A DNA stretch of 64,000 nt from Caulobacter sp. Its GTDB lineage: Bacteria > Pseudomonadota > Alphaproteobacteria > Caulobacterales > Caulobacteraceae. Below are positions 1 to 64,000 of this stretch, piece by piece (position 1 is the stretch's first letter; every line of letters begins with the position of its first letter). Below the pieces are notes generated by a model. That model saw only the letters and a program-made list of their open reading frames with translations, was not told the origin of the DNA and made no database searches. A program made the position numbers and the translations under genes. The stretch spans positions 97,861 through 161,860 of the forward strand of contig JAHBYC010000004.1 of assembly GCA_019636175.1 (NCBI GenBank), in the 5' to 3' direction.

Positions 1-14
1 CCCAAACTCCCCCG

Positions 15-866
15 ATGACCCGCCTTCTCCTCCCGCTCATCCTCTTCCTCGGTCTCGCCTCCCCGGCCCTGGCCCAGGACCCCGCCAGCCCCTTCGCCGC
101 CCCCGGCGAGCCGGTCGTCATCGGCCAGGGCTACGATCTGCCCTCGACCATCCTCGGCCAGACCCGCCGCATCAACGTCATGCTGCCGCCAGGCTACGAC
201 GATCCGGCCAACAAGGACCGCCGCTATCCGGTCCTCTACCTGCTCGACGGCGGCGTCGAGGAGCAGGACTTCTTCCACATCGCCGGCCTGCTGCATCAGG
301 GCGGCCTCTGGGGCATCAACCAGCCGGTGATCCTGGTCGGCGTCGCCAGTGATGATCGCCGGGCCGAACTGACCCTGCCCGCCGCCCGCAAGGACGAGCA
401 GAAGGCCTATCCCACCCACGGCAAGGCCGACAGCTTCCGGCGGTTCCTGGTCGAGGAGCTGCAGCCGCGCGTCAACGCCGCGTATCGCACCGACGGCACC
501 GACGGCCTGATCGGCGAGTCCCTGGCCGCCCTGTTCGTGGTCGACGTCGCCCTGCGCCACCCCGAGGATTTCGACCGCTACATCGCCATCAGCCCCAGCC
601 TGTGGTGGGACAATCAGGCCACCGCCCGCCTGGCTCCCGAGCTTCTGGCGCGCCCGGGCCGTCCGAAGATCAGGCTTTGGCTGTCCATCGCCGACGAGGG
701 CGGCCAGATGCAGGGCGGCATGGACCGGCTCATCGCGGCCCTCAAGCGTGATCCCGGCAACGTCGACTGGACCTACCGCCCCTATCCCGCCGAGCAGCAC
801 AGCACCATCTACCACCCCGCCGCCACCCGGGCGATCCGCGACCTGTTTCCGCCGCCCAAGGAATAG
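15..866 (+). CDS. Secreted alpha/beta-hydrolase, esterase D (Fes/IroE-like) family
   Basis: This 283-residue protein starts with a clear signal peptide (hydrophobic LLLPLILFLGLASPALA, cut near ALA-QD) and so is probably periplasmic. The body reads as an esterase-D type alpha/beta-hydrolase: an RRYPVLYLLDGG strand and oxyanion region near residues 69-80, a GESLAAL nucleophile elbow near residue 162 (here G-E-S-L-A, Ser as nucleophile), and a late EQHSTIYHP segment giving the catalytic His near 261. Related proteins hydrolyse siderophore or other carboxylic esters; the substrate here is unknown. The gene stands alone at the window edge, so an upstream partner could lie outside. Confidence 0.85.
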   Translation: MTRLLLPLILFLGLASPALAQDPASPFAAPGEPVVIGQGYDLPSTILGQTRRINVMLPPGYDDPANKDRRYPVLYLLDGGVEEQDFFHIAGLLHQGGLWGINQPVILVGVASDDRRAELTLPAARKDEQKAYPTHGKADSFRRFLVEELQPRVNAAYRTDGTDGLIGESLAALFVVDVALRHPEDFDRYIAISPSLWWDNQATARLAPELLARPGRPKIRLWLSIADEGGQMQGGMDRLIAALKRDPGNVDWTYRPYPAEQHSTIYHPAATRAIRDLFPPPKE

Positions 867-958
867 TCATTGGCGTTTCGCGCCGGCTGTTGATCCAGAT
901 CACGACGCGCGACGGGCTAAAGCCTAGGGTGCCGCCAACGCTGAACAGGAAGCCCGCC

Positions 959-1654
959 ATGGCCCGTTCTCACCGCGAAATGCATCTGATCGAGCGGGTG
1001 GGGTGGCTTCGGGCCGCCGTGCTCGGCGCCAATGACGGCATCGTCTCGACCGCCAGCCTGATCGTCGGGGTCGCCGCCGCCTCGCAGGGGCGGGGCGAGA
1101 TCCTCGTCGCGGGGGTGGCGGGCCTGGTCGCCGGGGCCATGTCGATGGCCGCGGGGGAGTATGTCTCGGTCAGCTCCCAGGCCGACACCGAGCGCGCCGA
1201 CCTGGCGCGCGAGAGGTCGGAGCTGGAGACCCAGCCGGAGTTCGAACTCGAGGAACTGACCCAGATGTATGTGGCGAGGGGCGTTTCACCCGACCTCGCC
1301 CGGCAGGTCGCCGTCCAGATGACCGCCAACGACGCCCTCGGCGCTCACGCCCGCGACGAACTCGGCATTTCCGAGATCACCACCGCCCGACCCGTCCAGG
1401 CGGCGCTGGCCTCGGCCATGACCTTCTCGGTCGGCGCCGCACTGCCCCTCTTGCTGGCCGCGATCACCCCGCTGACGGTCCTGGTCGCGACCGTGTCGGC
1501 CGCCTCGATCCTGTTTCTCGCCCTGCTCGGCGGCGTCGGCGCGAAGGCCGGCGGCGCCCCCATTCTGAAGGCCGTTGTCCGCGTCACCTTCTGGGGCGCC
1601 CTGGCCATGGCCCTGACCGCCGGCGTCGGGGCGGTGTTCGGCGTTCAGGCCTGA
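959..1654 (+). CDS. VIT family (VIT1/CCC1) membrane transporter
   Basis: This 231-residue membrane protein belongs to the VIT1/CCC1 family of Fe/Mn transporters. The N-terminal ERVGWLRAAVLGANDGIVS block is the family hallmark, followed by two membrane segments, an acidic cytosolic stretch rich in Glu (about residues 80-130, the metal-binding domain in the plant and yeast proteins) and three more hydrophobic segments at the C-terminus. The start is taken at the ATG beginning MARSHREM, preceded by an AGGA; an upstream ATG in frame at 890 would add unconserved residues. It probably moves Fe2+ or Mn2+ across the inner membrane. Confidence 0.9.
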   Translation: MARSHREMHLIERVGWLRAAVLGANDGIVSTASLIVGVAAASQGRGEILVAGVAGLVAGAMSMAAGEYVSVSSQADTERADLARERSELETQPEFELEELTQMYVARGVSPDLARQVAVQMTANDALGAHARDELGISEITTARPVQAALASAMTFSVGAALPLLLAAITPLTVLVATVSAASILFLALLGGVGAKAGGAPILKAVVRVTFWGALAMALTAGVGAVFGVQA

Positions 1655-1673
1655 CGCCCGTTCCGCCAACCCG

Positions 1674-2360
1674 TCATCCCGGACGCCCGTCCCGCAGCGC
1701 CTCGCTGACCCCCAGGCAGATCATCGTCTGGCCCGCGAAATACAGGCCCCAGACCGCCAGCCCGACCGCGAAGCCCGGCGCGATCGGCCCCATCCGGGCG
1801 AAGATCAACAGGTCGGAGACCAGGAACATCACCGCCCCCAGCCCGGTCCACATCCGGGGAAACCGGCTGATCCAGGCGGTCGCCGCCATCACCGACAGGC
1901 CGGTCGCATAGACCGCGATCCCCGGCGCGGCGGCCCTGTCGGCGGGCAGCAGGAAGGCGATGGTCACCGTCGCCGGGACCAGCAGCACCGCCAGGGCCAG
2001 CTGGCTCCGCGACAGGACCGGCCGCCGGTTACGTAAGTACAGCCCGATGGCCGCCAGATGGCCGGCCAGGAAGGCCAGGGCGCCGACGATGAACTTCACC
2101 CCCAGCAGGATGTCGCCCAGCATGCCCAGCGCCATCACCGCCGTCAGCAGCCAGCCATCGAGACTCCGCGCCCGCAGCGCCGCGAACACCGCCAGCAACC
2201 CGACGCCCGATCCCTTCCAGGCCAGGTCCCAGGCCTGTGGCAGATGCAGGCTCCAGGCCAGCACATAGCTGGTCCCGCCGGCGATGGCGGCGATGAGAAT
2301 GATCCGGGCAAAATTCTCGCGCGTCACGTCGTCCCCCTCGGCGGCCCTGGTCAGCGTCAC
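1674..2360 (-). CDS. YhhN/TMEM86-like membrane protein (lysoplasmalogenase family)
   Basis: A 228-residue, almost entirely hydrophobic protein with about eight membrane helices. The LGDILL motif (near residue 81) and the SDLLIF motif (near 182) are the two conserved acidic motifs of the YhhN family, whose eukaryotic member TMEM86 is a lysoplasmalogenase; the bacterial role is mostly unproven. The gene converges on the VIT-type transporter with 19 bases between stop codons. The first ATG is at 2360, but a GTG twelve codons in (2327) is equally possible, since the first residues are not conserved-looking. Confidence 0.75.
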   Translation of the reverse strand: MTLTRAAEGDDVTRENFARIILIAAIAGGTSYVLAWSLHLPQAWDLAWKGSGVGLLAVFAALRARSLDGWLLTAVMALGMLGDILLGVKFIVGALAFLAGHLAAIGLYLRNRRPVLSRSQLALAVLLVPATVTIAFLLPADRAAAPGIAVYATGLSVMAATAWISRFPRMWTGLGAVMFLVSDLLIFARMGPIAPGFAVGLAVWGLYFAGQTMICLGVSEALRDGRPG

Positions 2361-2414
2361 TCGACCACTGTCGCGCCAATCTTTGGCGCGGGCCGACGCG
2401 ACTGTTCAACGCAT

Positions 2415-2491
2415 TTCGGTGACAGTCACTTTTTTCCGACCATCAACCGGGGGCCGGGCCCGCGAACCTGAAAAAAGTGACTGTCACCGAA
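2415..2491. repeat. Perfect 22-bp inverted repeat, REP/RAYT-like
   Basis: Arms 2415-2436 and 2470-2491 are exact reverse complements separated by 33 bases. Each arm holds a nested near-palindrome GTGACAGTCAC followed by a run of six T (or six A). The pair lies between the YhhN-like gene and the ThDP enzyme. Similar (A)nGTGACTGTCAC motifs flank REP-associated tyrosine transposase genes in other proteobacteria, but no such gene is present here, so this may be a solo, mobilisable copy. It could also act as a terminator hairpin. Confidence 0.7.
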
Positions 2492-2577
2492 TTATGCCCC
2501 CGGGCGGTGGATATGGTCCCTCGGTTTCCCTCACTTCCAAATTCCGGCATGACGTCCCCAACGAGGAGACATGCGAC

Positions 2578-4116
2578 ATGAACGGCGCCGACGCCCTGAT
2601 CACCACCCTCTGTGACAACGACGTCACCGCCTGTTTCGCCAACCCCGGCACCAGCGAGATGCAGTTCGTCGCCGCGCTGGACCGCGAGCCGCGCATGCGC
2701 AGCGTCCTGTGCCTGTTCGAGGGCGTCGCCACCGGGGCCGCCGACGGCTATGGCCGCATCGCCGGAAAGCCGGCCTGCACCCTGCTGCATCTGGGCGCCG
2801 GCTACGCCAACGGCGGCGCCAACCTGCACAACGCCCGCCGCGCCGCCACGCCGGTGGTCAATGTCATCGGCGACCACGCCACCTATCACCGCCAGTACGA
2901 CGCCCCGCTGAACAGCGACATCGCCGGCTGGGCCGCGCCCAACAGCCTGTGGGTCAAGTCGGCCGAGACGCCCAATCAGGTCGGCCCCCTCGCCGCCGAG
3001 GCGGTCCAGGCCAGCTATGGCGCCCCCGGCGGCTGCGCCAGCCTGATCCTGCCCGCCGACAGCGCCTGGCTGCAGACCGATGTGCTGGGCGAGCGGATCA
3101 CCCCGCGCCCCCGCGTTCAGGTGACTGCCGACGCCGCGGCCGACGTGGCCGCCCGCATCAAGGCGGCGAAGAGGCCCGTGGTGCTGATGGGCGGCTCCTG
3201 CTGCCAGACCGCCGGGGCCGAGGCCGCCGCCCGCCTCGCCGCCGTCGGGGTCCGTGTCCTCATCGACACCTTCGTCGCCCGCCAGTCGCGCGGCGCCGGC
3301 CGCTTCGCCCCTGACCGGATGATGTACTTCGGCGAAATGGCCATCGAGGACCTCGCCGGCGTTGATCTGATGGTGTTGGTCGAGACCACCATGCCGGTGG
3401 CCTTCTTCGCCTATCCCGACCGGCCCAGCGTTCTCGTCCCCGAGGGCTGCGACCTGGCCAGCCTCTGCGGCCGCGACGCCGACGGCCCGGCGGCCCTCAA
3501 TGCCTTGGCCGACGCGCTGGGGGCCCCGGCCCATGGTCCGACGGTGGAGATGGCCCTTCCGGCCAAACCGGAAGGCCGGCTCGATCCCTATTCCATCGGC
3601 AAGGCCATCGCCCGCCACATGCCGGAGGGGACCATCATCTCCGACGACGCGGTGACCGCCGGCCTGCCGATCTACACCCAGACGAAGAGTGCCCGGGCTC
3701 ATGAGTGGCTGTGCCTGACCGGCGGGGCCATCGGCCAGGGCATTCCTCTGGCCATCGGCGCCGCCGTCGCCGCTCCCCACGCCAAGGTGCTCAGCCTCAA
3801 TGGCGACGGCGCGGCGATGTATACGGTGCAGGGCTTGTGGACCATCGCCCGCGAGGAGCTGGACGTGACCACGGTCGTCTTCGCCAACCACGCCTATCGC
3901 ATTCTCGGCATCGAGCTTGGCCGCACCGGCGCCGGCAATGCGGGCCCCGCCGCCAGCCGCCTGCTTGACCTTGGCGCGCCGAGGATCGACTGGCTGCAGA
4001 TCGCCGGCGGCCTCGGCATCCCCGCCGTCCGCGCCTCGACCGCCGAGGCCTTCGACGACGCCTTCGAAGCCGCCATGACCCAGCGCGGCCCCCGCTTCAT
4101 CGAGGCGGCGTTGTAG
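2578..4116 (+). CDS. ThDP-dependent enzyme, acetolactate synthase large-subunit-like
   Basis: A 512-residue thiamine diphosphate enzyme of the acetolactate synthase / benzoylformate decarboxylase superfamily. The N-terminal pyrimidine-binding domain has the FEGVATGAADGYGR block with the catalytic Glu near residue 47. The central domain covers about 190-320. The C-terminal PP domain has LSLNGDGAAMYT, the GDG start of the ThDP motif, near residue 407. The start is the ATG at 2578 after GAGGAGA; in-frame sequence upstream runs through the inverted repeat and is not conserved-looking. At this length and with no ilvN small subunit beside it, it is probably not the housekeeping IlvB; it may be a stand-alone 2-oxoacid carboligase or decarboxylase. 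Confidence 0.85.
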   Translation: MNGADALITTLCDNDVTACFANPGTSEMQFVAALDREPRMRSVLCLFEGVATGAADGYGRIAGKPACTLLHLGAGYANGGANLHNARRAATPVVNVIGDHATYHRQYDAPLNSDIAGWAAPNSLWVKSAETPNQVGPLAAEAVQASYGAPGGCASLILPADSAWLQTDVLGERITPRPRVQVTADAAADVAARIKAAKRPVVLMGGSCCQTAGAEAAARLAAVGVRVLIDTFVARQSRGAGRFAPDRMMYFGEMAIEDLAGVDLMVLVETTMPVAFFAYPDRPSVLVPEGCDLASLCGRDADGPAALNALADALGAPAHGPTVEMALPAKPEGRLDPYSIGKAIARHMPEGTIISDDAVTAGLPIYTQTKSARAHEWLCLTGGAIGQGIPLAIGAAVAAPHAKVLSLNGDGAAMYTVQGLWTIAREELDVTTVVFANHAYRILGIELGRTGAGNAGPAASRLLDLGAPRIDWLQIAGGLGIPAVRASTAEAFDDAFEAAMTQRGPRFIEAAL

Positions 4117-4182
4117 AAATCGCCCTCCTTGGGACAGGGTGGAGGGGGCCGCGCCGCTGCTCCTGGGTTCGCCTCGGGGCGT

Positions 4183-4337
4183 CCTTCTCCCCTTGCGGGA
4201 GAAGGTGTCGGCGCAGCCGACGGATGAGGGGTCGCACCGGCCCAAACGCGCCGGAGCCAAACGCCTCACGGAGGCTTTGAGGGTCATCAACCCCTCATCC
4301 GGCGCTTCGCGCCACCTTCTCCCGCAAGGGGAGAAGG
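4183..4337. repeat. Long palindromic dispersed element, copy 1
   Basis: The 25-base ends 4183-4207 and 4313-4337 are reverse complements (CCTTCTCC...GAAGGTG). Inside them a CGGATGAGGGGT block is repeated in inverted orientation, giving a composite hairpin of about 155 bases. A second copy with the same architecture sits at 17708-17863. It fills most of the space between the ThDP enzyme and the convergent DEAD-box helicase gene. As RNA it would fold into a long stem and could terminate both transcripts. Confidence 0.85.
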
Positions 4338-4355
4338 GACCCTCACGGCGGCGGG

Positions 4356-6227
4356 TCAGCCCTTGCGCTTGGGCCCCTTGGCGAAGCTGGCCTTGCCCTT
4401 GGGCGGGGCGCCCTTGCCGGAACCCGCCTTGAAAGGAGGCTTCTTGTCGTAGGGCTTCTTGCCCTCGAACGGCTTCTTCTCGCCGAACGGCTTGCGCGGA
4501 CCGCCGGGGCCGGCGCCGGAGCGGGGCGCGGGTCTGGGGGCGGGGGAACGGGGCGGGCGGGCGCTCCGGTCCTCAGCGGCGCCTGGCGCGGTCGAGGGCT
4601 CGATCTTGACGTCGTCGCGGCTGGTGGCCCGCACCGCCTCGGCGAACCGCACCGAGGCCTCGGCGCCGATCTCGAACCGGGTTTCGCTGTCGAAGATGCG
4701 GATCGAGCCGACGTCCTTCTTGGTCACGTGACCCAGGCGGCAGATCATCGGCAGGATCCATTTGGGGTCGGCGTTCTTCTGCCGGCCGACATTGAGGCGG
4801 AACCAGATGCCGTCGGTCATGGCCCCCATGCGCGGCTCGCGCGGCGCCCGTTCGGGCCGGTCATAGACGCCCCGGTCGGCGCGCTCCTGTCGCGCCGGCC
4901 GCTCCCCGCGCGCCGGGGGCGGGGCGTCGTAGAGCTCTTCCGGCTCGGGCAGGCCGGACCGCTGCAGGCGCATGAAGGCCCCGGCGATCTCCTCGGCGGA
5001 CTTCTGCTCCAGCAGCAGCCTGCCGAGCGCCATATCGGCCTCGGACGGCGCCTCGAAGGCGACGGCCTGTTCCATCAGCCGGGCCTGATCGCGCTCGCGA
5101 ATGGCCTCGGCGCTGGGCGGACCGCTCCAGCCGGCGTCGAGGTTGGCGCTGCTGATCAGCATCTCGGCCTTGCGGCGGCGGGTGTAGGGCACGATCAGCA
5201 CGCTGGTGCCCTTGCGCCCGGCCCGGCCGGTGCGGCCCGAGCGGTGCAGCAGGGTGGCCTTGTTCTGCGGCAGATCGGCGTGGATGACGAGGCCGAGGTC
5301 GGGCAGGTCGAGGCCGCGCGCGGCGACGTCGGTGGCGACACAGACCCGGGCATGGCCGTCGCGCAGGGCCTGCAGGGCGTCGGAGCGTTCGCGCTGGGAA
5401 AGCTCGCCCGACAGGCCGACGACGGCGAAGCCCCGCTCCTTCAGCGAGGCCTGGAGGTGGCGGACCGCTTCGCGGGTGTGACAGAAGACCAGCGCCCCGG
5501 GCGCCTCGAAGTAGCGCAGCACATTGACCACCGCGTGCTCGACCTCGTTCGGCGCCACGCGGACGGCGCGGTAGTCGATGTCGCCGTGCGGCTGGTCCTT
5601 GGTGGTGGTGTCGATGCGCAGGGCGTCGTTCTGGAACTTGCGGGCCAGCACGGCGATGTCGCGGGCGATGGTCGCCGAGAACAGCAGGGTGCGGCGCTCG
5701 GGCGGCGCGGCCTCGAGGATGAATTCCAGGTCCTCGCGGAAGCCGAGGTCCAGCATCTCGTCGGCCTCGTCCAGCACCACCGCCTTGATGGCGGTCAGTT
5801 CCAGGTTGCCGCGCTCCAGGTGATCGCGCAGCCGCCCGGGGGTGCCGACGACGATGTGGGCGCCGAAGTTCAGCGCCCGCGCCTCGGCCCGGGCGTCCAT
5901 GCCGCCGACGCAGGAGACGATCTTCGCGCCGGTCTTGCCGTACAGCCAGGCCAGCTCGCGCTGCACCTGGATGGCCAGTTCGCGGGTCGGGGCGATGATC
6001 AGGGCCAGCGGCGCGTCGGCGCGGTCGAACCGCTCGGCCTCGCCCAGCAGGGTGGGGGCCATGGCGATGCCGAAGGCCACGGTCTTGCCGCTGCCGGTCT
6101 GGGCGCTGACCAGCAGGTCCTGGTCGCCCGCGGCTTCAAGCACGGCGGCCTGGACGGGGGTGGGGGTCTCATAGCCACGCTCGACGAGCGCCGCGTCGAG
6201 GGCGGGGTGGCTGGCGGGGAAGGTCAT
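4356..6227 (-). CDS. DEAD-box RNA helicase, DeaD/CsdA type, with DbpA-like RNA-binding domain
   Basis: This 623-residue ATP-dependent RNA helicase carries the full motif set in order: a Q motif in the first 25 residues, AQTGSGKT (motif I, near 42), PTRELA (Ia), GTPGRL (Ib), DEADEM (II), SAT (III) and HRSGRTGRAG (VI, near 330). After an acidic linker, a DbpA-type RNA-binding domain follows at about residues 465-540. The tail is very rich in Lys, Gly and Pro (repeated KKPF/KKPY), typical of proteins that bind structured RNA. The likely role is ribosome assembly or cold adaptation. A perfect palindrome lies 14 bases upstream of the start codon. Confidence 0.93.
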   Translation of the reverse strand: MTFPASHPALDAALVERGYETPTPVQAAVLEAAGDQDLLVSAQTGSGKTVAFGIAMAPTLLGEAERFDRADAPLALIIAPTRELAIQVQRELAWLYGKTGAKIVSCVGGMDARAEARALNFGAHIVVGTPGRLRDHLERGNLELTAIKAVVLDEADEMLDLGFREDLEFILEAAPPERRTLLFSATIARDIAVLARKFQNDALRIDTTTKDQPHGDIDYRAVRVAPNEVEHAVVNVLRYFEAPGALVFCHTREAVRHLQASLKERGFAVVGLSGELSQRERSDALQALRDGHARVCVATDVAARGLDLPDLGLVIHADLPQNKATLLHRSGRTGRAGRKGTSVLIVPYTRRRKAEMLISSANLDAGWSGPPSAEAIRERDQARLMEQAVAFEAPSEADMALGRLLLEQKSAEEIAGAFMRLQRSGLPEPEELYDAPPPARGERPARQERADRGVYDRPERAPREPRMGAMTDGIWFRLNVGRQKNADPKWILPMICRLGHVTKKDVGSIRIFDSETRFEIGAEASVRFAEAVRATSRDDVKIEPSTAPGAAEDRSARPPRSPAPRPAPRSGAGPGGPRKPFGEKKPFEGKKPYDKKPPFKAGSGKGAPPKGKASFAKGPKRKG

Positions 6228-6240
6228 GTCAGGGTCGTTT

Positions 6241-6259
6241 CATTGTGCAGCGCACAATG
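6241..6259. promoter_or_regulatory. Perfect 8-3-8 palindrome upstream of the helicase gene
   Basis: CATTGTGC and GCACAATG (6241-6248, 6252-6259) form an exact inverted repeat around AGC, 14 bases before the helicase ATG on the minus strand. It could be a dimeric repressor site or an mRNA hairpin in the 5' leader controlling helicase translation. Nothing in the sequence identifies the binding protein. Confidence 0.45.
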
Positions 6260-6365
6260 GTGCGCGCGAGAGGGCGGGGCTGATACGCCTAAATCGACCA
6301 AAAGGCCAGCGTTGCGAGGCGGTCGCCGTGCGGGGCCCCCGTCCGCGCAGCCTGTGGCCCCCTCC

Positions 6366-9300
6366 TCAGCGGCCTTCTGGGCGGCGCCGCGTCCTTCGCC
6401 GTATGCGCCGGCGCGGCCTCTGGGTTGGCGGGGCCAGGGTGGGCGGCGGGGCGAAGCTTGGCAGGTCGGGCAGGCCGGGAGGGGCGGGCGATCCTGACTG
6501 GCTGCTTGCCGCCGGCGCGGTCCGGGCCGAGGCCTGGCCGTTGAGCGATGGCCAGCCCCGCCACCGATAGCTGGCGCCATCGGCGGATCGGTAGACGCCA
6601 CGCTGGGGCGCGGCGGACGCCCCTGTCGCCGGCGGGCTGGTCAGGGCGGCCTCGACCCGGCAGTAGGCCTCGACGGGATCGCTCGCCTGACGTCGCAGCG
6701 CCGTTGTCAGCCAGGTTTCATAGGCGCGGCGCGAGACAATGCCCTGGAAGGTCGCCTCTTCCAGGGACAGTGTTCCCTGCGACCACATCATCACCTCCCG
6801 CGGCCCCTGCAACCGCATCAGGCCGATCTCCAGCGGGCTGAGGGCCTTGCGACCGCCGAACGGCCGGAAATAGCGGCGAACCACCTCCTGGGGGCTGGTG
6901 ATGCGCAGGTCATAGCCGGACTTCAGCAAGGCCGGGTCCGGCGCCAGCGGGGCGCCGGGCGTTTCCAGCGCCAGGGCCCAGGCGTCCATCAACACCTCGG
7001 CGAAGCGCCCGTACTGCAGGACGCCGTCGATCTCCCGGGCGTAGTCGGTCCAGAAATGCCCGGGCGTCTCGAACGGCGTGGCTCCATAGGCCGGGCGGAA
7101 GGTCACCGGGCCGTTGTCCTGGCTCCTGGCGCAGGACCCCACCCAGGTCCCGCCCCTGGCGCCGGCCCGCTGCTGCGCCTCGAAGAAGGCGGCCGACTCC
7201 TTCTTGGCCCTTTGCAGGGCTTCGGTCCGGATGCGGCTGAGGGCCAGTTCGCCGCCCGACTGGCGCGACAGGATGCAGGCGCGTTCCTTCAGCAGGAACT
7301 GTCTGAGGGGCGGCTGGGTCGCGGCATGCTCGGCCCGCACCGCGCGGATCGCCGCGGCGATGGCGCGCGGATCGGCATGCAGGGCGTCGGGACCGAGCCG
7401 CCGCGTCAGGGCGGCGCCGGCGTCAAACCTGCCGATCGGCGGCGGCGGCCCGTCGCAGCCGGCGGCGGCCACGGCAGGCTCCGTCGCGGCCTCCTCATTC
7501 CTGGAGGCCCGCAGAATGAACAGGCCCACGCTGCGGCGGTCGTCATCGGTGCTGATCTCGACCAGATAGTCGCGGCCGTCCTTCAGGTCGCCGGGCTTGA
7601 GGTTGATCTGGATGCGGTTGTCGGACCAGTCGACGATACGACCCCGGCTCTGTCGGCCGCGCTTTTCCTCATGGATGTAGACGATGCCTTCCCTGGCGCC
7701 GAAGTCGGCGCCGAACAGCTCCACCCGGCCGGCGTCGGAGGGCAGCACCTGAATGATGTTCTGGCGGGCCAGGGCGGGATCGCCCGACAGCCGGATGATC
7801 GGCGTCCTGGCGCACCAGTTGGCGGCCGGCTTCGAGCCGAAGGCCGGCGCCCTGTCGCGGGCCTCGGTGCGGCTGACATAGCCCTGGTCGAGCCGCACCG
7901 GATCGCGGGGATCGCCGCTGGACAGGGTCCGCCGCACCCCGCGAATCTCGCACAGGGACCGGACCGGCTTGCCGTCCGCCTGGCGGCGGCGCGTCATGCG
8001 GCCCTCATAGGCCGGGTCGGTGCCCTGGTAGGCGAGGTCGGCCAGGAACTGGCAGCTCTGCTGCTTGGCCGGATCGTCCGACCGGCGCAGCAGGGCCAAC
8101 ACCTCCAGGCCCGCTTCGCCGCACCAGTGGTCGGAGTGGGCCAGGGACATGGCGCCATAGATGGTCTCGCCGTCGACGCCGCCTCTGGAGCGGTCTGGCA
8201 GGCCCGAAGGGTCGATCGGCTCGGCATAGACCGGCAGCCCCGCCGCATTCCCGGTCGGCGCGCCCCACAGCGAGCCGATGCCGCCCCGGGCCAGGTCGGT
8301 TCCGTCAGGATCGACCAGCTGTCGCCGCCACATGGTCCAGGCCAGGGCGATGAGGTCGGCGTTTTTGAAGACATGCTCGTTGCCCATGGTCACGCCGGGC
8401 GGCGTTACGACCTGCAGGGTTCCCAGAATGCTGATGCCGGTGGTCCCCTCGCCGACAAAGCCGACATACATCGACCGGTTGGTGGCCCACATGTCCCAGC
8501 AGGAGGCCTCATGGATCACCGCGAAATCCGGCGCCCCGTCGGCCAACTGGGCGCCGAACACGCCGTAGCCGCCTTCTTCGCGTCCAAAGGCGCGGATCAC
8601 CTCGGCCCAGCCGGCCTTGGAACAGGTCAGCATCTCGCGGGTCTGGCGGGAGACGTCGATCGGATGATCCTTGGCCAGCCAGCCATAGCCCCGGCCGAAG
8701 GCGCCGCGTCGCAGGTCCGCCAGCCGCTCGTCGCCGACGGCGTTGATCGGTCCCTCCCGCGGCGAGGCGGCATGGACAAAGGTCATCGGCCGGGCCCCGT
8801 CCGGGTCGGCGAGGGGAGAGGACATCGGATCGGCGTTGATCGCCCAACCCTTGCCCAGCTTCGCGTTCAGCACCGACTCCGCGCCGTGGATCAGCCCGGC
8901 CACGCCGCCGACGAAGACGCCGCCCCAGGGGGAGGGGTGGGCCGCCTGGGTGCGGTCAGGCCCGTCCCAGCGCTCCCACATATGGCCGATGGCCCAGCGA
9001 TCCTGCAGGAAGTGCTGGGCATAGCCCTCATACATCAGGGCCTGGAGCTCGCTCTCCTTCAGCGCCCGGGCATAGACCTGACGCTCCCCGGGCGACATCT
9101 GCTCGCGCAGCCGCCTGGCCCGGCTGGCCCGCTGCAGGGCCAACTCGTGATAGTGGGCGTACATCCGCGTGGCCTGGGAGCCGAAGTGGACGGAGTTCAG
9201 GCCGCCCATCCAGCCCATGAACTCGTGGCACAGGGCGTCATCATTGGCCGGCTCGCCCAGGGGGCAGACCCGGTTCTTGTTCAGCCAGTCCGCCGGGCCA

Positions 9301-9650
9301 TAGCTGTAGTCGGGCATGCCGGCGAACTGGGCCGGCGCGGGCAGCAACCGCTCCTCGACCTCCGTCCGGCGGTTGTCGCCTTCCCGCGAGCTGTCCTTCA
9401 GCAGCTCGGCCCGGAAGTAGGTGGCGTTGAGATCGACCAGATCGGCGCTGGCCCGACCGCCCTTTCCGAACAGGTCGCCGACGCCAAGCTGATGCAGGGC
9501 CATGTCGGCCAGGGTGGTGTGCTCGGGAATGGAGCCGCTGGAGCCCTGGAAATAGGTCGAGCGCCAGGTCTCGCCATTGATGACCCGCGTGTCCCAGGCG
9601 ACCAGCAGCAGCGCCAGCGGGGCCAGCAGCCAGGGACGCCAGGCCTTCAC
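6366..9650 (-). CDS. Very large exported protein with zinc phospholipase C-like motif and IPT/TIG-like domain
   Basis: A 1094-residue protein with an N-terminal hydrophobic signal or anchor (WLLAPLALLLVAW). Near residue 213 it has AQHFLQDRWAIGHMW, which matches the H-x3-D-x4-H metal pattern (..HFLxDxxxxGH..) of the zinc-dependent phospholipase C / S1-P1 nuclease fold; other His such as HYHELAL nearby could complete a site. Around residues 620-690 a segment (VELFGADFG...IQINLKPG) resembles an IPT/TIG immunoglobulin-like fold. The last 250 residues are Arg-rich and the tail is Pro-rich. The GTG start overlaps the stop of the upstream lipoprotein gene by four bases, so the two are co-translated. 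The function is not recognised with confidence; an extracytoplasmic hydrolase is an inference. Confidence 0.7.
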   Translation of the reverse strand: MKAWRPWLLAPLALLLVAWDTRVINGETWRSTYFQGSSGSIPEHTTLADMALHQLGVGDLFGKGGRASADLVDLNATYFRAELLKDSSREGDNRRTEVEERLLPAPAQFAGMPDYSYGPADWLNKNRVCPLGEPANDDALCHEFMGWMGGLNSVHFGSQATRMYAHYHELALQRASRARRLREQMSPGERQVYARALKESELQALMYEGYAQHFLQDRWAIGHMWERWDGPDRTQAAHPSPWGGVFVGGVAGLIHGAESVLNAKLGKGWAINADPMSSPLADPDGARPMTFVHAASPREGPINAVGDERLADLRRGAFGRGYGWLAKDHPIDVSRQTREMLTCSKAGWAEVIRAFGREEGGYGVFGAQLADGAPDFAVIHEASCWDMWATNRSMYVGFVGEGTTGISILGTLQVVTPPGVTMGNEHVFKNADLIALAWTMWRRQLVDPDGTDLARGGIGSLWGAPTGNAAGLPVYAEPIDPSGLPDRSRGGVDGETIYGAMSLAHSDHWCGEAGLEVLALLRRSDDPAKQQSCQFLADLAYQGTDPAYEGRMTRRRQADGKPVRSLCEIRGVRRTLSSGDPRDPVRLDQGYVSRTEARDRAPAFGSKPAANWCARTPIIRLSGDPALARQNIIQVLPSDAGRVELFGADFGAREGIVYIHEEKRGRQSRGRIVDWSDNRIQINLKPGDLKDGRDYLVEISTDDDRRSVGLFILRASRNEEAATEPAVAAAGCDGPPPPIGRFDAGAALTRRLGPDALHADPRAIAAAIRAVRAEHAATQPPLRQFLLKERACILSRQSGGELALSRIRTEALQRAKKESAAFFEAQQRAGARGGTWVGSCARSQDNGPVTFRPAYGATPFETPGHFWTDYAREIDGVLQYGRFAEVLMDAWALALETPGAPLAPDPALLKSGYDLRITSPQEVVRRYFRPFGGRKALSPLEIGLMRLQGPREVMMWSQGTLSLEEATFQGIVSRRAYETWLTTALRRQASDPVEAYCRVEAALTSPPATGASAAPQRGVYRSADGASYRWRGWPSLNGQASARTAPAASSQSGSPAPPGLPDLPSFAPPPTLAPPTQRPRRRIRRRTRRRPEGR

Positions 9651-10039
9651 GGCGCGGGCTTGCCGACCGGCCGGCAGACGGCGCCGGGCCGGATGAAGAC
9701 GGTTTCAAAGGCGTCCAGCCGGGCTTCGCGACCGCTGACCCCCTCCAGCGCGGTGTTCAGGGCGGTCACGCAACGGGGTTCGCAGGCCTCGGGCGTGGCG
9801 CAGGCGCCGACCTCGCCCCCCGCCTCGACGCACCGGGTCACGGTCTCCAGGCAGCCGGCCCATCTGACCACGGCCGGGTCGGGGTTGGGATCGACCTGGA
9901 TGACCTGGGCGGTGATGTCCTGGTGGCCGACCGCCTTCTTGCCATCGCCGCAACCGGAGGCCGCCAGTCCCGTCAGGGCGGTCAGCAAAAGAACAGCGGC
10001 GCGTCGCTTCAACTCTGCCCCCGGCAAGGTCGTTCGCAT
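9647..10039 (-). CDS. Small cysteine-rich lipoprotein, partner of the large exported protein
   Basis: A 130-residue protein with an N-terminal hydrophobic segment ending in LAASGC, a plausible lipobox with lipidated Cys near residue 30. The mature part has six further Cys (WAGCLE, TRCVE, GACATPEACEPRC and a late AVCRP), suggesting disulfides. No family is recognised. It overlaps the following 1094-residue gene by four bases (GTGA) and is the first gene of that two-gene operon, so the two products probably act together in the envelope. Confidence 0.7.
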   Translation of the reverse strand: MRTTLPGAELKRRAAVLLLTALTGLAASGCGDGKKAVGHQDITAQVIQVDPNPDPAVVRWAGCLETVTRCVEAGGEVGACATPEACEPRCVTALNTALEGVSGREARLDAFETVFIRPGAVCRPVGKPAP

Positions 10040-10126
10040 AACAGTAGTTTGCGAATTTCCGGCGGGTCAAGGCAGGGCGGCAACCAACCCTGATGCAGAC
10101 CGGCGCCGTGTCCCTATATTGCCGGC

Positions 10127-11119
10127 ATGACCAAACTCTCCGTCCTCGACCTCTGCCCCATCGTCCAGGGCGGCAACGCGGCCCAGGCCTTCGCCAACAG
10201 CGCCGATCTCGCCCGCCATGCCGAGGCGCTCGGCTACACCCGCTACTGGCTGGCGGAGCATCACAACATGCAGGGCGTGGCCAGCGCCGCGACCGCCGTG
10301 GTCATCGGCCATGTGGCGGCGGCGACGAACACCATCCGGGTCGGGGCTGGCGGCGTCATGCTGCCCAATCACGCGCCGCTGGTGATCGCCGAGCAGTTCG
10401 GCACCCTGGCCGCCCTCAATCCCGGCCGCATCGACCTGGGCCTCGGCCGCGCCCCCGGGACCGACCAGCTGACCGCCCACGCCCTGCGCCGCACCCTGAC
10501 CGGCGATGTCGACAGCTTCCCGCGCGATGTCATGGAGCTGATCGGCTATTTCGAGCCGGACAGTCCCGACCGCCGGGTGCGCGCGGTGCCCGGGGTGGGC
10601 CTGAGGGTGCCGATCTGGATCCTGGGCTCCAGCACCTACGGCGCCCAGCTGGCGGCGGCGCTGGGCCTGCCCTACGCCTTCGCCTCGCATTTCGCCCCCG
10701 GCGAACTGGATCACGCCCTGACCCTATACCGGCGTCAGTTCCGCCCGTCGGAATTCCTCGACAAGCCCTACGCCATGGCCGGCTTCAACGTCTTCGCCGC
10801 CGACACCGAGGCCGAGGCGAGGTTCCTGTTCACCTCGCTACAGCAGGCGTTCGTCAACCTGCGCACCGGAAAGCCCGGTCCCATGCCGCCGCCGGTCGAG
10901 GGGTTCGAAGAGCGGCTGGATCCGATGGCCCGCAGCCTGCTGGCCCAGGCCCTGAGCTGTTCGGCCGTCGGCGACGCCGATCAGGTCCGCGCGGGCCTGA
11001 ACGCCTTCATCGCTCGCACCGGCGTCGACGAGGTGATCATCAGCGGTTCCATCTTCGACCACGCCGCCCGCAAGCGATCCTACGAGATCGCCGCGCAGGT
11101 GCACGGGCTGGCGGGTTAG
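10127..11119 (+). CDS. LLM-class flavin-dependent oxidoreductase (MsnO8-like)
   Basis: A 330-residue luciferase-like monooxygenase. The family landmarks are YWLAEHHNM near residue 43, the [23 protein letters not shown] strand-loop near 72-95, and GLGRAPGTD near 105, all parts of the F420/FMN TIM-barrel. Members use reduced FMN to oxidise diverse substrates; this subgroup is single-component and functionally uncharacterised. The gene stands alone, divergent from the lipoprotein operon with about 87 bases between, and is followed by a palindromic repeat region. Confidence 0.88.
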
Positions 11120-11130
11120 GCGCGGCAACG

Positions 11131-11344
11131 CCTCCCTTCCCCCTGGAGGGGGGAAGGGCCGGGGATGGGGGTGGAGGAGGTTCCGCCGGGCTGGCTGTCG
11201 GGGACTGGATGCTGGAATGGGTGAAGGGCGGACAAATTGCAGGTAACGCACGCGGCTCATTGGGTTGATCGCTGCCAAGACCGCGCCCGGTTCTACCGCC
11301 GCCACCCCCATCCTCAATCCTTCCCCCCTCCAGGGGGAAGGAGG
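11131..11344. repeat. Inverted repeat pair of a second dispersed element
   Basis: Arms 11131-11173 and 11302-11344 are near-perfect inverted copies of a block reading CCTCC-CTTCCCCCTGGAGG...GGATGGGGGTGG, 128 bases apart. The region lies between the convergent LLM oxidoreductase and GNAT genes and holds no convincing ORF. It resembles the other palindromic elements in architecture (short hairpin plus longer inverted flanks) but not in sequence. Confidence 0.75.
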
Positions 11345-11354
11345 CAAACCGCGC

Positions 11355-11834
11355 CTAAACCCGCGCCAGTCCCTCCGGCGCGACGGCGCCGTCCCGCAGA
11401 GGCTTCCACAGCACCCGCCGCGCATCGACCGGCCCGGGCATGGCGATCCCCGGGGCGCGCTCGAAGCCCACCCGGCCGAAATAGGGCGCGTCGCCGACAA
11501 GGAAGACGCTGTCCCACCCGGCGTTGGCGGCCGCCTCACAGGCCAGTTCGACCAGCCGCTGGCCGACGCCGTGCTTGCGCTCTTCGGCTTCGACGGCGAT
11601 GGGGCCGAGGAATACCGCGACGCCGTCGCCGACCCGCGCCGGCCACATCCGCACCGAGCCCAGCAGGGCCTCGCCGCGCCAGGCGCTGAACGACAGATCG
11701 GCGATCAGCGCATTGCCCTCGCGCAGGCGCTCGGCCGCCTTGGCGTAGCGGCCGGGCCCGAAGGCCCGTTCGGTCAGGGCGGCGATCAGGGGGGCGTCGG
11801 CGGGCGCCTCGGGGCGATAGAGGATGTCGGGCAT
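11355..11834 (-). CDS. GNAT-family N-acetyltransferase (YhbS-like)
   Basis: A 159-residue GNAT acetyltransferase. The LLGSVRMWPARVGDGVAVFLGPIAV strand pair is followed by the acetyl-CoA pyrophosphate loop KHGVGQRLVELA (R/Q-x-x-G-x-G/A form) near residue 87, then AGWDSVFLVGDAPYFGRVGF, typical of the YhbS/YjdJ branch. The acceptor is unknown. A short Arg-rich ORF with a very strong Shine-Dalgarno sequence precedes it on the same strand (11893-11943). Confidence 0.85.
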   Translation of the reverse strand: MPDILYRPEAPADAPLIAALTERAFGPGRYAKAAERLREGNALIADLSFSAWRGEALLGSVRMWPARVGDGVAVFLGPIAVEAEERKHGVGQRLVELACEAAANAGWDSVFLVGDAPYFGRVGFERAPGIAMPGPVDARRVLWKPLRDGAVAPEGLARV

Positions 11835-11892
11835 GGGCTCGGCGGAACTGGAGATCGGAAAGGACGGATCGTCCCGCCAGGAGCGGGAACGG

Positions 11893-11943
11893 CTAGCGGC
11901 GCGGCGTGGTCGCGCGGCGGAGCGTTCGTCGGAGGCGCAGCAT
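11893..11943 (-). CDS. Arg-rich 16-residue leader ORF upstream of the GNAT gene
   Basis: A 16-codon ORF (MLRLRRTLRRATTPRR) is preceded at ideal spacing by AAGGAGGGG (11950-11958), the strongest ribosome-binding site noticed in this part of the window. Seven or eight of its codons are Arg. It ends 58 bases before the GNAT start codon, with a GC-rich hairpin-prone stretch between. It may be a leader peptide sensing translation speed or a small basic peptide; expression is unproven. Confidence 0.4.
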   Translation of the reverse strand: MLRLRRTLRRATTPRR

Positions 11944-12053
11944 GGTGAGCCCCTCCTTCAAGCGGCCGTTCGGAGCGCGCGATTTACGGTCGTCGCAGGT
12001 CTTCGTCAATGGCGTTGCAGGCGGGCCTCGCACAGGCCAAGTTGCGCCCTCAG

Positions 12054-13304
12054 ATGAGCGAATCTCCCGAAGACGACAGTTCGATGCGGGCCCTGCTGGG
12101 CCAGCGCGATTTCGTATTGTTCTGGTTCTCGCGATGGACCGCTGTCCTGGGGGTTCAGATCCAGAGCGTCGCCCTCGGATGGCACGTCTACGACATCGCC
12201 CGGCGGACCATGCCGGTGAACGAGGCGGCCTTCATGGTCAGCATGATCGGACTGGTGTCCTTCGTGCCGGTCCTGCTGCTGGCCCTGCCGGCGGGAGAAA
12301 CCGCCGACCGTCATAACCGGCGGGGCATTCTGCTGTTCTGCTACGCCGCCGAGATCGGCATCGCCGGGGCGTTGGCGGTCATCGCCTTCCTCAACCGCGA
12401 GACCATCCCGATCCTGCTGGGGGCGGCGGTCCTGTTCGGCGCGGCCCGGGCCTTCTTCGCCCCGGCCAACACCGCCCTTGGCCCGATGCTGGTGCCGCGG
12501 GTCCTGCTGCCCCGGGCCATCGCCTGGAACTCCCTGGCCTGGCAGACGGCATCGGTGATCGGCCCGGCGCTCGGCGGCCTGCTGATCGCCGTCTCGCTCA
12601 GCGCGCCCTATGCGGCGGCGTTCGTGCTCTACGCCATCGCCGGGGTCTGTGTGCTGCTGGTCCGCAAGAACGCCCAGCCGGAGGTGCAGCCCGGCTCGCG
12701 CTGGACCCTGATGAAACAGGGGCTGTCCTATGTCTGGAACAACAAGATCGTCTTCGGGGCCATCTCGCTGGATCTGGCGGCGGTGATCCTGGGCGGGGCG
12801 ACGGCCCTGTTGCCGGTATTCGCCCGCGATGTGCTGCACGTCGAGGCCTGGGGCTTTGGCATCCTGCGCGCGGCGCCGGCGGTCGGCGCGGCCAGCGTCG
12901 CCATCTATCTGGCGGCCAACCCGATCCGCGCGCGGGCCGGGCTGGTGATGTTCGCCTCGGTCGCCCTGTTCGGGGCGGGCACCATCGTCTTTGGCGTCTC
13001 CAACATCTTCTGGCTGTCGGTCGTCGCCCTGGCGGTGCTCGGCGGCGCCGACATGGTCAGCGTCTATGTCCGCCAGACCCTGATCCAGCTGGCCACCCCC
13101 GACAACATGCGCGGGCGGGTGGCGACGGTCTCCTCGCTGTTCATCGGCGCCTCCAACGAACTTGGCGAGTTCGAGAGCGGCGTGGTGGCGCGGTTCCTCG
13201 GGCCCGTGGGCGCGGCGGTGTTCGGCGGCGTCGGGGCCCTGGCGGTGACCGGCCTGTGGGCCTGGATGTTCCCCACCCTCCGCAAGGCCGACAAGCTGGT
13301 GTGA
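12054..13304 (+). CDS. MFS transporter, EntS/MFS_3-like exporter
   Basis: A 416-residue major facilitator with about 12 membrane helices. The N-terminal FVLFWFSRWTAVLGVQIQSVALGWHVYD block and the loop ALPAGETADRHNRR (motif A-like, G-x-x-x-D-R-x-x-R, near residue 82) match the MFS_3/EntS branch, which contains siderophore and drug exporters. The substrate is unknown and no siderophore genes lie nearby. The start is uncertain: an in-frame ATG at 12009 would add 15 residues, and neither start has a good ribosome-binding site. Confidence 0.88.
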   Translation: MSESPEDDSSMRALLGQRDFVLFWFSRWTAVLGVQIQSVALGWHVYDIARRTMPVNEAAFMVSMIGLVSFVPVLLLALPAGETADRHNRRGILLFCYAAEIGIAGALAVIAFLNRETIPILLGAAVLFGAARAFFAPANTALGPMLVPRVLLPRAIAWNSLAWQTASVIGPALGGLLIAVSLSAPYAAAFVLYAIAGVCVLLVRKNAQPEVQPGSRWTLMKQGLSYVWNNKIVFGAISLDLAAVILGGATALLPVFARDVLHVEAWGFGILRAAPAVGAASVAIYLAANPIRARAGLVMFASVALFGAGTIVFGVSNIFWLSVVALAVLGGADMVSVYVRQTLIQLATPDNMRGRVATVSSLFIGASNELGEFESGVVARFLGPVGAAVFGGVGALAVTGLWAWMFPTLRKADKLV

Positions 13305-13309
13305 GGGTC

Positions 13310-13423
13310 GTGCGTGCTGCGACACGCGATCCCGAAGGATCGCTACTCAGCTGACGCCCATTTGTTGCTCCTCCTGTCCGTCATCCAGAGTTGCCTCGCC
13401 CTGCGAGGCGTGTCGAAGGACGC
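13310..13423. repeat. Composite intergenic repeat A-B, reverse orientation
   Basis: Two short blocks, B' (13310-13355, containing CGATCC..GGATCG and CTACTCAGC) and A' (13380-13423, GTCATCC...CGTGTCGAAGGACGC), are found in inverted orientation and the same order at 20493-20608. It lies between the MFS gene and the SDR gene with no ORF. The A block, with its CCTTCGACACG core, reads like a widespread intergenic palindrome of Caulobacterales. Confidence 0.6.
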
Positions 13424-13506
13424 GAACCCGGCGCGGTCCCTCTTGCGTGACCTAACGTCCCGGTCCTAGACCCATTGCCGACAACGCAAGCGAGGAGACT
13501 GCGGAC

Positions 13507-14424
13507 ATGGGCGTACTTTCAGGCAAGGTCGTGATCGTTACCGGCGCGGCCGGCGGGATCGGCAAGGAATGCGCCCTGCTGGCGGCCCGTGAAGGCGCCA
13601 AGGTCGTGGTCAACGACCTCGGCGGCGGTGTCGGCGGCGGCGACGAAGGCTCGGCCGGCCCGGCCGAACAGACCGCCCGGGAAATCCGCGACGCCGGCGG
13701 CGAGGCGGTCGCCAACTCCGACAGCGTCACCAGCATGAACGCCGTCAAGGCGATGGTCGAACAGGCCAAGGATGAATTCGGCGGCCTGCACGCCATCATC
13801 AATCCGGCCGGCATCCTGCGCGACAAGATGTTCCACAAGATGAGCGACGAGGACTGGGACAAGGTCATCGAGGTTCACCTGCGCGGCGCCTACAACGTCT
13901 CCCGCGCCGCCGTCGAGCTGTTCCGCGACCAGCAGGAAGGCAGCTTCGTCCACTTCACCTCGACCAGCGGCCTGATCGGCAACATCGGCCAGGCCAACTA
14001 CGCCGCCGCCAAGCTGGGGGTCATGGGTCTGTCCCGGATCCTGGCCATGGAAGGGGTGCTGAAAAACGTCCGCTCCAACATCATCGCCCCGTTCGCCTGG
14101 ACGCGGATGATCGCCACCATTCCGGTCAAGGACGAGGCCTCCGCCCAGCGCGTCGACCGGATGAAGAACGCCATGCGCGCCGACCAGGTGGCCCAGCTGG
14201 CCGTCGCCCTGGCCTCGCCCGAAGCCAGGGACGTCACCGGCCAGATCTTCGCCGTGCGCGGCAACGAGGTCATCCTGTTCGACCAGCCCCGGCCGATCCG
14301 CAACATGGCCAATCTCGAAGGCTGGACCCCCCGCTCGCTGCTCGACGTCGCCCTGCCGGCGATGAAGAACAGCTTCTTCGACGCCGGCGCCAGCGCCTCG
14401 GTCTTCCCCTACGATCCGATCTAG
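13507..14424 (+). CDS. SDR oxidoreductase, 3-hydroxyacyl-CoA/17-beta-HSD type
   Basis: A 305-residue short-chain dehydrogenase of the type seen in peroxisomal multifunctional enzymes (HSD17B4-like). It has the cofactor motif TGAAGGIG near residue 12, the long VVVNDLGGGVGGGDEG insert typical of that subgroup, a catalytic Ser in TSTSG near 157 and YAAAK near 170. The usual NNAG motif reads NPAG here. NAD+ use and oxidation of 3-hydroxyacyl-CoA or steroid are likely. It is the first gene of a beta-oxidation-like neighbourhood that includes the thiolase downstream. Confidence 0.88.
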   Translation: MGVLSGKVVIVTGAAGGIGKECALLAAREGAKVVVNDLGGGVGGGDEGSAGPAEQTAREIRDAGGEAVANSDSVTSMNAVKAMVEQAKDEFGGLHAIINPAGILRDKMFHKMSDEDWDKVIEVHLRGAYNVSRAAVELFRDQQEGSFVHFTSTSGLIGNIGQANYAAAKLGVMGLSRILAMEGVLKNVRSNIIAPFAWTRMIATIPVKDEASAQRVDRMKNAMRADQVAQLAVALASPEARDVTGQIFAVRGNEVILFDQPRPIRNMANLEGWTPRSLLDVALPAMKNSFFDAGASASVFPYDPI

Positions 14425-14753
14425 GGGCTCTGGAAGAGACGGGCGCTGTGCCCGTCTGGCAGTCCGAGGCCGAGGCCGTCGATCCACTGCACTTCGACAT
14501 CATTGTCGCGGGCGTACAGCAGGAGGCGAAGATGGGCGTGGTCGATCGCCAGCAGCAGCGCCTGCATGGGGTCGACGCCCATGCCGTAATACGTGGCCGG
14601 CCCGGCCGGCCACTGCAGTTCAACGTCGCAACGCCAGTCGTCGCCATCGGGCCGGGGCTGGAAGACCAGAAGGTCGACCGTCCCGTCGGCGCCGATCCGA
14701 AAGGTTCGGCTCACAAACGGCGTTGGGGACTTCGAGGTCTCTACGCTGATCAC
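14421..14753 (-). CDS. Small conserved-looking protein, possibly DUF6968 type
   Basis: About 110 residues if the GTG at 14753 is the start; the upstream in-frame extension overlaps the thiolase start region and is probably not coding. The middle (YYGMGVDPMQALLLAIDHAHLRLLL) has the G-x-D-x-x-Q-A-L-L-L-A pattern I associate with DUF6968-like proteins, and the N-terminal half looks like beta strands. Its stop shares CTAG with the convergent SDR stop, so the genes overlap by four bases. No function can be proposed. Confidence 0.55.
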   Translation of the reverse strand: MISVETSKSPTPFVSRTFRIGADGTVDLLVFQPRPDGDDWRCDVELQWPAGPATYYGMGVDPMQALLLAIDHAHLRLLLYARDNDVEVQWIDGLGLGLPDGHSARLFQSP

Positions 14754-14823
14754 TTGATTGCTGCCCAGGCCATCGACGCGGCCCGGCCGGTTGGCTAAAG
14801 CCGAAGAAACACTGGAGTCTATA

Positions 14824-16023
14824 ATGCGCAGAGTCGCCATCGTCAGCCCCATCCGCACTGCCGTCGGCAAGTTCCAGGGCGGTCTTTCCAGCATCACCGC
14901 CGGCGACCTCGGCGCGGTCATCATCAAGGCCCTGATGGCGCGAACCGGCCTCGACCCCGAGCGCATCGACGATGTCACCTTTTCGCAGGGCTATCCCAAC
15001 GGCGAGGCCCCCTGTATCGCCCGCTGGTCGGCGCTCGCCGCAGGCCTGCCGATCTCCATTCCCGGCGTCTCCATGGACCGCCGCTGCGGCAGCGGCCTGC
15101 AGGCAGTGATCGACGCGGCCATGCGCATCCAGACCGGGGCCGCCGATGTCGTCCTCGCCGGCGGCTGCGAGAGCATGAGCAATGTAGAATACTACAGCCT
15201 CGACATGCGCGGCGGGGCCCGCGCCGGCAGCGTCACCATGCATGACCGCCTGGCCCGCGGCCGGGTGATGAGCCAGCCGATCGAACGCTTCGGCGTCATC
15301 AGCGGCATGATCGAGACCGCCGATAATCTGGCCCGCGACTACGGCATCACCCGCGAGGAGTCCGACGCCTATGCGGTGATGAGCCACCAGCGCGCCATCG
15401 CCGCCTGGAACGAGGGCAAGTTCGCCGATGAACTGGTTCCTGTCTCGGTCAAGCAGCGCAAGGGCGACCCCGTCATCTTCGACCGCGACGAAGGCCCCCG
15501 CGCCGACGCCTCGATGGAAACGCTGGGCAAGCTGCGGGCCATCGAAAAGGACGGCGTCGTCACCGCCGGCAACGCCAGCCAGCAGAACGACGCCGCCGCC
15601 GCCTGTCTGGTGGTCGCCGAGGACAAGCTGGAGGAACTGGGTCTGGAGCCGATGGGCTGGTTCCACAGCTGGGCCGCCGCCGGCTGCGATCCGTCCCGCA
15701 TGGGCATCGGCCCGGTGCCGGCGGTCGAGCGTCTGTTCGCCCGCAATGGCCTTGGCTGGAGCGACATCGATCTGGTCGAGCTGAACGAGGCCTTCGCCCC
15801 GCAGGTGCTGGCTGTTCTCAAGGGCTGGAACTGGGACGACCGCGACAAGCTCAACGTCAACGGCGGCGGCATCAGCCTGGGCCACCCCATCGGCGCGACC
15901 GGCGGGCGCATCCTCGCCAACCTGCTGCACGAAATGAAGCGCCGCGAGGTCCGCTATGGCCTCGAAACCATGTGCATCGGCGGCGGCCAGGGCATCGCGG
16001 CCGTGTTTGAGCGGGCGTCATAG
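14824..16023 (+). CDS. Thiolase (acetyl-CoA C-acyltransferase family)
   Basis: A 399-residue thiolase. The nucleophilic Cys is in DRRCGSGLQAV near residue 90, the catalytic His in GGISLGHPIGATGGR near 350, and the second Cys in CIGGGQGIA near 382. It would cleave 3-ketoacyl-CoA or, in reverse, condense acetyl-CoA. The start is the ATG at 14824 beginning MRRVAIVSPIRTAVG, the usual thiolase N-terminus; the longer frame back to 14758 lacks support. With the SDR upstream it could supply the last two steps of a beta-oxidation cycle. Confidence 0.95.
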   Translation: MRRVAIVSPIRTAVGKFQGGLSSITAGDLGAVIIKALMARTGLDPERIDDVTFSQGYPNGEAPCIARWSALAAGLPISIPGVSMDRRCGSGLQAVIDAAMRIQTGAADVVLAGGCESMSNVEYYSLDMRGGARAGSVTMHDRLARGRVMSQPIERFGVISGMIETADNLARDYGITREESDAYAVMSHQRAIAAWNEGKFADELVPVSVKQRKGDPVIFDRDEGPRADASMETLGKLRAIEKDGVVTAGNASQQNDAAAACLVVAEDKLEELGLEPMGWFHSWAAAGCDPSRMGIGPVPAVERLFARNGLGWSDIDLVELNEAFAPQVLAVLKGWNWDDRDKLNVNGGGISLGHPIGATGGRILANLLHEMKRREVRYGLETMCIGGGQGIAAVFERAS

Positions 16024-16080
16024 AGCCCGCTGCGGGCCGCCAGGACCGAGCGCGCCTGATCGCGGGAAGGCGCCGTCGTC

Positions 16081-16374
16081 TCAGCCGCTGTTGACGGTGC
16101 TCGACAGGCTGCGACGCTGGATGCCGTCCAGCTCGTCCTTGGCGGAGGCGGCCTGGGCGTCCCACTCGGCCTTGGTCTGGCAGACCTTCTTTCCGGGCGT
16201 CCGCGAGCCGGGGTTGTCCATCCGGCGGCAAATGGTGCGGTTGGGGTCAAGCCGCTTGGCCTTCGAAGCCTTGGCCGCATCGACATTGACGCCCGAGACG
16301 TCGGTCGGCTGGGCCATGGCCGAGGCCGGCAGAAGAACGACCGCGAGAGCGGCCAGGATCGCGCGCGATTTCAT
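16081..16374 (-). CDS. Small secreted protein with CR..GSR..KKVC motif, paralogue 2
   Basis: A 97-residue protein with a signal peptide (AILAALAVVLLPASAMA, cleaved before QP). The mature part has ICRRMDNPGSRTPGKKVC followed by an EWDAQA segment, so two Cys about 15 apart that may form a disulfide. The family occurs widely in Caulobacterales and Sphingomonadales without known function. It is the second of two adjacent paralogues on the same strand, 24 bases after the other. Confidence 0.8.
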   Translation of the reverse strand: MKSRAILAALAVVLLPASAMAQPTDVSGVNVDAAKASKAKRLDPNRTICRRMDNPGSRTPGKKVCQTKAEWDAQAASAKDELDGIQRRSLSSTVNSG

Positions 16375-16398
16375 CTCTTCAGTCTCCTCTATGTCCGG

Positions 16399-16701
16399 TC
16401 AGCCGCCCGAGGCGTTCTCGATCCGGTTGTTGGAGCCGTTTCGGCGCATCAGTTCATCCAGCTCGTCCTTGGAGGCGGCGGCCTGGAGGTCCCATTCCTC
16501 CTGCGTCTTGCAGACCTTCTTGGTCGGCAGGCGGCTGCCGGTGATGACCATGGTCTTGCACAGCCGCCCATCCTTGGCGCGGGTCATCTTGCCGTCGCTG
16601 CCGACGATCCCGGGCTTGTCGGTGATGGTCGCGACCTGGGCGAAACTGGCGGCGGGCGCCAGCAGCGCGGCGGCGGTGAGCAGGGCAATGGAAGCTTTCA
16701 T
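16399..16701 (-). CDS. Small secreted protein with CK..GSR..KKVC motif, paralogue 1
   Basis: A 100-residue secreted protein (signal peptide up to ASFAQ) with LCKTMVITGSRLPTKKVC and EEWDLQAAASKDELDELMRR. It aligns over the second half with its neighbour at 16081-16374, showing a tandem duplication. The start is the ATG beginning MKASIALL; an ATG four codons earlier (16713) is also in frame but less like a signal peptide. Function unknown. Confidence 0.8.
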   Translation of the reverse strand: MKASIALLTAAALLAPAASFAQVATITDKPGIVGSDGKMTRAKDGRLCKTMVITGSRLPTKKVCKTQEEWDLQAAASKDELDELMRRNGSNNRIENASGG

Positions 16702-16801
16702 GGCTATCCCCATTTCAGGTTATCAGCCCAGAGTGGGCGAAATCCGCCCCCCTCGCAAGAGCGACCCGCGTTCTGCGGATCATGCGGCTGGCCGCCGCCG
16801 C

Positions 16802-17656
16802 TCAGCCGATCTTGACGCCCGGCGGCGGCGGCATGTCTTCGGGCACGAAGAAGTCGGGCATCAGCGGCCGGCTGGGATCGACGCGATAGGGTTCGAAGTC
16901 GCGCACGCCCTCATCGTAGAGGAAGCTGTCGTCGATCAGGAAGTTGCCGGTGAAGCTGGCTGCCGGCTTGTTGAAGATCGCATAGGCGGCGTCGGCCATG
17001 ATCTCCGGCGTGCGGCACATCCGCATGCCGTCGTCGCCGGCCAGGGCGAACTGGATGGCTGCGGTGGCGATGCCGGTGCGCGGCCACAGGCCGTTGAAGG
17101 CGATCTGGCTCCGGTATTCATCGCTCATCCCCAGCATGCACAGGCTCATGCCGTACTTGGCCATGCTGTAGGCGACATGCCGCCCGAACCAGTGCGGCGC
17201 CAGGTCCAGCGGCGGCGACAGGGCCAGCACATGCGGATTGGCCGCCTTCTTCAGGTGCGGGATGCAGGCCTTGCTGGTCAGGAAGGTGCCGCGCGCATTG
17301 ACCTGGTTCATCAGGTCGAACCGCTTCATCTCGGTGGCTTCCGTCCCGGTCAGCTGGATGGCCGAGGCGTTGTTGACGCAGATGTCGATGCCCCCGAACG
17401 CGGCGACGCATTTCTCGACGCCCTCGTAGACGCTCGCCTCGTCCCGCACATCGACGATCAGCGGCAGGGCCTTGCCCCCCGCCGCCTCGATCTCTTCCGC
17501 CGCCGTGTAGATGGTCCCCGGCAGATGCTTGTGCGGCTCGGCGGTCTTGGCGGCGATGGCCACATTGGCCCCGTCCCGCGCCGCCCTCAGGGCGATGGCC
17601 AGCCCGATGCCGCGGCTGGCGCCGGTGATGAAGAGGGTCTTTCCGGCAAGGCTCAT
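16802..17656 (-). CDS. SDR oxidoreductase, HSDL2-like
   Basis: A 284-residue short-chain dehydrogenase with TGASRGIG near residue 11, NNAS (in place of NNAG) near 93, and YSMAKYG near 167. The LPGTIYTAAEEIEAAGG stretch and the loss of a standard Ser position (the strand reads LALSPPLDL) match the hydroxysteroid dehydrogenase-like protein 2 branch, which acts on fatty acyl or steroid substrates. The C-terminal DMPPPPG tail is also typical. It is transcribed away from the small secreted pair, which lies downstream on the same strand. Confidence 0.88.
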   Translation of the reverse strand: MSLAGKTLFITGASRGIGLAIALRAARDGANVAIAAKTAEPHKHLPGTIYTAAEEIEAAGGKALPLIVDVRDEASVYEGVEKCVAAFGGIDICVNNASAIQLTGTEATEMKRFDLMNQVNARGTFLTSKACIPHLKKAANPHVLALSPPLDLAPHWFGRHVAYSMAKYGMSLCMLGMSDEYRSQIAFNGLWPRTGIATAAIQFALAGDDGMRMCRTPEIMADAAYAIFNKPAASFTGNFLIDDSFLYDEGVRDFEPYRVDPSRPLMPDFFVPEDMPPPPGVKIG

Positions 17657-17707
17657 GGGGTGTCTCTCTTCTTGAAATCACAACAGGGCGATCCGCCCCT
17701 TAATCGT

Positions 17708-17863
17708 CCTTCTCCCCTGCGGGAGAAGGTGTCGGCGTAGCCGACGGATGAGGGGGTCGCACCGGCCCATAACGCGCCTGAAGCAACGGCCTCATGGCAG
17801 CTTTGCGGGTCATCAACCCCTCATCCGGCGCTCCGCGCCACCTTCTCCCGCAAGGGGAGAAGG
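17708..17863. repeat. Long palindromic dispersed element, copy 2
   Basis: The ends CCTTCTCCCC..GAAGGTG (from 17708) and CACCTTCTCCCGCAAGGGGAG..AGG (to 17863) are inverted, with internal inverted CGGATGAGGGG blocks, as in the copy at 4183-4337. The unpaired centre differs more than the arms (about the same length, many substitutions), the pattern expected if the RNA or DNA structure is what is kept. It lies between two same-strand SDR genes. Confidence 0.85.
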
Positions 17864-17872
17864 AAGCGATCC

Positions 17873-18838
17873 CTAGCCAACCCCCGTCGTCGCCACCGAC
17901 ATCGCCCACAGCCGCTCGGCGCTTTCGGGGTTCAGCGCATGGGCCATCACCCCGGCGCGCGGGTTTTCCTTCGACCAGGGAACGGCCTGGGCGCAGTCCT
18001 CGAGATACAGCCCCCCGACCCCCTCGAGCTCCTCGCCGACCGCAGCCCAGACGCTGGTGCTGGCGCCCTGTTCGGTGGTCTTGAACCCGGTCACCGGCTG
18101 GTCGTTCTCGTCCAGCCAGCCCATCGCCCGCTGTTCCTCGATCGGCAGGTGGCGCTGCAGCGGTGTCATGATCCCGCCCGGCATCACTGCGTTGGCCGTC
18201 ACCCCCTGGTCCTTGAAGCGCCTGTTGAAGCCGACCGCGAACAGGGCGTTGGCGGTCTTGGCCTGGCCGTAGGCGGCCCACTTGTCATAATCGCCGTTCC
18301 TGAAGTTGGGGTCGTCCCAGCGGATGTCGCTGCGCACATGGCCGATCGACGACAGCGAGACCAGCCGCGAGGTCTTGCCCGACGCCCTGGCGCCGGCGAT
18401 CAGCGCCGGGGTCAGCAGGGCGGTCATCAGGAAGTGGCCGAAGTGGTTGGTGCCGATCTGCATCTCCAGCCCGTCCTTTGTGTGGTCCAGCGGACAGGCC
18501 ATGACGGCGGCGTTGTTGATCAGGATGTTCAGCGGCCGCTCGCCCCACCGGGCGCCGAAGGCCCGGATCGAGGCGAAGTCGGACAGGTCCAGCATCTCGA
18601 AGCTGACCTTGCCCTTGGCCGTCTTTTCGATGTCGGCGATGGCCGCCGCCGCAAGGTCCGGCTTGCGGGCGGCGATGACCACATCGGCCCCCGCCTCGGC
18701 CAGGGCCCGCACGGTCTCGACCCCGATCCCGGTCGCCGCCCCCGTGACGATGGCGGTCAGGCCCGACAGGTCCTTTCCGGCGACCACCTCGCGGGCGGTG
18801 CTGTAGCGTTCAAACTTCGAGGTGATGCGGTCGCTCAT
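17873..18838 (-). CDS. SDR oxidoreductase, retinol-dehydrogenase-like
   Basis: A 321-residue classical SDR of the RDH11/WWOX-like branch: TGAATGIG near residue 30, NNAAVMACP near 105, a Ser in VSLSSIGH near 155 and YGQAKTAN near 185. Substrates in the family are retinoids, steroids or long-chain aldehydes. The start is the ATG at 18838 with GGAGGG seven bases upstream; sequence further upstream in frame belongs to an intergenic repeat. It is one of three SDRs within 6 kb. Confidence 0.88.
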   Translation of the reverse strand: MSDRITSKFERYSTAREVVAGKDLSGLTAIVTGAATGIGVETVRALAEAGADVVIAARKPDLAAAAIADIEKTAKGKVSFEMLDLSDFASIRAFGARWGERPLNILINNAAVMACPLDHTKDGLEMQIGTNHFGHFLMTALLTPALIAGARASGKTSRLVSLSSIGHVRSDIRWDDPNFRNGDYDKWAAYGQAKTANALFAVGFNRRFKDQGVTANAVMPGGIMTPLQRHLPIEEQRAMGWLDENDQPVTGFKTTEQGASTSVWAAVGEELEGVGGLYLEDCAQAVPWSKENPRAGVMAHALNPESAERLWAMSVATTGVG

Positions 18839-18925
18839 TGGGGTCCCTCCGGCTTTCTGTCGTTGGGCGCGATCAGACAGCGCGAGGCGCGACTCCGCAA
18901 GGGCAGCGCCGCGCCAAGGCTCCGC

Positions 18926-19026
18926 CTCCCCGGCGAAAGCCGGGGCCCAGAGGTCGCCAGTATGACCAGGAGGCGTCCCCAAATTGCAGCCCGCAAGGCC
19001 TGGAACCCGGCCTGCGCCGGGAAGGC
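18926..19026. repeat. Intergenic hairpin repeats (CCCCGGC-GAAA-GCCGGGG type)
   Basis: A perfect seven-base hairpin with a GAAA loop (18928-18945) is followed by a second GC-rich inverted block, CCCGGCCTGCGCCGGG, near 19006-19022. Sequences of this form, a tetraloop hairpin followed by CAGAGG/TGGA blocks, recur between genes in alphaproteobacteria. They fill the gap between the enoyl-CoA hydratase and SDR genes, both on the minus strand; no ORF is present. Confidence 0.55.
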
Positions 19027-19059
19027 GGATGGTGTGTGGGCCAGAGCGGTTCTGATCGG

Positions 19060-19845
19060 CTAGGCGATCTTCGAGAAATCCGCCGGGCGCCGCTGGGCGA
19101 AGGCGGCGAACGCCTCGGCCGCTTCCGCCGTCTGCAGCCTGGCCCCGAAATGACGGCCTTCCAGGTCCATCAGATCGGCGATCCTGCCCGCGTCCCGCAT
19201 CAGCTGCTTGGTGATCTTCAGCGAGCCCATCGGCTTGGTCGCCACCTGGCGGGCCGCCGCCAGGGCCGCGGCGTCGACCTCGGCGGAGGGCAGGGCCTTG
19301 TTGGCCAGGCCGATGGTCGCCGCCTCGGCGCCGCTGACCGGCTCGCCAAGCGCGAACATCGCGTAGGCCCGGGCATGGCCGATCCGCGCCGGCAACAGCC
19401 AGCTGGAGGCCGCTTCCGGCACCAGGGCCAGGTTGACGAACGGGGTCATCAGCCGCGCGTCATCGGCCACATAGACCAGGTCGCAATGCAGCAGCATGGT
19501 CGTGCCCACGCCCACCGCAACGCCGCGCACCGCCGCCACCAGGGGTTTCTCCGCCGCCGCCAGGGCTTTCAGGAACCGCGTCACATTGCGTTGCAGCCCG
19601 GCCTCGCGGCTGGTGTCGCCGGATGCGTTCTGGGCCGCGAAATCGGCCAGGTCGTTGCCGGCGGTGAAGCTGTCGGTTTCCGATCTGAACAGCACCGCCC
19701 GGATCGCCGGGTCGGCCTCGGCCTCTTCCAACCCGTCGGCCAGCACCTTGTACATGGCGTCGGTGATGGCGTTCTTCTTGTCGGCGCGGTTGAAGCTCAG
19801 GGTCATCACCCCGCCCTCGACGGTCTTCAGGACATGGTCGGTCAT
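19060..19845 (-). CDS. Enoyl-CoA hydratase/isomerase family protein
   Basis: A 261-residue crotonase-fold protein. The first oxyanion loop reads FTAGNDLADF near residue 60, the second GVAVGVGTTMLLHCDL near 108-122, and a catalytic Glu is in NLALVPEAASS near 144; only one of the two classical hydratase Glu is obvious, so isomerase or another crotonase activity is possible. The C-terminal tail ends in FAQRRPADF, a usual hydratase ending. It fits the acyl-CoA-degrading character of this neighbourhood. Confidence 0.9.
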   Translation of the reverse strand: MTDHVLKTVEGGVMTLSFNRADKKNAITDAMYKVLADGLEEAEADPAIRAVLFRSETDSFTAGNDLADFAAQNASGDTSREAGLQRNVTRFLKALAAAEKPLVAAVRGVAVGVGTTMLLHCDLVYVADDARLMTPFVNLALVPEAASSWLLPARIGHARAYAMFALGEPVSGAEAATIGLANKALPSAEVDAAALAAARQVATKPMGSLKITKQLMRDAGRIADLMDLEGRHFGARLQTAEAAEAFAAFAQRRPADFSKIA

Positions 19846-19857
19846 CGGCTGTCTCCC

Positions 19858-19974
19858 TAGAGCATGTCAGGGCGAAGTGTACGCGGTTCGCCCGCCCGGA
19901 CATGCTCTAAATATTTGATTCTAGACCCTTTTGATCAGGCTTTGATGCGTACATCAAAACCTGAAAGGGTCTAG
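19858..19974. repeat. Two adjacent palindromes at the end of the marR-like gene
   Basis: The first hairpin pairs TAGAGCATGTC (19858-19868) with its complement at 19899-19909. The second pairs CTAGACCCTTT (19921-19931) with its complement at 19964-19974, with an imperfect inner stem (CAGG-TTTGATG..CATCAAAA-CCTG). The second overlaps the stop codon of the MarR gene. Such TAGAGCATGTC and TAGACCCTTT palindromes are dispersed in alphaproteobacterial intergenic regions; they could terminate or stabilise the marR mRNA. Confidence 0.65.
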
Positions 19975-20393
19975 GGAAATCTCTGTTGAATGTGGCTCAG
20001 CCAGCGGCCGATGATCTCGACCTCCCCGGCTGAAAATCCGTCCGTCAGGCGGGCGTTGATGATCTCCAGCCCGGCCCTGGCGGTCTCGCGCGCCTCGCGG
20101 CCCCTGTCGGTCAGCCAGATCCGCTGCGCCCGTCGGTCGGTGGCGTCTGCCCGCCGCTCCACCAGCCCGGCCCGCGCCATCCGGTCGATCAGCCCGGTCA
20201 TCGCCGACGGCGCCGCGTCCAGAGCCGCCGCGACCTCGCCGATCAGCGCCCCGTCGTTGCGACCCAGAAAGAACAGCACCCCGGCCTGAGCCGAGCTCAA
20301 CCCCCCGGCGGTCTCCCCCTCGATCCAGCGCTGCAGGCGCCGGTTGGCGGCGCTGAGCAGAAAGGCCAGGCGGGGCGGGGCAGGGGCGGACAT
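19971..20393 (-). CDS. MarR-family transcriptional regulator
   Basis: A 140-residue winged-helix protein. The recognition helix region reads ALDAAPSAMTGLIDRMARAGLVERRAD, followed by the wing ATDRRAQRIWLTDRGRE, the MarR DRR hallmark, near residues 84-98. The helical ends would make the dimer interface. Two similar 12-base sites with TTCGT...GAA ends lie 16-47 bases upstream of the start codon, pointing to autoregulation. The downstream enoyl-CoA hydratase gene on the same strand, after a hairpin pair, may also respond to it. Confidence 0.9.
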   Translation of the reverse strand: MSAPAPPRLAFLLSAANRRLQRWIEGETAGGLSSAQAGVLFFLGRNDGALIGEVAAALDAAPSAMTGLIDRMARAGLVERRADATDRRAQRIWLTDRGREARETARAGLEIINARLTDGFSAGEVEIIGRWLSHIQQRFP

Positions 20394-20408
20394 AGCGTGC
20401 TTATATGC

Positions 20409-20440
20409 TTCGTGTACGAAACATCAAGTTCGTATGTGAA
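20409..20440. promoter_or_regulatory. Tandem candidate MarR operators
   Basis: TTCGTGTACGAA (20409-20420) is a perfect 5-2-5 palindrome and TTCGTATGTGAA (20429-20440) is an imperfect second copy, exactly 20 bases apart, about two helical turns. They lie just upstream of the marR start codon, in the region where its promoter must be. Confidence 0.55.
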
Positions 20441-20492
20441 ATAGCTCTTCTGCGCCTCATCCCTTCGTCGTTGGCGGAGCTGCGCCGGATTT

Positions 20493-20608
20493 GCGTCCTT
20501 CGACACGGCCCTGCGGGCCTGTTCAGGATGACGAAAGGGCCGAGAGGACCTCAAGAGATGGTCGTCATGCTGAGTAGCGGTCGCAGACCGCGTATCGAAG
20601 CACGCAAC
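20493..20608. repeat. Composite intergenic repeat A-B, forward orientation
   Basis: Block A (20493-20532, GCGTCCTTCGACACG...AGGATGAC) and block B (20564-20608, CATGCTGAGTAGCG...CGAAGCACGC) match, in inverted orientation, the two blocks at 13310-13423. The stretch lies between the marR-like gene and the MBL-fold gene; apart from the repeat and the operators nothing else is visible in this roughly 290-base gap. Confidence 0.6.
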
Positions 20609-20682
20609 CCTGTCTGCGGCCGCGCAGCGCCGCTAGCCCGGAGGGACCGTTCGAGCAACACCAGCGGGCTGGCGTCATCTGC

Positions 20683-21756
20683 TCACACCCCCCGGTACCA
20701 CGTCACCCCGTCCGCATCCGTCTCCGCCACCGCCTGTCCCCGCCCGATCAGGCAGTTCAGATGCGCCAGGCTCTCTCCCGTGGCCATGCCCATCAGCTCC
20801 GGCCCGATCGGCCTGGCGAACAGGCTGCCGAAGACGTCGATGCTGCGTTTGGGCGCCTCGGCGAGGGATTTCGCCAACCGGCCCAGCTGCCGCTCATGCC
20901 CCGCCGCCAGATGGTCGAGCCGGGCGTGCATGCCGTGGAACGGGTCGTTGTGCGCCGGCAGCACCAGCACCTTGTCCGGCACCGTCGCCTTCAGCTTGGC
21001 CAGGCTGTCCAGCCAGTCGGTCAGCGGATCGCCGTCCGGCTCGGTCGGGAACACCGAGACATTGCTGCTGATCCTGGGCAGCACCTGGTCGCCGCTGATG
21101 AACAGGTTCAGGTCCTCGCACCACAGGCAGGCGTGGTCGGGGGAATGGCCGTTGCCGGTCACCACCCGCCAGTCGTGGTCGCCGATGCGGAACACCTCCC
21201 CGTCGGTCAGCCGGCGATAGCTGTCGGGCAGCTGGTAGATCGCCTTGCCGAAGCCGCCGAAACGGGCCCGGTAGTTGTCGATCATGTCCTCGTCCCAGCC
21301 GGCGGCGACATAGAACCGCACCCCGTCCTCCGGCGCCTCGCGCCCGGTGTCGGCCACCAGCATGCGGCACTGGATATACTCCAGCCGGGTCATCCACAGT
21401 CGGCACTGGAACTTGCGGGTCATCCAGCCGGCCAGGCCGATGTGGTCGGGATGCAGATGGGTGACGATCACCCGCGTGACCGGCTTGCCGCCCAGCGCGC
21501 CCTTGAAGGCCTCGCGCCAGGCCTGGGCGGTTTCCCGGGTCTGCATGCCGGTGTCGACGATGCACCAGCCCTCGCCGTCGGCGATGGCCCAGACATTGAT
21601 GAAACCCAGCGGTCCGCCCAGCGGCTGGCGCAGCCACAGCACCCCCGGCGCCACCTCGACCGCGTCCCCGGCGCCCGGCGTCGGCACGGTTTCGAAGGGG
21701 TAGTCGAGCCTGGGTTTGCGGAGTTCCACCGCGATGTCTTCAACGCCGTCGTGCAC
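20683..21756 (-). CDS. MBL-fold metallo-hydrolase
   Basis: A 357-residue metallo-beta-lactamase-fold protein with the THLHPDHIGLAGW zinc motif (H-x-H-x-D-H) near residue 101, GNGHSPDHACLW (third His) near 203 and SGDQVLP (bridging Asp) near 222. The C-terminal 100 residues form a helical domain (HARLDHLAAGHERQL) as in lactonase- or glyoxalase-II-like hydrolases acting on thioesters or lactones. The GTG start is preceded by AGGGGCAGC. The substrate cannot be told. Confidence 0.9.
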   Translation of the reverse strand: MHDGVEDIAVELRKPRLDYPFETVPTPGAGDAVEVAPGVLWLRQPLGGPLGFINVWAIADGEGWCIVDTGMQTRETAQAWREAFKGALGGKPVTRVIVTHLHPDHIGLAGWMTRKFQCRLWMTRLEYIQCRMLVADTGREAPEDGVRFYVAAGWDEDMIDNYRARFGGFGKAIYQLPDSYRRLTDGEVFRIGDHDWRVVTGNGHSPDHACLWCEDLNLFISGDQVLPRISSNVSVFPTEPDGDPLTDWLDSLAKLKATVPDKVLVLPAHNDPFHGMHARLDHLAAGHERQLGRLAKSLAEAPKRSIDVFGSLFARPIGPELMGMATGESLAHLNCLIGRGQAVAETDADGVTWYRGV

Positions 21757-21835
21757 TTTGCTGCCCCTCCGATGAACGGCCCCATCATCCGACGTTCAGC
21801 CCCCTGCCGCAATTGCGCCTGTTGGGGGTGGCATC

Positions 21836-21864
21836 TTGACCACCTGCCGATCGGCGCGTTTATG
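21836..21864 (+). promoter_or_regulatory. Candidate sigma-70 promoter for the cysteine-repeat protein
   Basis: TTGACC (21836-21841), a 17-base spacer and TTTATG (21859-21864) form a reasonable housekeeping promoter about 40 bases before the start codon at 21905, which itself follows CAGGAG. Confidence 0.45.
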
Positions 21865-21904
21865 GCGCCAAAACACAATAACCACTGCCCAGGAGCTCGG
21901 GTCC

Positions 21905-23236
21905 ATGAGTCGCAATCGTCTCGGCGTCGCCGCCGCTATCATTCTGGCTATGGCGGCCACTTCGGCCGTCACCGTTGCCGCGCCCAAGAAGGGCAAGGAA
22001 GAGGCCGCCGCCCCCGGCGCCATCACCGAAAAGGATCGTGAGCGCGGAATGGCCGAGGCTCCGGCCCTGGCCAAGACCGCCGGCCTGACCTGCAAGGTCG
22101 TCGACGCCCGCTTCATCATCGCGGACAACAAGACCAAGACCAACTACTACGAAATCGCCTGTGACCAGGGCCTTGGCTATGTCGTCATCTCCGACCCGGC
22201 CAAGCCGGCGCCGACCGGCGCCCCCTGCTACGAGGCCAACCGCCCGATCGAGGGCAAGCCCAGCCCGCTGGCCTGCCGCCTGCCCGGCAACGCCGATCTC
22301 CAGGCCCAGCTGGTTCCCTACGTCGCCAAGTCCGGCGTCGCCTGCACCGTGGCCAAGAGCCGCTACATCGGCGCCAGCCCGACCAAGACCTTTATCGAAC
22401 TGGCCTGCCAGGAAGGCGCCGGCCAGATCATGATCCTGACCAACCCCGCCAACCTCGACGGCGGCGCCGAGATGTCCAACTGCCTCAACTACGAGCCGGG
22501 CGGCACCGTCTCCTGCGAACTGACCGACCGCGCCGCCCAGCTGGCGATCATCGACACCCTGATGGCCGGTTCGGGCAAGGCCTGCGCCATCAAGGACAAG
22601 CGCTACGTCCTCAGCACCAAGGCCGGCAGCAACTGGTACGAAGCGGCCTGTCAGGACGGTTCGGGCTACATGATCGAACAGGCCTCCAACGGCTCCCTGG
22701 CCCGCACCGTGCCCTGCGCGGACGCTGACTTCGTCGGCGGCGGCTGCACCATGACCGACGCCCGCGCCTCCAAGACCGAACAGAACGGCCTCTACAGCCG
22801 CCTGGCCGGCAAGGCCGGCTACAACTGCAATGTCGAGCGCTACGGCGTGTTCAACGTGCCGGACAAGGAAATCGTCGAGCTGAAGTGCACCGACCGCCCG
22901 GACGGCGCCATCGCCGACTTCAGCAGCGCCAAGGCCGTGGTCTACAACTGCCCGGTCGCCGAAGCCCAGGGCTACCGCTGCTCCTTCTCCGACAAGGCCC
23001 AGTCCTACGCCCAGATCACCAAGGATCTGAAGTCGCTGAAGGACACCACCTGCACGGTCCGCGAGACCCGTCCCATGGACAAGGCCACGGACACCACCGT
23101 CTACGTCGAGGCCAACTGCAGCGACGGCAACGGCAGCTATGTGATCGGCTACCAGCGCGGCGCCACCAAGGCGACCGAGGTGCTGGCCTGCGCCCAGGCC
23201 AAGTCGCTCGGCGGCTGCAAGCTGCCCGGCAACTGA
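21905..23236 (+). CDS. Secreted protein of five cysteine-framed repeat modules
   Basis: A 443-residue protein with a signal peptide (AAAIILAMAATSAVTVAA) and then about five repeats of roughly 75-80 residues. Each has an opening Cys (CKVVDARF, CTVAKSRY, CAIKDKRY, CNVERYGV, CTVRETRP), an aromatic/acidic stretch ending YEIACDQGLGYV, IELACQEGAGQI, YEAACQDGSGYM, VELKCTDRPDGA or VEANCSDGNGSY, and a closing CxL-type segment. Paired Cys suggest a disulfide in each module. No enzyme motif is visible; the repeats look like a binding or structural domain exported to the periplasm or surface. The start is the ATG at 21905 after CAGGAG. Confidence 0.8.
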   Translation: MSRNRLGVAAAIILAMAATSAVTVAAPKKGKEEAAAPGAITEKDRERGMAEAPALAKTAGLTCKVVDARFIIADNKTKTNYYEIACDQGLGYVVISDPAKPAPTGAPCYEANRPIEGKPSPLACRLPGNADLQAQLVPYVAKSGVACTVAKSRYIGASPTKTFIELACQEGAGQIMILTNPANLDGGAEMSNCLNYEPGGTVSCELTDRAAQLAIIDTLMAGSGKACAIKDKRYVLSTKAGSNWYEAACQDGSGYMIEQASNGSLARTVPCADADFVGGGCTMTDARASKTEQNGLYSRLAGKAGYNCNVERYGVFNVPDKEIVELKCTDRPDGAIADFSSAKAVVYNCPVAEAQGYRCSFSDKAQSYAQITKDLKSLKDTTCTVRETRPMDKATDTTVYVEANCSDGNGSYVIGYQRGATKATEVLACAQAKSLGGCKLPGN

Positions 23237-23260
23237 TCGTCCGTTCCTGACGACGGATCG

Positions 23261-23296
23261 AGGGCCCGCCGGCATCCCGGCGGGCCCTTTGTCTTT
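23261..23296 (+). terminator. Strong intrinsic terminator
   Basis: AGGGCCCGCCGG (23261-23272) pairs perfectly with 23277-23288 around a CATC loop, followed by a T-rich run (TTTGTCTTT). It lies 24 bases after the stop of the cysteine-repeat gene, so it ends that transcript. Confidence 0.85.
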
Positions 23297-23394
23297 GTGG
23301 CCGTCAAAAGCTCTCAGGTCCCCGCCTGCGGAACCAAACGTTCCGGACGGGCGCTCTAGTCGCCACGAACCGATAGTGGAGGACTGGAAAGACC

Positions 23395-23586
23395 ATGGCT
23401 GAAGGTAACAGTGGAAACAGTGGACTGGCCTTTGTGGTCGGCGGCCTTGTTGTGGTGGTGCTGGTGATCGGCGCCTTTCTCATCTTCGGCGGCGGCCTGA
23501 CCCAGAAGAAGTCGGTGGACATCAACGTCAAGGCGCCGGACATCGAAGCGCCCAAGATCGAGCCGCCCAAGGCTCCGGGCTCCTGA
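23395..23586 (+). CDS. 63-residue single-span membrane protein
   Basis: A short N-terminus (MAEGNSGNSG) is followed by one strong membrane helix (LAFVVGGLVVVVLVIGAFLIFGGGL) and then a Lys/Pro tail (KAPDIEAPKIEPPKAP) probably in the periplasm. The start codon follows GGAGGACTGGAAAGACC. It is followed after six bases by the DUF1206 gene. Similar small proteins occur in Caulobacterales without known role. Confidence 0.75.
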   Translation: MAEGNSGNSGLAFVVGGLVVVVLVIGAFLIFGGGLTQKKSVDINVKAPDIEAPKIEPPKAPGS

Positions 23587-23592
23587 TCGGCC

Positions 23593-24456
23593 TTGGCCGA
23601 GTTTTTCTGGCCTTCGCTGCGGCGCCATCTGCCCTGGCGGAGCAGGCCTTCAAGACTAGCCGTGATCCTGGAATGGACAGCCCGCGCCGGCTATGCCGCG
23701 CGCGGGTTTGTCTATCTCAGCGTCGGGGCCCTGGCGGCGCTGGCCGCCGTCGAACTGGCCAGGGCGCCGGCCGGCAGCCGCGGGGCTGTCGCCGCCCTGA
23801 CCGACTGGCCCCTCGGCCGGTTGTGGATCGCCGTCATCGCCGGCGGCCTGATCGGCTTCGCGGTCTGGCGCGCCCTGCAGTCGGTGTTCGATGCGGACCG
23901 CCAGGGCAGGGATCCCAAGGCGCTGGCCCGACGGGCCGGCCAGGCGATCAGCGGCCTCGTCTACGGCGGCCTTGCCTGGTCGCTCCTGGAGCTGCTGGAC
24001 GGCCTTGAGGACATCAGCGAGGCGGCGGAGGACGTCGCCGCCCGCCAGCAGGCCGCCAGCCTGCTGGACCTGCCGTTCGGCCGCTGGCTGCTGATCGGTC
24101 TGGGGGTTTTCATCCTGTCCGCCGGAGCCGCCAATCTTGTAAAGGCGGTCGGCAAGGATTTCGGCGAGCAGCTGGCCTGTCATCGCGGCATCCACCGCTG
24201 GGCCTGCTGGATCGGCCGCGTCGGCTACGGCGCGCGGGGAATCGCCTTCGCGCCGCTCGGATTTCTGTTCATCAAGGCCGGCTGGCTGGCCAACGCCGGC
24301 GAGGCGCGCAAGCTCGGCGGGGCCCTGCAGATGCTCGAGGCCCAGCCCCTGGGATCGCCCATCCTGCTGCTGACCGGCATGGGCCTGGTGGCCTTCGGCG
24401 TCTTCGCCATGATCGAGGCCCGCTGGCGGCGCATCGAACCGCCTGATCCCGCCTAG
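23593..24456 (+). CDS. DUF1206 membrane protein
   Basis: A 287-residue protein made of three repeats of a two-helix unit, each opening with an ARxGYxARGxVY-like motif (residues 30-42, 114-126 weakly as RRAGQAISGLVYG, and about 208-220 as RVGYGARGIAF). This is the DUF1206 pattern, an inner-membrane family of unknown role. The start is a TTG at 23593, six bases after the previous stop; GTG codons further in are alternatives. It seems to be co-transcribed with the 63-residue membrane protein. Confidence 0.85.
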   Translation: MAEFFWPSLRRHLPWRSRPSRLAVILEWTARAGYAARGFVYLSVGALAALAAVELARAPAGSRGAVAALTDWPLGRLWIAVIAGGLIGFAVWRALQSVFDADRQGRDPKALARRAGQAISGLVYGGLAWSLLELLDGLEDISEAAEDVAARQQAASLLDLPFGRWLLIGLGVFILSAGAANLVKAVGKDFGEQLACHRGIHRWACWIGRVGYGARGIAFAPLGFLFIKAGWLANAGEARKLGGALQMLEAQPLGSPILLLTGMGLVAFGVFAMIEARWRRIEPPDPA

Positions 24457-24490
24457 ACCCGGCGGCCCTGCGAGGCGCAGACTGCCTGCC

Positions 24491-24883
24491 ATGGACAACG
24501 CCATCGAAGAGTCGCTGCAGATCTTCGCCGATCGGGCCGGCGATCCGGCCGACCTGATCTACGCCCGCCTGTTCGCCGTCCGCCCTGACCTGGAACCGCT
24601 GTTCGTCGGCGATCGCACCGGCGCCGCGCGCGGCGAGATGCTGTCTGTCGTCTTCGAAACCCTGATGGACATGGCCTCCGGCGGCGAGGCGCGACGGCAC
24701 ATGATCGCCGCCGAGGTGGTCAATCACGACCAGCTGGGCGTGCCGGCGGAAGTCTTCGCCGACTTCTTCGATCTGGTCGCCGCCGCCGTGCGCGAGACCC
24801 TGGGGCCGGATTGGACCCCTGCGATGGCCGAGGCCTGGGGCGAGATGCTGGGCCGAACCCGGTCCCTGTCGCTCGCCGGCTGA
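24491..24883 (+). CDS. Globin-like protein
   Basis: A 130-residue all-helical protein. LIYARLFAVRPDLEPLFVGDRTGAARGEML is the B-E helix region of bacterial globins, and ...VNHDQLGVPAEVFADFFDLVAAAVRETLGPDWTPAMAEAWGEML is the F-H region with HDQLGV near residue 82, which resembles the proximal His region. It may bind haem for NO or O2 chemistry, or be a haem-less sensor. It follows DUF1206 by 34 bases and may share its transcript. Confidence 0.75.
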   Translation: MDNAIEESLQIFADRAGDPADLIYARLFAVRPDLEPLFVGDRTGAARGEMLSVVFETLMDMASGGEARRHMIAAEVVNHDQLGVPAEVFADFFDLVAAAVRETLGPDWTPAMAEAWGEMLGRTRSLSLAG

Positions 24884-24892
24884 CCGGCCCCC

Positions 24893-25255
24893 TCAATCCT
24901 CGTCGAGATAGCGCTCGGTCACCGCCCCATCCAGGCGGCGCACCCGGGCGGCGGCCAGCACCGCCGGGTCCATCAGCCGGGCGTTGACCCCCATGCGATT
25001 GCGTCCGGGGTCCTCCGCCGACCAGTGGGTGACGCAGCCGCAGACCCGGCAGCGGTTGAAGGCGATCGACCGGTCATCCCACAGATAGCGATCCAGGGCG
25101 ACATCGGCCGGCTCCACCCGCACCTCGGTGGGGGCGTAATAGGCCCACAGCACGCCATAGCGGCGACAGATGGAGCAGTTGCAGTCGGTCACCGTCTCCG
25201 GGGCCGCATCGATCTCCAGGCGCACCGCGCCGCAGTGACAGCGGGCCTCGATCAT
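24893..25255 (-). CDS. GFA-family zinc protein
   Basis: A 120-residue protein with the zinc-binding pattern of the GFA family (glutathione-dependent formaldehyde-activating enzyme fold): CHCGAV at residue 6, CNCSICRRYG near 25, and CRVCGCVTHW near 70. Most members are not formaldehyde enzymes and remain uncharacterised. Its start codon immediately abuts the stop of the aldo/keto reductase gene upstream, so the two are one operon. Confidence 0.9.
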   Translation of the reverse strand: MIEARCHCGAVRLEIDAAPETVTDCNCSICRRYGVLWAYYAPTEVRVEPADVALDRYLWDDRSIAFNRCRVCGCVTHWSAEDPGRNRMGVNARLMDPAVLAAARVRRLDGAVTERYLDED

Positions 25256-26200
25256 CTATTCCCTCGCGGCCCTGGCGATCTCCTCGGCCTTGGCGAACAG
25301 GGCCGGATCGACCTTCGCCTCCACGGCCCGCGCATTGTCGTCCAGCTGCGAGGGGCGGCTGGCCCCGACGATGGCCGAGGCGACGTTGGGCTCGCGCAGC
25401 ACCCAGGCCAAGGCGAACTGGGCCAGGGTCAGACCGGCCTCGGCCGCCAGCGGCTTCATGGCCTGGGCCGCTTCCAGAACCGGCCGCTCCATCCAGCGGT
25501 CGATCATCCGACCCATCGCCTCACTGGCGGCGCGGCTGTCGGCCGGGGGCGGGCTGCCCGGATCGTATTTCCCGGTCAGCACGCCCTGGGCCAGGGGCGA
25601 CCAGACGATCTGGCTGATGCCGTTGGCGGCGCACAGGGGGATGACCTCCTTCTCCGGCCGCCGCCACAACAGGCTGTACTGCGGCTGGCTGGAGACGAAC
25701 TTCTCCACGCCGGGAATGGCCAGGGCGTCGCGGATGTTCTGCGGCGACCATTCGGAAAAGCCGATCCACCGCGCCTTGCCCGCGCGCACCACCTCGCTCA
25801 AGGCCTCCATGGTCTCTTCCAGCGGGGTCTCGGGGTCGTAGCGATGGCACTGGTAGAGATCGACGTAGTCGGTCCGCAGCCGCTTCAGCGAGGCGTCGAT
25901 CTGCTTGTGGACCTGCGCCCGCGACAGGCCCTTGTCGCCGCCGCCCATATCGCCCCACAGCTTGGTCGCCAGGATGTAGCTGTCGCGCGGCACGCCCGCC
26001 AAAGCCTCGCCGGTGACCGTCTCGGCCGCGCCGCGGCCATAGACATTTGCGGTGTCGTGGAAGGTGATGCCCAGGTCCAGGGCGTGGCGGATGTTGCCGA
26101 TCGCCGTGTCCTTCTCCACCCCGACGCCGGCGGTCAGCCAGGACCCCAGTGCGATCTCGGAAACCATCAGATCGCTCGATCCCAGCTGGCGGTATTTCAT
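25256..26200 (-). CDS. Aldo/keto reductase
   Basis: A 314-residue (beta/alpha)8 NADPH reductase of the potassium-channel-beta-like branch. The catalytic Asp-Tyr pair is in FHDTANVYGRG near residue 52, the Lys in ATKLWGD near 81 and His in YQCHRYDP near 121. Cofactor loops WSPLAQGVLTGKY near 215 and ASAIVGASRPSQL near 280 are intact. It probably reduces small aldehydes or ketones. It is directly followed by the GFA gene. Confidence 0.93.
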   Translation of the reverse strand: MKYRQLGSSDLMVSEIALGSWLTAGVGVEKDTAIGNIRHALDLGITFHDTANVYGRGAAETVTGEALAGVPRDSYILATKLWGDMGGGDKGLSRAQVHKQIDASLKRLRTDYVDLYQCHRYDPETPLEETMEALSEVVRAGKARWIGFSEWSPQNIRDALAIPGVEKFVSSQPQYSLLWRRPEKEVIPLCAANGISQIVWSPLAQGVLTGKYDPGSPPPADSRAASEAMGRMIDRWMERPVLEAAQAMKPLAAEAGLTLAQFALAWVLREPNVASAIVGASRPSQLDDNARAVEAKVDPALFAKAEEIARAARE

Positions 26201-26345
26201 CGCGTTCTCTCCCGTTTGTCCTCAGGGTAGGCCCGCGCGGCTCGCCAAAACAACCCGTCATCCCCACCGACCGTCACCCCCCGTCCCGCGCGCGTCCGGG
26301 ATGACGGGCGTTGCGAAAGCGGCCGCGGCGCGCCACCTATCGCCC

Positions 26346-27206
26346 ATGACCCACAAGACCGTCCTTGCCGTTCACCCTGCCCAACGGGACGACATCGCCG
26401 ACCTGACCACCCGCCGGCCGCTGCCGGGACCGGGCGTCGATCAGGTCGACCCCTTCCTGTTCCTCAACCACCATGGCCCGCAGGTCTATCGCCCGGGCAA
26501 TCGCGGCCTGCCGTTCGGGCCCCATCCGCATCGCGGTTTCGAGACCGTTAGCTTCATCCTGGCCGGCGAGATGGCCCATCTCGACAGCGGCGGCCACGAG
26601 AGCGTCATCGGCCCCGGCGGGGTGCAGTGGATGACTGCCGGCTCGGGCCTGGTGCATGCCGAGATCTCGCCTGAAGGGTTCAAGCGCGCGGGCGGCCCGC
26701 TGGAAATCCTCCAGCTCTGGGTCAATCTCCCGCCGGCCCTGAAGATGGCCCCGCCGCGCTACATCGGTCTTCAGGCCGGCGACATTCCCGTGCATGAGGC
26801 CGACGATGGCCGCGCCCGCCTGCATCTGGTCTCCGGCCAGTATGGCGACACCGTCGGCCCGGTCGACAGCCTGACCGGCGTCTTCATGTCGACCCTCGAG
26901 CTGAACGGAGGCGGCCGCATCCATTTCGACGGCCTGGCCGGGCGCAATGTGTTTCTCTACGTCGTCGATGGCGCGATCCGCATCGGCGGCCGAGACATCG
27001 GCCGCTGGAACCTCGTCACCCTCGATCTCGCCGGGGACCTGCTCGAGATCGAGGCGACGCCCGAGGCCCGTCTCCTGTTCGGCCACGCCGATCCCATCGG
27101 CGCCCCGGTCGTCGCCCACGGCCCGTTCGTGATGAACACGGTGGACGAAATCCGTCAGGCGATCACCGACTACAACGCCGGAAAGTTCGGCCAGGTCAGG
27201 CTCTGA
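26346..27206 (+). CDS. Pirin family protein
   Basis: A 286-residue bicupin. The metal site reads FGPHPHRGFETVSF near residue 58 with further His in DSGGHES near 83 and GSGLVHAE near 101. The C-terminal cupin covers about 180-270. Bacterial pirins include quercetinases and redox-linked regulators; which applies here is unknown. The start is the ATG at 26346 (MTHKTVLAV); the in-frame extension upstream overlaps the aldo/keto reductase gene. The gene is divergent from that reductase. Confidence 0.9.
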   Translation: MTHKTVLAVHPAQRDDIADLTTRRPLPGPGVDQVDPFLFLNHHGPQVYRPGNRGLPFGPHPHRGFETVSFILAGEMAHLDSGGHESVIGPGGVQWMTAGSGLVHAEISPEGFKRAGGPLEILQLWVNLPPALKMAPPRYIGLQAGDIPVHEADDGRARLHLVSGQYGDTVGPVDSLTGVFMSTLELNGGGRIHFDGLAGRNVFLYVVDGAIRIGGRDIGRWNLVTLDLAGDLLEIEATPEARLLFGHADPIGAPVVAHGPFVMNTVDEIRQAITDYNAGKFGQVRL

Positions 27207-27214
27207 TCCTGGCC

Positions 27215-27264
27215 GTAGGTCGGCCGGCCGCCGATCGACCCACATCCGCTGACGGCCGGCCTAC
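27215..27264. repeat. Inverted repeat between pirin and ABC ATPase genes
   Basis: GTAGGTCGGCCG (27215-27226) and CGGCCGGCCTAC (27253-27264) pair with one mismatch, and a third related CGTCCGGCCTAC lies near 27297-27308. Together they suggest a small cluster of one repeat unit. It may end pirin transcription, although no T-run follows. Confidence 0.5.
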
Positions 27265-27438
27265 GCCAGACCCACGCCCCGGACCACATCAGGCCACGTC
27301 CGGCCTACATCAAGTCACAGCAAAATCAATGGGTTATCGAAATTCCCGGCCTCGGTGGCCGACGCCCCTGCTACAATCGTCTACCGCTTCGACAACCCTG
27401 CCTTCCCCTGGCCCGCCCAGCCGGTAAACTGCCGGTCG

Positions 27439-28116
27439 ATGACCTCTCCCATGCTGGCCCTCGGCGGCCTGACCAAGTCACTGCCCGGCGGTCGCGTGCT
27501 GTTCTCGGGCCTCGACCTGACCATCGCGCCCGGCGAGTTCGTGGCGATCATGGGCGAAAGCGGGGTCGGCAAATCGACCCTGCTCAACGTCATCGCCGGC
27601 CTCGACACGGCCGACAGCGGCGAGGTGTCGATCGCCGGAACCGCCCTGTCGGGTCTGGATGATGATGGCCGCACCCTGCTGCGCCGCGACCGCATCGGCT
27701 TTGTCTTCCAGGCCTTCCACGTCCTGCCGCATCTCAGTCTGGCGCGGAACGTGGCCCTGCCGCTGGTCCTGGCCCATGGCGATCCCGCCGCGGCCCTGCA
27801 GCGGGCGGCGGCCCTGCTGGAGGAGGTCGGGCTGGGCGGGCGCGGCGGCGACTATCCGCGCCAGCTGTCGGGCGGCGAGTTGCAGCGCGTGGCCATCGCC
27901 AGGGCCCTGGTCCATCGTCCGGCCCTGATCCTCGCCGACGAGCCGACCGGCAACCTCGATCCCGACACCGCCGACCGGATCATGGCCTTGTTGACCGCCC
28001 AGGCCCGCCAGGCCGGGGCCGCGGCCCTGATCGTCACCCATTCGGAAAAGGCCGCGGCGGCCGCCGACCGGGTGCTGTCCCTGACCCACGATGGCCTCGT
28101 CGCCCATGGCCGCTGA
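27439..28116 (+). CDS. ABC transporter ATP-binding protein (LolD/MacB-like; AttE-like)
   Basis: A 225-residue ATPase with Walker A GESGVGKST near residue 39, Q-loop VFQAFHVLPHLS near 91, signature LSGGELQRVAIARAL near 142 and Walker B LILADEPTGNLD near 163. This is the MacB/LolD subgroup that drives FtsX-like permeases by mechanotransmission. The start is the ATG at 27439; no membrane partner precedes it. The downstream permease start overlaps its end, showing translational coupling. Confidence 0.93.
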   Translation: MTSPMLALGGLTKSLPGGRVLFSGLDLTIAPGEFVAIMGESGVGKSTLLNVIAGLDTADSGEVSIAGTALSGLDDDGRTLLRRDRIGFVFQAFHVLPHLSLARNVALPLVLAHGDPAAALQRAAALLEEVGLGGRGGDYPRQLSGGELQRVAIARALVHRPALILADEPTGNLDPDTADRIMALLTAQARQAGAAALIVTHSEKAAAAADRVLSLTHDGLVAHGR

Positions 28117-30664
28117 CGCCGCCCGACCCAGTCTGGCCGCCCTGTCCTGGCTGATTCTCGGAGAATGGCGGTCCCAGCCGGTGCGGGTGCTGACCGCCGC
28201 CCTGGCCATCGCCGTCGGCGTGGCGCTGGGGTTCGCGGTTCACCTGATTAACGCCTCGGCGCTGGACGAATTCTCCCGCGCCATCAGCACGGTCAACGGC
28301 GACGCCGACCTGCAGGTTCAGGGGGTGACCAACGCCGGCTTCGACGAGGCCCTCTATCCCCGCCTGGCGCGGGCTCCCGGGGTGGCGACGGCCAGTCCGG
28401 TGATCCAGCTGACCGGGGCCGTTGACGGCCAGAGTGATGGCCTGACGCTGATCGGGCTGGACATCTTCCGCGCCGCCGCGGTGACCCCCAATCTGCTCGG
28501 CCGGCCGCAAGCCGCCGACGGCCAGGCCGGCTTTGGCGACGCCGGCGCGGTGTTCGACGAGAGCGCGGTCTTCCTGTCTCCGGCCCTGATGGCGGGGCGG
28601 GCGCCGGGGCAGGGGATCACGCTTTCGGCCGGCGGACGGACCGCCCGGCTGACCATCGCAGGGGTCCTGCCGGGAGTCAGGGAGGGGCGACGCATCGCGG
28701 TCATGGACATCGCCGCCGCCCAATGGCGGTTTGGCCGCCTCGGCCGGCTGCAGCGGATCGACCTCAAGCTGGCGGAAGGCGCCGACCGCGACCGCACCCG
28801 CGCCGCCATCGCCGCCCTGCTGCCCGCCGACGCAGAGCTGGTCACCCGCGAGAGTCAGACCCGGCGCAGCGACAGCCTGTCCCGCGCCTATCGGGTCAAT
28901 CTCAACATGCTGGCGCTGATGGCCCTGCTGACCGGCGGGTTTCTGGTGTTCTCGGCCCAGTCGCTGTCGGTGGCGCGTCGGCGGGCCCAGTTCGCCCTGC
29001 TGCGGGTGCTCGGCTCCAATCGCCGGGCGCTGATGACCCAGGTTCTGATCGAGGGCGGGGTGGTCGGGGCGGCAGGCTCCGGGCTCGGCCTGGGGCTGGG
29101 ACTGTTGCTGGCCGACGTCGCCCTGCGACTGCTCGGCGGCGATCTGGGCGGCGGCTATTTCCAGGGCGCCCGGCCGACCCTGGTCTTCGCGCCGGTCGCG
29201 GCGGCCGTCTTCTTCGCTCTCGGTCTCGGCTGCGCCCTGGTCGGCAGTCTGGCGCCGGCGCGGGAGGCCGCCCGGGCCCAGCCGGCGGTGGCCCTCAAGA
29301 ACGCCGGCGACGCCATCGACCCCTCGGCCCGGCCGCGTATCCTGCCGGCCCTGATCCTGCTGCTGATGGGCGGCGCCTGCGCCTTCGCCCCGGCCATCGG
29401 CGGGCTGCCGCTGCTGGGCTATGTCTCCATGGCCCTGTTGCTGGCCGGGGGCGTCGCGGCCATGCCCTGGCTGGCGCGGGCCCTGCTCACGCCCTTGCAG
29501 GCCCGGACCATCCGCAGCCCCGCCGCCGAACTGGCCGTGCGGCGGCTGTGGGGCGCGCCGTCCCAGGCCGCCGTGGCCCTGTGCGGCATCGTCGCCTCGA
29601 CCAGCCTGATGATCGCCATGGCGGTGATGGTCTCCAGCTTTCGCGGCTCGGTCGATGACTGGCTGGGCCAGGTCCTGCCCGACGACCTCTACATCCGCTA
29701 CGAGGGCCCGTCCGAGGCGGCCGGTCTCGACCCGGCGGCCCAGGCGCGGCTGGCGGCGGTTCCCGGCGTGGCGGCGATCCATTTCACCCGCTCCCAGCCC
29801 CTGCGGCTCAGCCCCGACGCGCCGCCGGCGGCCCTGGTCGCCCAGCCGATCACCCGCGACGATCCCGGCGCCCGCCTGCCGATGATCGGCGCGTCGCGCA
29901 CGCCGCCGCCGGGCATGACGCCGGTCTGGGTCTCCGAACCGGCCGCCTGGCTCAACCATCTCAAGGTCGGCCAGGTGATCCGCCTGCCGATCGCCGGCGG
30001 AACCCCCGTCTTCGTGGCCGGCGTCTGGCGAGACTACGCCCGACAGAACGGGGCCCTGGTCCTGACCAGCGAGGACTACACCCGCCTGACCGGCGACGCC
30101 CTTCGGGCGGAGGCCTCGGTCGATCTCGAGCCGGGCGCCGATCTCGAACAGGTCAGCGCCGCCCTCAAGGCCGCCCTGCCGCCGGAGCTGGCGGGACGCA
30201 CCCGCTTCGCCCGGCCCGGCCAGATCCGCGGCATCGCCCTTGGCCTGTTCGACCGCAGCTTCGCCATCACCTATGTGCTGGAACTGGTGGCCATCCTGGT
30301 GGGCCTGGCGGGAGTGGCGGCGACGGTCTCCGCCCAGACCCTGGCCCGGACCAAGGAGTTCGGCATGTTGCGCCATATCGGCGTGCGCAAGCGTCAGATC
30401 ACCGCCATGCTGGCCATGGAAGGCGCCCTGCTCGGCGCAGTCGGCGTCGCCGCCGGCCTGACCCTGGGCCTGATCATGAGCCAGGTGCTGATCCATGTGG
30501 TCAACCCGCAGTCCTTCCACTGGACCATGCAGACCCGGCTGCCCTGGGCCCTGTTCGCGGTCGTCACCCTGGCCCTGGTCGCCGCCTCGGCCGGAACCGC
30601 CCTGCTGTCGGGCCGCCGCGCCCTGTCCGTGGATGCGGTGCGGGCCGTGCGGGAGGACTGGTGA
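28106..30664 (+). CDS. FtsX-like ABC permease (AttF/G-like)
   Basis: An 852-residue inner-membrane permease with two FtsX modules: a first helix at about 25-45, a large periplasmic domain, three helices at about 265-385, a central pair near 410-450, a second periplasmic domain, and three final helices ending ALFAVVTLALVAASAGTALLSG. The double-module single-chain form is that of YbbP/AttF-G type lipid or lipoprotein extractors. The start overlaps the ATPase gene by 11 bases; an ATG at 28091 is an alternative. It ends in TGATG shared with the AttH-like gene. Confidence 0.9.
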   Translation: MAADAARPSLAALSWLILGEWRSQPVRVLTAALAIAVGVALGFAVHLINASALDEFSRAISTVNGDADLQVQGVTNAGFDEALYPRLARAPGVATASPVIQLTGAVDGQSDGLTLIGLDIFRAAAVTPNLLGRPQAADGQAGFGDAGAVFDESAVFLSPALMAGRAPGQGITLSAGGRTARLTIAGVLPGVREGRRIAVMDIAAAQWRFGRLGRLQRIDLKLAEGADRDRTRAAIAALLPADAELVTRESQTRRSDSLSRAYRVNLNMLALMALLTGGFLVFSAQSLSVARRRAQFALLRVLGSNRRALMTQVLIEGGVVGAAGSGLGLGLGLLLADVALRLLGGDLGGGYFQGARPTLVFAPVAAAVFFALGLGCALVGSLAPAREAARAQPAVALKNAGDAIDPSARPRILPALILLLMGGACAFAPAIGGLPLLGYVSMALLLAGGVAAMPWLARALLTPLQARTIRSPAAELAVRRLWGAPSQAAVALCGIVASTSLMIAMAVMVSSFRGSVDDWLGQVLPDDLYIRYEGPSEAAGLDPAAQARLAAVPGVAAIHFTRSQPLRLSPDAPPAALVAQPITRDDPGARLPMIGASRTPPPGMTPVWVSEPAAWLNHLKVGQVIRLPIAGGTPVFVAGVWRDYARQNGALVLTSEDYTRLTGDALRAEASVDLEPGADLEQVSAALKAALPPELAGRTRFARPGQIRGIALGLFDRSFAITYVLELVAILVGLAGVAATVSAQTLARTKEFGMLRHIGVRKRQITAMLAMEGALLGAVGVAAGLTLGLIMSQVLIHVVNPQSFHWTMQTRLPWALFAVVTLALVAASAGTALLSGRRALSVDAVRAVREDW

Positions 30665-31743
30665 TGCGCCGCGCGCTTAAGGCCCTGGGCGCCGCCGCCC
30701 TGCTGCTTCTCACCGCCGCCGCCGACAGCGGCCGCGCGCCGCCCGACTACGCCGTGGTCAAGCCTGGCGTGGCGATCACCTTCCCCGCCGATCACGGGGC
30801 CCATCCGGCCTTTCGCACCGAGTGGTGGTATGTCACCGGCTGGCTGGACGGTCCGGACGGGCCGCTTGGCTTCCAGATGACCTTTTTCCGTACCCGGCCC
30901 GATGTCGACCAGGCCAACCCCAGCGCCTTCGCCCCGAAACAGGTGCTGTTCGCCCACGCCGCCCTGTCGGATCCAAAGCTCGGCCGGTTGCTGCACGACC
31001 AGCGGGTGGCCCGCGAGGGGTTCGGCCTGGCCCAGGCCTCCAGGCGAGACGGCGACATCGTTCTGGACGACTGGAGCCTGCGGCGCGGCGCGGACAACCG
31101 TTGGCGCGGCAAGGCCGGCGGCAAGGATTTCGACCTCGATCTGGTCTTCGCCCCGCAGCAGCCGCCGCTTCTGCAGGGCCAGGCCGGTTTCAGCCGCAAG
31201 GGGCCCGAGGCCGGTCAGGCCAGCCACTACTACAGCCTGCCGCAGATGACCGTCAGCGGTTCTGTGCGGCGGGGCGGCAAGACGATCAAGGTCACCGGCC
31301 AGGCCTGGCTGGACCGGGAATGGTCCTCGACCCTGCTCGATCCCCGGGCCGTGGGCTGGGACTGGGTGGGGCTGAACCTGGCCGACGGCGGCGCGCTGAT
31401 GGCCTTCCAGGTGCGGGACGCGGCCGGTCATCCTCTGTGGGCGGGGGGATCGCTGCGGACGGCGGACGGCGTCCGGACGCCCTTCGGGCCGGGCGACGTC
31501 GCCTTCACCACGCGCCGACAGTGGCGCTCGCCGCGCACCGGCGCGATCTATCCCGTCGAGCGGGGCCTGACCGTCCAGCTGCCGGGCGGCTCCCGCGCCT
31601 TTGTGCTGAAGCCCCTGTTCGATGACCAGGAACTGGACAGCCGCGCCGGCGGCGGGCCGGTCTACTGGGAAGGCGCGGTCAGCGGCGACGGCGCCAAAGG
31701 CTACCTCGAGCTGACCGGCTACTTCGAGAAACTGACCCTGTAG
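30664..31743 (+). CDS. AttH/CrtC-like lipocalin-domain protein
   Basis: A 359-residue protein with an N-terminal signal sequence, then the EWWYVTGWL block near residue 47, QMTFFRTR near 66, and a second lipocalin-like half with GQAWLDREWSSTLLDPRAVGWDW near 216-238. This is the AttH family, related to hydroxyneurosporene synthase (CrtC). Family members are typically encoded next to an ABC ATPase and FtsX-like permease, as here, and probably bind or hydrate a lipid delivered by the transporter. Its start codon overlaps the permease stop (TGATG). Confidence 0.9.
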   Translation: MRRALKALGAAALLLLTAAADSGRAPPDYAVVKPGVAITFPADHGAHPAFRTEWWYVTGWLDGPDGPLGFQMTFFRTRPDVDQANPSAFAPKQVLFAHAALSDPKLGRLLHDQRVAREGFGLAQASRRDGDIVLDDWSLRRGADNRWRGKAGGKDFDLDLVFAPQQPPLLQGQAGFSRKGPEAGQASHYYSLPQMTVSGSVRRGGKTIKVTGQAWLDREWSSTLLDPRAVGWDWVGLNLADGGALMAFQVRDAAGHPLWAGGSLRTADGVRTPFGPGDVAFTTRRQWRSPRTGAIYPVERGLTVQLPGGSRAFVLKPLFDDQELDSRAGGGPVYWEGAVSGDGAKGYLELTGYFEKLTL

Positions 31744-31778
31744 CGCCCGGGCGAAAGGCCCGGACGCTCCAGGGGGGA

Positions 31779-31943
31779 CTACATTTCGTCCCCGCCGACA
31801 TCCTTGATCAGATGGGCGGGCAGGCGCGTGGACAGGCTGCGCCGGATGGCGGCGCGGTCGTCTTGAAGCGTTTGAGGAGCCCGGGGGCGAAGCAGTCTAG
31901 AGAGCGCGGCCCAAAGCCACGCCAGAAATGTATCTGGTTTCAT
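31779..31943 (-). CDS. 54-residue small protein with DUF1127/YjiS-like C-terminus
   Basis: This ORF begins MKPDTFLAWLWAALSRLL and ends LPAHLIKDVGGDEM. The C-terminal half (RLPAHLIKDVG) resembles the L-x-D-h-x-x-D-I/V-G motif of YjiS/DUF1127 small proteins, and the N-terminal half is a short amphipathic or membrane-associating helix. An AAGG lies about five bases upstream. A second, overlapping ORF in another frame (31897-31986, 29 codons, preceded by AGGAGAG) begins further upstream and could be a coupled leader. It stands alone between the AttH operon and the DUF885 gene; the remaining flanks up to 32062 hold nothing else I can identify. Confidence 0.5.
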   Translation of the reverse strand: MKPDTFLAWLWAALSRLLRPRAPQTLQDDRAAIRRSLSTRLPAHLIKDVGGDEM

Positions 31944-32062
31944 TCCAACCTTGCGATTTCAGGAGATTGTCGGTGGCGTGAGGCATCTGACACTCTCCTG
32001 TCGCAGGGGTTGGAGGATCGGCGGGCGATCCCGACGAACGGTGGTCTAGCAGATATTCCCGC

Positions 32063-33367
32063 TCAGCGCCGCAACAAATCAGCGGGCAGGGCGGGCTCGG
32101 AAATCAGCCCCTCGAAGGCTTTCCAGCGGCCGTCCTGATCGGCGGCCGCGGCCTCCACGAAGTCCCGGGCCATGTCCTGACCGAGGCCATAGTTGATGAC
32201 ATAGCTGCGGTAGGTCTCGGCGAAGCTGATCGACTGCTCGGCGCGGGAGCGGCTGATCAGCTGGTACTTCTGCGCCAGGGCGATGGCGGCCTCGCGGTCG
32301 ATCTCGCCGTCGAGATACATCTGCGCCACCGTCATCCGGGCGCCGGAGAGGTCGCGCATGGCCTCGCTCAGCGCCACCTGCCGCGCCGCCTTGGCCGGGT
32401 CCAGACCGGCCAGGGGGAACAGCACGTCCCGCTCGAAGGCCAGCTTGTCCTCGCCGGGGAAGGCCAGGTCGACGCCATAGTTGGCGGTGCCTTCGGCGAT
32501 CAGCGACTGGGGGCTGTAGAGGGGATAGATGGTGAACTCGACCCAGCCCCTGCCGCGCGCCAGATTGCGCTCCAGCAGCATGTTCAGCACGTGGTGGCCC
32601 GGATAGCCCTCGTGGCAGCCCAGATCGATGGCCCGGCTGATCCGCGTCGGCTGGTCGGTGTTGACCTGGATCAGGCTGTTGGCCCCGCCCTTGTACCAGT
32701 TGTAGCCGGACCAGGGTTTGCCGGTGACGAACTCCAGGGTGAAGGTTTCGTCGGTGGGCAGGTCGATATGCTGAGCGGTGCGGCGGCGGCATTCGGCGAT
32801 CGCGGCGCGCATCACCGGCTCCAGCCGGTCGTTCGGGATGACGTATTGCTGGTTGAGGTCGTCGATCCGCTTCCACAGCGGCCCCTCGCCCGGAACCAGG
32901 GCCTCGATGCGGGCCAGGACCGGATCATAGTCGGCCAGGGGCTTGAGCACCGGGCGGACGCCGAACAGGCCCTCGGCCTCGTCCGCGAACTTGAACCGTT
33001 CGCCCAGGGCCATGGCCAGCCGGGTGTCGGCGGCCTTCAGCTGCCCGGCCATGAAGGCGCGGCGACGCTGCGCCATCGGATCGTTGCTGACCGGGAGGGC
33101 TCGCAGCCGCTCGGACAGCTTGCCGGCGTCGGCGCGCAGGGTCGTCTGGTCGCGCGGCGCGGCCTTGGCGGCGGCGGCCCATTCCGCCGGGCCATAGTAG
33201 GCGTCGACATAGCCGTCCTCGCGGACGCCGGCCTCCAGGCTCAGCTTGACGAAGTCGACGGCGATGGCGTCCAGGCTGTCCCTGGGCGCGGACCCGGAGG
33301 CCGGCATGGCGGCGCAGCCCGCCAGCAGGGCGCAGGCGACAAGGGCGGCGGTCAGGCGTCGGAACAT
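32063..33367 (-). CDS. DUF885 lipoprotein, HExxxHH zinc-peptidase-like
   Basis: A 434-residue lipoprotein: the signal peptide ends in LLAGC, so it is lipidated at Cys 18. The helical body has HEGYPGHH near residue 250, an H-E-x3-H-H type site that in DUF885 proteins forms a gluzincin-like metal centre, with a downstream EGTANYG glutamate near 290 as third ligand. A role as an envelope metallopeptidase or carboxypeptidase is inferred from the fold. A perfect 13-base hairpin ends only three bases before its start codon. Confidence 0.88.
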   Translation of the reverse strand: MFRRLTAALVACALLAGCAAMPASGSAPRDSLDAIAVDFVKLSLEAGVREDGYVDAYYGPAEWAAAAKAAPRDQTTLRADAGKLSERLRALPVSNDPMAQRRRAFMAGQLKAADTRLAMALGERFKFADEAEGLFGVRPVLKPLADYDPVLARIEALVPGEGPLWKRIDDLNQQYVIPNDRLEPVMRAAIAECRRRTAQHIDLPTDETFTLEFVTGKPWSGYNWYKGGANSLIQVNTDQPTRISRAIDLGCHEGYPGHHVLNMLLERNLARGRGWVEFTIYPLYSPQSLIAEGTANYGVDLAFPGEDKLAFERDVLFPLAGLDPAKAARQVALSEAMRDLSGARMTVAQMYLDGEIDREAAIALAQKYQLISRSRAEQSISFAETYRSYVINYGLGQDMARDFVEAAAADQDGRWKAFEGLISEPALPADLLRR

Positions 33368-33370
33368 GGA

Positions 33371-33403
33371 AAACCCCGTGGGAACAGTCGTCCCACGGGG
33401 TTT
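33371..33403 (-). terminator. Perfect 13-bp hairpin between the 109-residue gene and the DUF885 start
   Basis: AAACCCCGTGGGA (33371-33383) and its exact complement (33391-33403) enclose a seven-base loop. On the minus strand it follows the 33435-33764 gene and ends with TTTT just before the DUF885 ATG, leaving no room for a separate ribosome-binding site. It may be a terminator, or a leader hairpin that hides the start region of the DUF885 mRNA. Confidence 0.65.
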
Positions 33404-33434
33404 GGCACAGTCATTCAGGCTTGGGTAGATCGGC

Positions 33435-33764
33435 TCAGGGCGCGGGACGCACCGTCATCAGCCGCTCCCACAGTCCTGCGCCGGCCTCAAGGATGGCCTT
33501 GCGGCTGGACGGATTGGCGAAGGCGGCGATCGCGGCGCCGGCGCCGACCAGCGCCAGGATGCTCAGCGCCGGTCGCGCCTTGACCTCGGCGACGGCGGTC
33601 TTGCCGGCGGCGGTCAGGTTCGTCCGGGCTTCACGGGCCTTGTCGCGGACCATTTCGGTCTGGTCGTCGCCCCACACCTTTTCGATGAAGCTGGTCAGGG
33701 GCGACCCGGTGTGGGCGCCGTTGGCGTGTTTGGGCAGGGTGAGCGGGGTTTCGGCGTTGGCCAT
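33435..33764 (-). CDS. Small protein with one membrane segment, function unknown
   Basis: A 109-residue protein: a polar N-terminus, a charged helix (TEMVRDKAREARTNLTAAGKTAVAEVKARP) and one hydrophobic segment (ALSILALVGAGAAIAAFA) near residues 70-87. The layout recalls ElaB/YqjD-like ribosome- or membrane-associated stress proteins, but the similarity is only in arrangement. The start is the ATG at 33764, with AAGGAG nine bases upstream. Confidence 0.7.
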   Translation of the reverse strand: MANAETPLTLPKHANGAHTGSPLTSFIEKVWGDDQTEMVRDKAREARTNLTAAGKTAVAEVKARPALSILALVGAGAAIAAFANPSSRKAILEAGAGLWERLMTVRPAP

Positions 33765-33835
33765 CTTGAGCAACTCCTTGGCTTGGGAGGAAGGGTTGTC
33801 CCCTCAACGCCCGAAAGCCCGGGTCGATCCGGGCT

Positions 33836-34438
33836 TCAGCCGCCTTTGGCCAAGCCCCGCACGATAGCCTCGAAGGTCGCCCGTCGCAGCTCGGACGGAT
33901 TGACCGCCGGCGACAGTTTTCCGGCCAGCTGCAGCACCAGTCCGCCATGCAGCGCCGCCCACAGCATATGGGCGATCAGTTCCGGATCGCCGTCGATCAG
34001 ACCGCCCGCGACCATGCCGCCGGCCTGGCCGACCATGATGTCCCGCGCCCGTCGGCTGGCGGCGACCAGTTCGGGATAGTCGGCCTCGTTGGGCTGCGAG
34101 AGGTCGAACATCAGGCGGTAGGCGTCGGGATGTCCCAGGGCGAAGCGGGTGTAGGCCCGGCCCACCGCCTCCGACCGCTTGACCGGATCGGTCTCGGACT
34201 CGAAGGCCGCCTCCATGGCCTTGGCAAAACGGTCAAAGCCGCTGGCGCGGACCGCGGCGAGGATGTCATCCTTGTCCTTGAAATAGCGATAGGGGGTCAT
34301 CGGACTGACCCCCAGTTCCGTCGCCAGCTGGCGCATCGTCACCGCCTCGGGGCCGTGTTCGGCGAACAGCCGCTCGGCGGCGAGGCAGAGGCGGTCTCGG
34401 AATTCCTCGACCTGAGAAGGGGAAAGCGCGCGGGGCAT
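33836..34438 (-). CDS. TetR-family regulator with WHG C-terminal domain
   Basis: A 200-residue repressor. The N-terminal HTH reads ...VTMRQLATELGVSPMTPYRYFKDKDDILAAV near residues 35-65; the MTPYRYF form and the C-terminal HMLWAALHGGLVLQLAGKL segment mark the WHG subgroup. It is divergent from the DUF2855 / carotenoid oxygenase operon, with an AT-rich palindrome between the two starts, so it probably represses that operon and itself in response to a hydrophobic ligand. An ATG four codons upstream (34450) is an alternative start. Confidence 0.9.
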   Translation of the reverse strand: MPRALSPSQVEEFRDRLCLAAERLFAEHGPEAVTMRQLATELGVSPMTPYRYFKDKDDILAAVRASGFDRFAKAMEAAFESETDPVKRSEAVGRAYTRFALGHPDAYRLMFDLSQPNEADYPELVAASRRARDIMVGQAGGMVAGGLIDGDPELIAHMLWAALHGGLVLQLAGKLSPAVNPSELRRATFEAIVRGLAKGG

Positions 34439-34476
34439 GTCACAAGGCAATGAACGGGGTTGTCATCCCCTAATAG

Positions 34477-34502
34477 CTTACATTATAAGTTTACGACGTA
34501 AA
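34477..34502. promoter_or_regulatory. Palindromic TetR operator candidate
   Basis: TTTACG-A-CGTAAA (34490-34502) is a perfect 6-1-6 palindrome, adjoining CTTA-N5-TAAG (34477-34489). It is the only AT-rich stretch nearby, lies between the divergent TetR and DUF2855 starts, and ends 13 bases before the DUF2855 ATG, so a bound repressor would block both promoters. Confidence 0.65.
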
Positions 34503-34515
34503 TTAAAGGTGGCGA

Positions 34516-35577
34516 ATGACCCGCTGGGATCTGCTGATCGACAAGACCGACCTGACGCGAACGCAGCTTGGCCCGTCACAGGCTCCGCGGACCGACGTTC
34601 TGGCGGAAGGCCAGGTGTTGCTGGCGGTCGAGCGGTTCGCCGTGACCGCCAACAACGTCACCTATGGCGCCATGGGCGACGCGTTCGGCTACTGGCGTTT
34701 CTTTCCGGCGCCGGACGGCCTTGGCCGGGTCCCGGTCTGGGGGTTCGCCAGGGTCGAGGCCTCCCGCGCGGAGGGGATCGAGCCGGGGCTGCGTCTGTTC
34801 GGCTATCTGCCGATGTCCAGCCACTTCGTCGCCGATCTGGTGCGGACCCGGGGCGGGCTGGTCGATGCGGCGCCCCACCGCGCCCAGTTGCCGCCGACTT
34901 ACAACCAGTATGCCGAGGCGCCCGATCCGGCGCCGACGGACGATCATCGCGCCCTGCTGCGGCCGCTGTTCGGCACCAGCTGGCTGATCGATGACTTCCT
35001 GGAAGAAGCGGGCGACTTCGGGGCCAGGACGGTGATCCTGACCAGCGCCTCCAGCAAGACGGCCCTGGGCCTGGCCTTTCGCCTGAAGCAGCGCGGCGTG
35101 GCCGTCGTCGGCCTGACCTCGCCGCGGAACGTCGACTTCCTCAAGGGTCTGGACTGGTTTGCCGCCGTCGCTGCCTATGACGAGATCGAGACCGTGACCG
35201 CGCAGTCGCCGGTGGTGATCGTGGACTTCGCCGGCAACGCGGATGTCGTCGGCCGCCTGCACCGACGCTTCGGAGACGCCATCGCCCACAGCGCCATCGT
35301 CGGGGCCACCCATTGGGAAGCGCCGCCGGACGACGCCGCCCTGCCCGGACCGGCCCGGGCGCTGTTCTTCGCCCCTGACCAGATCCGCAAGCGTTTCGCC
35401 GAATGGGGCGCCGAGGAATTCGACCGCCGGTTCACCACCAATCTCGCCGCCTTCATCGCCGGCAGTCCCTGGCTGACCCTGCGCACCCTTGAGGGGGCGG
35501 ACGGAGCGGTCCGGGCCTGGGATGAAACCGTGCGCGGCGCGGCGGCGGCCGACACCGGGCTGATCGTCAGACTTTGA
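34516..35577 (+). CDS. DUF2855 family protein (MDR-like)
   Basis: A 353-residue protein of the DUF2855 family: TANNVTYGAMGDAFGYWRFFPA near residues 43-63 and the central Rossmann-like TVILTSASSKTALGLAF near 177 recall medium-chain quinone oxidoreductases, without a clear zinc site. It probably reduces or handles a hydrophobic carbonyl or quinone. It is the first gene behind the TetR operator; the next gene starts 26 bases after its stop. Confidence 0.85.
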   Translation: MTRWDLLIDKTDLTRTQLGPSQAPRTDVLAEGQVLLAVERFAVTANNVTYGAMGDAFGYWRFFPAPDGLGRVPVWGFARVEASRAEGIEPGLRLFGYLPMSSHFVADLVRTRGGLVDAAPHRAQLPPTYNQYAEAPDPAPTDDHRALLRPLFGTSWLIDDFLEEAGDFGARTVILTSASSKTALGLAFRLKQRGVAVVGLTSPRNVDFLKGLDWFAAVAAYDEIETVTAQSPVVIVDFAGNADVVGRLHRRFGDAIAHSAIVGATHWEAPPDDAALPGPARALFFAPDQIRKRFAEWGAEEFDRRFTTNLAAFIAGSPWLTLRTLEGADGAVRAWDETVRGAAAADTGLIVRL

Positions 35578-35603
35578 ACAACACCATCGACGGGAGAGCG
35601 ACC

Positions 35604-36992
35604 ATGGACGGCGAACTTCGGGGCAACCCCTTCCTGCGCGGCAACTTCGCTCCGGTCCGGAGCGAGGATGACTTTGATCTGGCGGTGACCGGCGACATTC
35701 CCGCCGCCATCGCCGGGACCCTGCTGCGTATCGGTCCCAACCCCCAGTTCGAGCCCGACGAGCGGTTCTATCACTGGTTCGGCGGCGACGGCATGATCCA
35801 CGCCCTGACCATCGAGGGCGGCAAGGTCCACTACCGCAACCGCTATGTCCGCACCCCGCGCTGGCAGACCGAGAACGCCGCCGGCCGGCGTCTCTACGGC
35901 GCGATGGGCAATCCCATGACCACCGACCCGTCGGTGATGGGCACGGACAGCGGCGTGGCCAACACCAACATCATGATGCACGCCGGACACCTCCTGGCGC
36001 TGGAAGAGGCCCATCAGCCCTTCGAGGTCGCGGTCGGCAGCCTCGACGCCATCGGCTATCGCGATTTCGGCGGCAAGGTCACCGCCCATCCGAAGGTCGA
36101 TCCCCGCACCGGCGAAATGGTCTTCATCGCCTATGCCGACGACGAGCTTCCCCTGTCGGCCAAGGTCAGCTGGGGGGTGGCGGACGCGGACGGCAATCTG
36201 GTCCGGCGCGAGACCTTCGATGCGCCCTACTGCTCGATGATCCATGACTTCGCCCTGACCGACCGGTTCCTGGTGATTCCCGTCCTGCCCCTGACCGGCG
36301 ACCTGCCCCGCGCGATGAGCGGCAAGCCCGCCTTCGCCTGGGAGCCCGACAAGACGGCGGCCCTGGCCATCATCGACCGTGAAAAAGGGATCTCCAGCCT
36401 GCGCTGGGCGCCGGTCGAGGTTGGCTACGTCTTCCATGTCACAAACGCATGGGAGGAGGGCGAAAGCCTGATCGTGGACGTGATGCGGTATCCCCAGGCG
36501 CCCTTCTTCCCCCTGACCGACGGTTCGCCCGGACGCGAGAGCGGCGCGGTCAGCCTGCGCTGGCGGATCGACCTGTCCGGACCCGAGCCGGTCGCGGCCG
36601 AAACCACGCTGGACGATCTGGCCGGCGAGTTTCCCCGCATCGACGAGCGTTTCGCCCAGCGACCCTACCGCCACGCCTGGTTCTCCGGCCAGAAGCGGCG
36701 GCCCGGCGATATCCGCGGCGACTGCCTGGCCCATCTCGACCTGCAGACAGGCCAGCGTCAGGAGTGGACCGAGGAGGGGCTTGGCGGCGTCGGCGAGCCG
36801 ATCTTCGTGCCCGCCGGCCCCGACGCGGCCGAGGGCGAGGGCTGGATCCTCACCCTGCTGTACCGCGCCCGCGAGGAGATCAGCGAGATGGCGGTGTTCG
36901 ACGCCCTGAACATCGCCGCCGGGCCGATCGCCGTGGCGACCGTCCCGCGACGCATTCCCTTCGGCTTCCACGCCAACTTCGTTCCGGCCTGA
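35604..36992 (+). CDS. Carotenoid oxygenase family protein (RPE65/CCD-like)
   Basis: A 462-residue seven-bladed non-haem iron dioxygenase. The four iron-binding His appear in TAHPKVDP near residue 162, MIHDFALT near 214, YVFHVTNAW near 277 and FGFHANFVP near 456. The GPNP and WFGGDGMIH motifs near residues 45-67 are also typical. Family members cleave polyene or stilbene double bonds (carotenoids, lignostilbenes). The start is the ATG at 35604 after GGGAGAG; a TTG start at 35574 overlapping DUF2855 is less likely. It lies 112 bases before the aryl-polyene-type cluster on the same strand. Confidence 0.92.
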   Translation: MDGELRGNPFLRGNFAPVRSEDDFDLAVTGDIPAAIAGTLLRIGPNPQFEPDERFYHWFGGDGMIHALTIEGGKVHYRNRYVRTPRWQTENAAGRRLYGAMGNPMTTDPSVMGTDSGVANTNIMMHAGHLLALEEAHQPFEVAVGSLDAIGYRDFGGKVTAHPKVDPRTGEMVFIAYADDELPLSAKVSWGVADADGNLVRRETFDAPYCSMIHDFALTDRFLVIPVLPLTGDLPRAMSGKPAFAWEPDKTAALAIIDREKGISSLRWAPVEVGYVFHVTNAWEEGESLIVDVMRYPQAPFFPLTDGSPGRESGAVSLRWRIDLSGPEPVAAETTLDDLAGEFPRIDERFAQRPYRHAWFSGQKRRPGDIRGDCLAHLDLQTGQRQEWTEEGLGGVGEPIFVPAGPDAAEGEGWILTLLYRAREEISEMAVFDALNIAAGPIAVATVPRRIPFGFHANFVPA

Positions 36993-37104
36993 CGGCCCCC
37001 TTTTTCTGAGGTTGCTCCGGGCGCCCGTGGGTTTAGGATAAGGTGTTCGGCGCCAAGGGGGCAGGCCGGGCGGCCGGACGCGTTCAAGTGCGGCGGAGTG
37101 CAGA

Positions 37105-37770
37105 GTGGGGCCGATGGGCATCGCCAATCTGGCGGTAAGGGACTGGGCCGGCGTCGTCATCGACGCGGCCGCAGAGTCGGAGTCCGTGCGCGGAAGGGCG
37201 GTGGCCAGCGCCGCCGTTCCCATGGGCCTTCGCCGCAGAATGCCGAAATTCGCGCTTGCCGCCGTGCGCTGCGCCATGGGCGTGGCCAGCCCGGGATGTG
37301 AACTGGTCTTCGCCTCGCGCTTTGGCGATGTCACCACCGCTCTGGGTCTGTCGGAGGCCATCGTCGCCGCCGACCTGCTGTCGCCCGCGGCGTTCTCCGC
37401 CTGTGTGCACAACGCCGCGCCCGGCCTGGCCGCCCAGATACTGGGTGAGAAATCCAGCCACACCGCCGTCTCGGCCGGGGCGCGCAGCCTCGACGCCGGC
37501 CTGCTCGAGGCCTGGCTGCGGCTGACGGCCGGCGAGGCTTCCGAGGTGGTGGTGCTGTTCGCTGAACAGCCGATGCCGCAGATCTACGCCGAGTTCGACC
37601 ATGAGCCGGGCGTTCCCCTCGTCGCCCTGGCCTTGCGCGTCGTCCTCGCCGACCAGGGCGAGGCCGTCACCCTGGCCGCCGGCCGAACCGGCGCCCTCGC
37701 CCTGATGGATGAGCTCGACGCCGGAGCGACCCTGATCGCCGTTTCGCCGGACCTTCAGGCCGCGGCCTGA
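37105..37770 (+). CDS. Beta-ketoacyl synthase-like chain-length factor (ApeC-like)
   Basis: A 221-residue truncated ketosynthase-fold protein of the ketoacyl-synt_2 type found in aryl polyene and DAR clusters. The conserved FSACVHNAAPGLAAQILG block near residues 97-114 replaces the usual active-site region; it lacks the full KS Cys-His-His set, so it is best read as the non-catalytic partner (chain-length factor) of a ketosynthase, as ApeC is of ApeO. The GTG start has GGAG seven bases upstream (ATG 37114 is an alternative). It opens the plus-strand operon; its KS partners are on the opposite strand at 43694-47308. Confidence 0.85.
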   Translation: MGPMGIANLAVRDWAGVVIDAAAESESVRGRAVASAAVPMGLRRRMPKFALAAVRCAMGVASPGCELVFASRFGDVTTALGLSEAIVAADLLSPAAFSACVHNAAPGLAAQILGEKSSHTAVSAGARSLDAGLLEAWLRLTAGEASEVVVLFAEQPMPQIYAEFDHEPGVPLVALALRVVLADQGEAVTLAAGRTGALALMDELDAGATLIAVSPDLQAAA

Positions 37771-38549
37771 TGACGGGCCTGCTGCAGACCATCGATCGGG
37801 GCTGGCGACTGATCGCCACAGGCCTGTCCTTTGTCCTGTTCGGCCTGGGCGGACTGGCTCTGGCCCTGGCCATCTTCCCCTTCCTGAATGTGGGCTTCCA
37901 TGCCCGCGACCTGCGTCAGCGCATCGCCCAGCGGGTCGTGCAGCGGACCTGGCGTCTTTACATCCGGGTCATGCGGCTGCTCGGGGTGCTGACCTACGAA
38001 TGCAACGGCGAACCGCTGCTGAAGCGGGATCACGGGGTGATGGTCGTGGCCAACCATCCCTCCCTGCTCGACATCGTCTTCCTGATGGCCTTCATGCAGC
38101 GCACCAAATGCGTGGTGAAGGCCGGGGTCTGGAAGAACCCCTTCATGGCCGGGGTGGTCCGCGCGGCCGGCTACATCCCCAATCTCGGCGATCCCGAACG
38201 CCTGCTGGACGACTGCGCCGAAGCGCTGCGCGAAGGCAACAATGTGGTGATTTTTCCCGAAGGCTCCCGCACCGTTCCGGGCCAGCCGCGCAAGATGCAG
38301 CGCGGCTTCGCCTATGCCGCCATCAAGGCCGGCGCCCCGGTGCGGCTGGCTACAATCACGGTTTCACCGCCGACCCTGCTCAAGGGCGAGCCCTGGTATC
38401 GCATCCCCCCGCGCCGGCCGCACTGGGACATTCGCATCCACGAACGGATTGAAGTTTTTGACATGGCGGGGCAAGACCCGCTGCCTGTCGCCGCGCGCCA
38501 ACTGGTCTCGCGCGTCGATGAGATGATGGAAGAGAAGCTGCACGCATGA
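37770..38549 (+). CDS. Lysophospholipid acyltransferase (PlsC-like) of the APE-type cluster
   Basis: A 259-residue membrane-anchored acyltransferase with an N-terminal hydrophobic segment, the catalytic NHPSLLD (H-x4-D) near residue 94, and FPEGSRT (motif III) near 165. In aryl polyene clusters a similar enzyme is thought to transfer the polyene acyl chain onto a glycerolipid or glycan head. Its start overlaps the previous stop (TGATG), and the following ACP starts before it ends. Confidence 0.9.
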   Translation: MTGLLQTIDRGWRLIATGLSFVLFGLGGLALALAIFPFLNVGFHARDLRQRIAQRVVQRTWRLYIRVMRLLGVLTYECNGEPLLKRDHGVMVVANHPSLLDIVFLMAFMQRTKCVVKAGVWKNPFMAGVVRAAGYIPNLGDPERLLDDCAEALREGNNVVIFPEGSRTVPGQPRKMQRGFAYAAIKAGAPVRLATITVSPPTLLKGEPWYRIPPRRPHWDIRIHERIEVFDMAGQDPLPVAARQLVSRVDEMMEEKLHA

Positions 38550-38803
38550 CCGAGCTCGAAAACGAGATCAAGGCGATGATCATCGATGTCCTCAACCTCG
38601 AGGACGTCACGCCGGACGACATCGACCCGCAGGAGGATCTGTTCGGAGATTCCGGTCTGGCGCTGGATTCCATCGACGCCCTGGAGATTGGCGTCGGCGT
38701 TCAGAAGAAGTACGGCATCAAGATCAACGCCGAGGACAAGAGCACCCGGGCCCACTTCCAGTCCGTCCGCTCCCTCGCCGAATTCGTCGCCGCGCAGCGC
38801 TGA
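38546..38803 (+). CDS. Acyl carrier protein 1 (APE-type)
   Basis: An 85-residue ACP. The phosphopantetheine attachment Ser is in LALDSIDALEIG near residue 42. The start overlaps the acyltransferase stop (ATGA). It is one of two adjacent ACPs, matching the ApeE/ApeF pair of aryl polyene systems; in those, one ACP serves mainly starter loading and one elongation. Confidence 0.92.
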   Translation: MTELENEIKAMIIDVLNLEDVTPDDIDPQEDLFGDSGLALDSIDALEIGVGVQKKYGIKINAEDKSTRAHFQSVRSLAEFVAAQR

Positions 38804-38816
38804 CGGAGGAGAGAAC

Positions 38817-39065
38817 ATGGACAGACAAGCCGTCTACAAGGAAATTTCCGACTTTCTGGTCGACACCTTCGAGGTGCCGGAATCGGAGCTCACCCCCGAT
38901 GCCGATCTGGTCGAGAACCTCGGCCTCGACAGCATCGACGCGGTCGACCTGATGGTGAAGCTGCAGGAAATCACCGGCAAGAAGGTGACGCCCGAACAGT
39001 TCAAGTCGGTGCGCACGATCAATGACGTGCTCGACGTCGTGGACCAGCTCTCCGTCGATGGCTGA
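38817..39065 (+). CDS. Acyl carrier protein 2 (APE-type)
   Basis: An 82-residue ACP with the modified Ser in GLDSIDAVDLMVKL near residue 39, and the acidic recognition helix II expected for KS and KR docking. The start follows GGAGGAGA. It differs clearly from ACP1 (shared DSID core, little else), consistent with separate roles. Its 3' end overlaps the next start by eight bases. Confidence 0.92.
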   Translation: MDRQAVYKEISDFLVDTFEVPESELTPDADLVENLGLDSIDAVDLMVKLQEITGKKVTPEQFKSVRTINDVLDVVDQLSVDG

Positions 39066-39660
39066 TCCAACGCCGGCGGGTCCGCCGGCGCGGGGCAAGA
39101 TCAATCCGTCGGCCATCGCCCTGGCGGTGATCACCGTCCTCTATCCCTTTATCGCCCTGATCGCGGTGCGGACGGTCGGACCGGCGATCGTGGTCGGCGC
39201 CCTCTGCGTGCTGTTGCTGGTCCGGACCTTCTTCGGCGTCGGCAGGGGCATCCCCCTGGGCGTGGCCCTGGCCCCTCTGGCGGTCGCCCTCTTGATGGGG
39301 CTGATGATGCTGTGGGACGCCCACCGCGCCGTACGGTTCTATCCGGTGTTCATGAGCGGCGCGATGCTCGCCGCCTTCGCCGCCAGTCTGGTCAAGGGCC
39401 CCAGCATGATCGAACGGCTGGCGCGCGTCGCCGAGCCGGACATGCCGGCGTCGGGCGTCATCTATACCCGCAAGGTGACCATGGTCTGGTGCCTGTTCCT
39501 GGGCCTGAACGGCCTCGTCGCCCTGTGGACCGCCCTCTATGCCAGCCTTGAGGTCTGGACCGCCTACAACGGCTTTATCTCCTATGTCCTGATGGGCGCG
39601 CTGCTGGGCGGCGAGTTCCTGGTTCGCCGGATCATCAGGGGGCGGGAAGGCCAGGCATGA
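39058..39660 (+). CDS. Polytopic membrane protein of the APE-type cluster (COG4648-like)
   Basis: A 200-residue protein with about six membrane helices, including IALAVITVLYPFIALIAVRTV, ALALMGLMMLW-like and FISYVLMGALLGGEFLVR. The layout and place between the ACPs and the AMP ligase match the ApeG-like membrane protein of aryl polyene clusters, of unknown role, perhaps a scaffold for the synthase at the membrane. The ATG lies inside the previous gene and the end overlaps the next by four bases. Confidence 0.85.
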   Translation: MADPTPAGPPARGKINPSAIALAVITVLYPFIALIAVRTVGPAIVVGALCVLLLVRTFFGVGRGIPLGVALAPLAVALLMGLMMLWDAHRAVRFYPVFMSGAMLAAFAASLVKGPSMIERLARVAEPDMPASGVIYTRKVTMVWCLFLGLNGLVALWTALYASLEVWTAYNGFISYVLMGALLGGEFLVRRIIRGREGQA

Positions 39661-41300
39661 GCGGCCTCGTCTCCGCGCTGCTGACGGCGCCGGCCTCCCG
39701 CGTCGTGTTTACCGGTCAGGCGCCGGTCACCGCCGGCCAGATTCGCGCCACCGCCGCCGACCTCGCGCCGAGGCTGGCCGGCCGCGAGCCCCTCTTTCTC
39801 CACACCGTCTCGGCCGCCCTGTTTACGGCGGCCCTGCTGGCGGCGGCCGTCGCCCGGCGCCGGCTGGCCCTGCCCGCCCATGTCCAGGGCGGTTATCTCG
39901 CGGAAGTCGGCGGGACGGATGCGGTCCTGCTGGACGACACCGCCCTGTCCCTGTCGTCCGCGACCGACGCGCCCCCGGGGAGCCTGAAGGACGCGGCCGA
40001 GGACGTCGATCTGATCTTCTTCACCTCTGGTTCGACCGGCGCCCCCAAGCGGATCGAGCGACGGCTCTCCCAGCTGGAGACCGAGAGCCGGGCGCTGCAG
40101 GCGACCTTCGGCGGTGAAACCGGGCCGGTTCAGGCCACCGTTTCGCACCAGCATATCTATGGCCTGATCTACCGCATCGTCTGGCCGGTGATGGCCGGCC
40201 GCCCCAGCGCCGATATCGCCGCCGAATACTGGGAGCAGCTGGAAGGGCGGCTGGGCCAGGCGGTCACGCTGATTTCCAGTCCCGCGCATCTGACCCGCCT
40301 GCCGCCGGTCATGGACCTGTCGTCCCAGGCGCCGGGTCTGGTGTTCTCTTCCGGCCAGCTCCTGCCGACCCCGGCGGCGCTGGCCTGCGCAGCCGTGTTC
40401 GGCCGGCCGGTGACCGAGGTGCTGGGCAGCACGGAGACCGGCGGCGTCGCCTGGCGGCGCCAGACCGGCCCCGACGAGCCCTGGACGCCTTTCTCCGTCG
40501 TGACCGTCGGACAGGACGCGGCCGGCGGTCTGACCGTCATCACGCCCTATCTCGACGGGGTCGACCCCTTTCCGATGGGGGATCGGGTCGAGCCGCTCCA
40601 CGACGGTCGTTTTCGCCTTCTGGGTCGCGCCGACCGGATGGAAAAGATCGACGGCAAACGTGTCTCCCTGACCCGGGTCGAGGAGGCCCTGGCGGCGCTG
40701 CCCCTGATCGCCGAGGCCGCGGCCCTGACCCTGCCGGACCGGCAGGGCTCCCTCGGCGCCGTGGTCGAGCTGACGCCGACCGGTCAGGCGACTCTGCGGG
40801 AGAAGGGCGCTTTCCGCTTCGGGCGCCTTCTTCGCGCCGCTCTGGCTGATAGACTGGAGCCCATTGAACGACCCAAGCACTGGCGATTTGTCGCCCGCAT
40901 GCCGGTCGACGCCCAGGGGAAACGCCGCATCAGCGATCTTCGCGCCAGGTTTGCCGCCGACCCGCCTCGCGTGCCGCCCTATGAGGTGGTCTCGCGCGAG
41001 GGCGATACCGCGCGCCTGAAAGTCTCCCTGCCGGCGGACCTGATCTATTTTCAGGGCCACTTCCCGGAAGAGGCCATTCTGCCGGGCATCTCCCAGGTGC
41101 ATATGGCGGTGCTTATCGGCGAGCAGACCCTGGATTTCGTCCCGGCCAGCGCGGAGCTCAATCGGGTCAAGTTCAAGGATATCGTCCGCCCCGGCGAGGT
41201 GCTCGACCTGACCCTGACCGCCGACCGTGAACGCGGCCGCCTCACCTTCCAGTGGCTGCGCGCCAACGGCAACGAGGCCTCGGCGGGCGTGATCGGCTAG
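39657..41300 (+). CDS. AMP-dependent ligase fused to hotdog dehydratase (ApeH-ApeI-like fusion)
   Basis: A 547-residue two-domain protein. Residues about 1-440 are an acyl-adenylating enzyme: the P-loop-like FFTSGSTGAPKR near 122, STETGGVAWR near 260 and GRADRMEKIDGKRV near 323 match the ANL family. Residues about 450-547 are a hotdog domain with LIYFQGHFPEEAILPGISQVH, the FabZ/ApeI-like dehydratase block with its catalytic His in QGHFP. Thus starter activation and a dehydration step are joined in one chain, whereas aryl polyene systems usually encode them as ApeH and ApeI. It ends the plus operon 16 bases from the convergent minus operon. Confidence 0.88.
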   Translation: MSGLVSALLTAPASRVVFTGQAPVTAGQIRATAADLAPRLAGREPLFLHTVSAALFTAALLAAAVARRRLALPAHVQGGYLAEVGGTDAVLLDDTALSLSSATDAPPGSLKDAAEDVDLIFFTSGSTGAPKRIERRLSQLETESRALQATFGGETGPVQATVSHQHIYGLIYRIVWPVMAGRPSADIAAEYWEQLEGRLGQAVTLISSPAHLTRLPPVMDLSSQAPGLVFSSGQLLPTPAALACAAVFGRPVTEVLGSTETGGVAWRRQTGPDEPWTPFSVVTVGQDAAGGLTVITPYLDGVDPFPMGDRVEPLHDGRFRLLGRADRMEKIDGKRVSLTRVEEALAALPLIAEAAALTLPDRQGSLGAVVELTPTGQATLREKGAFRFGRLLRAALADRLEPIERPKHWRFVARMPVDAQGKRRISDLRARFAADPPRVPPYEVVSREGDTARLKVSLPADLIYFQGHFPEEAILPGISQVHMAVLIGEQTLDFVPASAELNRVKFKDIVRPGEVLDLTLTADRERGRLTFQWLRANGNEASAGVIG

Positions 41301-41316
41301 GATCGGACTGGCGGCC

Positions 41317-42510
41317 TCAGGTCAGCTCCTCGGAGGAATAGCCCAGAATTTCGCGGGCGATGATCAGCCGCTGGATCTGGCCGGTGCCTTCGTAGATGTC
41401 GCTGATCCGGCCATCCCGCATGTATTTCTCGACCAGATGGTCGTGGCTGACTGACATCCCGCCCAGCACCTCCATGGCGCCTTGGGTCACCGTGCGACAG
41501 ACGTCGCCGCCCTTGGCCTTGCAGACCGAGCTTTCCAGGTTGTTGGGCCGGCGCTTGTCGCTCAGCCAGGCGGCGTGCAGCACCGTCAGGGCGGCCGCCT
41601 CGGTATCGGCCTCCAGTTCGATCAGCTTCTGCTGAGTGGCCGAGCGCTGCGGGAAGCTCTGGCTCCAGTCGACGCTGACCCCCTCTTCGGCCAGGGCGTC
41701 GATGGCGAAATTCAACGCGCCCCGCGCCTTGGCGACGCCGCCGGAGGCCACCGCCGGCCGGGTCATGTTGAAGGTCTTCATCACTCCGCGATAGCTGGCC
41801 GATCCGCCTCCCTTGGGCACGGTCTCGTCGCCGCCCAGCAGGGCGTCGCGGGGAATACGGCAGTCGCGGAAGGCGTAGGCTGCGGTGTCGCTGGCGCGAA
41901 TCCCCAGTTTCTTTTCCTGCCGCACCAGCTCGAAGCCGGGCGCGTCCTTCAGCACCAGGAAGGACTTGATGCCGGCCCGTCCGGCCGACTTGTCGATGGT
42001 CGCCCAGACGATGGCGCCATCGGCCTTGACCCCGTCGGTGACGAAGATCTTGTCGCCGTTCAGCACCCACTCCTCGCCGTCCAGCCGGGCGGTGGTCTGG
42101 ATGGCCTTGGTGTCGGAGCCGACGCCCGGCTCGGTGATCGACATGGCCAGGAACAGATCGCCCCACTTGGCCTTCTGTTCGGGCGTGCCGGCCGATTGCA
42201 GGGCGGCGTTGCCCAGGCCGCTGGCGCGTCCCGACGGCATGGCCAGGCCAAGGCCCCGCACCACGCCGCTGGCCGAGCCCCGCGCGATGCTGACGGCCAT
42301 CATGAAGGTCATCATCGGGGTGTCGTCGGGCTGGCGCTGGCCAAACAGGGGGAACACCTCCTCGAACCCGCGCTCGCCCTCCAGCCGCGCCGGCGGCGTC
42401 TCGTGCTCGTGGTCCTCGTAGTAGCGGGTGTGGGCGGTGGTCGAATTGCCGACCTCGACCACCTTGTCGAGGATTTGCTGGTCGATGTCGGAGAAGCGGA
42501 AGTCAGCCAT
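41317..42510 (-). CDS. Acyl-CoA dehydrogenase with intact catalytic Glu
   Basis: A 397-residue FAD-dependent acyl-CoA dehydrogenase. Substrate/FAD loops MSITEPGVGSDTKA near residue 122 and VLNGDKIFVT near 147 are intact, and the C-terminal SDIYEGTGQIQRL near 372 carries the usual Glu base. The start ATG 42510 follows TAGGAGAGA; the upstream in-frame region overlaps the other dehydrogenase. It is the last gene of the long minus operon and lies 11 bases behind its partner. It could introduce an alpha-beta double bond in a CoA- or ACP-bound chain. Confidence 0.9.
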   Translation of the reverse strand: MADFRFSDIDQQILDKVVEVGNSTTAHTRYYEDHEHETPPARLEGERGFEEVFPLFGQRQPDDTPMMTFMMAVSIARGSASGVVRGLGLAMPSGRASGLGNAALQSAGTPEQKAKWGDLFLAMSITEPGVGSDTKAIQTTARLDGEEWVLNGDKIFVTDGVKADGAIVWATIDKSAGRAGIKSFLVLKDAPGFELVRQEKKLGIRASDTAAYAFRDCRIPRDALLGGDETVPKGGGSASYRGVMKTFNMTRPAVASGGVAKARGALNFAIDALAEEGVSVDWSQSFPQRSATQQKLIELEADTEAAALTVLHAAWLSDKRRPNNLESSVCKAKGGDVCRTVTQGAMEVLGGMSVSHDHLVEKYMRDGRISDIYEGTGQIQRLIIAREILGYSSEELT

Positions 42511-42521
42511 GTCTGTCTCTC

Positions 42522-43634
42522 CTAGACCGAGACCGGACCGTCGAGGACGGTCAGGGTGCGGGCGTTGCGCAGCCACATTTCCAGCGGCAGGTCGCGAATG
42601 AAGCCGTGGCCGCCGAAGATCTGCAGGGCGTCATCGGCGATCTTGATCGATTTGCGGCGGACGTAGTCCTGGGCCAGCACGCTGGCCTTGGGGGCGCCCG
42701 GGTCGTTGTGCTCCAGCAGGCTGGCGGCCTTCCAGACCATCCAGCGCATCGCCTCGCACTCGATGTGCATGTCGGCCAGCATGAAGGCGATGGACTGTTT
42801 CTTGGCGATCGGCTCGCCGAACGCGACCCGCTCCTTGGCGTAGGGAATGGCGTAGTCGGTGGCCTGCCGCGACAGGCCGACGGCCATGGCGCAGGCGCCG
42901 ATCCGGGCCTGGTTGACCAGCCGTTCCGCGTCGATCCCCGCGTCGCCGCCCAGCCGGGCCGAGCCGGGAAGCTCCACCTTGTCGAGGGTCACCCGGGCCT
43001 GGGGCAGGGGCTTCAGTCCCATGCTGCCGCTCTCGGCCTGGACGGTCAGACCCTCCGTATCGCGGGGCACGATGAAGGCGGAGACCGCCGCCAGGCCGGC
43101 CGCGCCGTCCTCGGCGGCCAGCACCAGGAAGTGCCCGGCCCGGTCGCCCAGGGGAACCATGCGCTTTTCGCCGTTCAGCACCCAACCGTTGCCCTTGCGG
43201 GCGGCGGTGGTGCGCTGGGCCTCGGCGGCGAAGCCGAACTGGCCCTCCTGCAGCGCCAGGCTGGCGGCTGCCGGCGTCTCGCCGGCAAAGCGGGGCAGAT
43301 GTTCGGCCTTCTGCTCCTCGGTTCCGAAGTCGATCAGGGCGGACACGAACTGGCCCGGGGCCATGATCGCCGTCCCCTGGCTGGCGCAGCCGCCGCCCAG
43401 CGCTTCCAGGATCACGGCGTTGGTCAGGCAGGACCGCTCGCCGCCGCCGCCGCCGTATTCTTCCGGGATCGCCGCCGCGATCAGCCCGAAGTCCCAGCCC
43501 TGGCGGATGATGTCGTCGGGAACCGTTCCCGCCTCGTCGATGGCCCGCGCCCCGGGCGCCAGCACCTCGGCGGCGAAAGCCTGCAGGCTCTCGCGGATCA
43601 TGGTCTGCTCGTCGTTGAGCTCAAAATCGATCAT
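42522..43634 (-). CDS. Acyl-CoA dehydrogenase lacking the usual catalytic Glu motif
   Basis: A 370-residue ACAD-fold protein: IPEEYGGGGGERSCLTNAVILEALGG near residues 56-80, WVLNGEKRMVPLGD near 149, and IFGGHGFIRDLPLEMWLRNAR near 339. Where other members read IYEGT the sequence reads VLDGPVSV and stops, so the common Glu base is absent (Asp in the same place). It may be the inactive or structural half of a heteromer with the neighbouring dehydrogenase, or use a Glu elsewhere. The ATG is 59 bases behind the ketosynthase gene. Confidence 0.88.
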   Translation of the reverse strand: MIDFELNDEQTMIRESLQAFAAEVLAPGARAIDEAGTVPDDIIRQGWDFGLIAAAIPEEYGGGGGERSCLTNAVILEALGGGCASQGTAIMAPGQFVSALIDFGTEEQKAEHLPRFAGETPAAASLALQEGQFGFAAEAQRTTAARKGNGWVLNGEKRMVPLGDRAGHFLVLAAEDGAAGLAAVSAFIVPRDTEGLTVQAESGSMGLKPLPQARVTLDKVELPGSARLGGDAGIDAERLVNQARIGACAMAVGLSRQATDYAIPYAKERVAFGEPIAKKQSIAFMLADMHIECEAMRWMVWKAASLLEHNDPGAPKASVLAQDYVRRKSIKIADDALQIFGGHGFIRDLPLEMWLRNARTLTVLDGPVSV

Positions 43635-43693
43635 GCGTCTCTCCCTGGCGTCAGGGATGACAGACGACCCGAACGGAAGGCAAGGGGCCAGAC

Positions 43694-44911
43694 TCAGATC
43701 CGGCCAATGATCACCGAGGTGTTGATGCCGCCGAAGGCGAAGTTGTTTGAGGCGAAGAACTGGCTGTCGATATTCCGCCCGGCCCCGTCGATGTAGTCGA
43801 GGGGCGCGCAGCGCGGGTCGGCTTCCTTGAAGTTGGCGATCGGGGCGACCCAGCCGCCGCGCATCATCTCGATGCCCAGCCAGGCCTCGATGGCCCCGCA
43901 GGCCCCCAGGGTGTGGCCGAAGTGACCCTTGAGGGTGTGGAAGGGCACCTTGTCGCCGTAGACCTCGAAGCTGGCCGTGGCCTCGGAGGTGTCGCCGGCG
44001 ACGGTGGCGGTGCCGTGGCCGTTGATGAAGCTGAGGTCCGAGGCCGCGAGCCCCGCGTCCTGCAGAGCCTGGCGCATGACCACGGCCTGGACCTCGCCGT
44101 CGGGATGGGAGATGTGGGCCCCGTCGGCGTTGGTGGCGAAGCCCTTGATCTCGGCCAGCGGCGTGGCGCCGCGCGCCAGGGCGTGCTCCAGCTCCTCGAG
44201 CACCAGGAAGGCCGCGCCTTCGCCGGTGACCAGGCCGTCGCGGGAAACATCGAACGGGCGGCTGGCGGTATGGTCGTTGATCTTGCTGGTGGCGTAGAGG
44301 CGATCGAACACCATGGCCATCGTCGGGCACAGCTCCTCGGCCCCGCCCGCCAGCATCACATCGGCCTTGCCCGCCTGGATGGCCTCGACGCTGTAGCCGA
44401 TGCCCTGCGAGCCGGAGACACAGGCCGAGGAGGTGGTGATCACCCGGCCCTTGATGCCGAAATGGACGCTGACATTGACCGGCGCGGTGTGGGCCATCAT
44501 GCGGATGTAGCTGGTGGCGTTCAGCTTGCCGGCCTTGCCGGTGACCATGAAGTTGCCGAAGTCGATGGTTGGCTCGGTCGAGCCATAGGAGGACCCGGCG
44601 GCGACGCCGACGCGCCCGGTCCCCAGCACCGGATCGTCCTTCAGGCCGGCCATCTGCAGGGCGCGGTCGGCTGAATCGACGGCCATAACCGCCACCCGCC
44701 CCATCGAGCGCATGGCCTGGCGCGGGAAATGGCCCTCATGCTTGAACCAGTCGGCGCCGCCGGCCGCCTTGATGCCCATGTCGGTCAGGCGTTCCCATTC
44801 CGGCATATAGCGGATGCCGGTTTCCCCGGCGCGCATCCGCCCCTCGATCTCGGACCATTGCTGGCCCATCGAGGTGACGCCCGCCATTCCGGTCACCACC
44901 ACGCGACGCAT
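43694..44911 (-). CDS. FabF-like beta-ketoacyl-ACP synthase (ApeO-like)
   Basis: A 405-residue ketosynthase. Active-site Cys is in TTSSACVSGSQ near residue 164, His in NGHGTATVAGD near 302 and GHFGHTLGACGA near 339. The N-terminus (MRRVVVTGMAGVTSMG), MPEWERL and SNNFAFGGINTS end closely match the ApeO-type elongating KS of aryl polyene systems. It would pair with the chain-length factor encoded at 37105 on the other strand. The ATG overlaps the ketoreductase stop by one base. Confidence 0.93.
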   Translation of the reverse strand: MRRVVVTGMAGVTSMGQQWSEIEGRMRAGETGIRYMPEWERLTDMGIKAAGGADWFKHEGHFPRQAMRSMGRVAVMAVDSADRALQMAGLKDDPVLGTGRVGVAAGSSYGSTEPTIDFGNFMVTGKAGKLNATSYIRMMAHTAPVNVSVHFGIKGRVITTSSACVSGSQGIGYSVEAIQAGKADVMLAGGAEELCPTMAMVFDRLYATSKINDHTASRPFDVSRDGLVTGEGAAFLVLEELEHALARGATPLAEIKGFATNADGAHISHPDGEVQAVVMRQALQDAGLAASDLSFINGHGTATVAGDTSEATASFEVYGDKVPFHTLKGHFGHTLGACGAIEAWLGIEMMRGGWVAPIANFKEADPRCAPLDYIDGAGRNIDSQFFASNNFAFGGINTSVIIGRI

Positions 44912-45651
44912 TACACCAATCCCCCGTTCACTCCGATTACCTGCCGGGTGATGTAACCAGCTTCCCGGGAAAATAGAAATGCGATCAGTCCGCTGACTTC
45001 ATCGACCTCGCCGATCCGGCCCATCGGGATGGCCTGGATGACCTCGGGGCGGACCTCGCCGATCATGCCGGTATCGATCAGGCCCGGAGCCACCGCGTTG
45101 ACGCAGATCTTGCGGCTGGCCAGCTCGACCGCCAGGGCCTTCACCGCCCCGATGATGCCGGCCTTGGCGGCGCTGTAGTTGACCTGACCCCGGTTGCCCA
45201 TCACCCCGGACACGCTCGACAGGGCGATGATCCGGCCGCCGTCGCGCCGGCGGATCATCGGCATCACCAGCGGATGAACCACATTGTAGAAGCCGTCGAG
45301 ATTGGTCCGCAGCACCGCGTCCCAGTCCTCGCCGGACACGGCGGGAAAGGCGTTGTCGCGGGTGATGCCGGCGCTGAGCAGCACGCCCCACCAGGGGCCC
45401 TTGTCAGCCAGTCGCGCCTCCAGGGCGGCGGTGACGGCGGCGCGGTCGGACACATCGAAGCTGATCAGATCGGCTTGGGAGCCGGCGGCGCGAATGGCCT
45501 CCGCGGTCTCCTCGGCCCCGGCCCGGTCGCCGCCGTAGTGAACGGTGACCGGATGGCCGGCCTGGCCGATACGGATGGCGCTGGCCCGGCCGATCCCCTT
45601 GCTGGCCCCGGTGACCAGCACCGGGCGTTTGGCGTTCAGCTCGCGGGTCAC
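44911..45651 (-). CDS. 3-oxoacyl-ACP reductase FabG-like (ApeQ-like)
   Basis: A 246-residue SDR ketoreductase: TGASKGIG near residue 14, a Ser in ALSSVSGVMG near 142, and YSAAKAGI near 155. The NVVHPLVMPMIRR segment is typical of this KR type, which reduces 3-ketoacyl-ACP during polyene chain growth. The GTG start overlaps the upstream dehydratase stop (GTGA); a longer in-frame extension lies inside that gene and is not conserved-looking. Confidence 0.92.
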   Translation of the reverse strand: MTRELNAKRPVLVTGASKGIGRASAIRIGQAGHPVTVHYGGDRAGAEETAEAIRAAGSQADLISFDVSDRAAVTAALEARLADKGPWWGVLLSAGITRDNAFPAVSGEDWDAVLRTNLDGFYNVVHPLVMPMIRRRDGGRIIALSSVSGVMGNRGQVNYSAAKAGIIGAVKALAVELASRKICVNAVAPGLIDTGMIGEVRPEVIQAIPMGRIGEVDEVSGLIAFLFSREAGYITRQVIGVNGGLV

Positions 45652-46100
45652 GACTGGCCTTTCAGATACTGGGTGATGTCGGCGGGCTGGAAGACGTTGA
45701 CCACCGCGGTGGAGATTTCCACGCCGTCGGCGTCGAGCAGGCGGCACTCGTAGCTGGCGGTCTCGCCTTCCAGAAGCTGACGGCTCTCCATGGTCAGGGT
45801 CTCGCCGACCTGCAGCCAGTCGCGGCTGGCGGGAAACCTGCGACAGCCCAGCAGGAAGCCCAGGGCCGCCGGACGGCCCGAACGCCAGCGCTTGATACCG
45901 TCGGTGGCGCAGATCGACTGCGCCATCATCTCGAACCCGGCGTAGGTCGGCACTCCCTTGCCCGGCACCAGGAAGACATGGTCGGGCCCGATGGTGTGCT
46001 CCGCGCGGGTAATATCGCCCTCTTCCCCGATGACGCGGTCAACCAGCTGCATCGGGCGGCGATGGGGGACCAGGCGGTCGATGGGCGGATAGTCGGTCAT
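45648..46100 (-). CDS. Hotdog-fold 3-hydroxyacyl-ACP dehydratase (ApeP-like)
   Basis: A 150-residue hotdog protein. RLVPHRRPMQLVDRV near residues 9-23 holds the FabZ-like substrate loop with its His, and GFEMMAQSICATDG near 53 gives the second active-site part. It parallels ApeP, the second dehydratase of aryl polyene systems, and dehydrates the 3-hydroxyacyl-ACP to the trans enoyl form. It sits between the second ketosynthase and the ketoreductase, coupled to the latter. Confidence 0.9.
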   Translation of the reverse strand: MTDYPPIDRLVPHRRPMQLVDRVIGEEGDITRAEHTIGPDHVFLVPGKGVPTYAGFEMMAQSICATDGIKRWRSGRPAALGFLLGCRRFPASRDWLQVGETLTMESRQLLEGETASYECRLLDADGVEISTAVVNVFQPADITQYLKGQS

Positions 46101-46120
46101 GGCGGATCCTGGGCCCGGGC

Positions 46121-47308
46121 TCAGCTCTGGGACAGAATGACGGCGGCGTTGTTGCCGCCAAAAGCGTAGGAGGCGCTGAGGGTGTGACGCAATCCCTCCA
46201 GCCGCTCGCCCGGCGCCGCCAGCCGCACCGGCGGCAGCTCCGGGTCGGCCTGGCCGTCCCAGATGTGCGGCGGCAGGTTCCCGGTCTCCAGCGCCATCAT
46301 GCAGAAGCTGGCCTGAACCGCGCCGGCCGCGCCCAGGGTGTGGCCGGTCAGAGGCTTGGTCGAGCTGCAGGGTGTGGCGTCGCCGAAGACGCGATGGACA
46401 GCCCCGGCCTCCATACGGTCGTTCAGCACCGTGCCGGTGCCGTGCAGATGCACATAGCCGATGTCGCCCGCAGACAGCCCGGCCATGGCCAGCGCCTTGC
46501 GGGCGGCGGTCTCGGCGCCCAGGCCGGTGGGGTCGGGGGCGCTGATATGGTGAGCGTCGCTGGTCTCGCCCCAGCCGGCCACCCGCACCGCCGCCTCATC
46601 GACGGTCAGCAGGAACAGCCCGGCGCCCTCGCCGATATTGATGCCCTTGCGGTTGACGCTGAAGGGATTGGACAGCGCGTCCGAAAGGGCCTCCAGCGCG
46701 CCGAAGCCGTTGACCGTCAGTTCACACAGGGTGTCGACCCCGCCGCACAGCACCGCGTCGCACAGGCCGGACGCGATCAGCCGGGCTCCGGCGGCGATGG
46801 CCTTGGCCCCGGAGGTGCAGGCGGTGGAAACCGAATAGCAGGGCCCCATGGCGCCGGTCAGACGCCTCGCCGCCGCCGCCGGCTCGTTCAGCTCCTGGAT
46901 GTCGAAATGATAGCCGGCGGGCCAGGGCGCGCCCTCCAGTCGGCCGCGCAGGGCCAGGGTGCTTTCCTCGACGCCGGACGTGCTGGTGCCCAGCACGATC
47001 CCGACCCGGGCGGCGCCATAGCGCGAGATCGCCTCGGCCACCGGCCCCTCGATCTGCTTCAGGGCGTGGGCCATCAGGTGGTTGGTGCGGCTGTGGCCCA
47101 CCGGATCGGTCAGCACCGTCGGCGGAAGATCAAAGCCAAGGGCGCCGACCGGGACCTGCCGCCCGTCGGCCAGGCGCCACCGTCCCGAGACCGTCGGCGG
47201 CGCCGCGCTGAACAGGGCGGCGGCGACGGCCTCGGCCGAATCCCCCAGGGCGCAGGCGACCGCGTGGCTGTGGACGTAGGCGTGGCGAGGGCCGGACCGG
47301 AGGCTCAC
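46121..47308 (-). CDS. Second beta-ketoacyl-ACP synthase (ApeR-like)
   Basis: A 395-residue ketosynthase with Cys in STACTSGAKAIAAG near residue 163, His in HLHGTGTVLND near 296 and KPLTGHTLGAAGA near 331. It diverges from the FabF-like enzyme, notably at the N-terminus (AYVHSHAVACALGDS), as the ApeR type does; that enzyme is thought to begin synthesis or handle the first condensation. The GTG start overlaps the stop of the DUF3261 gene. The pairing with the ApeC-like factor could also apply to this KS. Confidence 0.92.
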   Translation of the reverse strand: MSLRSGPRHAYVHSHAVACALGDSAEAVAAALFSAAPPTVSGRWRLADGRQVPVGALGFDLPPTVLTDPVGHSRTNHLMAHALKQIEGPVAEAISRYGAARVGIVLGTSTSGVEESTLALRGRLEGAPWPAGYHFDIQELNEPAAAARRLTGAMGPCYSVSTACTSGAKAIAAGARLIASGLCDAVLCGGVDTLCELTVNGFGALEALSDALSNPFSVNRKGINIGEGAGLFLLTVDEAAVRVAGWGETSDAHHISAPDPTGLGAETAARKALAMAGLSAGDIGYVHLHGTGTVLNDRMEAGAVHRVFGDATPCSSTKPLTGHTLGAAGAVQASFCMMALETGNLPPHIWDGQADPELPPVRLAAPGERLEGLRHTLSASYAFGGNNAAVILSQS

Positions 47309-47901
47309 GGCGCCTCCCGGCTGACGATGGTCAGGCTGTAGTCGAAATCATAGTTGGTCAGGGTCCGCCGCACCGCGCCGTCGGCGTCGGCGACAGGCGG
47401 GGTGATCTCCACCACCAGCTCCTTGTCGTCCCGCACCAGCTTGCGGCGGCCGTCGGGATAGTCCCAGACCGCCAGACGGCCGCCCAGGGCGGTCTCCAGC
47501 GCCGCCTTGGGCCACTCAGCCATGACCATGTCGGCCAGCACATTCTCGGCCCGGAAGCCGGGCGGGGTCGGACCGTCGGTCCGGGTGGCGACGCCGCTTG
47601 CCGTCCAGTCGATCTGGGCCACGCGGGGGCCGGCCGGGGCGGTGACGATCACCGTGACCCGCTCGGGCGACAGGCTGACCAGGGCGTCGAAGGCGGTCTT
47701 TCGCGGCCCGTAGCTGGCGACGATCGATTGGGCCATCTCCCGCTCCCGGGGATAGCCGGGCGGGCGGGGCAGGGTCAGCCAGGTCTGGCCGCGCGCCACG
47801 GCGGCGATCCCGGCGGGCGGCGGCGGTCCCGACGGCGCGGTGGCGCATCCGGCCAGCGTTGCGCCGAGGCACAGCGCGGCGAGAGTCAGGGCAAGCCTCA
47901 T
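47305..47901 (-). CDS. DUF3261 lipoprotein
   Basis: A 198-residue lipoprotein: signal peptide ending LAGC (Cys 19). The mature part is beta-rich and contains LADMVMAEWPKAALETAL, as in DUF3261 proteins found in aryl polyene clusters. Such lipoproteins are assumed to take part in delivery or anchoring of the pigment at the outer membrane, in the manner of LolB. It overlaps both neighbouring genes by four bases. Confidence 0.85.
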   Translation of the reverse strand: MRLALTLAALCLGATLAGCATAPSGPPPPAGIAAVARGQTWLTLPRPPGYPREREMAQSIVASYGPRKTAFDALVSLSPERVTVIVTAPAGPRVAQIDWTASGVATRTDGPTPPGFRAENVLADMVMAEWPKAALETALGGRLAVWDYPDGRRKLVRDDKELVVEITPPVADADGAVRRTLTNYDFDYSLTIVSREAP

Positions 47902-49136
47902 TCCGCGGTGGCGGTCAGGAAGTTGTCCACCGTCCTGAGATACTTCACCGGATTCTGCACGATCGGATTGGACCGGTCCCAGGCGTAGCCGGCGAGGATC
48001 GAGGTCAGATACCGGGTGATGTCGTTGGTTTCGCGCGGCTTGTTGAAGATGATCCGCTGCAGGCTTTCATCGTACCAAGTGGCGACGCAGGCCCGGAAGG
48101 TCTCGATGCCGACATAGAGCTCGTCGGAAAATTCCTTCTGCCAGTCGACCGTCTCGCCGTTCAGCTGCCGGTCGATCAGCCCGGTGGCCAGTTGCGCCGA
48201 CTTCAGGGCGATGGTCACGCCCGAGGAGAACACCGGGTCGAGGAACTCGGCGGCGTTGCCCAGCAGGGCGTAGGAAGGGCCGTACAGACTTTTGACGCTG
48301 CAGCTGTAGCCGCGGATTGTGCCGGGGGCGCGATAGGGCTCCGCGTTCTTGAGGATCTCGGCCATGCGGCTGGCGCGGCTGACCATGGCGTCCAGCCGTT
48401 CCTGCTCGGTGGCCCCGGCCGCCTCGATGACTTCGGGCGAGCCAACCACCCCCATAGAGGTGATGCCGTCGGCCAGCGGGATCAGCCAGTACCAGACGTC
48501 CCGCTGTTCGGGATGGATCGAGACCAGGATCTTGTTCCGGTCAAATTCCGGATCGTCGATATTGTCCCTGACCTGACAGAAGACGCCCTGCCGCGGCGGG
48601 AAACTCGACGGTTCCTCCAGGTCCAGCAGACGGCTGAGGGTGCGGCCAAAGCCGCTGCCGTCGAGACAGAACCGCGCCTCGATGACCCGCTCCTCGCCCG
48701 CCTCGTTGCGCACCGTCAGCCTGACGCCGTCCTCGTCGCTCTCGAAGGCGGTGACCTCCTCGCCATAGACGACCCGGGCCCCCATCGCGGCGGCCTCGTC
48801 GGCGAGGATCTTGTCGAATTTCGAGCGCATCACCTGATAGGTGGTGCCCGGCCCCTCGGCGCTTTTGTCAGGGAAGTAGATGTCCTTGTAGTCGTCGCCC
48901 AGCTGGAAGGCCGCGCCGTTCTTGAACTGGAAGCCGCCGGCCTCCACCGCCGGCAGCAGGCCGGCGTCGTCCAGGATGGCGACCGACTGGGCCAGCAGGC
49001 TCTCGCCGATCGAGAACCGGGGAAAGTGGGTCTTCTCGATGACCTCGACGGAGCGGCCCTTCTGACGCAGGAAGGCCGCCGCCGCGGCGCCGGAGGGACC
49101 GGCGCCGATGATCACGACATCAAGCTTCTCGGACAT
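47898..49136 (-). CDS. FAD-dependent oxidoreductase, flavin-halogenase-like
   Basis: A 412-residue flavoprotein. VVIIGAGPSGAAAAAFLR near residue 6 is the FAD-binding GxGxxG motif; SIGESLL near 44, FKNGAAFQL near 70 with a Lys in the place of the halogenase catalytic Lys, and WYWLIPL near 206, which fits the WxWxIP signature of flavin-dependent halogenases. Members of this family in aryl polyene and xanthomonadin clusters are usually annotated as halogenase-like or geranylgeranyl-reductase-like. Halogenation or another FAD reaction on the chain is therefore possible but unproven. ATG 49136 follows GGAAGAC; a TTG four codons upstream is an alternative. Confidence 0.85.
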   Translation of the reverse strand: MSEKLDVVIIGAGPSGAAAAAFLRQKGRSVEVIEKTHFPRFSIGESLLAQSVAILDDAGLLPAVEAGGFQFKNGAAFQLGDDYKDIYFPDKSAEGPGTTYQVMRSKFDKILADEAAAMGARVVYGEEVTAFESDEDGVRLTVRNEAGEERVIEARFCLDGSGFGRTLSRLLDLEEPSSFPPRQGVFCQVRDNIDDPEFDRNKILVSIHPEQRDVWYWLIPLADGITSMGVVGSPEVIEAAGATEQERLDAMVSRASRMAEILKNAEPYRAPGTIRGYSCSVKSLYGPSYALLGNAAEFLDPVFSSGVTIALKSAQLATGLIDRQLNGETVDWQKEFSDELYVGIETFRACVATWYDESLQRIIFNKPRETNDITRYLTSILAGYAWDRSNPIVQNPVKYLRTVDNFLTATAE

Positions 49137-51378
49137 GTCGTCTTCCAAACCACGCGGCTACAAAGGAAAATCCGTAGGAGATGGCGAGGCCGGCCGCAAC
49201 GGCTATGCCAAAGGCTCGCACAGGATAGGTCGAACTGAGGCTCAGAAGCCCCATCGAAAGGATCGCCGTCATGGCGGTGATCAGGATCGGCAGGCCGGCC
49301 AGCGGCGAGCGTTGGCCCAGGGCCGCTTCATAGCGCAGGATCGAATAGTCGGCCCCGGTGCCGACCACCACGAAGGCCCCCATCATCGAGAAGAAGCTCA
49401 AGGGCGTTCCGAGCACCGAGGCGGCGATGATCCCGCCGATGACCCCCAGCCCCGGAGCGACCAGAATGCCCAGCGCCGTGGCCCGCCGATAGATGACCAG
49501 CAGCATGACGCCCACCGCGACAAAGGCGGCCAGCGCGGCCATGGCCGCCAGTCGGCGATAGTCGGCGAAGGCGCCGCTGTAGGCGTTGGCGGGATTGACA
49601 TAGGTCGCATCCGTCATCCCCGCCGTGGCCGCGATCACCGCCGGAGCAGAGGCCTCGGGCACCGGCGCGATGAGGTAGTGGCGGTCGCCGCTGGTTCCCG
49701 CCAGGCCGGCGATCCAGCCGGGCAGGGGGACCCCTTCAGGACGGGCGAAGGGCTGGAAGTCGGCTTCCGCCAGCCCCAGCAGTTCGGCGCGCTCGGCCAG
49801 GTGCGGACCAATCAGTTCGTCCCGCACCCGCGCCTCGGTCAGGGCCCGGACATCGGCCGGCGGATCGAAACGGCCGGGGGCCAGAATTCCGGCGCGGGCC
49901 GGCTCGGGCAGGGCGGCCAGAACGGAGGCCTCGCGGGCCTTGGCGGCCTGCGGCGTCGGGCCCCAGCTGAGCAGGAAGTTGGGCGAGAAACCGACGCCGG
50001 ATGCTTCCCGCACCGCCGCCTCCTCGGCCACCAGCACCGGCGAACGGGGCTGGAACCTGCGCACGTCGTCCAGGGTCGAGAAGTGGCCCAGGGTGAAGAC
50101 GCCGCCGGCCACGAACAGCACCCCGACCACGGCCAGGGCCGGCCAGGTCCAGCGCAGGCGCTCGCGGCGGGCCTCGAGCCCGGCCCACAGCGCCGCCAGT
50201 CGTTCCTTGCGGCCTTCCGCCACTCCGCGGTCGAACAGCGGAACCAGGGTGAAGGCGCAGGCCCAGGCCGAGATCAGTCCGCCGACGGCGAACACCGCCA
50301 TCTGGCTGAAGATGGGCACCCCGAACAGGGCCAGACAGGAAAAGCCCATCGCCGAGGTGACCATGCAGACCGTCACCGGCCGGAAGATCATCGCCCGCCG
50401 CGCCGCCTGATCGCCCCATCGGGTCAGGGGGCCTGTCGAGAGGTAATAGATGGCGTAGTCGGCGGTGACCCCGACAAAGGCCGAGCCGAACACGAAGGTC
50501 AGCATGTGGACGGTGGGAAACACCGCCAGCACCGCCGCCAGCGATCCCAGATAGCCGGCCGCCACCACCAGAAGGGTGATCGGCAGGGCGCGCGGCCGGC
50601 GGAACACCACCATCAACAGCAGGATGATCCCCAGGGTCGAGGCGACGCCGACGGTGGAGACGTCCTTCTTGGCGTGGCGCGCGCCGTCGGCGGCGTGGAA
50701 GGCCGCCCCGGCCCGGGCCAGGGTCACCCCCTGGTCGCGGCGCGATCGCGTCCAGTCATCGACGATGTCGGTAAAGGTCTTCTGGGTGTCGAGCCGGAAG
50801 GCCGAGCCGGTCAGGCGGCCGCTGATCAGGATGCCGCCATCGCCCGCCGTCGCCCCGCCGAAGCCGCTGGCCGGCAGCAGGCAGCCGCTCAGACGCAGGG
50901 TCAGCAGGAAGGGATCGCGCTGCAGCATCTCGCCGCTCAGCGGCGCCACCGGCGAGAAGATCTGCACCAGGGACGACTGCACCACCCCCTCGGCGGCGGC
51001 GGCGTCGAACCCGGCGGGGGCCGGCTCGCATCCCAGCTGGTTGCGGTTGGCGAACAGCCAGCGGGCGGTTTCCTCGCCGTCGACGGCCGCGTCGACGAAG
51101 ACGCCGCTGTCCTTGAGGCGCTTGGTCAGATCGTCGGCGGCCTCCCGCGCCAGGTCCGGGTTCGGCGCCGACACCAGCATCGCCACCCGGCTCGAGGCGG
51201 CGACTCCGGCCTGGACCATGGCCTCGCGCACCGGCGGGCGCAGCGCCTGGGCGGGAAGCAGGCTCTGGATATCGGTATCCAGCGCCCCGCCGGACGTCAG
51301 GCGCAGGACGATATAGGCGGCGGCGATAACGCAACCGACCAGATACAGACCCAGAAGTCCCAGACGCCCCCCGCTCAC
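49120..51378 (-). CDS. MMPL/RND-family exporter of the APE-type cluster
   Basis: A 752-residue protein with one N-terminal helix, a periplasmic domain of about 200 residues, five clustered helices (about 235-390), a second periplasmic domain and five more helices at the C-terminus: the MMPL layout. AFVGVTADYAIYYLSTG near 295 and VGTGADYSILRYE near 680 are the twin GxxxDY motifs that carry proton-relay Asp residues in RND pumps. It probably exports the finished lipid or polyene to LolA-like partners. The GTG start follows AGGGG, six bases after the LolA-like stop. Confidence 0.9.
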   Translation of the reverse strand: MSGGRLGLLGLYLVGCVIAAAYIVLRLTSGGALDTDIQSLLPAQALRPPVREAMVQAGVAASSRVAMLVSAPNPDLAREAADDLTKRLKDSGVFVDAAVDGEETARWLFANRNQLGCEPAPAGFDAAAAEGVVQSSLVQIFSPVAPLSGEMLQRDPFLLTLRLSGCLLPASGFGGATAGDGGILISGRLTGSAFRLDTQKTFTDIVDDWTRSRRDQGVTLARAGAAFHAADGARHAKKDVSTVGVASTLGIILLLMVVFRRPRALPITLLVVAAGYLGSLAAVLAVFPTVHMLTFVFGSAFVGVTADYAIYYLSTGPLTRWGDQAARRAMIFRPVTVCMVTSAMGFSCLALFGVPIFSQMAVFAVGGLISAWACAFTLVPLFDRGVAEGRKERLAALWAGLEARRERLRWTWPALAVVGVLFVAGGVFTLGHFSTLDDVRRFQPRSPVLVAEEAAVREASGVGFSPNFLLSWGPTPQAAKAREASVLAALPEPARAGILAPGRFDPPADVRALTEARVRDELIGPHLAERAELLGLAEADFQPFARPEGVPLPGWIAGLAGTSGDRHYLIAPVPEASAPAVIAATAGMTDATYVNPANAYSGAFADYRRLAAMAALAAFVAVGVMLLVIYRRATALGILVAPGLGVIGGIIAASVLGTPLSFFSMMGAFVVVGTGADYSILRYEAALGQRSPLAGLPILITAMTAILSMGLLSLSSTYPVRAFGIAVAAGLAISYGFSFVAAWFGRRHVREA

Positions 51379-51384
51379 CCCTGG

Positions 51385-51972
51385 CTATCCCCCGCGTACG
51401 GCCGACATCTCGATGGCGATGCTGTCGCCATTGGCCTGGCTGATATTGACCGCCTCGGCGCGGTTGCAGCCGGTGATCTCGATGGTCGACAGAAAGCGGC
51501 CGAGGCTTGCGTCCTTGGGTTTGAGCGCCAGCTTCCACGGCGCTCCGGGGGCCGTCTGGCCGCCGCTGATCAGATAGTAGCGACGCAGGGCGCCGTAGTC
51601 GCCGGTGAGGATCTCGAACAGGCCCGAGCTGCGCAGGAAGGGATCGGCCGAGGCCGGCCCCACAGTCTGGGCCTTTCCGCCCTGAACCGACTGGGTGATG
51701 CGGCCGGGCGTGATGGTCAGGCGCACATCGACCGGCTTGATCACCCGCCAGTCAACACGGCCCGGCGTCACCTCGGCGATCCCGGTCGAGATCAGCGGAG
51801 TCTTCATGTTGGCCAGCCGTCGGGTCTGTTTGAAATCGAACTGACCGGTTTGGGCGCGCAGGGCGAAGGGATCGGCGCACTTGGCCAGGGCTGCGCCGGG
51901 CAGGCTCAGTCCGATGAGGCCGGCGGCAGCCAGGGCGAGAGCTTTTCGCGCAGGATCGGCGGGGATTCCCAA
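51385..51972 (-). CDS. LolA-like outer-membrane lipoprotein carrier protein
   Basis: About 195 residues, with a signal peptide (ARKALALAAAGLIGLSLPGAALA). The mature part has FDFKQTRRLANMKTPLISTG near residue 50 and a beta-sheet core, matching LolA-like proteins of aryl polyene clusters, which carry hydrophobic cargo across the periplasm. The start is uncertain: no ATG gives a sensible N-terminus, and the TTG at 51972, with GGAG eight bases upstream, overlaps the thioesterase gene by 67 bases. Confidence 0.85.
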   Translation of the reverse strand: MGIPADPARKALALAAAGLIGLSLPGAALAKCADPFALRAQTGQFDFKQTRRLANMKTPLISTGIAEVTPGRVDWRVIKPVDVRLTITPGRITQSVQGGKAQTVGPASADPFLRSSGLFEILTGDYGALRRYYLISGGQTAPGAPWKLALKPKDASLGRFLSTIEITGCNRAEAVNISQANGDSIAIEMSAVRGG

Positions 51973-52352
51973 AGCATCGTCTCCGTCTTGATATCGACCG
52001 CCACCTGCACGCTTGAGCATCGGGTCAGTCGTTGTCCCGTCTCCGGGTCGCGAAATTCATAGTCTATTTTGAGGCGGTTCTCCCATTCGACGATCCCCGC
52101 ATGCACCTCGAAGGTCTGGTGCAGGCGCAGGGGCCGGGCGTAGCGGAACCGCATGTCTATGATCGGCCAGCCGTAGCCGGAAGCGATCATCTCGTCATAG
52201 CCGTAGTTGATCTTGTCCAGGATGGCGACGCGACCCAGCTCCATGAAGCGGGGATAGTTGCCGTGCCAGACGATGTTCATCGGATCCAGGTCGTAGAAGT
52301 GCGGCCGGGTCTCCACCATGGCCGAAACAATCGCCTTCATCGGTCGCGGCAT
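51906..52352 (-). CDS. Acyl-CoA/ACP thioesterase, 4-hydroxybenzoyl-CoA type
   Basis: A 148-residue hotdog thioesterase: FYDLDPMNIVWHGNYPRFME near residues 20-39 is the DxD-x-x-x-V-x-x-x-x-Y family signature with the catalytic Asp. It could release or proof-read the polyene chain, as ApeK does in aryl polyene systems. The ATG overlaps the stop of the ammonia-lyase gene (TGATG), and the end overlaps the LolA-like gene. Confidence 0.9.
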   Translation of the reverse strand: MPRPMKAIVSAMVETRPHFYDLDPMNIVWHGNYPRFMELGRVAILDKINYGYDEMIASGYGWPIIDMRFRYARPLRLHQTFEVHAGIVEWENRLKIDYEFRDPETGQRLTRCSSVQVAVDIKTETMLWESPPILREKLSPWLPPASSD

Positions 52353-53929
52353 CACTCGGCCCCGAGCCAGTCCAGGCCTCTGCCGTCGGCCAGGGCGCCG
52401 CAGAGGGCCCTCAGCGCGGCGTCCAGAGGCGCGTCCTCGTCGATGAACGGGGCCAGCGCGCCGGCGGCCGCCAGGAAGCCGTCCACCCGCGGTCCAAGCT
52501 CCGCCTCCTTCAGCCCGCCGTCACGCAGGCGCAGGCGCACGGCCTGGACACAGGCGATCACATGGGCGGCGGCGACCTGTTCGGTCAGCTCCACCACCCG
52601 CAAGGCGTCCCGCGCGGCAATGGTGCCCATCGAGACCTTGTCCTGGTTGTGACATTCGGTGGAGCGGGAGAAGACGCTGGCCGGCATGGTCAGCTTCAGG
52701 GCCTCGGCCGTCCAGGCCGAGACGCCGATCTGCACCGCCTTGAGGCCATGGTTGATCGGCGCCCGCTCGCCGGTCGCGCCTGACAGGTTGGACGGCAGGC
52801 CGTTGTTGTAGCGGGTGTCGACCAGCAGGGCGAGCTGGCGGTCCATCAGGTCGGCCAGGTTGGCCACCAGGTTCTTCAGGCTGTCCATGACAAAGCAGAT
52901 GTGCCCGCCATAGAAGTGACCGCCGTGCAGGGTCCGGCCGTCTTCCGGGTCGAACAGCGGGTTGTCGTTGGCGCTGTTGATCTCGGTCTCGATGATCTGG
53001 CGGAAGCTGGCCAGCATGTCTTCCAGCACCCCGATGACATGGGGCGCGCAGCGGATCGAATAACGGTCCTGCAGGCGGGTGGGGGTGTGCAGCCTGGCGA
53101 ATTCGGCCAGGTCCGCGCGAATACGGGCGCCGACGCGCATCTGCCCGGGATGCGGCTTGGCGCTCATCAGCCGCTCGTCGAAGTGGGCTGGATTGCCCAG
53201 CAGGGCCAGGCTGGCCATGGCGGTCAGGCGGCTCGACAGCCGCGACAGCTGCTCGGCCCGATGGAAGGCCAGGGCGGCCAGGCCGGTCATCACCGCGGTG
53301 CCGTTCATCACCGCCAGCCCTTCCTTGGGCTTGAGGGTGATGGGCTTGAGGCCGGCCCTGGCGAAGGCGTCCGCGGACCGCATCACCTGGCCCTGGAACA
53401 GCACGTCGCGCTCCCCGGCCAGGGCGCCGGCGATATAGGACAGGGGGGTCAGGTCGCCGCTGGCGCCGACCGAGCCTTCAGCCGGGATCAGCGGCAGGAT
53501 GTCCAGCCGCAGCATGTCTCCCAGCAGTCGGACCAGATCCAGGCTGACCCCGGACCAGCCCCGCATCAGGGTCACCAGCCGCACGGCCATCACCGCCCGC
53601 GTCTCATGGGGCTCCAGGATCCGGCCCAGGCCGCAGCCGTGGAAACGGGTCAGATGCAGCGGCAGCTCGGCGACCAGTCCGGTGGGCACGCCGCGGGTGA
53701 CGCTGTCGCCATAGCCGGTGGTGACGCCATAGATGACGCCTTCGCGGGCCAGGGTGGCCTCGACATGACCCGCCGACCGGGAAATGGCCGCCAGAGCCGC
53801 CTGGTCGTCGGTCAGCCGCAGGGCGACGCGCCCTGTCGACAGGGCCCACACGTCCTCGATCGTCAGGTCGGCCCCGCCAATGGCGAGCCCCTGGCCGTAC
53901 CGGCCGCTTGTGTCGTTCACGCCGTCCAT
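52352..53929 (-). CDS. Aromatic amino acid ammonia-lyase (HAL/PAL/TAL family)
   Basis: A 525-residue lyase. The MIO-forming Ala-Ser-Gly is in SVGASGDLTPLSY near residue 150, VTTGYGDSV near 60 supplies the catalytic Tyr, and NHGLKAVQIG, SANDNP and TECHNQD blocks follow. The substrate-selectivity dyad in TRFHGCG near residue 95 reads Phe-His, unlike His-Leu of tyrosine lyases, Phe-Leu of phenylalanine lyases or Ser-His of histidine lyases. In this cluster it most likely makes cinnamate or 4-coumarate as aryl starter. ATG 53929 follows AAGGGG. Confidence 0.92.
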   Translation of the reverse strand: MDGVNDTSGRYGQGLAIGGADLTIEDVWALSTGRVALRLTDDQAALAAISRSAGHVEATLAREGVIYGVTTGYGDSVTRGVPTGLVAELPLHLTRFHGCGLGRILEPHETRAVMAVRLVTLMRGWSGVSLDLVRLLGDMLRLDILPLIPAEGSVGASGDLTPLSYIAGALAGERDVLFQGQVMRSADAFARAGLKPITLKPKEGLAVMNGTAVMTGLAALAFHRAEQLSRLSSRLTAMASLALLGNPAHFDERLMSAKPHPGQMRVGARIRADLAEFARLHTPTRLQDRYSIRCAPHVIGVLEDMLASFRQIIETEINSANDNPLFDPEDGRTLHGGHFYGGHICFVMDSLKNLVANLADLMDRQLALLVDTRYNNGLPSNLSGATGERAPINHGLKAVQIGVSAWTAEALKLTMPASVFSRSTECHNQDKVSMGTIAARDALRVVELTEQVAAAHVIACVQAVRLRLRDGGLKEAELGPRVDGFLAAAGALAPFIDEDAPLDAALRALCGALADGRGLDWLGAE

Positions 53930-53938
53930 CCCCACCCC

Positions 53939-54862
53939 TTACAGACGCCAGAAATCATAAAAGTTGAACCATTGGAACGGGTTGGCCAGCGCCTGCTGCT
54001 CAAGTTCGGCGGCAAACCGGCTGACGGAGGCTTTTACGGCGGCTTCCCGCGTCTTGCGCGGAAAATCCAGCCGCTCACTGAACTTTCGGAACTGCACCTT
54101 GTAGCGGCCCTGCCGGCGCACGGCGTAGAGGCTGTAGATCGGACATTTCAGCGCGGACGCCAGGACGAAGGGTCCGATCGGGAAGGGCGCGTCCTCGCCC
54201 AGGAACGGAACCCAGACCGAGGGGCTCTTGCCGCCGGGCGCGGGCCTGTCCGCCAGGATCACCGCCCAGTCGCCGTTTTCCAACGCCGAGGACAGGATCA
54301 TCGCCGCTCCGAGGCCAAGGTCGCTGACCTCGATGATCCGCACGGCGGAGCGGGGCGCCATCCTCGCCATCAGGTCGGCGAAACGGGCCGCATTGGCGCT
54401 GTGGGCCAGGACGCTGACGCCGCGGCGGTCTCCCAGGGTGGCGATGGCGCGCATCACCTCCGGAACGCCCAGATGGGCCGAGACCACCACCGCGCCGCGC
54501 GGATCGGCCCGGGCGGCGGCGAAATCGGGGTGGTCCAGGCCGTCGACCCGCTCCGGCCCGATATCGCCCAGCCAGGCGGAAAACCTGTCGAGAGCCCCGC
54601 CGGCGAAGGCCAGGGCGTGCTTCAGGCCCGCCAGGTGGTTGACCTCGCCAATCTCGGCGCCATGCGCCTTGGCCCGGCGCAGCCACGCCAGGGAGGCGCG
54701 CCGCTGCCGGCCGCCGGTGACGTAGAAATAGACCACCAGCGGCGCGATCAGGGCCATGGACACGGTGCGGCCCAGCAGGCGGTAGACCATGGCCACGATC
54801 CACAGTCCCGCGAACGCTCCCCGTTCCCCTGTCGACGCCCAGGTCGCCGCCATACGCTTCAC
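53939..54862 (-). CDS. Predicted lipid acyltransferase (COG4261/LpxL-like)
   Basis: A 307-residue membrane-anchored protein with one hydrophobic segment near residues 30-55. VVVSAHLGVPEVMRA near residue 124 and AVILADRPAPGGKS near 198 resemble LpxL-like acyltransferases (His-x4-Glu in place of Asp), and the NPFQWFNFYDFWRL end is characteristic of the predicted acyltransferases in aryl polyene clusters. It is probably the first gene of the minus operon, with the ammonia-lyase nine bases behind, and may attach the aryl polyene to its lipid or sugar carrier. Confidence 0.9.
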   Translation of the reverse strand: MKRMAATWASTGERGAFAGLWIVAMVYRLLGRTVSMALIAPLVVYFYVTGGRQRRASLAWLRRAKAHGAEIGEVNHLAGLKHALAFAGGALDRFSAWLGDIGPERVDGLDHPDFAAARADPRGAVVVSAHLGVPEVMRAIATLGDRRGVSVLAHSANAARFADLMARMAPRSAVRIIEVSDLGLGAAMILSSALENGDWAVILADRPAPGGKSPSVWVPFLGEDAPFPIGPFVLASALKCPIYSLYAVRRQGRYKVQFRKFSERLDFPRKTREAAVKASVSRFAAELEQQALANPFQWFNFYDFWRL

Positions 54863-54914
54863 TTGCCCCCGTGGTCCTGTCCCACAATGGATATCCAGAA
54901 CCGCGAAATTCCAT

Positions 54915-54943
54915 CCGGATCGGGATGATTCAGCCCGTTCCGG
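54915..54943. promoter_or_regulatory. Imperfect inverted repeat upstream of the minus APE-type operon
   Basis: CCGGATCGGG (54915-54924) and CCCGTTCCGG (54934-54943) pair with one mismatch around nine bases. It lies about 50 bases upstream of the acyltransferase start codon on the minus strand, in the only sizeable gap next to that operon, and may be a regulator site. Confidence 0.35.
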
Positions 54944-55061
54944 GGATGATCTACCCCGTCGCCCGGCGCCGCGTCCACGTTGAGTCGTCGTTGTCGGCGT
55001 GTATTGTCGTCAAGTGCGGTTCGCCGGACGCAGACCAGTTCAAGCCTGTCGGGATCAGATC

Positions 55062-55508
55062 ATGAAGACCTTCGCCGCCCTCCTCCTCCCCCTCGCCATC
55101 GGCCTCGCCGCCGCGCCGACCGTCCAGGCCGCCGGCCGCGACGACGTGATCAACTTCCCGGTCGCCGATGTGCTGAACAATCCCGAATACGCCGCCAAGC
55201 TGCCGGCCGGGGTGAAATACTACTTCGGCGACTCCCGCGCCGCGGTCAGCCGCAAGCTCGGCGAGACCCGCACCAACAAGAAGACAAACGGCTTCAACAA
55301 GACCGACAAGGCCGCCTGCGAATGGGCCATGCTCAGCGCCCTGATCGCGATCGGCGAGGACGCCAAGGGTCGCGGCGGCAACGCCGTGGTCGGCATCAAG
55401 TCCAACTACAAGGGCAACCTGACCTCCAGCAACGACACCTACGCCTGCGGCGCGGGCAACCTGATGGTCGGCGTCGCCCTGGTCGGCGAAGTGGCGGTGG
55501 TTCGCTAA
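55062..55508 (+). CDS. Small secreted heavy-metal-binding/YbjQ-like protein
   Basis: A 148-residue protein with signal peptide (ALLLPLAIGLAAAPTVQA). The mature part has LPAGVKYYFGDSRAAVSRKLGETRTNKKTNGFNKTDKAACEWAMLSALIAI, then GGNAVVGIKS, the pattern of a family often mis-annotated as 'excinuclease ABC subunit A' and related to YbjQ-like (heavy-metal-binding) domains. Function unknown. It sits between the lyase-side operon and the glycosyltransferase. Confidence 0.75.
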   Translation: MKTFAALLLPLAIGLAAAPTVQAAGRDDVINFPVADVLNNPEYAAKLPAGVKYYFGDSRAAVSRKLGETRTNKKTNGFNKTDKAACEWAMLSALIAIGEDAKGRGGNAVVGIKSNYKGNLTSSNDTYACGAGNLMVGVALVGEVAVVR

Positions 55509-55532
55509 CGCCGACAACGCTAGATCACCGCC

Positions 55533-56282
55533 ATGAGTTTTCGTCCTTGCGCGGTGATTCCCGCCTTCAACCACTACCGCCGGCTGGGGCCGGTGCTCGC
55601 CGGTCTGCGGGCGCTGGACCTGCCGGTGTTCATCATTGATGACGGCAATGTCGAGCCGACCCGGTCGGGGCTGGCGGCCTTCCATGCGCCGGCGTCCGGG
55701 GTCACCGTCATTCGCCGGCCCAGCAACGGCGGCAAGGGCGCGGCGGTCATGGACGGCTTTCGCCACGCCGCCGACGCCGGCTTCACCCATGCCCTGCAGA
55801 TCGACGCCGACGGCCAGCATCAGCCCGAGCAGGCGGCGAAGTTCATTGCCCTGGGCCAGGCCAATCCGACCGCGGTGATCGCCGGGGCGGCGGTCTATGA
55901 CGACAGCGTGCCCAGGGCGCGCAAGATCGGCCGTTACGTCACCCACTTCTGGGTCTGGGTGGAGACCGCTTCCTTCGACATCCAGGACAGCCTCTGCGGC
56001 TTTCGCCTCTATCCGCTGGCGTCGACCCTGAAGATGCTGCGGTCCGAGCATATCGGGACCCGGATGCAGTTCGACACCGAGATCCTGGTGCAGCTGCACT
56101 GGCGCCGCGTGCCGGTGATCAGCCTGCCGGTCCAGGTGGTCTATCCGCCGGACAACACCTCGAACTTCGCCATGCTGGCCGACAATGTCCGCATCAGCCT
56201 GATGCATCTGGGACTGGTGTTGCAGACCCCGTTCCGCCTGCCGCTCAAGCTGCTGCGCAAGGCCCCGTCCACACCAGGCTGA
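55533..56282 (+). CDS. Family 2 glycosyltransferase (ApeJ-like)
   Basis: A 249-residue GT2 enzyme. FIIDDGN near residue 33, SNGGKGAAVMDGF near 66 and QIDADGQH (DxD motif) near 88 are the nucleotide-sugar binding features, as in dolichyl-phosphate-mannose-type synthases. The CGFRLYP segment near 155 and a hydrophobic C-terminal end complete the pattern. Similar genes occur in aryl polyene clusters and could glycosylate the lipid or polyene. Its 3' end overlaps the convergent PPTase gene by 38 bases. Confidence 0.88.
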   Translation: MSFRPCAVIPAFNHYRRLGPVLAGLRALDLPVFIIDDGNVEPTRSGLAAFHAPASGVTVIRRPSNGGKGAAVMDGFRHAADAGFTHALQIDADGQHQPEQAAKFIALGQANPTAVIAGAAVYDDSVPRARKIGRYVTHFWVWVETASFDIQDSLCGFRLYPLASTLKMLRSEHIGTRMQFDTEILVQLHWRRVPVISLPVQVVYPPDNTSNFAMLADNVRISLMHLGLVLQTPFRLPLKLLRKAPSTPG

Positions 56283-56736
56283 GCACGAAGCCGGGCTCGG
56301 GAAGGGTCTGCAGCAGCCAGGCCTCGCCAACCGCCACCGGCTCTGTCGAGCGGTTGGCCCCGGCGATGCGGATCAGGTCGGGGGAGGGGTCGGCGCCGAA
56401 GGCCTTGAACCAGGCCTCCCCGAAGGTCCAGCCGCGAAAGAACTGTTCGGGGGTCAGGTCCGGGGCCGGGACGCCCAGAAAATGTTCCGCGATCTCGGCC
56501 ATCCGCCGGCCCGGATCGATCCATTCGATATCGACGCCCAGCCGCGTGACCGGCGGCCGGGCCGTGGCCGCGGCGACGAGGCCCCGGCCGTGACTGCGGC
56601 TGAACAGCGTCGCGGCGGGGTCCAGTTCGGCCTGCAGGGCCCGGGCGGCGGCGCTTTCCATCGCCTTGGCCGGCCGCTGGCCAGGCGTGACGCCGGCCAG
56701 TCGCCGCGTAGCGAAGCAGAGCCCGTCAGGCGTCAC
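56245..56736 (-). CDS. 4'-phosphopantetheinyl transferase
   Basis: About 163 residues from the GTG at 56736. LGVDIEWID near residue 73 and FFRGWTFGEAWFKAFG near 105 are the Mg/CoA-binding signature of Sfp-type phosphopantetheinyl transferases (G-V/I-D-I-E and W-x-x-K-E/A-x-x-x-K). The N-terminal half seems short for the family, and the W-T-F-G-E-A-W form is unusual, so the start may be further upstream. It is the natural activator of the two ACPs. It lies 28 bases after secA on the same strand. Confidence 0.75.
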   Translation of the reverse strand: MTPDGLCFATRRLAGVTPGQRPAKAMESAAARALQAELDPAATLFSRSHGRGLVAAATARPPVTRLGVDIEWIDPGRRMAEIAEHFLGVPAPDLTPEQFFRGWTFGEAWFKAFGADPSPDLIRIAGANRSTEPVAVGEAWLLQTLPEPGFVLSLVWTGPCAAA

Positions 56737-56764
56737 GCGGGGCCCGCCTGACGGCCGGTCCGGA

Positions 56765-59533
<2,769 letters not shown>

Positions 59534-59790
59534 TAAGGGGAAGATTCCGTGTCAGAGATGAGGGGCCGTGCCCCGCCTGTAATCCTGTGGCAGAGGGCCG
59601 GAGAAAGGCCGTTCTGAGCGCGCCGGAGACTTAAGCAGCGACCCCCTACAAGTCAACGCGCGGCCCCGTGTCGCGGGAGAACCGCCCTGCGACCGGGCAG
59701 CGCCGCCGCGCCCATTGCCCTGCGGGGCGCGCGCTGATAGCCATGCGGCGTTGAGGCGGCCGCGTACGGGGTCGCGAGCACGAGGTAGGA

Positions 59791-60189
59791 ATGGCTTCCA
59801 GACCCAAACGCAGGTCTTCCGGCGAAACCACGACCGTCCTGCGTGACATCCTGACCTTCGAACGGCTCCTGACCGGGCCGGTGATCCACCTGATCTACTG
59901 GGCGGGCCTTGGCGTCATCGTCCTGGGCGGCTTCGGCTCGATCGGGGCGGCGGTGGGCGTCGCGCTGAAGGAGCAGCAGATCGTCGGCAAGCTGCTGGCC
60001 ATCCCGCTGGCCGTCGCGGGCTTTCTGATCTGCTTCGCCCTGGTGCTGCTGTGGCGGTCGTTCTGCGAGTTTTATGTCGCGGTCTTCCGCATCGCCGACG
60101 ACCTCAAGGGCCTGCGCGCCGCGGCCGAGCGCGAAGTCGGCGGCCCGGTCAACACCGCCGCCCCGCCGCAGAGGCCCTTCGCGGGCTAG
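59791..60189 (+). CDS. DUF4282 membrane protein
   Basis: A 132-residue protein with a basic N-terminus, DILTFERLLTGPVIHLIYWAG and two membrane helices (LGVIVLGGFG and LLAIPLAVAGFLICFALVLLW), then RSFCEFYVAVFRIADDL. This is the DUF4282 pattern; function unknown. The start follows AGGTAGGA. It is divergent from secA. Confidence 0.8.
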   Translation: MASRPKRRSSGETTTVLRDILTFERLLTGPVIHLIYWAGLGVIVLGGFGSIGAAVGVALKEQQIVGKLLAIPLAVAGFLICFALVLLWRSFCEFYVAVFRIADDLKGLRAAAEREVGGPVNTAAPPQRPFAG

Positions 60190-60286
60190 GCGCCCGGCCG
60201 CCGCGCCGCGGCGAGCGATTGCGACACCTTGAATTGAAGGCGGGATGAATTCCCGCCACACTCAGCATTGTCGTCGGAGACCGCCA

Positions 60287-60757
60287 ATGCTCGCCCAGGC
60301 CATCGCCCTGCTGTTCGCCGCCGCCGGGCCAGCGGCGTCCTGTCCCGTGGATGGCGCGCGCTACGAGCTACGAGATGTGCCCGGCTTCACGGCCTCGTTC
60401 CGGGAGGTCCCGGATGCGCCATCCGCCCGCCGGCTGGTGCTGGACATCCGCTCGCGGGCGACGGGCCGGCTATACAGTTTCCGCATCAATCGCGGGAATG
60501 GCTATGGCGAGGCGACCCTGCTCCCGCTCGGGGGGCGGTCTGCCCGCGTGCTGGAGATCTACACTGTCAATGACGGCGGCCGGTTCACCGACTTCTTCGG
60601 CGACAGCGATGCGGCCGCGCCGCGCAGCATCCTGATCCCGAAGCTCGGTCCCGCGCTCTGGTACGAGGCCGATGCCCTTGCAGGGGAAAAAAGATCAGCT
60701 GCGACCGCGCGCGAGGAAATGCCCCGGGCCTTCTTCGACCGCGTCGCCTGCGGTTGA
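60287..60757 (+). CDS. Small secreted protein, unknown function
   Basis: A 156-residue protein with a signal peptide (AQAIALLFAAAGPAAS) and two Cys, one just after the cleavage site (CPVDG) and one at the end (VACG). The body is beta-rich (RRLVLDIRSRATGRLYSFRINRGNGYGEATLLPLG). No family is recognised. The start is the ATG at 60287 after GGAGA; an in-frame ATG at 60245 is possible. It converges on the xylanase-like gene. Confidence 0.7.
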   Translation: MLAQAIALLFAAAGPAASCPVDGARYELRDVPGFTASFREVPDAPSARRLVLDIRSRATGRLYSFRINRGNGYGEATLLPLGGRSARVLEIYTVNDGGRFTDFFGDSDAAAPRSILIPKLGPALWYEADALAGEKRSAATAREEMPRAFFDRVACG

Positions 60758-60770
60758 GCCCGGACGGCGG

Positions 60771-61832
60771 TCAGCCGCGCAGCACCCGTTCCAGCGCGCG
60801 ATAGGTCTGTTTGGGCCGGCCCTGGCCGTCGAACAGCAGGGGCGTGTCGGAAGCGTTCTCGCGCACCAGCCAGCTATCGGGATCGCGCACGCCCCAGATG
60901 GTGAAGGCGAACTGCTGGGCTTCGGGCAGGGCGACGAAGGCTGCGAGCGCTTCGGCGTAAAGCCGGGCCTGGGCCGCCAGCTTTTCCTCGCGCGAGACAA
61001 ACCAGCCGCCGGCCCGCACGATCGAGACGTCGATCTCCGAGACATGGACCTTGAGCCCGAACCTGGCCAGGGCCCTGATGGTGCGCGTCAGGGCGCCGGT
61101 CGGGAGGTCGGCGTTGCAGTGGGTCTGGCAACCAACGCCGGTCAGCGGCGCGCCGGCCTTCAGCAGGGCGTCGATCAGCCGCAGATACTGGTCCAGCTTG
61201 GCCGGATTGCTCTCGAGGTTGTAGTCGTTGATGAACAGCACCGCCTCGGGGTCGGCCGCCCGCGCGACATGGAAGGCGCGGACCATGTGGTCGATGGGGC
61301 CCAGCCGCTGGCTCCACAGATGGTCGCGCAGGGCAGAGCCGTCGTCCCGGATCGGTTCGTTGACCACGTCCCAGCCGGAGGCCTGGCCGCGATAGCGTCC
61401 CACGCAGGCGGTGATGTAGTTGTCGTAGGCCCGGCCAAAGCTGGTGCGGCTCTCGTCCAGACGCACAAAGGCGTCGGGCTGCTGGGCGTACCAGACGAGT
61501 GCATGGCCAAACAGCTTCATGCCGTGGTTGCGGGCGAAGCCGGCGATGCGGTCCGGCCGGTCGAAGCGGAAGCCGCCGTCCGGCAGGACGATGTACTCCA
61601 TCTTCATCTCCCACTCGGCGGTGAGCTGGGAGAAGGTCTGGCTTGTCAGGGCGGCGTAGGCCGGGTCATCGAGGAAACCCGCCTGGACGCAGGTCCCGAT
61701 CGGGAAGGGCGCCAGGTCGCGGAGGGGCGTCACCGGCCCCTGCGGCGCCGGCTGGCCGTTGGCGCGCGGGCCGCAGGCGGCGAGGGCGAGCGCCGAGCCC
61801 AGCGCGCCGCGCCGGGTAAGGTCGCTGTTCAC
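60771..61832 (-). CDS. GH10 endo-1,4-beta-xylanase-like protein, Tat/lipoprotein signal
   Basis: A 353-residue GH10 enzyme. The N-terminus TRRGALGSALALAACG has a twin-arginine-like motif and ends in a lipobox-like LAAC, suggesting periplasmic or outer-membrane placement. The acid/base Glu is in DVVNEPIRDD near residue 158 and the nucleophile in HVSEIDVS near 266. The family HTLVWHSQ segment reads HALVWYAQQP. The substrate may be xylan or another beta-glycan. The GTG start overlaps the fliJ stop (GTGA), so it would be co-translated with the flagellar genes. Confidence 0.88.
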   Translation of the reverse strand: MNSDLTRRGALGSALALAACGPRANGQPAPQGPVTPLRDLAPFPIGTCVQAGFLDDPAYAALTSQTFSQLTAEWEMKMEYIVLPDGGFRFDRPDRIAGFARNHGMKLFGHALVWYAQQPDAFVRLDESRTSFGRAYDNYITACVGRYRGQASGWDVVNEPIRDDGSALRDHLWSQRLGPIDHMVRAFHVARAADPEAVLFINDYNLESNPAKLDQYLRLIDALLKAGAPLTGVGCQTHCNADLPTGALTRTIRALARFGLKVHVSEIDVSIVRAGGWFVSREEKLAAQARLYAEALAAFVALPEAQQFAFTIWGVRDPDSWLVRENASDTPLLFDGQGRPKQTYRALERVLRG

Positions 61833-62239
61833 CGCGCTGCCGCCCGGCGCAGCCCCAGTTCGTCCAGGGCGGCGGTCTCGCGGCGCGCCGTCTCGCGGCG
61901 GGCGGCGTTGGCGGCGCTCTCGGCCACCTGCTCGTACTTCTTCAGCGCCTCGAAGGCCTCGTTGAGCGCGTCGCGCGCGCCCTCTTCCTCGCGGCCCAGG
62001 GCGTCGACCTGGTCCTGCAAGGCAGCACGGCGCTGCTTCACGCCTTCGCGGAAGCCGACGAGATACCAGCCCGCCTCGGCGTCGGCGCGGGCGTTGGCGA
62101 TCTCCATCTCCGCCTCGGCCTCCAGCACCGCCATGCGCATCTCGACCTGGGTGCGCCGGTCGACAATGCCGGCCAGGCGCTTCTGCAGGTCCTCCACCTC
62201 GTAGGTGGAGATGCGGATCAGGGAGCCGACCGCCTTCAT
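61829..62239 (-). CDS. fliJ: Flagellar export chaperone/escort FliJ
   Basis: A 136-residue, almost wholly coiled-coil protein (Ala/Glu/Arg heptads through most of its length) beginning [22 protein letters not shown]. Size and position directly behind fliI identify FliJ, the stalk-like subunit that links FliI to the export gate FlhA. It overlaps fliI by four bases and the xylanase-like gene by four bases. Confidence 0.88.
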
Positions 62240-63573
62240 GCCGCCTCACCGGCGAGGATGCGGTCCAGGCTGGCGAAGCTATCGTCCAGGCTGGTCGCCT
62301 CGTCCTTGTCCTGGCTGAGGAAGCCTTCGATGGACGGGTTCAGGGCGATGGCGCGGTCAATCACCGGATCGGACCCGGCGCGATAGGCGCCGATGCGGAT
62401 CAGTTCTTCCATGTTGGCCCAGGCGGCCAGCGTCTGGCGCGCGCCCTTGACCACCTCCCGCTCGTGCGGCTCCTGGCAGCCGGGCATGGTGCGGCTGATC
62501 GACTTCAGGACGTTGATGGCCGGGAAGCGCCCGCGCTCTGCGATGGCCCGCTCCATGACGATGTGGCCGTCGAGAATCCCGCGCACGGCGTCGGCGATGG
62601 GCTCGTTGTGGTCGTCGCCGTCGACCAGCACGGTGAACAGGCCGGTGATCGGCCCCGCGGTCGTGCCGTCCGGCCGCACGGGTCCGGGCCCGGCCCGCTC
62701 CAGCAGCTTGGGCAGCTCGGTGAAGACGGTGGGGGTGTAGCCCTTGGTCGTCGGCGGCTCGCCGGCTGCCAGGCCGATCTCGCGCTGGGCCATGGCGAAG
62801 CGGGTGACGCTGTCCATCAGGCAGAGCACTTCCATGTCCTGGTCGCGCAGGGCCTCGGCCACCGCCAGGGTCATGTAGGCGGCCTGGCGGCGCTTGAGGG
62901 CGGGCTCGTCGGAGGTGGCGACCACGACGATGGCGCGGCGCAGGCCCTCCTCGCCAAGCGTCTCCTCGATGAACTCGCGAACCTCGCGGCCCCGTTCGCC
63001 GATCAGCCCGACGACGACCGCGTCGCAGTCCGCCTGTCGAGCCAGCATCGACAGCAGCACCGATTTGCCGACGCCCGAGCCGGCGAAGATGCCCAGGCGC
63101 TGGCCCCGGCAGGTGGTGGTGAAGACATTCATGGCCCGGACGCCCAGGTCCAGCCGCTCGCCGACCCTGCCCCGGGCGTGCGCCGGAGGCGGCGCCGCGC
63201 GCAGGGGGTAGCTGGCTTCGCCCTGGGGCAGGGGGCCCTTGCCGTCGATGGGATTTCCGAAGGCGTCGACGATGCGGCCGAGCCAGGCCCGCGTCGGCCG
63301 CACGCTGGCGCCGTCCGGCTGGATGCGGATCTCGGCCCCGGGCGCGACGCCCTCGACGGGGCCGAACGGCATCAGCAGGGCGCGGCTGTCACGGAAGCCG
63401 ACGACTTCGGCGGCCAGGGGTTCGGCGGCCCGGCGCACGATCTCGGCGCGCGCGCCCACGGCCAGATGCGACAGCCCGCCCCGCGCCTCGATCAGCAACC
63501 CGTTCACGGCGGCGACACGGCCGTAGACGGTCAAGGGTTCGATACGCTCGACGGCGGCGATCAGACTGCGCAC
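62236..63573 (-). CDS. fliI: Flagellum-specific ATPase FliI
   Basis: A 445-residue F1-beta-like ATPase of the flagellar type III export apparatus. [13 protein letters not shown] near residue 163 is Walker [16 protein letters not shown] near 190 and [25 protein letters not shown] near 250 (Walker B and signature) are typical. The GTG start at 63573 gives the usual FliI length; the in-frame sequence upstream overlaps a small ORF and lacks conservation. It is followed by fliJ with a four-base overlap. Confidence 0.96.
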
Positions 63574-63610
63574 GTGAAATTCGGAGCCCCGGGAAACAGG
63601 GGGCCGATTC

Positions 63611-63772
63611 TCACGGTTCGGGATTAAGCGGGTGTGAAGAGATCGCCCCCGGGATCTTCTGATAGTGGCCACAGCGAAGGCAGCGGCGATATCCCTCGCG
63701 CGACCGGCTGTCGGCATAGCGATGCCCCCGGCCCACACAGGCCAGGCGTCGCAGCAGCTGCTTCAGGTTCAT
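63611..63772 (-). CDS. 53-residue zinc-ribbon-like small protein upstream of fliI
   Basis: This ORF begins [14 protein letters not shown] and contains C-x4-H followed 16 residues later by CLRCGH, a four-ligand pattern resembling short zinc knuckles (DUF1660-like proteins). It has a clean AAGGAGA ribosome-binding site five bases before the ATG and ends 37 bases before the fliI start, so it is probably cotranscribed with the flagellar genes. The role is unknown. The remaining 228 bases to the window end show no other ORF. Confidence 0.6.
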
Positions 63773-64000
63773 GGCCGTCTCCTTGGGGAGGCAGGCGTTT
63801 CCGGCGTCACGGCGGCCGGCGACCTCGCAGGGCCACGGGCTTCACCACGTCCGCGACCCTAGTGCGGCTCCGGCGCTGGGCACTGTTCACATCCGCGTTT
63901 GTGGCGAGACCGATGCGCGCCTGCAGCTTTCACGGGCGCCCGGCGCCCTCCCTCCGCCCTCAAGAGGCGCCGGCGATACACCCCCAACCCTGCGATGCCT

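Follow-up and report, generated by a model that had tools for sequence, protein, structure and literature searches.

The 64,000-nt stretch analyzed here, referred to as the window, is from Caulobacter sp. (assembly GCA_019636175.1, contig JAHBYC010000004.1, positions 97,861 to 161,860 of the forward strand). At window positions 37105 to 56736 it carries what looks, from its sequence, like a seemingly complete, ordinary gene set for the synthesis and export of an aryl polyene (APE). Aryl polyenes are yellow pigments of the outer membrane. We are confident that the region is an APE island of the type with an ammonia-lyase and a flavin enzyme, located at an rpe65-secA site, with two bystander dehydrogenases and the pathway proposed below. 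The product is probably a 4-coumaroyl-primed, flavin-tailored aryl polyene.

Organization of the locus

Gene identity, gene order, a fusion and a split were read directly from the window (Table 1). A plus arm (37105-41300), encoding a chain-length-factor-like ketosynthase, a lysophospholipid acyltransferase, two acyl carrier proteins, an ApeG-like protein and a ligase-dehydratase, meets a minus arm (54862-41317) tail to tail across exactly 16 bases (41301-41316), and the frames of both are open. These coordinates agree with those of the two operons in a preliminary description, which also called the genome Caulobacterales-like; this narrows to Caulobacter, the nearest named relative being Caulobacter sp. 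RI_161 (ketosynthase 97% identical).

Table 1. Genes of the APE locus and its flanks, in window coordinates. Values after an Ape name refer to the E. coli protein.
Feature	Position	Strand	Evidence
DUF2855 and RPE65-type oxygenase, left flank, outside island	34516..36992	+	oxygenase also near secA without cluster
ApeC-like chain-length factor, half-size ketosynthase	37105..37770	+	PF13723 E 1.4e-36; ApeC E 5.7e-8
ApeD-like lysophospholipid acyltransferase	37770..38549	+	PF01553 E 2.3e-18; ApeD 43%
ApeE-like acyl carrier protein	38546..38803	+	PF00550 E 4.8e-9; ApeE 59%
ApeF-like acyl carrier protein	38817..39065	+	PF00550 E 5e-13; ApeF 51%
ApeG-like (COG4648) membrane protein	39055..39660	+	ApeG 48% over 111 aa, E 1.4e-35
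ApeH (AMP ligase)-ApeI (dehydratase) fusion	39657..41300	+	PF00501, PF13193, PF22818; ApeH 1.2e-41, ApeI 4e-6
Acyl-CoA dehydrogenase 1, probable bystander	41317..42516	-	PF00441/PF02770; YEGT glutamate kept (alignment)
Acyl-CoA dehydrogenase 2, probable bystander	42522..43634	-	Asp at YEGT glutamate; short C-terminus
ApeR-like ketosynthase KS1	43694..44911	-	NF006587 above cut-off; ApeR 52%
ApeQ-like ketoreductase (FabG2)	44911..45666	-	TIGR01831 above cut-off; ApeQ 61%
ApeP-like dehydratase	45648..46100	-	PF22817 E 1.3e-12; ApeP 6.4e-17
ApeO-like ketosynthase KS2	46121..47308	-	NF006618 above cut-off; ApeO 47%
ApeN-like DUF3261 lipoprotein	47305..47901	-	PF11659 E 2.4e-20; ApeN 5.5e-8
Flavin-dependent halogenase/monooxygenase-like enzyme	47898..49148	-	PF04820 Trp_halogenase E 7.5e-23; PF01494 FAD_binding_3 E 9.6e-19
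ApeM-like MMPL/RND exporter	49120..51378	-	PF03176 E 3.3e-10; ApeM 1.6e-35
ApeL-like LolA carrier	51385..52020	-	LolA E 0.015-0.083, under Pfam cut-off; ApeL E 1.6e-9
ApeK-like thioesterase	51906..52355	-	PF13279 E 2.2e-14; ApeK 45%
Aromatic amino acid ammonia-lyase	52352..53935	-	PF00221 E 1.3e-156; plant PAL alignment
Lipid A-type acyltransferase, C-terminal half of ApeJ	53939..54862	-	PF03279 E 1.8e-8; ApeJ 37%
Small exported protein, APE cluster-associated	55062..55508	+	homologues in 26/71 loci, plus G252 and G014
Glycosyltransferase 2 (GT2), N-terminal half of ApeJ	55533..56282	+	PF00535 E 1.3e-16; ApeJ 47%
Probable Sfp-type phosphopantetheinyl transferase (PPTase)	56245..56736	-	PF01648 E 1e-4, just under cut-off; start codons
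secA, right flank of island	56765..59533	-	RPE65-secA distances compared

Most of the genes have best Pfam E-values from 1e-156 (ammonia-lyase) to 5e-9 (first acyl carrier protein). All 16 of the E. coli proteins ApeC to ApeR have their best partner in the cluster, that is 16/18 of all Ape proteins; the lipoprotein ApeA and the methyltransferase ApeB have no match in the window (best tblastn E 0.069 and 0.32, respectively), and the earlier remark that no methyltransferase is seen stands for an ApeB-like one. Judged by the Pfam E-values and the 16 partners, the region is an APE cluster far beyond chance. The gene-by-gene matches and the conserved gene order bear out its original description as APE/xanthomonadin-type.

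The matched set includes an ApeH-type AMP ligase with predicted aryl-acid specificity, two stand-alone carrier proteins, an ApeO ketosynthase with its half-size ApeC, a second, FabB/F-like ketosynthase (ApeR), a ketoreductase with two hotdog dehydratases, the ApeG-L-M-N transport set and the ApeD and ApeJ transferases. Conservation of ApeL, ApeM and ApeN is weak (21-25%), and the ApeG-like protein had no Pfam match in the profile scan. The LolA-like carrier named previously is weak by Pfam profile but does match E. coli ApeL. Two dehydratase activities are indeed predicted, but the second is the C-terminal portion of the ligase, whose Pfam score of 28.5 bits just reaches the cut-off, and not a separate gene. 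The GT2 is present, although on the plus strand and outside the minus operon, and the PPTase was found with a weak profile match only (ACPS, scanned on 56245-56742). The earlier statement that the sequence shows almost every part of such a system is mostly right; it overlooked the flavin enzyme and the small exported protein.

Ammonia-lyase, flavin enzyme and small exported protein

A His-Leu selectivity dyad marks tyrosine-type ammonia-lyases. The dyad of the lyase is His-Leu, aligned with the FL of PAL, and the MIO triad ASG is present, so the enzyme is predicted to be tyrosine-type; the NCBIfam TAL and HAL models both match it below cut-off. The triad is found in 34/34 homologues, whose dyads are His-Leu (25/34), QL or NL (6/34) or other (3/34).

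The flavin enzyme contradicts the earlier statement that no dedicated hydroxylase is seen. Flavin-dependent halogenases are recognized by a catalytic Lys and a WxWxIP motif. Both signatures are present here (the former as Lys76), as they are in 33/33 homologues at E ≤ 1e-20; the enzyme is a candidate halogenase. The best solved relative, 3nix, is named a flavoprotein/dehydrogenase. The flavin gene and KS1 occur in the identical 6 of 75 Caulobacter genomes, and many other APE clusters carry an ammonia-lyase and a flavin enzyme, 29 of the 71 loci having both.

The model of the small exported protein has a pLDDT of 86.8 and gives a weak DUF74-like fold match. Some public records label its homologues 'excinuclease'. 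We offer tentatively, as a generalization that is somewhat less likely to be right than wrong, that the polyenes of lyase-type clusters in Caulobacteraceae, Hyphomonadaceae, Acinetobacter, Pseudomonas and Pseudoalteromonas are primed with 4-coumaroyl and have their ring halogenated or hydroxylated by the conserved flavin enzyme, and that the conserved exported protein is an unrecognized part of envelope delivery.

Proposed pathway

We infer all enzymatic steps, the product and its path of export as follows. The lyase would convert tyrosine to 4-coumarate, and the ApeH-I fusion would use its ligase part to load the aryl acid onto the ApeE-like carrier, the carrier proteins being charged by the PPTase. 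Malonyl units would be added by ApeR and ApeO-ApeC, and the ketoreductase and two dehydratases would turn each unit into a double bond. The flavin enzyme may halogenate or hydroxylate the ring. The thioesterase and the acyl- and glycosyltransferases would pass the chain to a lipid. Its transport to the outer membrane would fall to the MMPL, LolA-like and DUF3261 proteins. The roles of ApeR, ApeO-ApeC, ApeK, ApeD/J and ApeL/M/N follow portions of PMC8253772 and PMC8358021. The choice of starter is uncertain, because the resemblance of the ligase to E. coli ApeH is only 33% and ApeH is said to take 4-hydroxybenzoate (PMC8253772, in part).

Acyl-CoA dehydrogenases

The preliminary description took the two added acyl-CoA dehydrogenases as a reason why the product may differ from known aryl polyenes. 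In that reading both would act in the pathway, as a heteromer that oxidizes or reduces the carrier-bound chain. They follow KS1 by 59 bases on the same strand, the same inter-arm gap holds them in two other genomes (G079, locus L013; G077, locus L016), the second is found somewhere in 6/6 cluster-bearing genomes, and their relatives include prolyl-carrier-protein dehydrogenases. The pair is, however, present in 18/75 Caulobacter genomes, 12 of the 69 cluster-free ones and all six with the cluster, and its neighbors in the cluster-free genomes are largely different. It lies outside the cluster in 3/6 cluster-bearing genomes (G019, G014 and G075; in G019, a congener, about 50 kb from secA), and G252, from another genus of the family, has the same two-arm cluster without it. 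Only 2 of the 69 named loci have it, L013 and L016, many loci being cut by contig ends; in L013 the gap between KS1 and the dehydrogenases is about 1.1 kb and contains an unrelated ORF, and in L016 it contains, by eye, a LysE-like gene. A pathway role that changes the product is thus quite improbable. The YEGT glutamate has a recognized role in acyl-CoA dehydrogenases; only the first enzyme keeps it. Because the pair also occurs in relatives without the pigment genes, the dehydrogenases are probable bystanders that would have ended up in the gap between the arms. They may have a secondary role, since in the window, G079 and G077 they sit inside the locus in minus-arm direction. Owing to its ammonia-lyase, its flavin enzyme and its lack of ApeB, the cluster may yet give a product different from E. 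coli APE.

Insertion site and distribution

Distribution and insertion site were observed directly. The cluster is present in 6/75 Caulobacter genomes. In 19 cluster-free genomes rpe65 and secA share a contig, and the gap between them is below 1 kb in 10 and below 5 kb in 18, whereas it is 19.8-26.6 kb in 4/4 cluster-bearing genomes. In a secA tree of 30 rows, which takes in four of the six cluster-bearing genomes and is built on a gene that itself flanks the island, these four form one clade (99/97). In G014 a different contig carries a further, partial secA match. In one Caulobacter clade, rpe65 and secA flank the island.

Carotenoid and lignostilbene oxygenases, which include the solved relatives of the RPE65-type oxygenase, cleave conjugated C=C bonds. 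The oxygenase and DUF2855 could thus be cluster members that act on the polyene, by cleavage or turnover: they share the strand of the plus arm, end 112 bases before ApeC, and the oxygenase lies beside ApeC in 6/6 cluster-bearing Caulobacter genomes. This is very unlikely, as the oxygenase lies near secA in the cluster-free genomes counted above (under 5 kb in 18/19) and did not turn up in the stretches from G252 or from the Hyphomonadaceae loci L017 and L018; moreover, Tyr101 and Lys134, residues with established roles in NOV1, align with Met and Glu.

Significance

Odd genes in a single-genome cluster can be bystanders, and genus-wide comparison separates them. A full APE island at a defined site in 6/75 Caulobacter species, empty in relatives, is suited to clean deletion tests of the role of the pigment in a free-living bacterium. 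The flavin enzyme and the small exported protein are conserved across ammonia-lyase-type clusters and their roles are testable.

Comparison with known systems

In the E. coli CFT073 cluster (c1186-c1204; PMC8253772, in part), the C-I and J-R blocks have the same order as here. The window differs in lacking ApeA and ApeB, in its extra ammonia-lyase, flavin enzyme and PPTase, in the fusion of ApeH with ApeI, in the division of ApeJ between two genes and in the convergence of the two blocks.

Xanthomonadin and flexirubin clusters, as covered in parts of PMC3691225, PMC3949708 and PMC5932025, have the type II polyene machinery in common with the window. According to the same excerpts, several xanthomonadin-like clusters contain halogenase genes, Lysobacter has a half-size chain-length factor and the Flavobacterium cluster has a histidine ammonia-lyase gene; Xanthomonas and Lysobacter differ in their XanB2-type hydroxybenzoate supply and flexirubin producers in their dialkylresorcinol genes. 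A flexirubin-like product, in which the polyene is esterified with a dialkylresorcinol, is extremely improbable: the flexirubin models FlxA and FlxB do match the lyase and the ketoreductase, with scores under the cut-off, and such hybrids are known outside Bacteroidetes (PMC3949708, in part), but the scan of proteins from the cluster and its flanks gave no darA/darB-like gene.

The minus-arm genes, the part compared (ApeC-I lies outside it), have the same order in Pseudoalteromonas sp. THAF3, where plasmid pTHAF3_a (NZ_CP045419.1, FIU82_RS16640-16705) is annotated gene by gene as GT2, acyltransferase, aromatic ammonia-lyase, thioesterase, hypothetical proteins of LolA and exporter size, FAD oxidoreductase, DUF3261, ketosynthase, hotdog, ketoreductase and ketosynthase, with the small exported protein next. 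It differs in having a MipA/OmpV gene after the second ketosynthase and in its GT2, which is in line with the other genes. The Hyphomonadaceae loci L017 (Ponticaulis) and L018 differ in having all core genes in one direction and a MipA/OmpV gene (tested in L018), and their stretches lack dehydrogenases and RPE65; they share the same genes, including the ammonia-lyase, the flavin enzyme and a full-length match to the ligase-dehydratase. In G252 (Caulobacteraceae) the dehydrogenases are missing, GT2 and PPTase are at the ApeC end, and RPE65 and secA are absent from the 39.8-kb stretch; its two convergent arms match those of the window in their other genes and gene order, and GT2, PPTase and small exported protein are likewise grouped at one end.

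Composition of the aryl polyene cluster

The window spans bases 97861-161860 of contig C34 in an assembly of 3.17 Mb (91 contigs, 87% complete). Its closest named relative, judged by the ApeR-like ketosynthase KS1, is Caulobacter sp. RI_161 (97%). Profile searches identified most of the genes in the cluster. When the 18 Ape proteins of E. coli CFT073 (named as in passages of PMC8253772) were compared with the window proteins, 16 had a best partner in the cluster. Identities are 27% for ApeC, 43% for ApeD, 59% for ApeE, 51% for ApeF, 48% for ApeG, 33% for ApeH, 30% for ApeI, 47% (GT2) and 37% (acyltransferase) for ApeJ, 45% for ApeK, 21% for ApeL, 24% for ApeM, 25% for ApeN, 47% for ApeO, 31% for ApeP, 61% for ApeQ and 52% for ApeR. 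ApeH and ApeI correspond to a single open frame, and the ApeJ counterpart is two genes on opposite strands. ApeA has no match below E 1 among the window proteins and none below 0.069 in the whole window. ApeB is without a partner among the window proteins, and its best score in the whole window is E 0.32.

The preliminary description had called this an aryl polyene-type cluster in two convergent arms lacking a methyltransferase. The profiles and the Ape partners confirm the type, the gene coordinates confirm the layout with 16 bases between the arms, and the ApeB search agrees with the missing methyltransferase as far as the ApeB type is concerned. The cluster is an ordinary, well-conserved aryl polyene island. 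Its interest is modest: it is an alphaproteobacterial case for which the empty site is defined, and it brings in a halogenase-like enzyme that is conserved and an exported protein that had been overlooked. A literature search combining aryl polyene with Caulobacter returned, by title, no paper on a Caulobacter cluster.

Features of the island and its flanks, in window positions
Feature	Position	Strand
DUF2855 and RPE65-type oxygenase (left flank)	34516-36992	+
Cluster	37105-56736	
Plus arm	37105-41300	+
Minus arm	54862-41317	-
Acyl-CoA dehydrogenase ACAD1	41317-42516	-
Acyl-CoA dehydrogenase ACAD2	42522-43634	-
ApeR-like ketosynthase KS1	43694-44911	-
Flavin enzyme	47898-49148	-
Exported protein	55062-55508	+
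secA (right flank)	56765-59533	-

Insertion site between the RPE65-type oxygenase and secA

Both ends of the island were placed in five of the six cluster-bearing genomes (in G014 by joining two contigs), and the RPE65 end only in G075. Thirty-one genomes have a close homologue of RPE65, with an identity of 53% or more. RPE65 and secA share a contig in 19 that are cluster-free; the two genes are less than 1 kb apart in 10 of these and less than 5 kb apart in 18, and DUF2855 lies between them in some. In four of four cluster-bearing genomes the distance is 19.8-26.6 kb. The remaining RPE65 genomes have the two genes on different contigs (seven) or give no secA match (one). These gap lengths indicate that the island, including the GT2 and PPTase genes, sits between RPE65 and secA. 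PPTase-type matches at secA in three compared loci (L144, L151, L155) were rejected as secA itself, which a long PPTase ORF overlaps.

In G085 the site is empty, with 169 bases between RPE65 and secA. A secA tree of 30 rows, which covers four cluster-bearing genomes (G014 and G075 are outside it), joins these four in one clade (99/97) with G085 and G017 as its sister. By this tree the island may have been inserted after the split from G085 and G017, or may have been precisely lost there; both are possible.

The G014 secA (C195:3783-6635) carries about 29 extra in-frame residues (951 columns for 922) within a single match. The same two-piece secA match as in G014, with long open frames, was seen in G021, G036 and G068. 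A second, partial secA match lies on contig C56 of G014, so this bin may be mixed.

DUF2855 and the RPE65-type oxygenase adjoin ApeC immediately upstream in all six cluster-bearing genomes, but they are also found near secA in cluster-free genomes and were rejected as cluster members; their link to the cluster looks positional. The oxygenase belongs to the lignostilbene dioxygenase group; its nearest solved relatives are 7qr6, the carotenoid oxygenase 5j53 (NOV1), 6xm6 and a lignostilbene dioxygenase. In the alignment it has Met and Glu at NOV1 Tyr101 and Lys134, presumably the phenol-binding positions, and is therefore probably not a classic lignostilbene dioxygenase.

The acyl-CoA dehydrogenase pair

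KS1 (E <= 1e-90) is present in 6 of 75 Caulobacter genomes, namely the host (G000), G014, G019, G075, G077 and G079, and the flavin gene was found in exactly these six (at most the best 24 candidates per genome scored). ACAD2 (E <= 1e-60) occurs in at least 18 of the 75, these six and 12 that are cluster-free; 18 is a lower bound because at most the best 26 candidates per genome were scored. ACAD1 adjoins ACAD2 in all 18, with ACAD1 cut by a contig end in G017 and ACAD2 split across two contigs in G011. The pair forms a unit of about 2.3 kb, and complete copies of ACAD2 are 79-95% identical. Ten out-of-cluster copies were compared. Long common flanks are confined to two sets of closely related genomes, G028/G035/G086 and G019/G014/G075, and shorter pieces of flank are common to some of the others.

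Within the six cluster-bearing genomes, the pair lies between the arms only in the host, G079 (locus L013) and G077 (Caulobacter sp. SLTY, locus L016). In G019 some 50 kb separate it from secA, and in G014 and G075 it is on a different contig from the cluster. Between KS1 and the pair, L013 has a 209-residue ORF without a Pfam match (11310-11936, minus strand) and L016 a LysE-like gene recognised by eye. The pair is present in 2 of 69 named loci, these same two, although many loci are incomplete at their ends. No dehydrogenase pair was found on reading the two-arm cluster of G252, a member of another Caulobacteraceae genus. Genes for a sensor kinase-response regulator and a KaiC-like ATPase were seen by eye between the arms in G019 (L006:16726-19900) and SLTY (L016:14205-17655).

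One change on the secA tree accounts for the cluster, against three for the pair, and the pair covers a wider clade; this is consistent with the pair having been in these genomes before the cluster. The suggestion that the two dehydrogenases alter the product was not supported, given the cluster-free carriers; these, the out-of-cluster copies and the G252 cluster led to their rejection as tailoring enzymes. They are most likely bystanders. ACAD1 retains the glutamate of a YEGT motif, which we take to be catalytic, and ACAD2 has VLDG there, Asp replacing that Glu, and ends early; for these reasons they may function together as a heteromer.

Flavin enzyme, ammonia-lyase and exported protein

The preliminary gene inventory had overlooked the flavin enzyme, which profile search assigns to the halogenase/monooxygenase group. 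Its top solved relative is 3nix (E 2e-97), named "flavoprotein/dehydrogenase"; halogenases, among them PltA and CmlS, come next. The Lys and WxWxIP motifs, assumed here to mark flavin-dependent halogenases, are present in the window enzyme and in all 33 homologues (matches at E <= 1e-20 among 71 loci).

The ammonia-lyase has the ASG triad, as do 34 of 34 homologues. Its His-Leu pair aligns opposite the Phe-Leu of plant PAL, and we read this dyad as the selectivity position. By the dyad rule it suggests tyrosine as the predicted substrate. The homologues have HL (25), QL (4), NL (2) or other residues (3). Lyase and flavin enzyme occur together at 29 of the 71 loci, the lyase alone at 5 and the flavin enzyme alone at 4.

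Also absent from the earlier inventory was a further exported protein, which matches no Pfam family above the cut-off and has homologues at 26 of the 71 loci. Ammonia-lyase-type aryl polyene clusters are associated with an exported protein of this kind. In Acinetobacter and Pseudomonas the homologues sit immediately behind the ApeR gene, and a passage of PMC8358021 mentions a protein of unknown function in that position. Of the four Pseudoalteromonas records among the matches listed, three call the homologue "excinuclease ABC subunit A"; a literature search pairing aryl polyene with excinuclease found nothing related. The structure model (pLDDT 86.8) matches DUF74 structures weakly (best E 2.4e-3, TM 0.41/0.60; none at 0.001), a faint hint that the predicted fold resembles DUF74. 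Two nearby matches to this protein were seen in G014 (L182).

Proposed pathway

The named families, with passages of PMC8253772 and PMC8358021, point to a pathway in which the ammonia-lyase would supply an acid and the ligase would load it. ApeR and ApeO-ApeC would elongate the chain, which would then be reduced and dehydrated, released by the thioesterase, attached to lipid and exported via the MMPL-LolA-DUF3261 set. The CLF-like partner is essential in a related cluster, according to a passage of PMC3691225.

Comparison with related clusters

Among 249 sampled Caulobacteraceae genomes (at most the best seven candidates per genome), the flavin gene (E <= 1e-80) was found in at least five. Four are Caulobacter, and G252 is one further cluster-bearing member of the family. 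Because the G252 cluster, like that of the window, consists of these two convergent arms, the split layout either predates Caulobacter or arose twice. The eight alphaproteobacterial KS1 rows form one group (100 SH-aLRT) in a quick tree of 69 rows, restricted to loci with more than 330 aligned residues; this tree joins long branches and is relied on for that grouping only. A further KS match with an ACP match alongside was seen away from the cluster in G019 and G014 (L011, L012), perhaps a second polyketide locus.

An ammonia-lyase in an aryl polyene cluster is not new, since an excerpt of PMC5932025 lists a histidine ammonia-lyase with the aryl polyene genes of Flavobacteriia. Several related clusters contain halogenase genes (excerpt of PMC3691225), and known head groups are in some cases methylated or halogenated (excerpt of PMC8253772), so a halogen added to the ring in this case would be tailoring of an established type. 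The minus-arm gene order is identical to that of Pseudoalteromonas sp. THAF3. The Hyphomonadaceae clusters L017 (Ponticaulis) and L018 are unidirectional, in contrast to the two convergent arms of the window.
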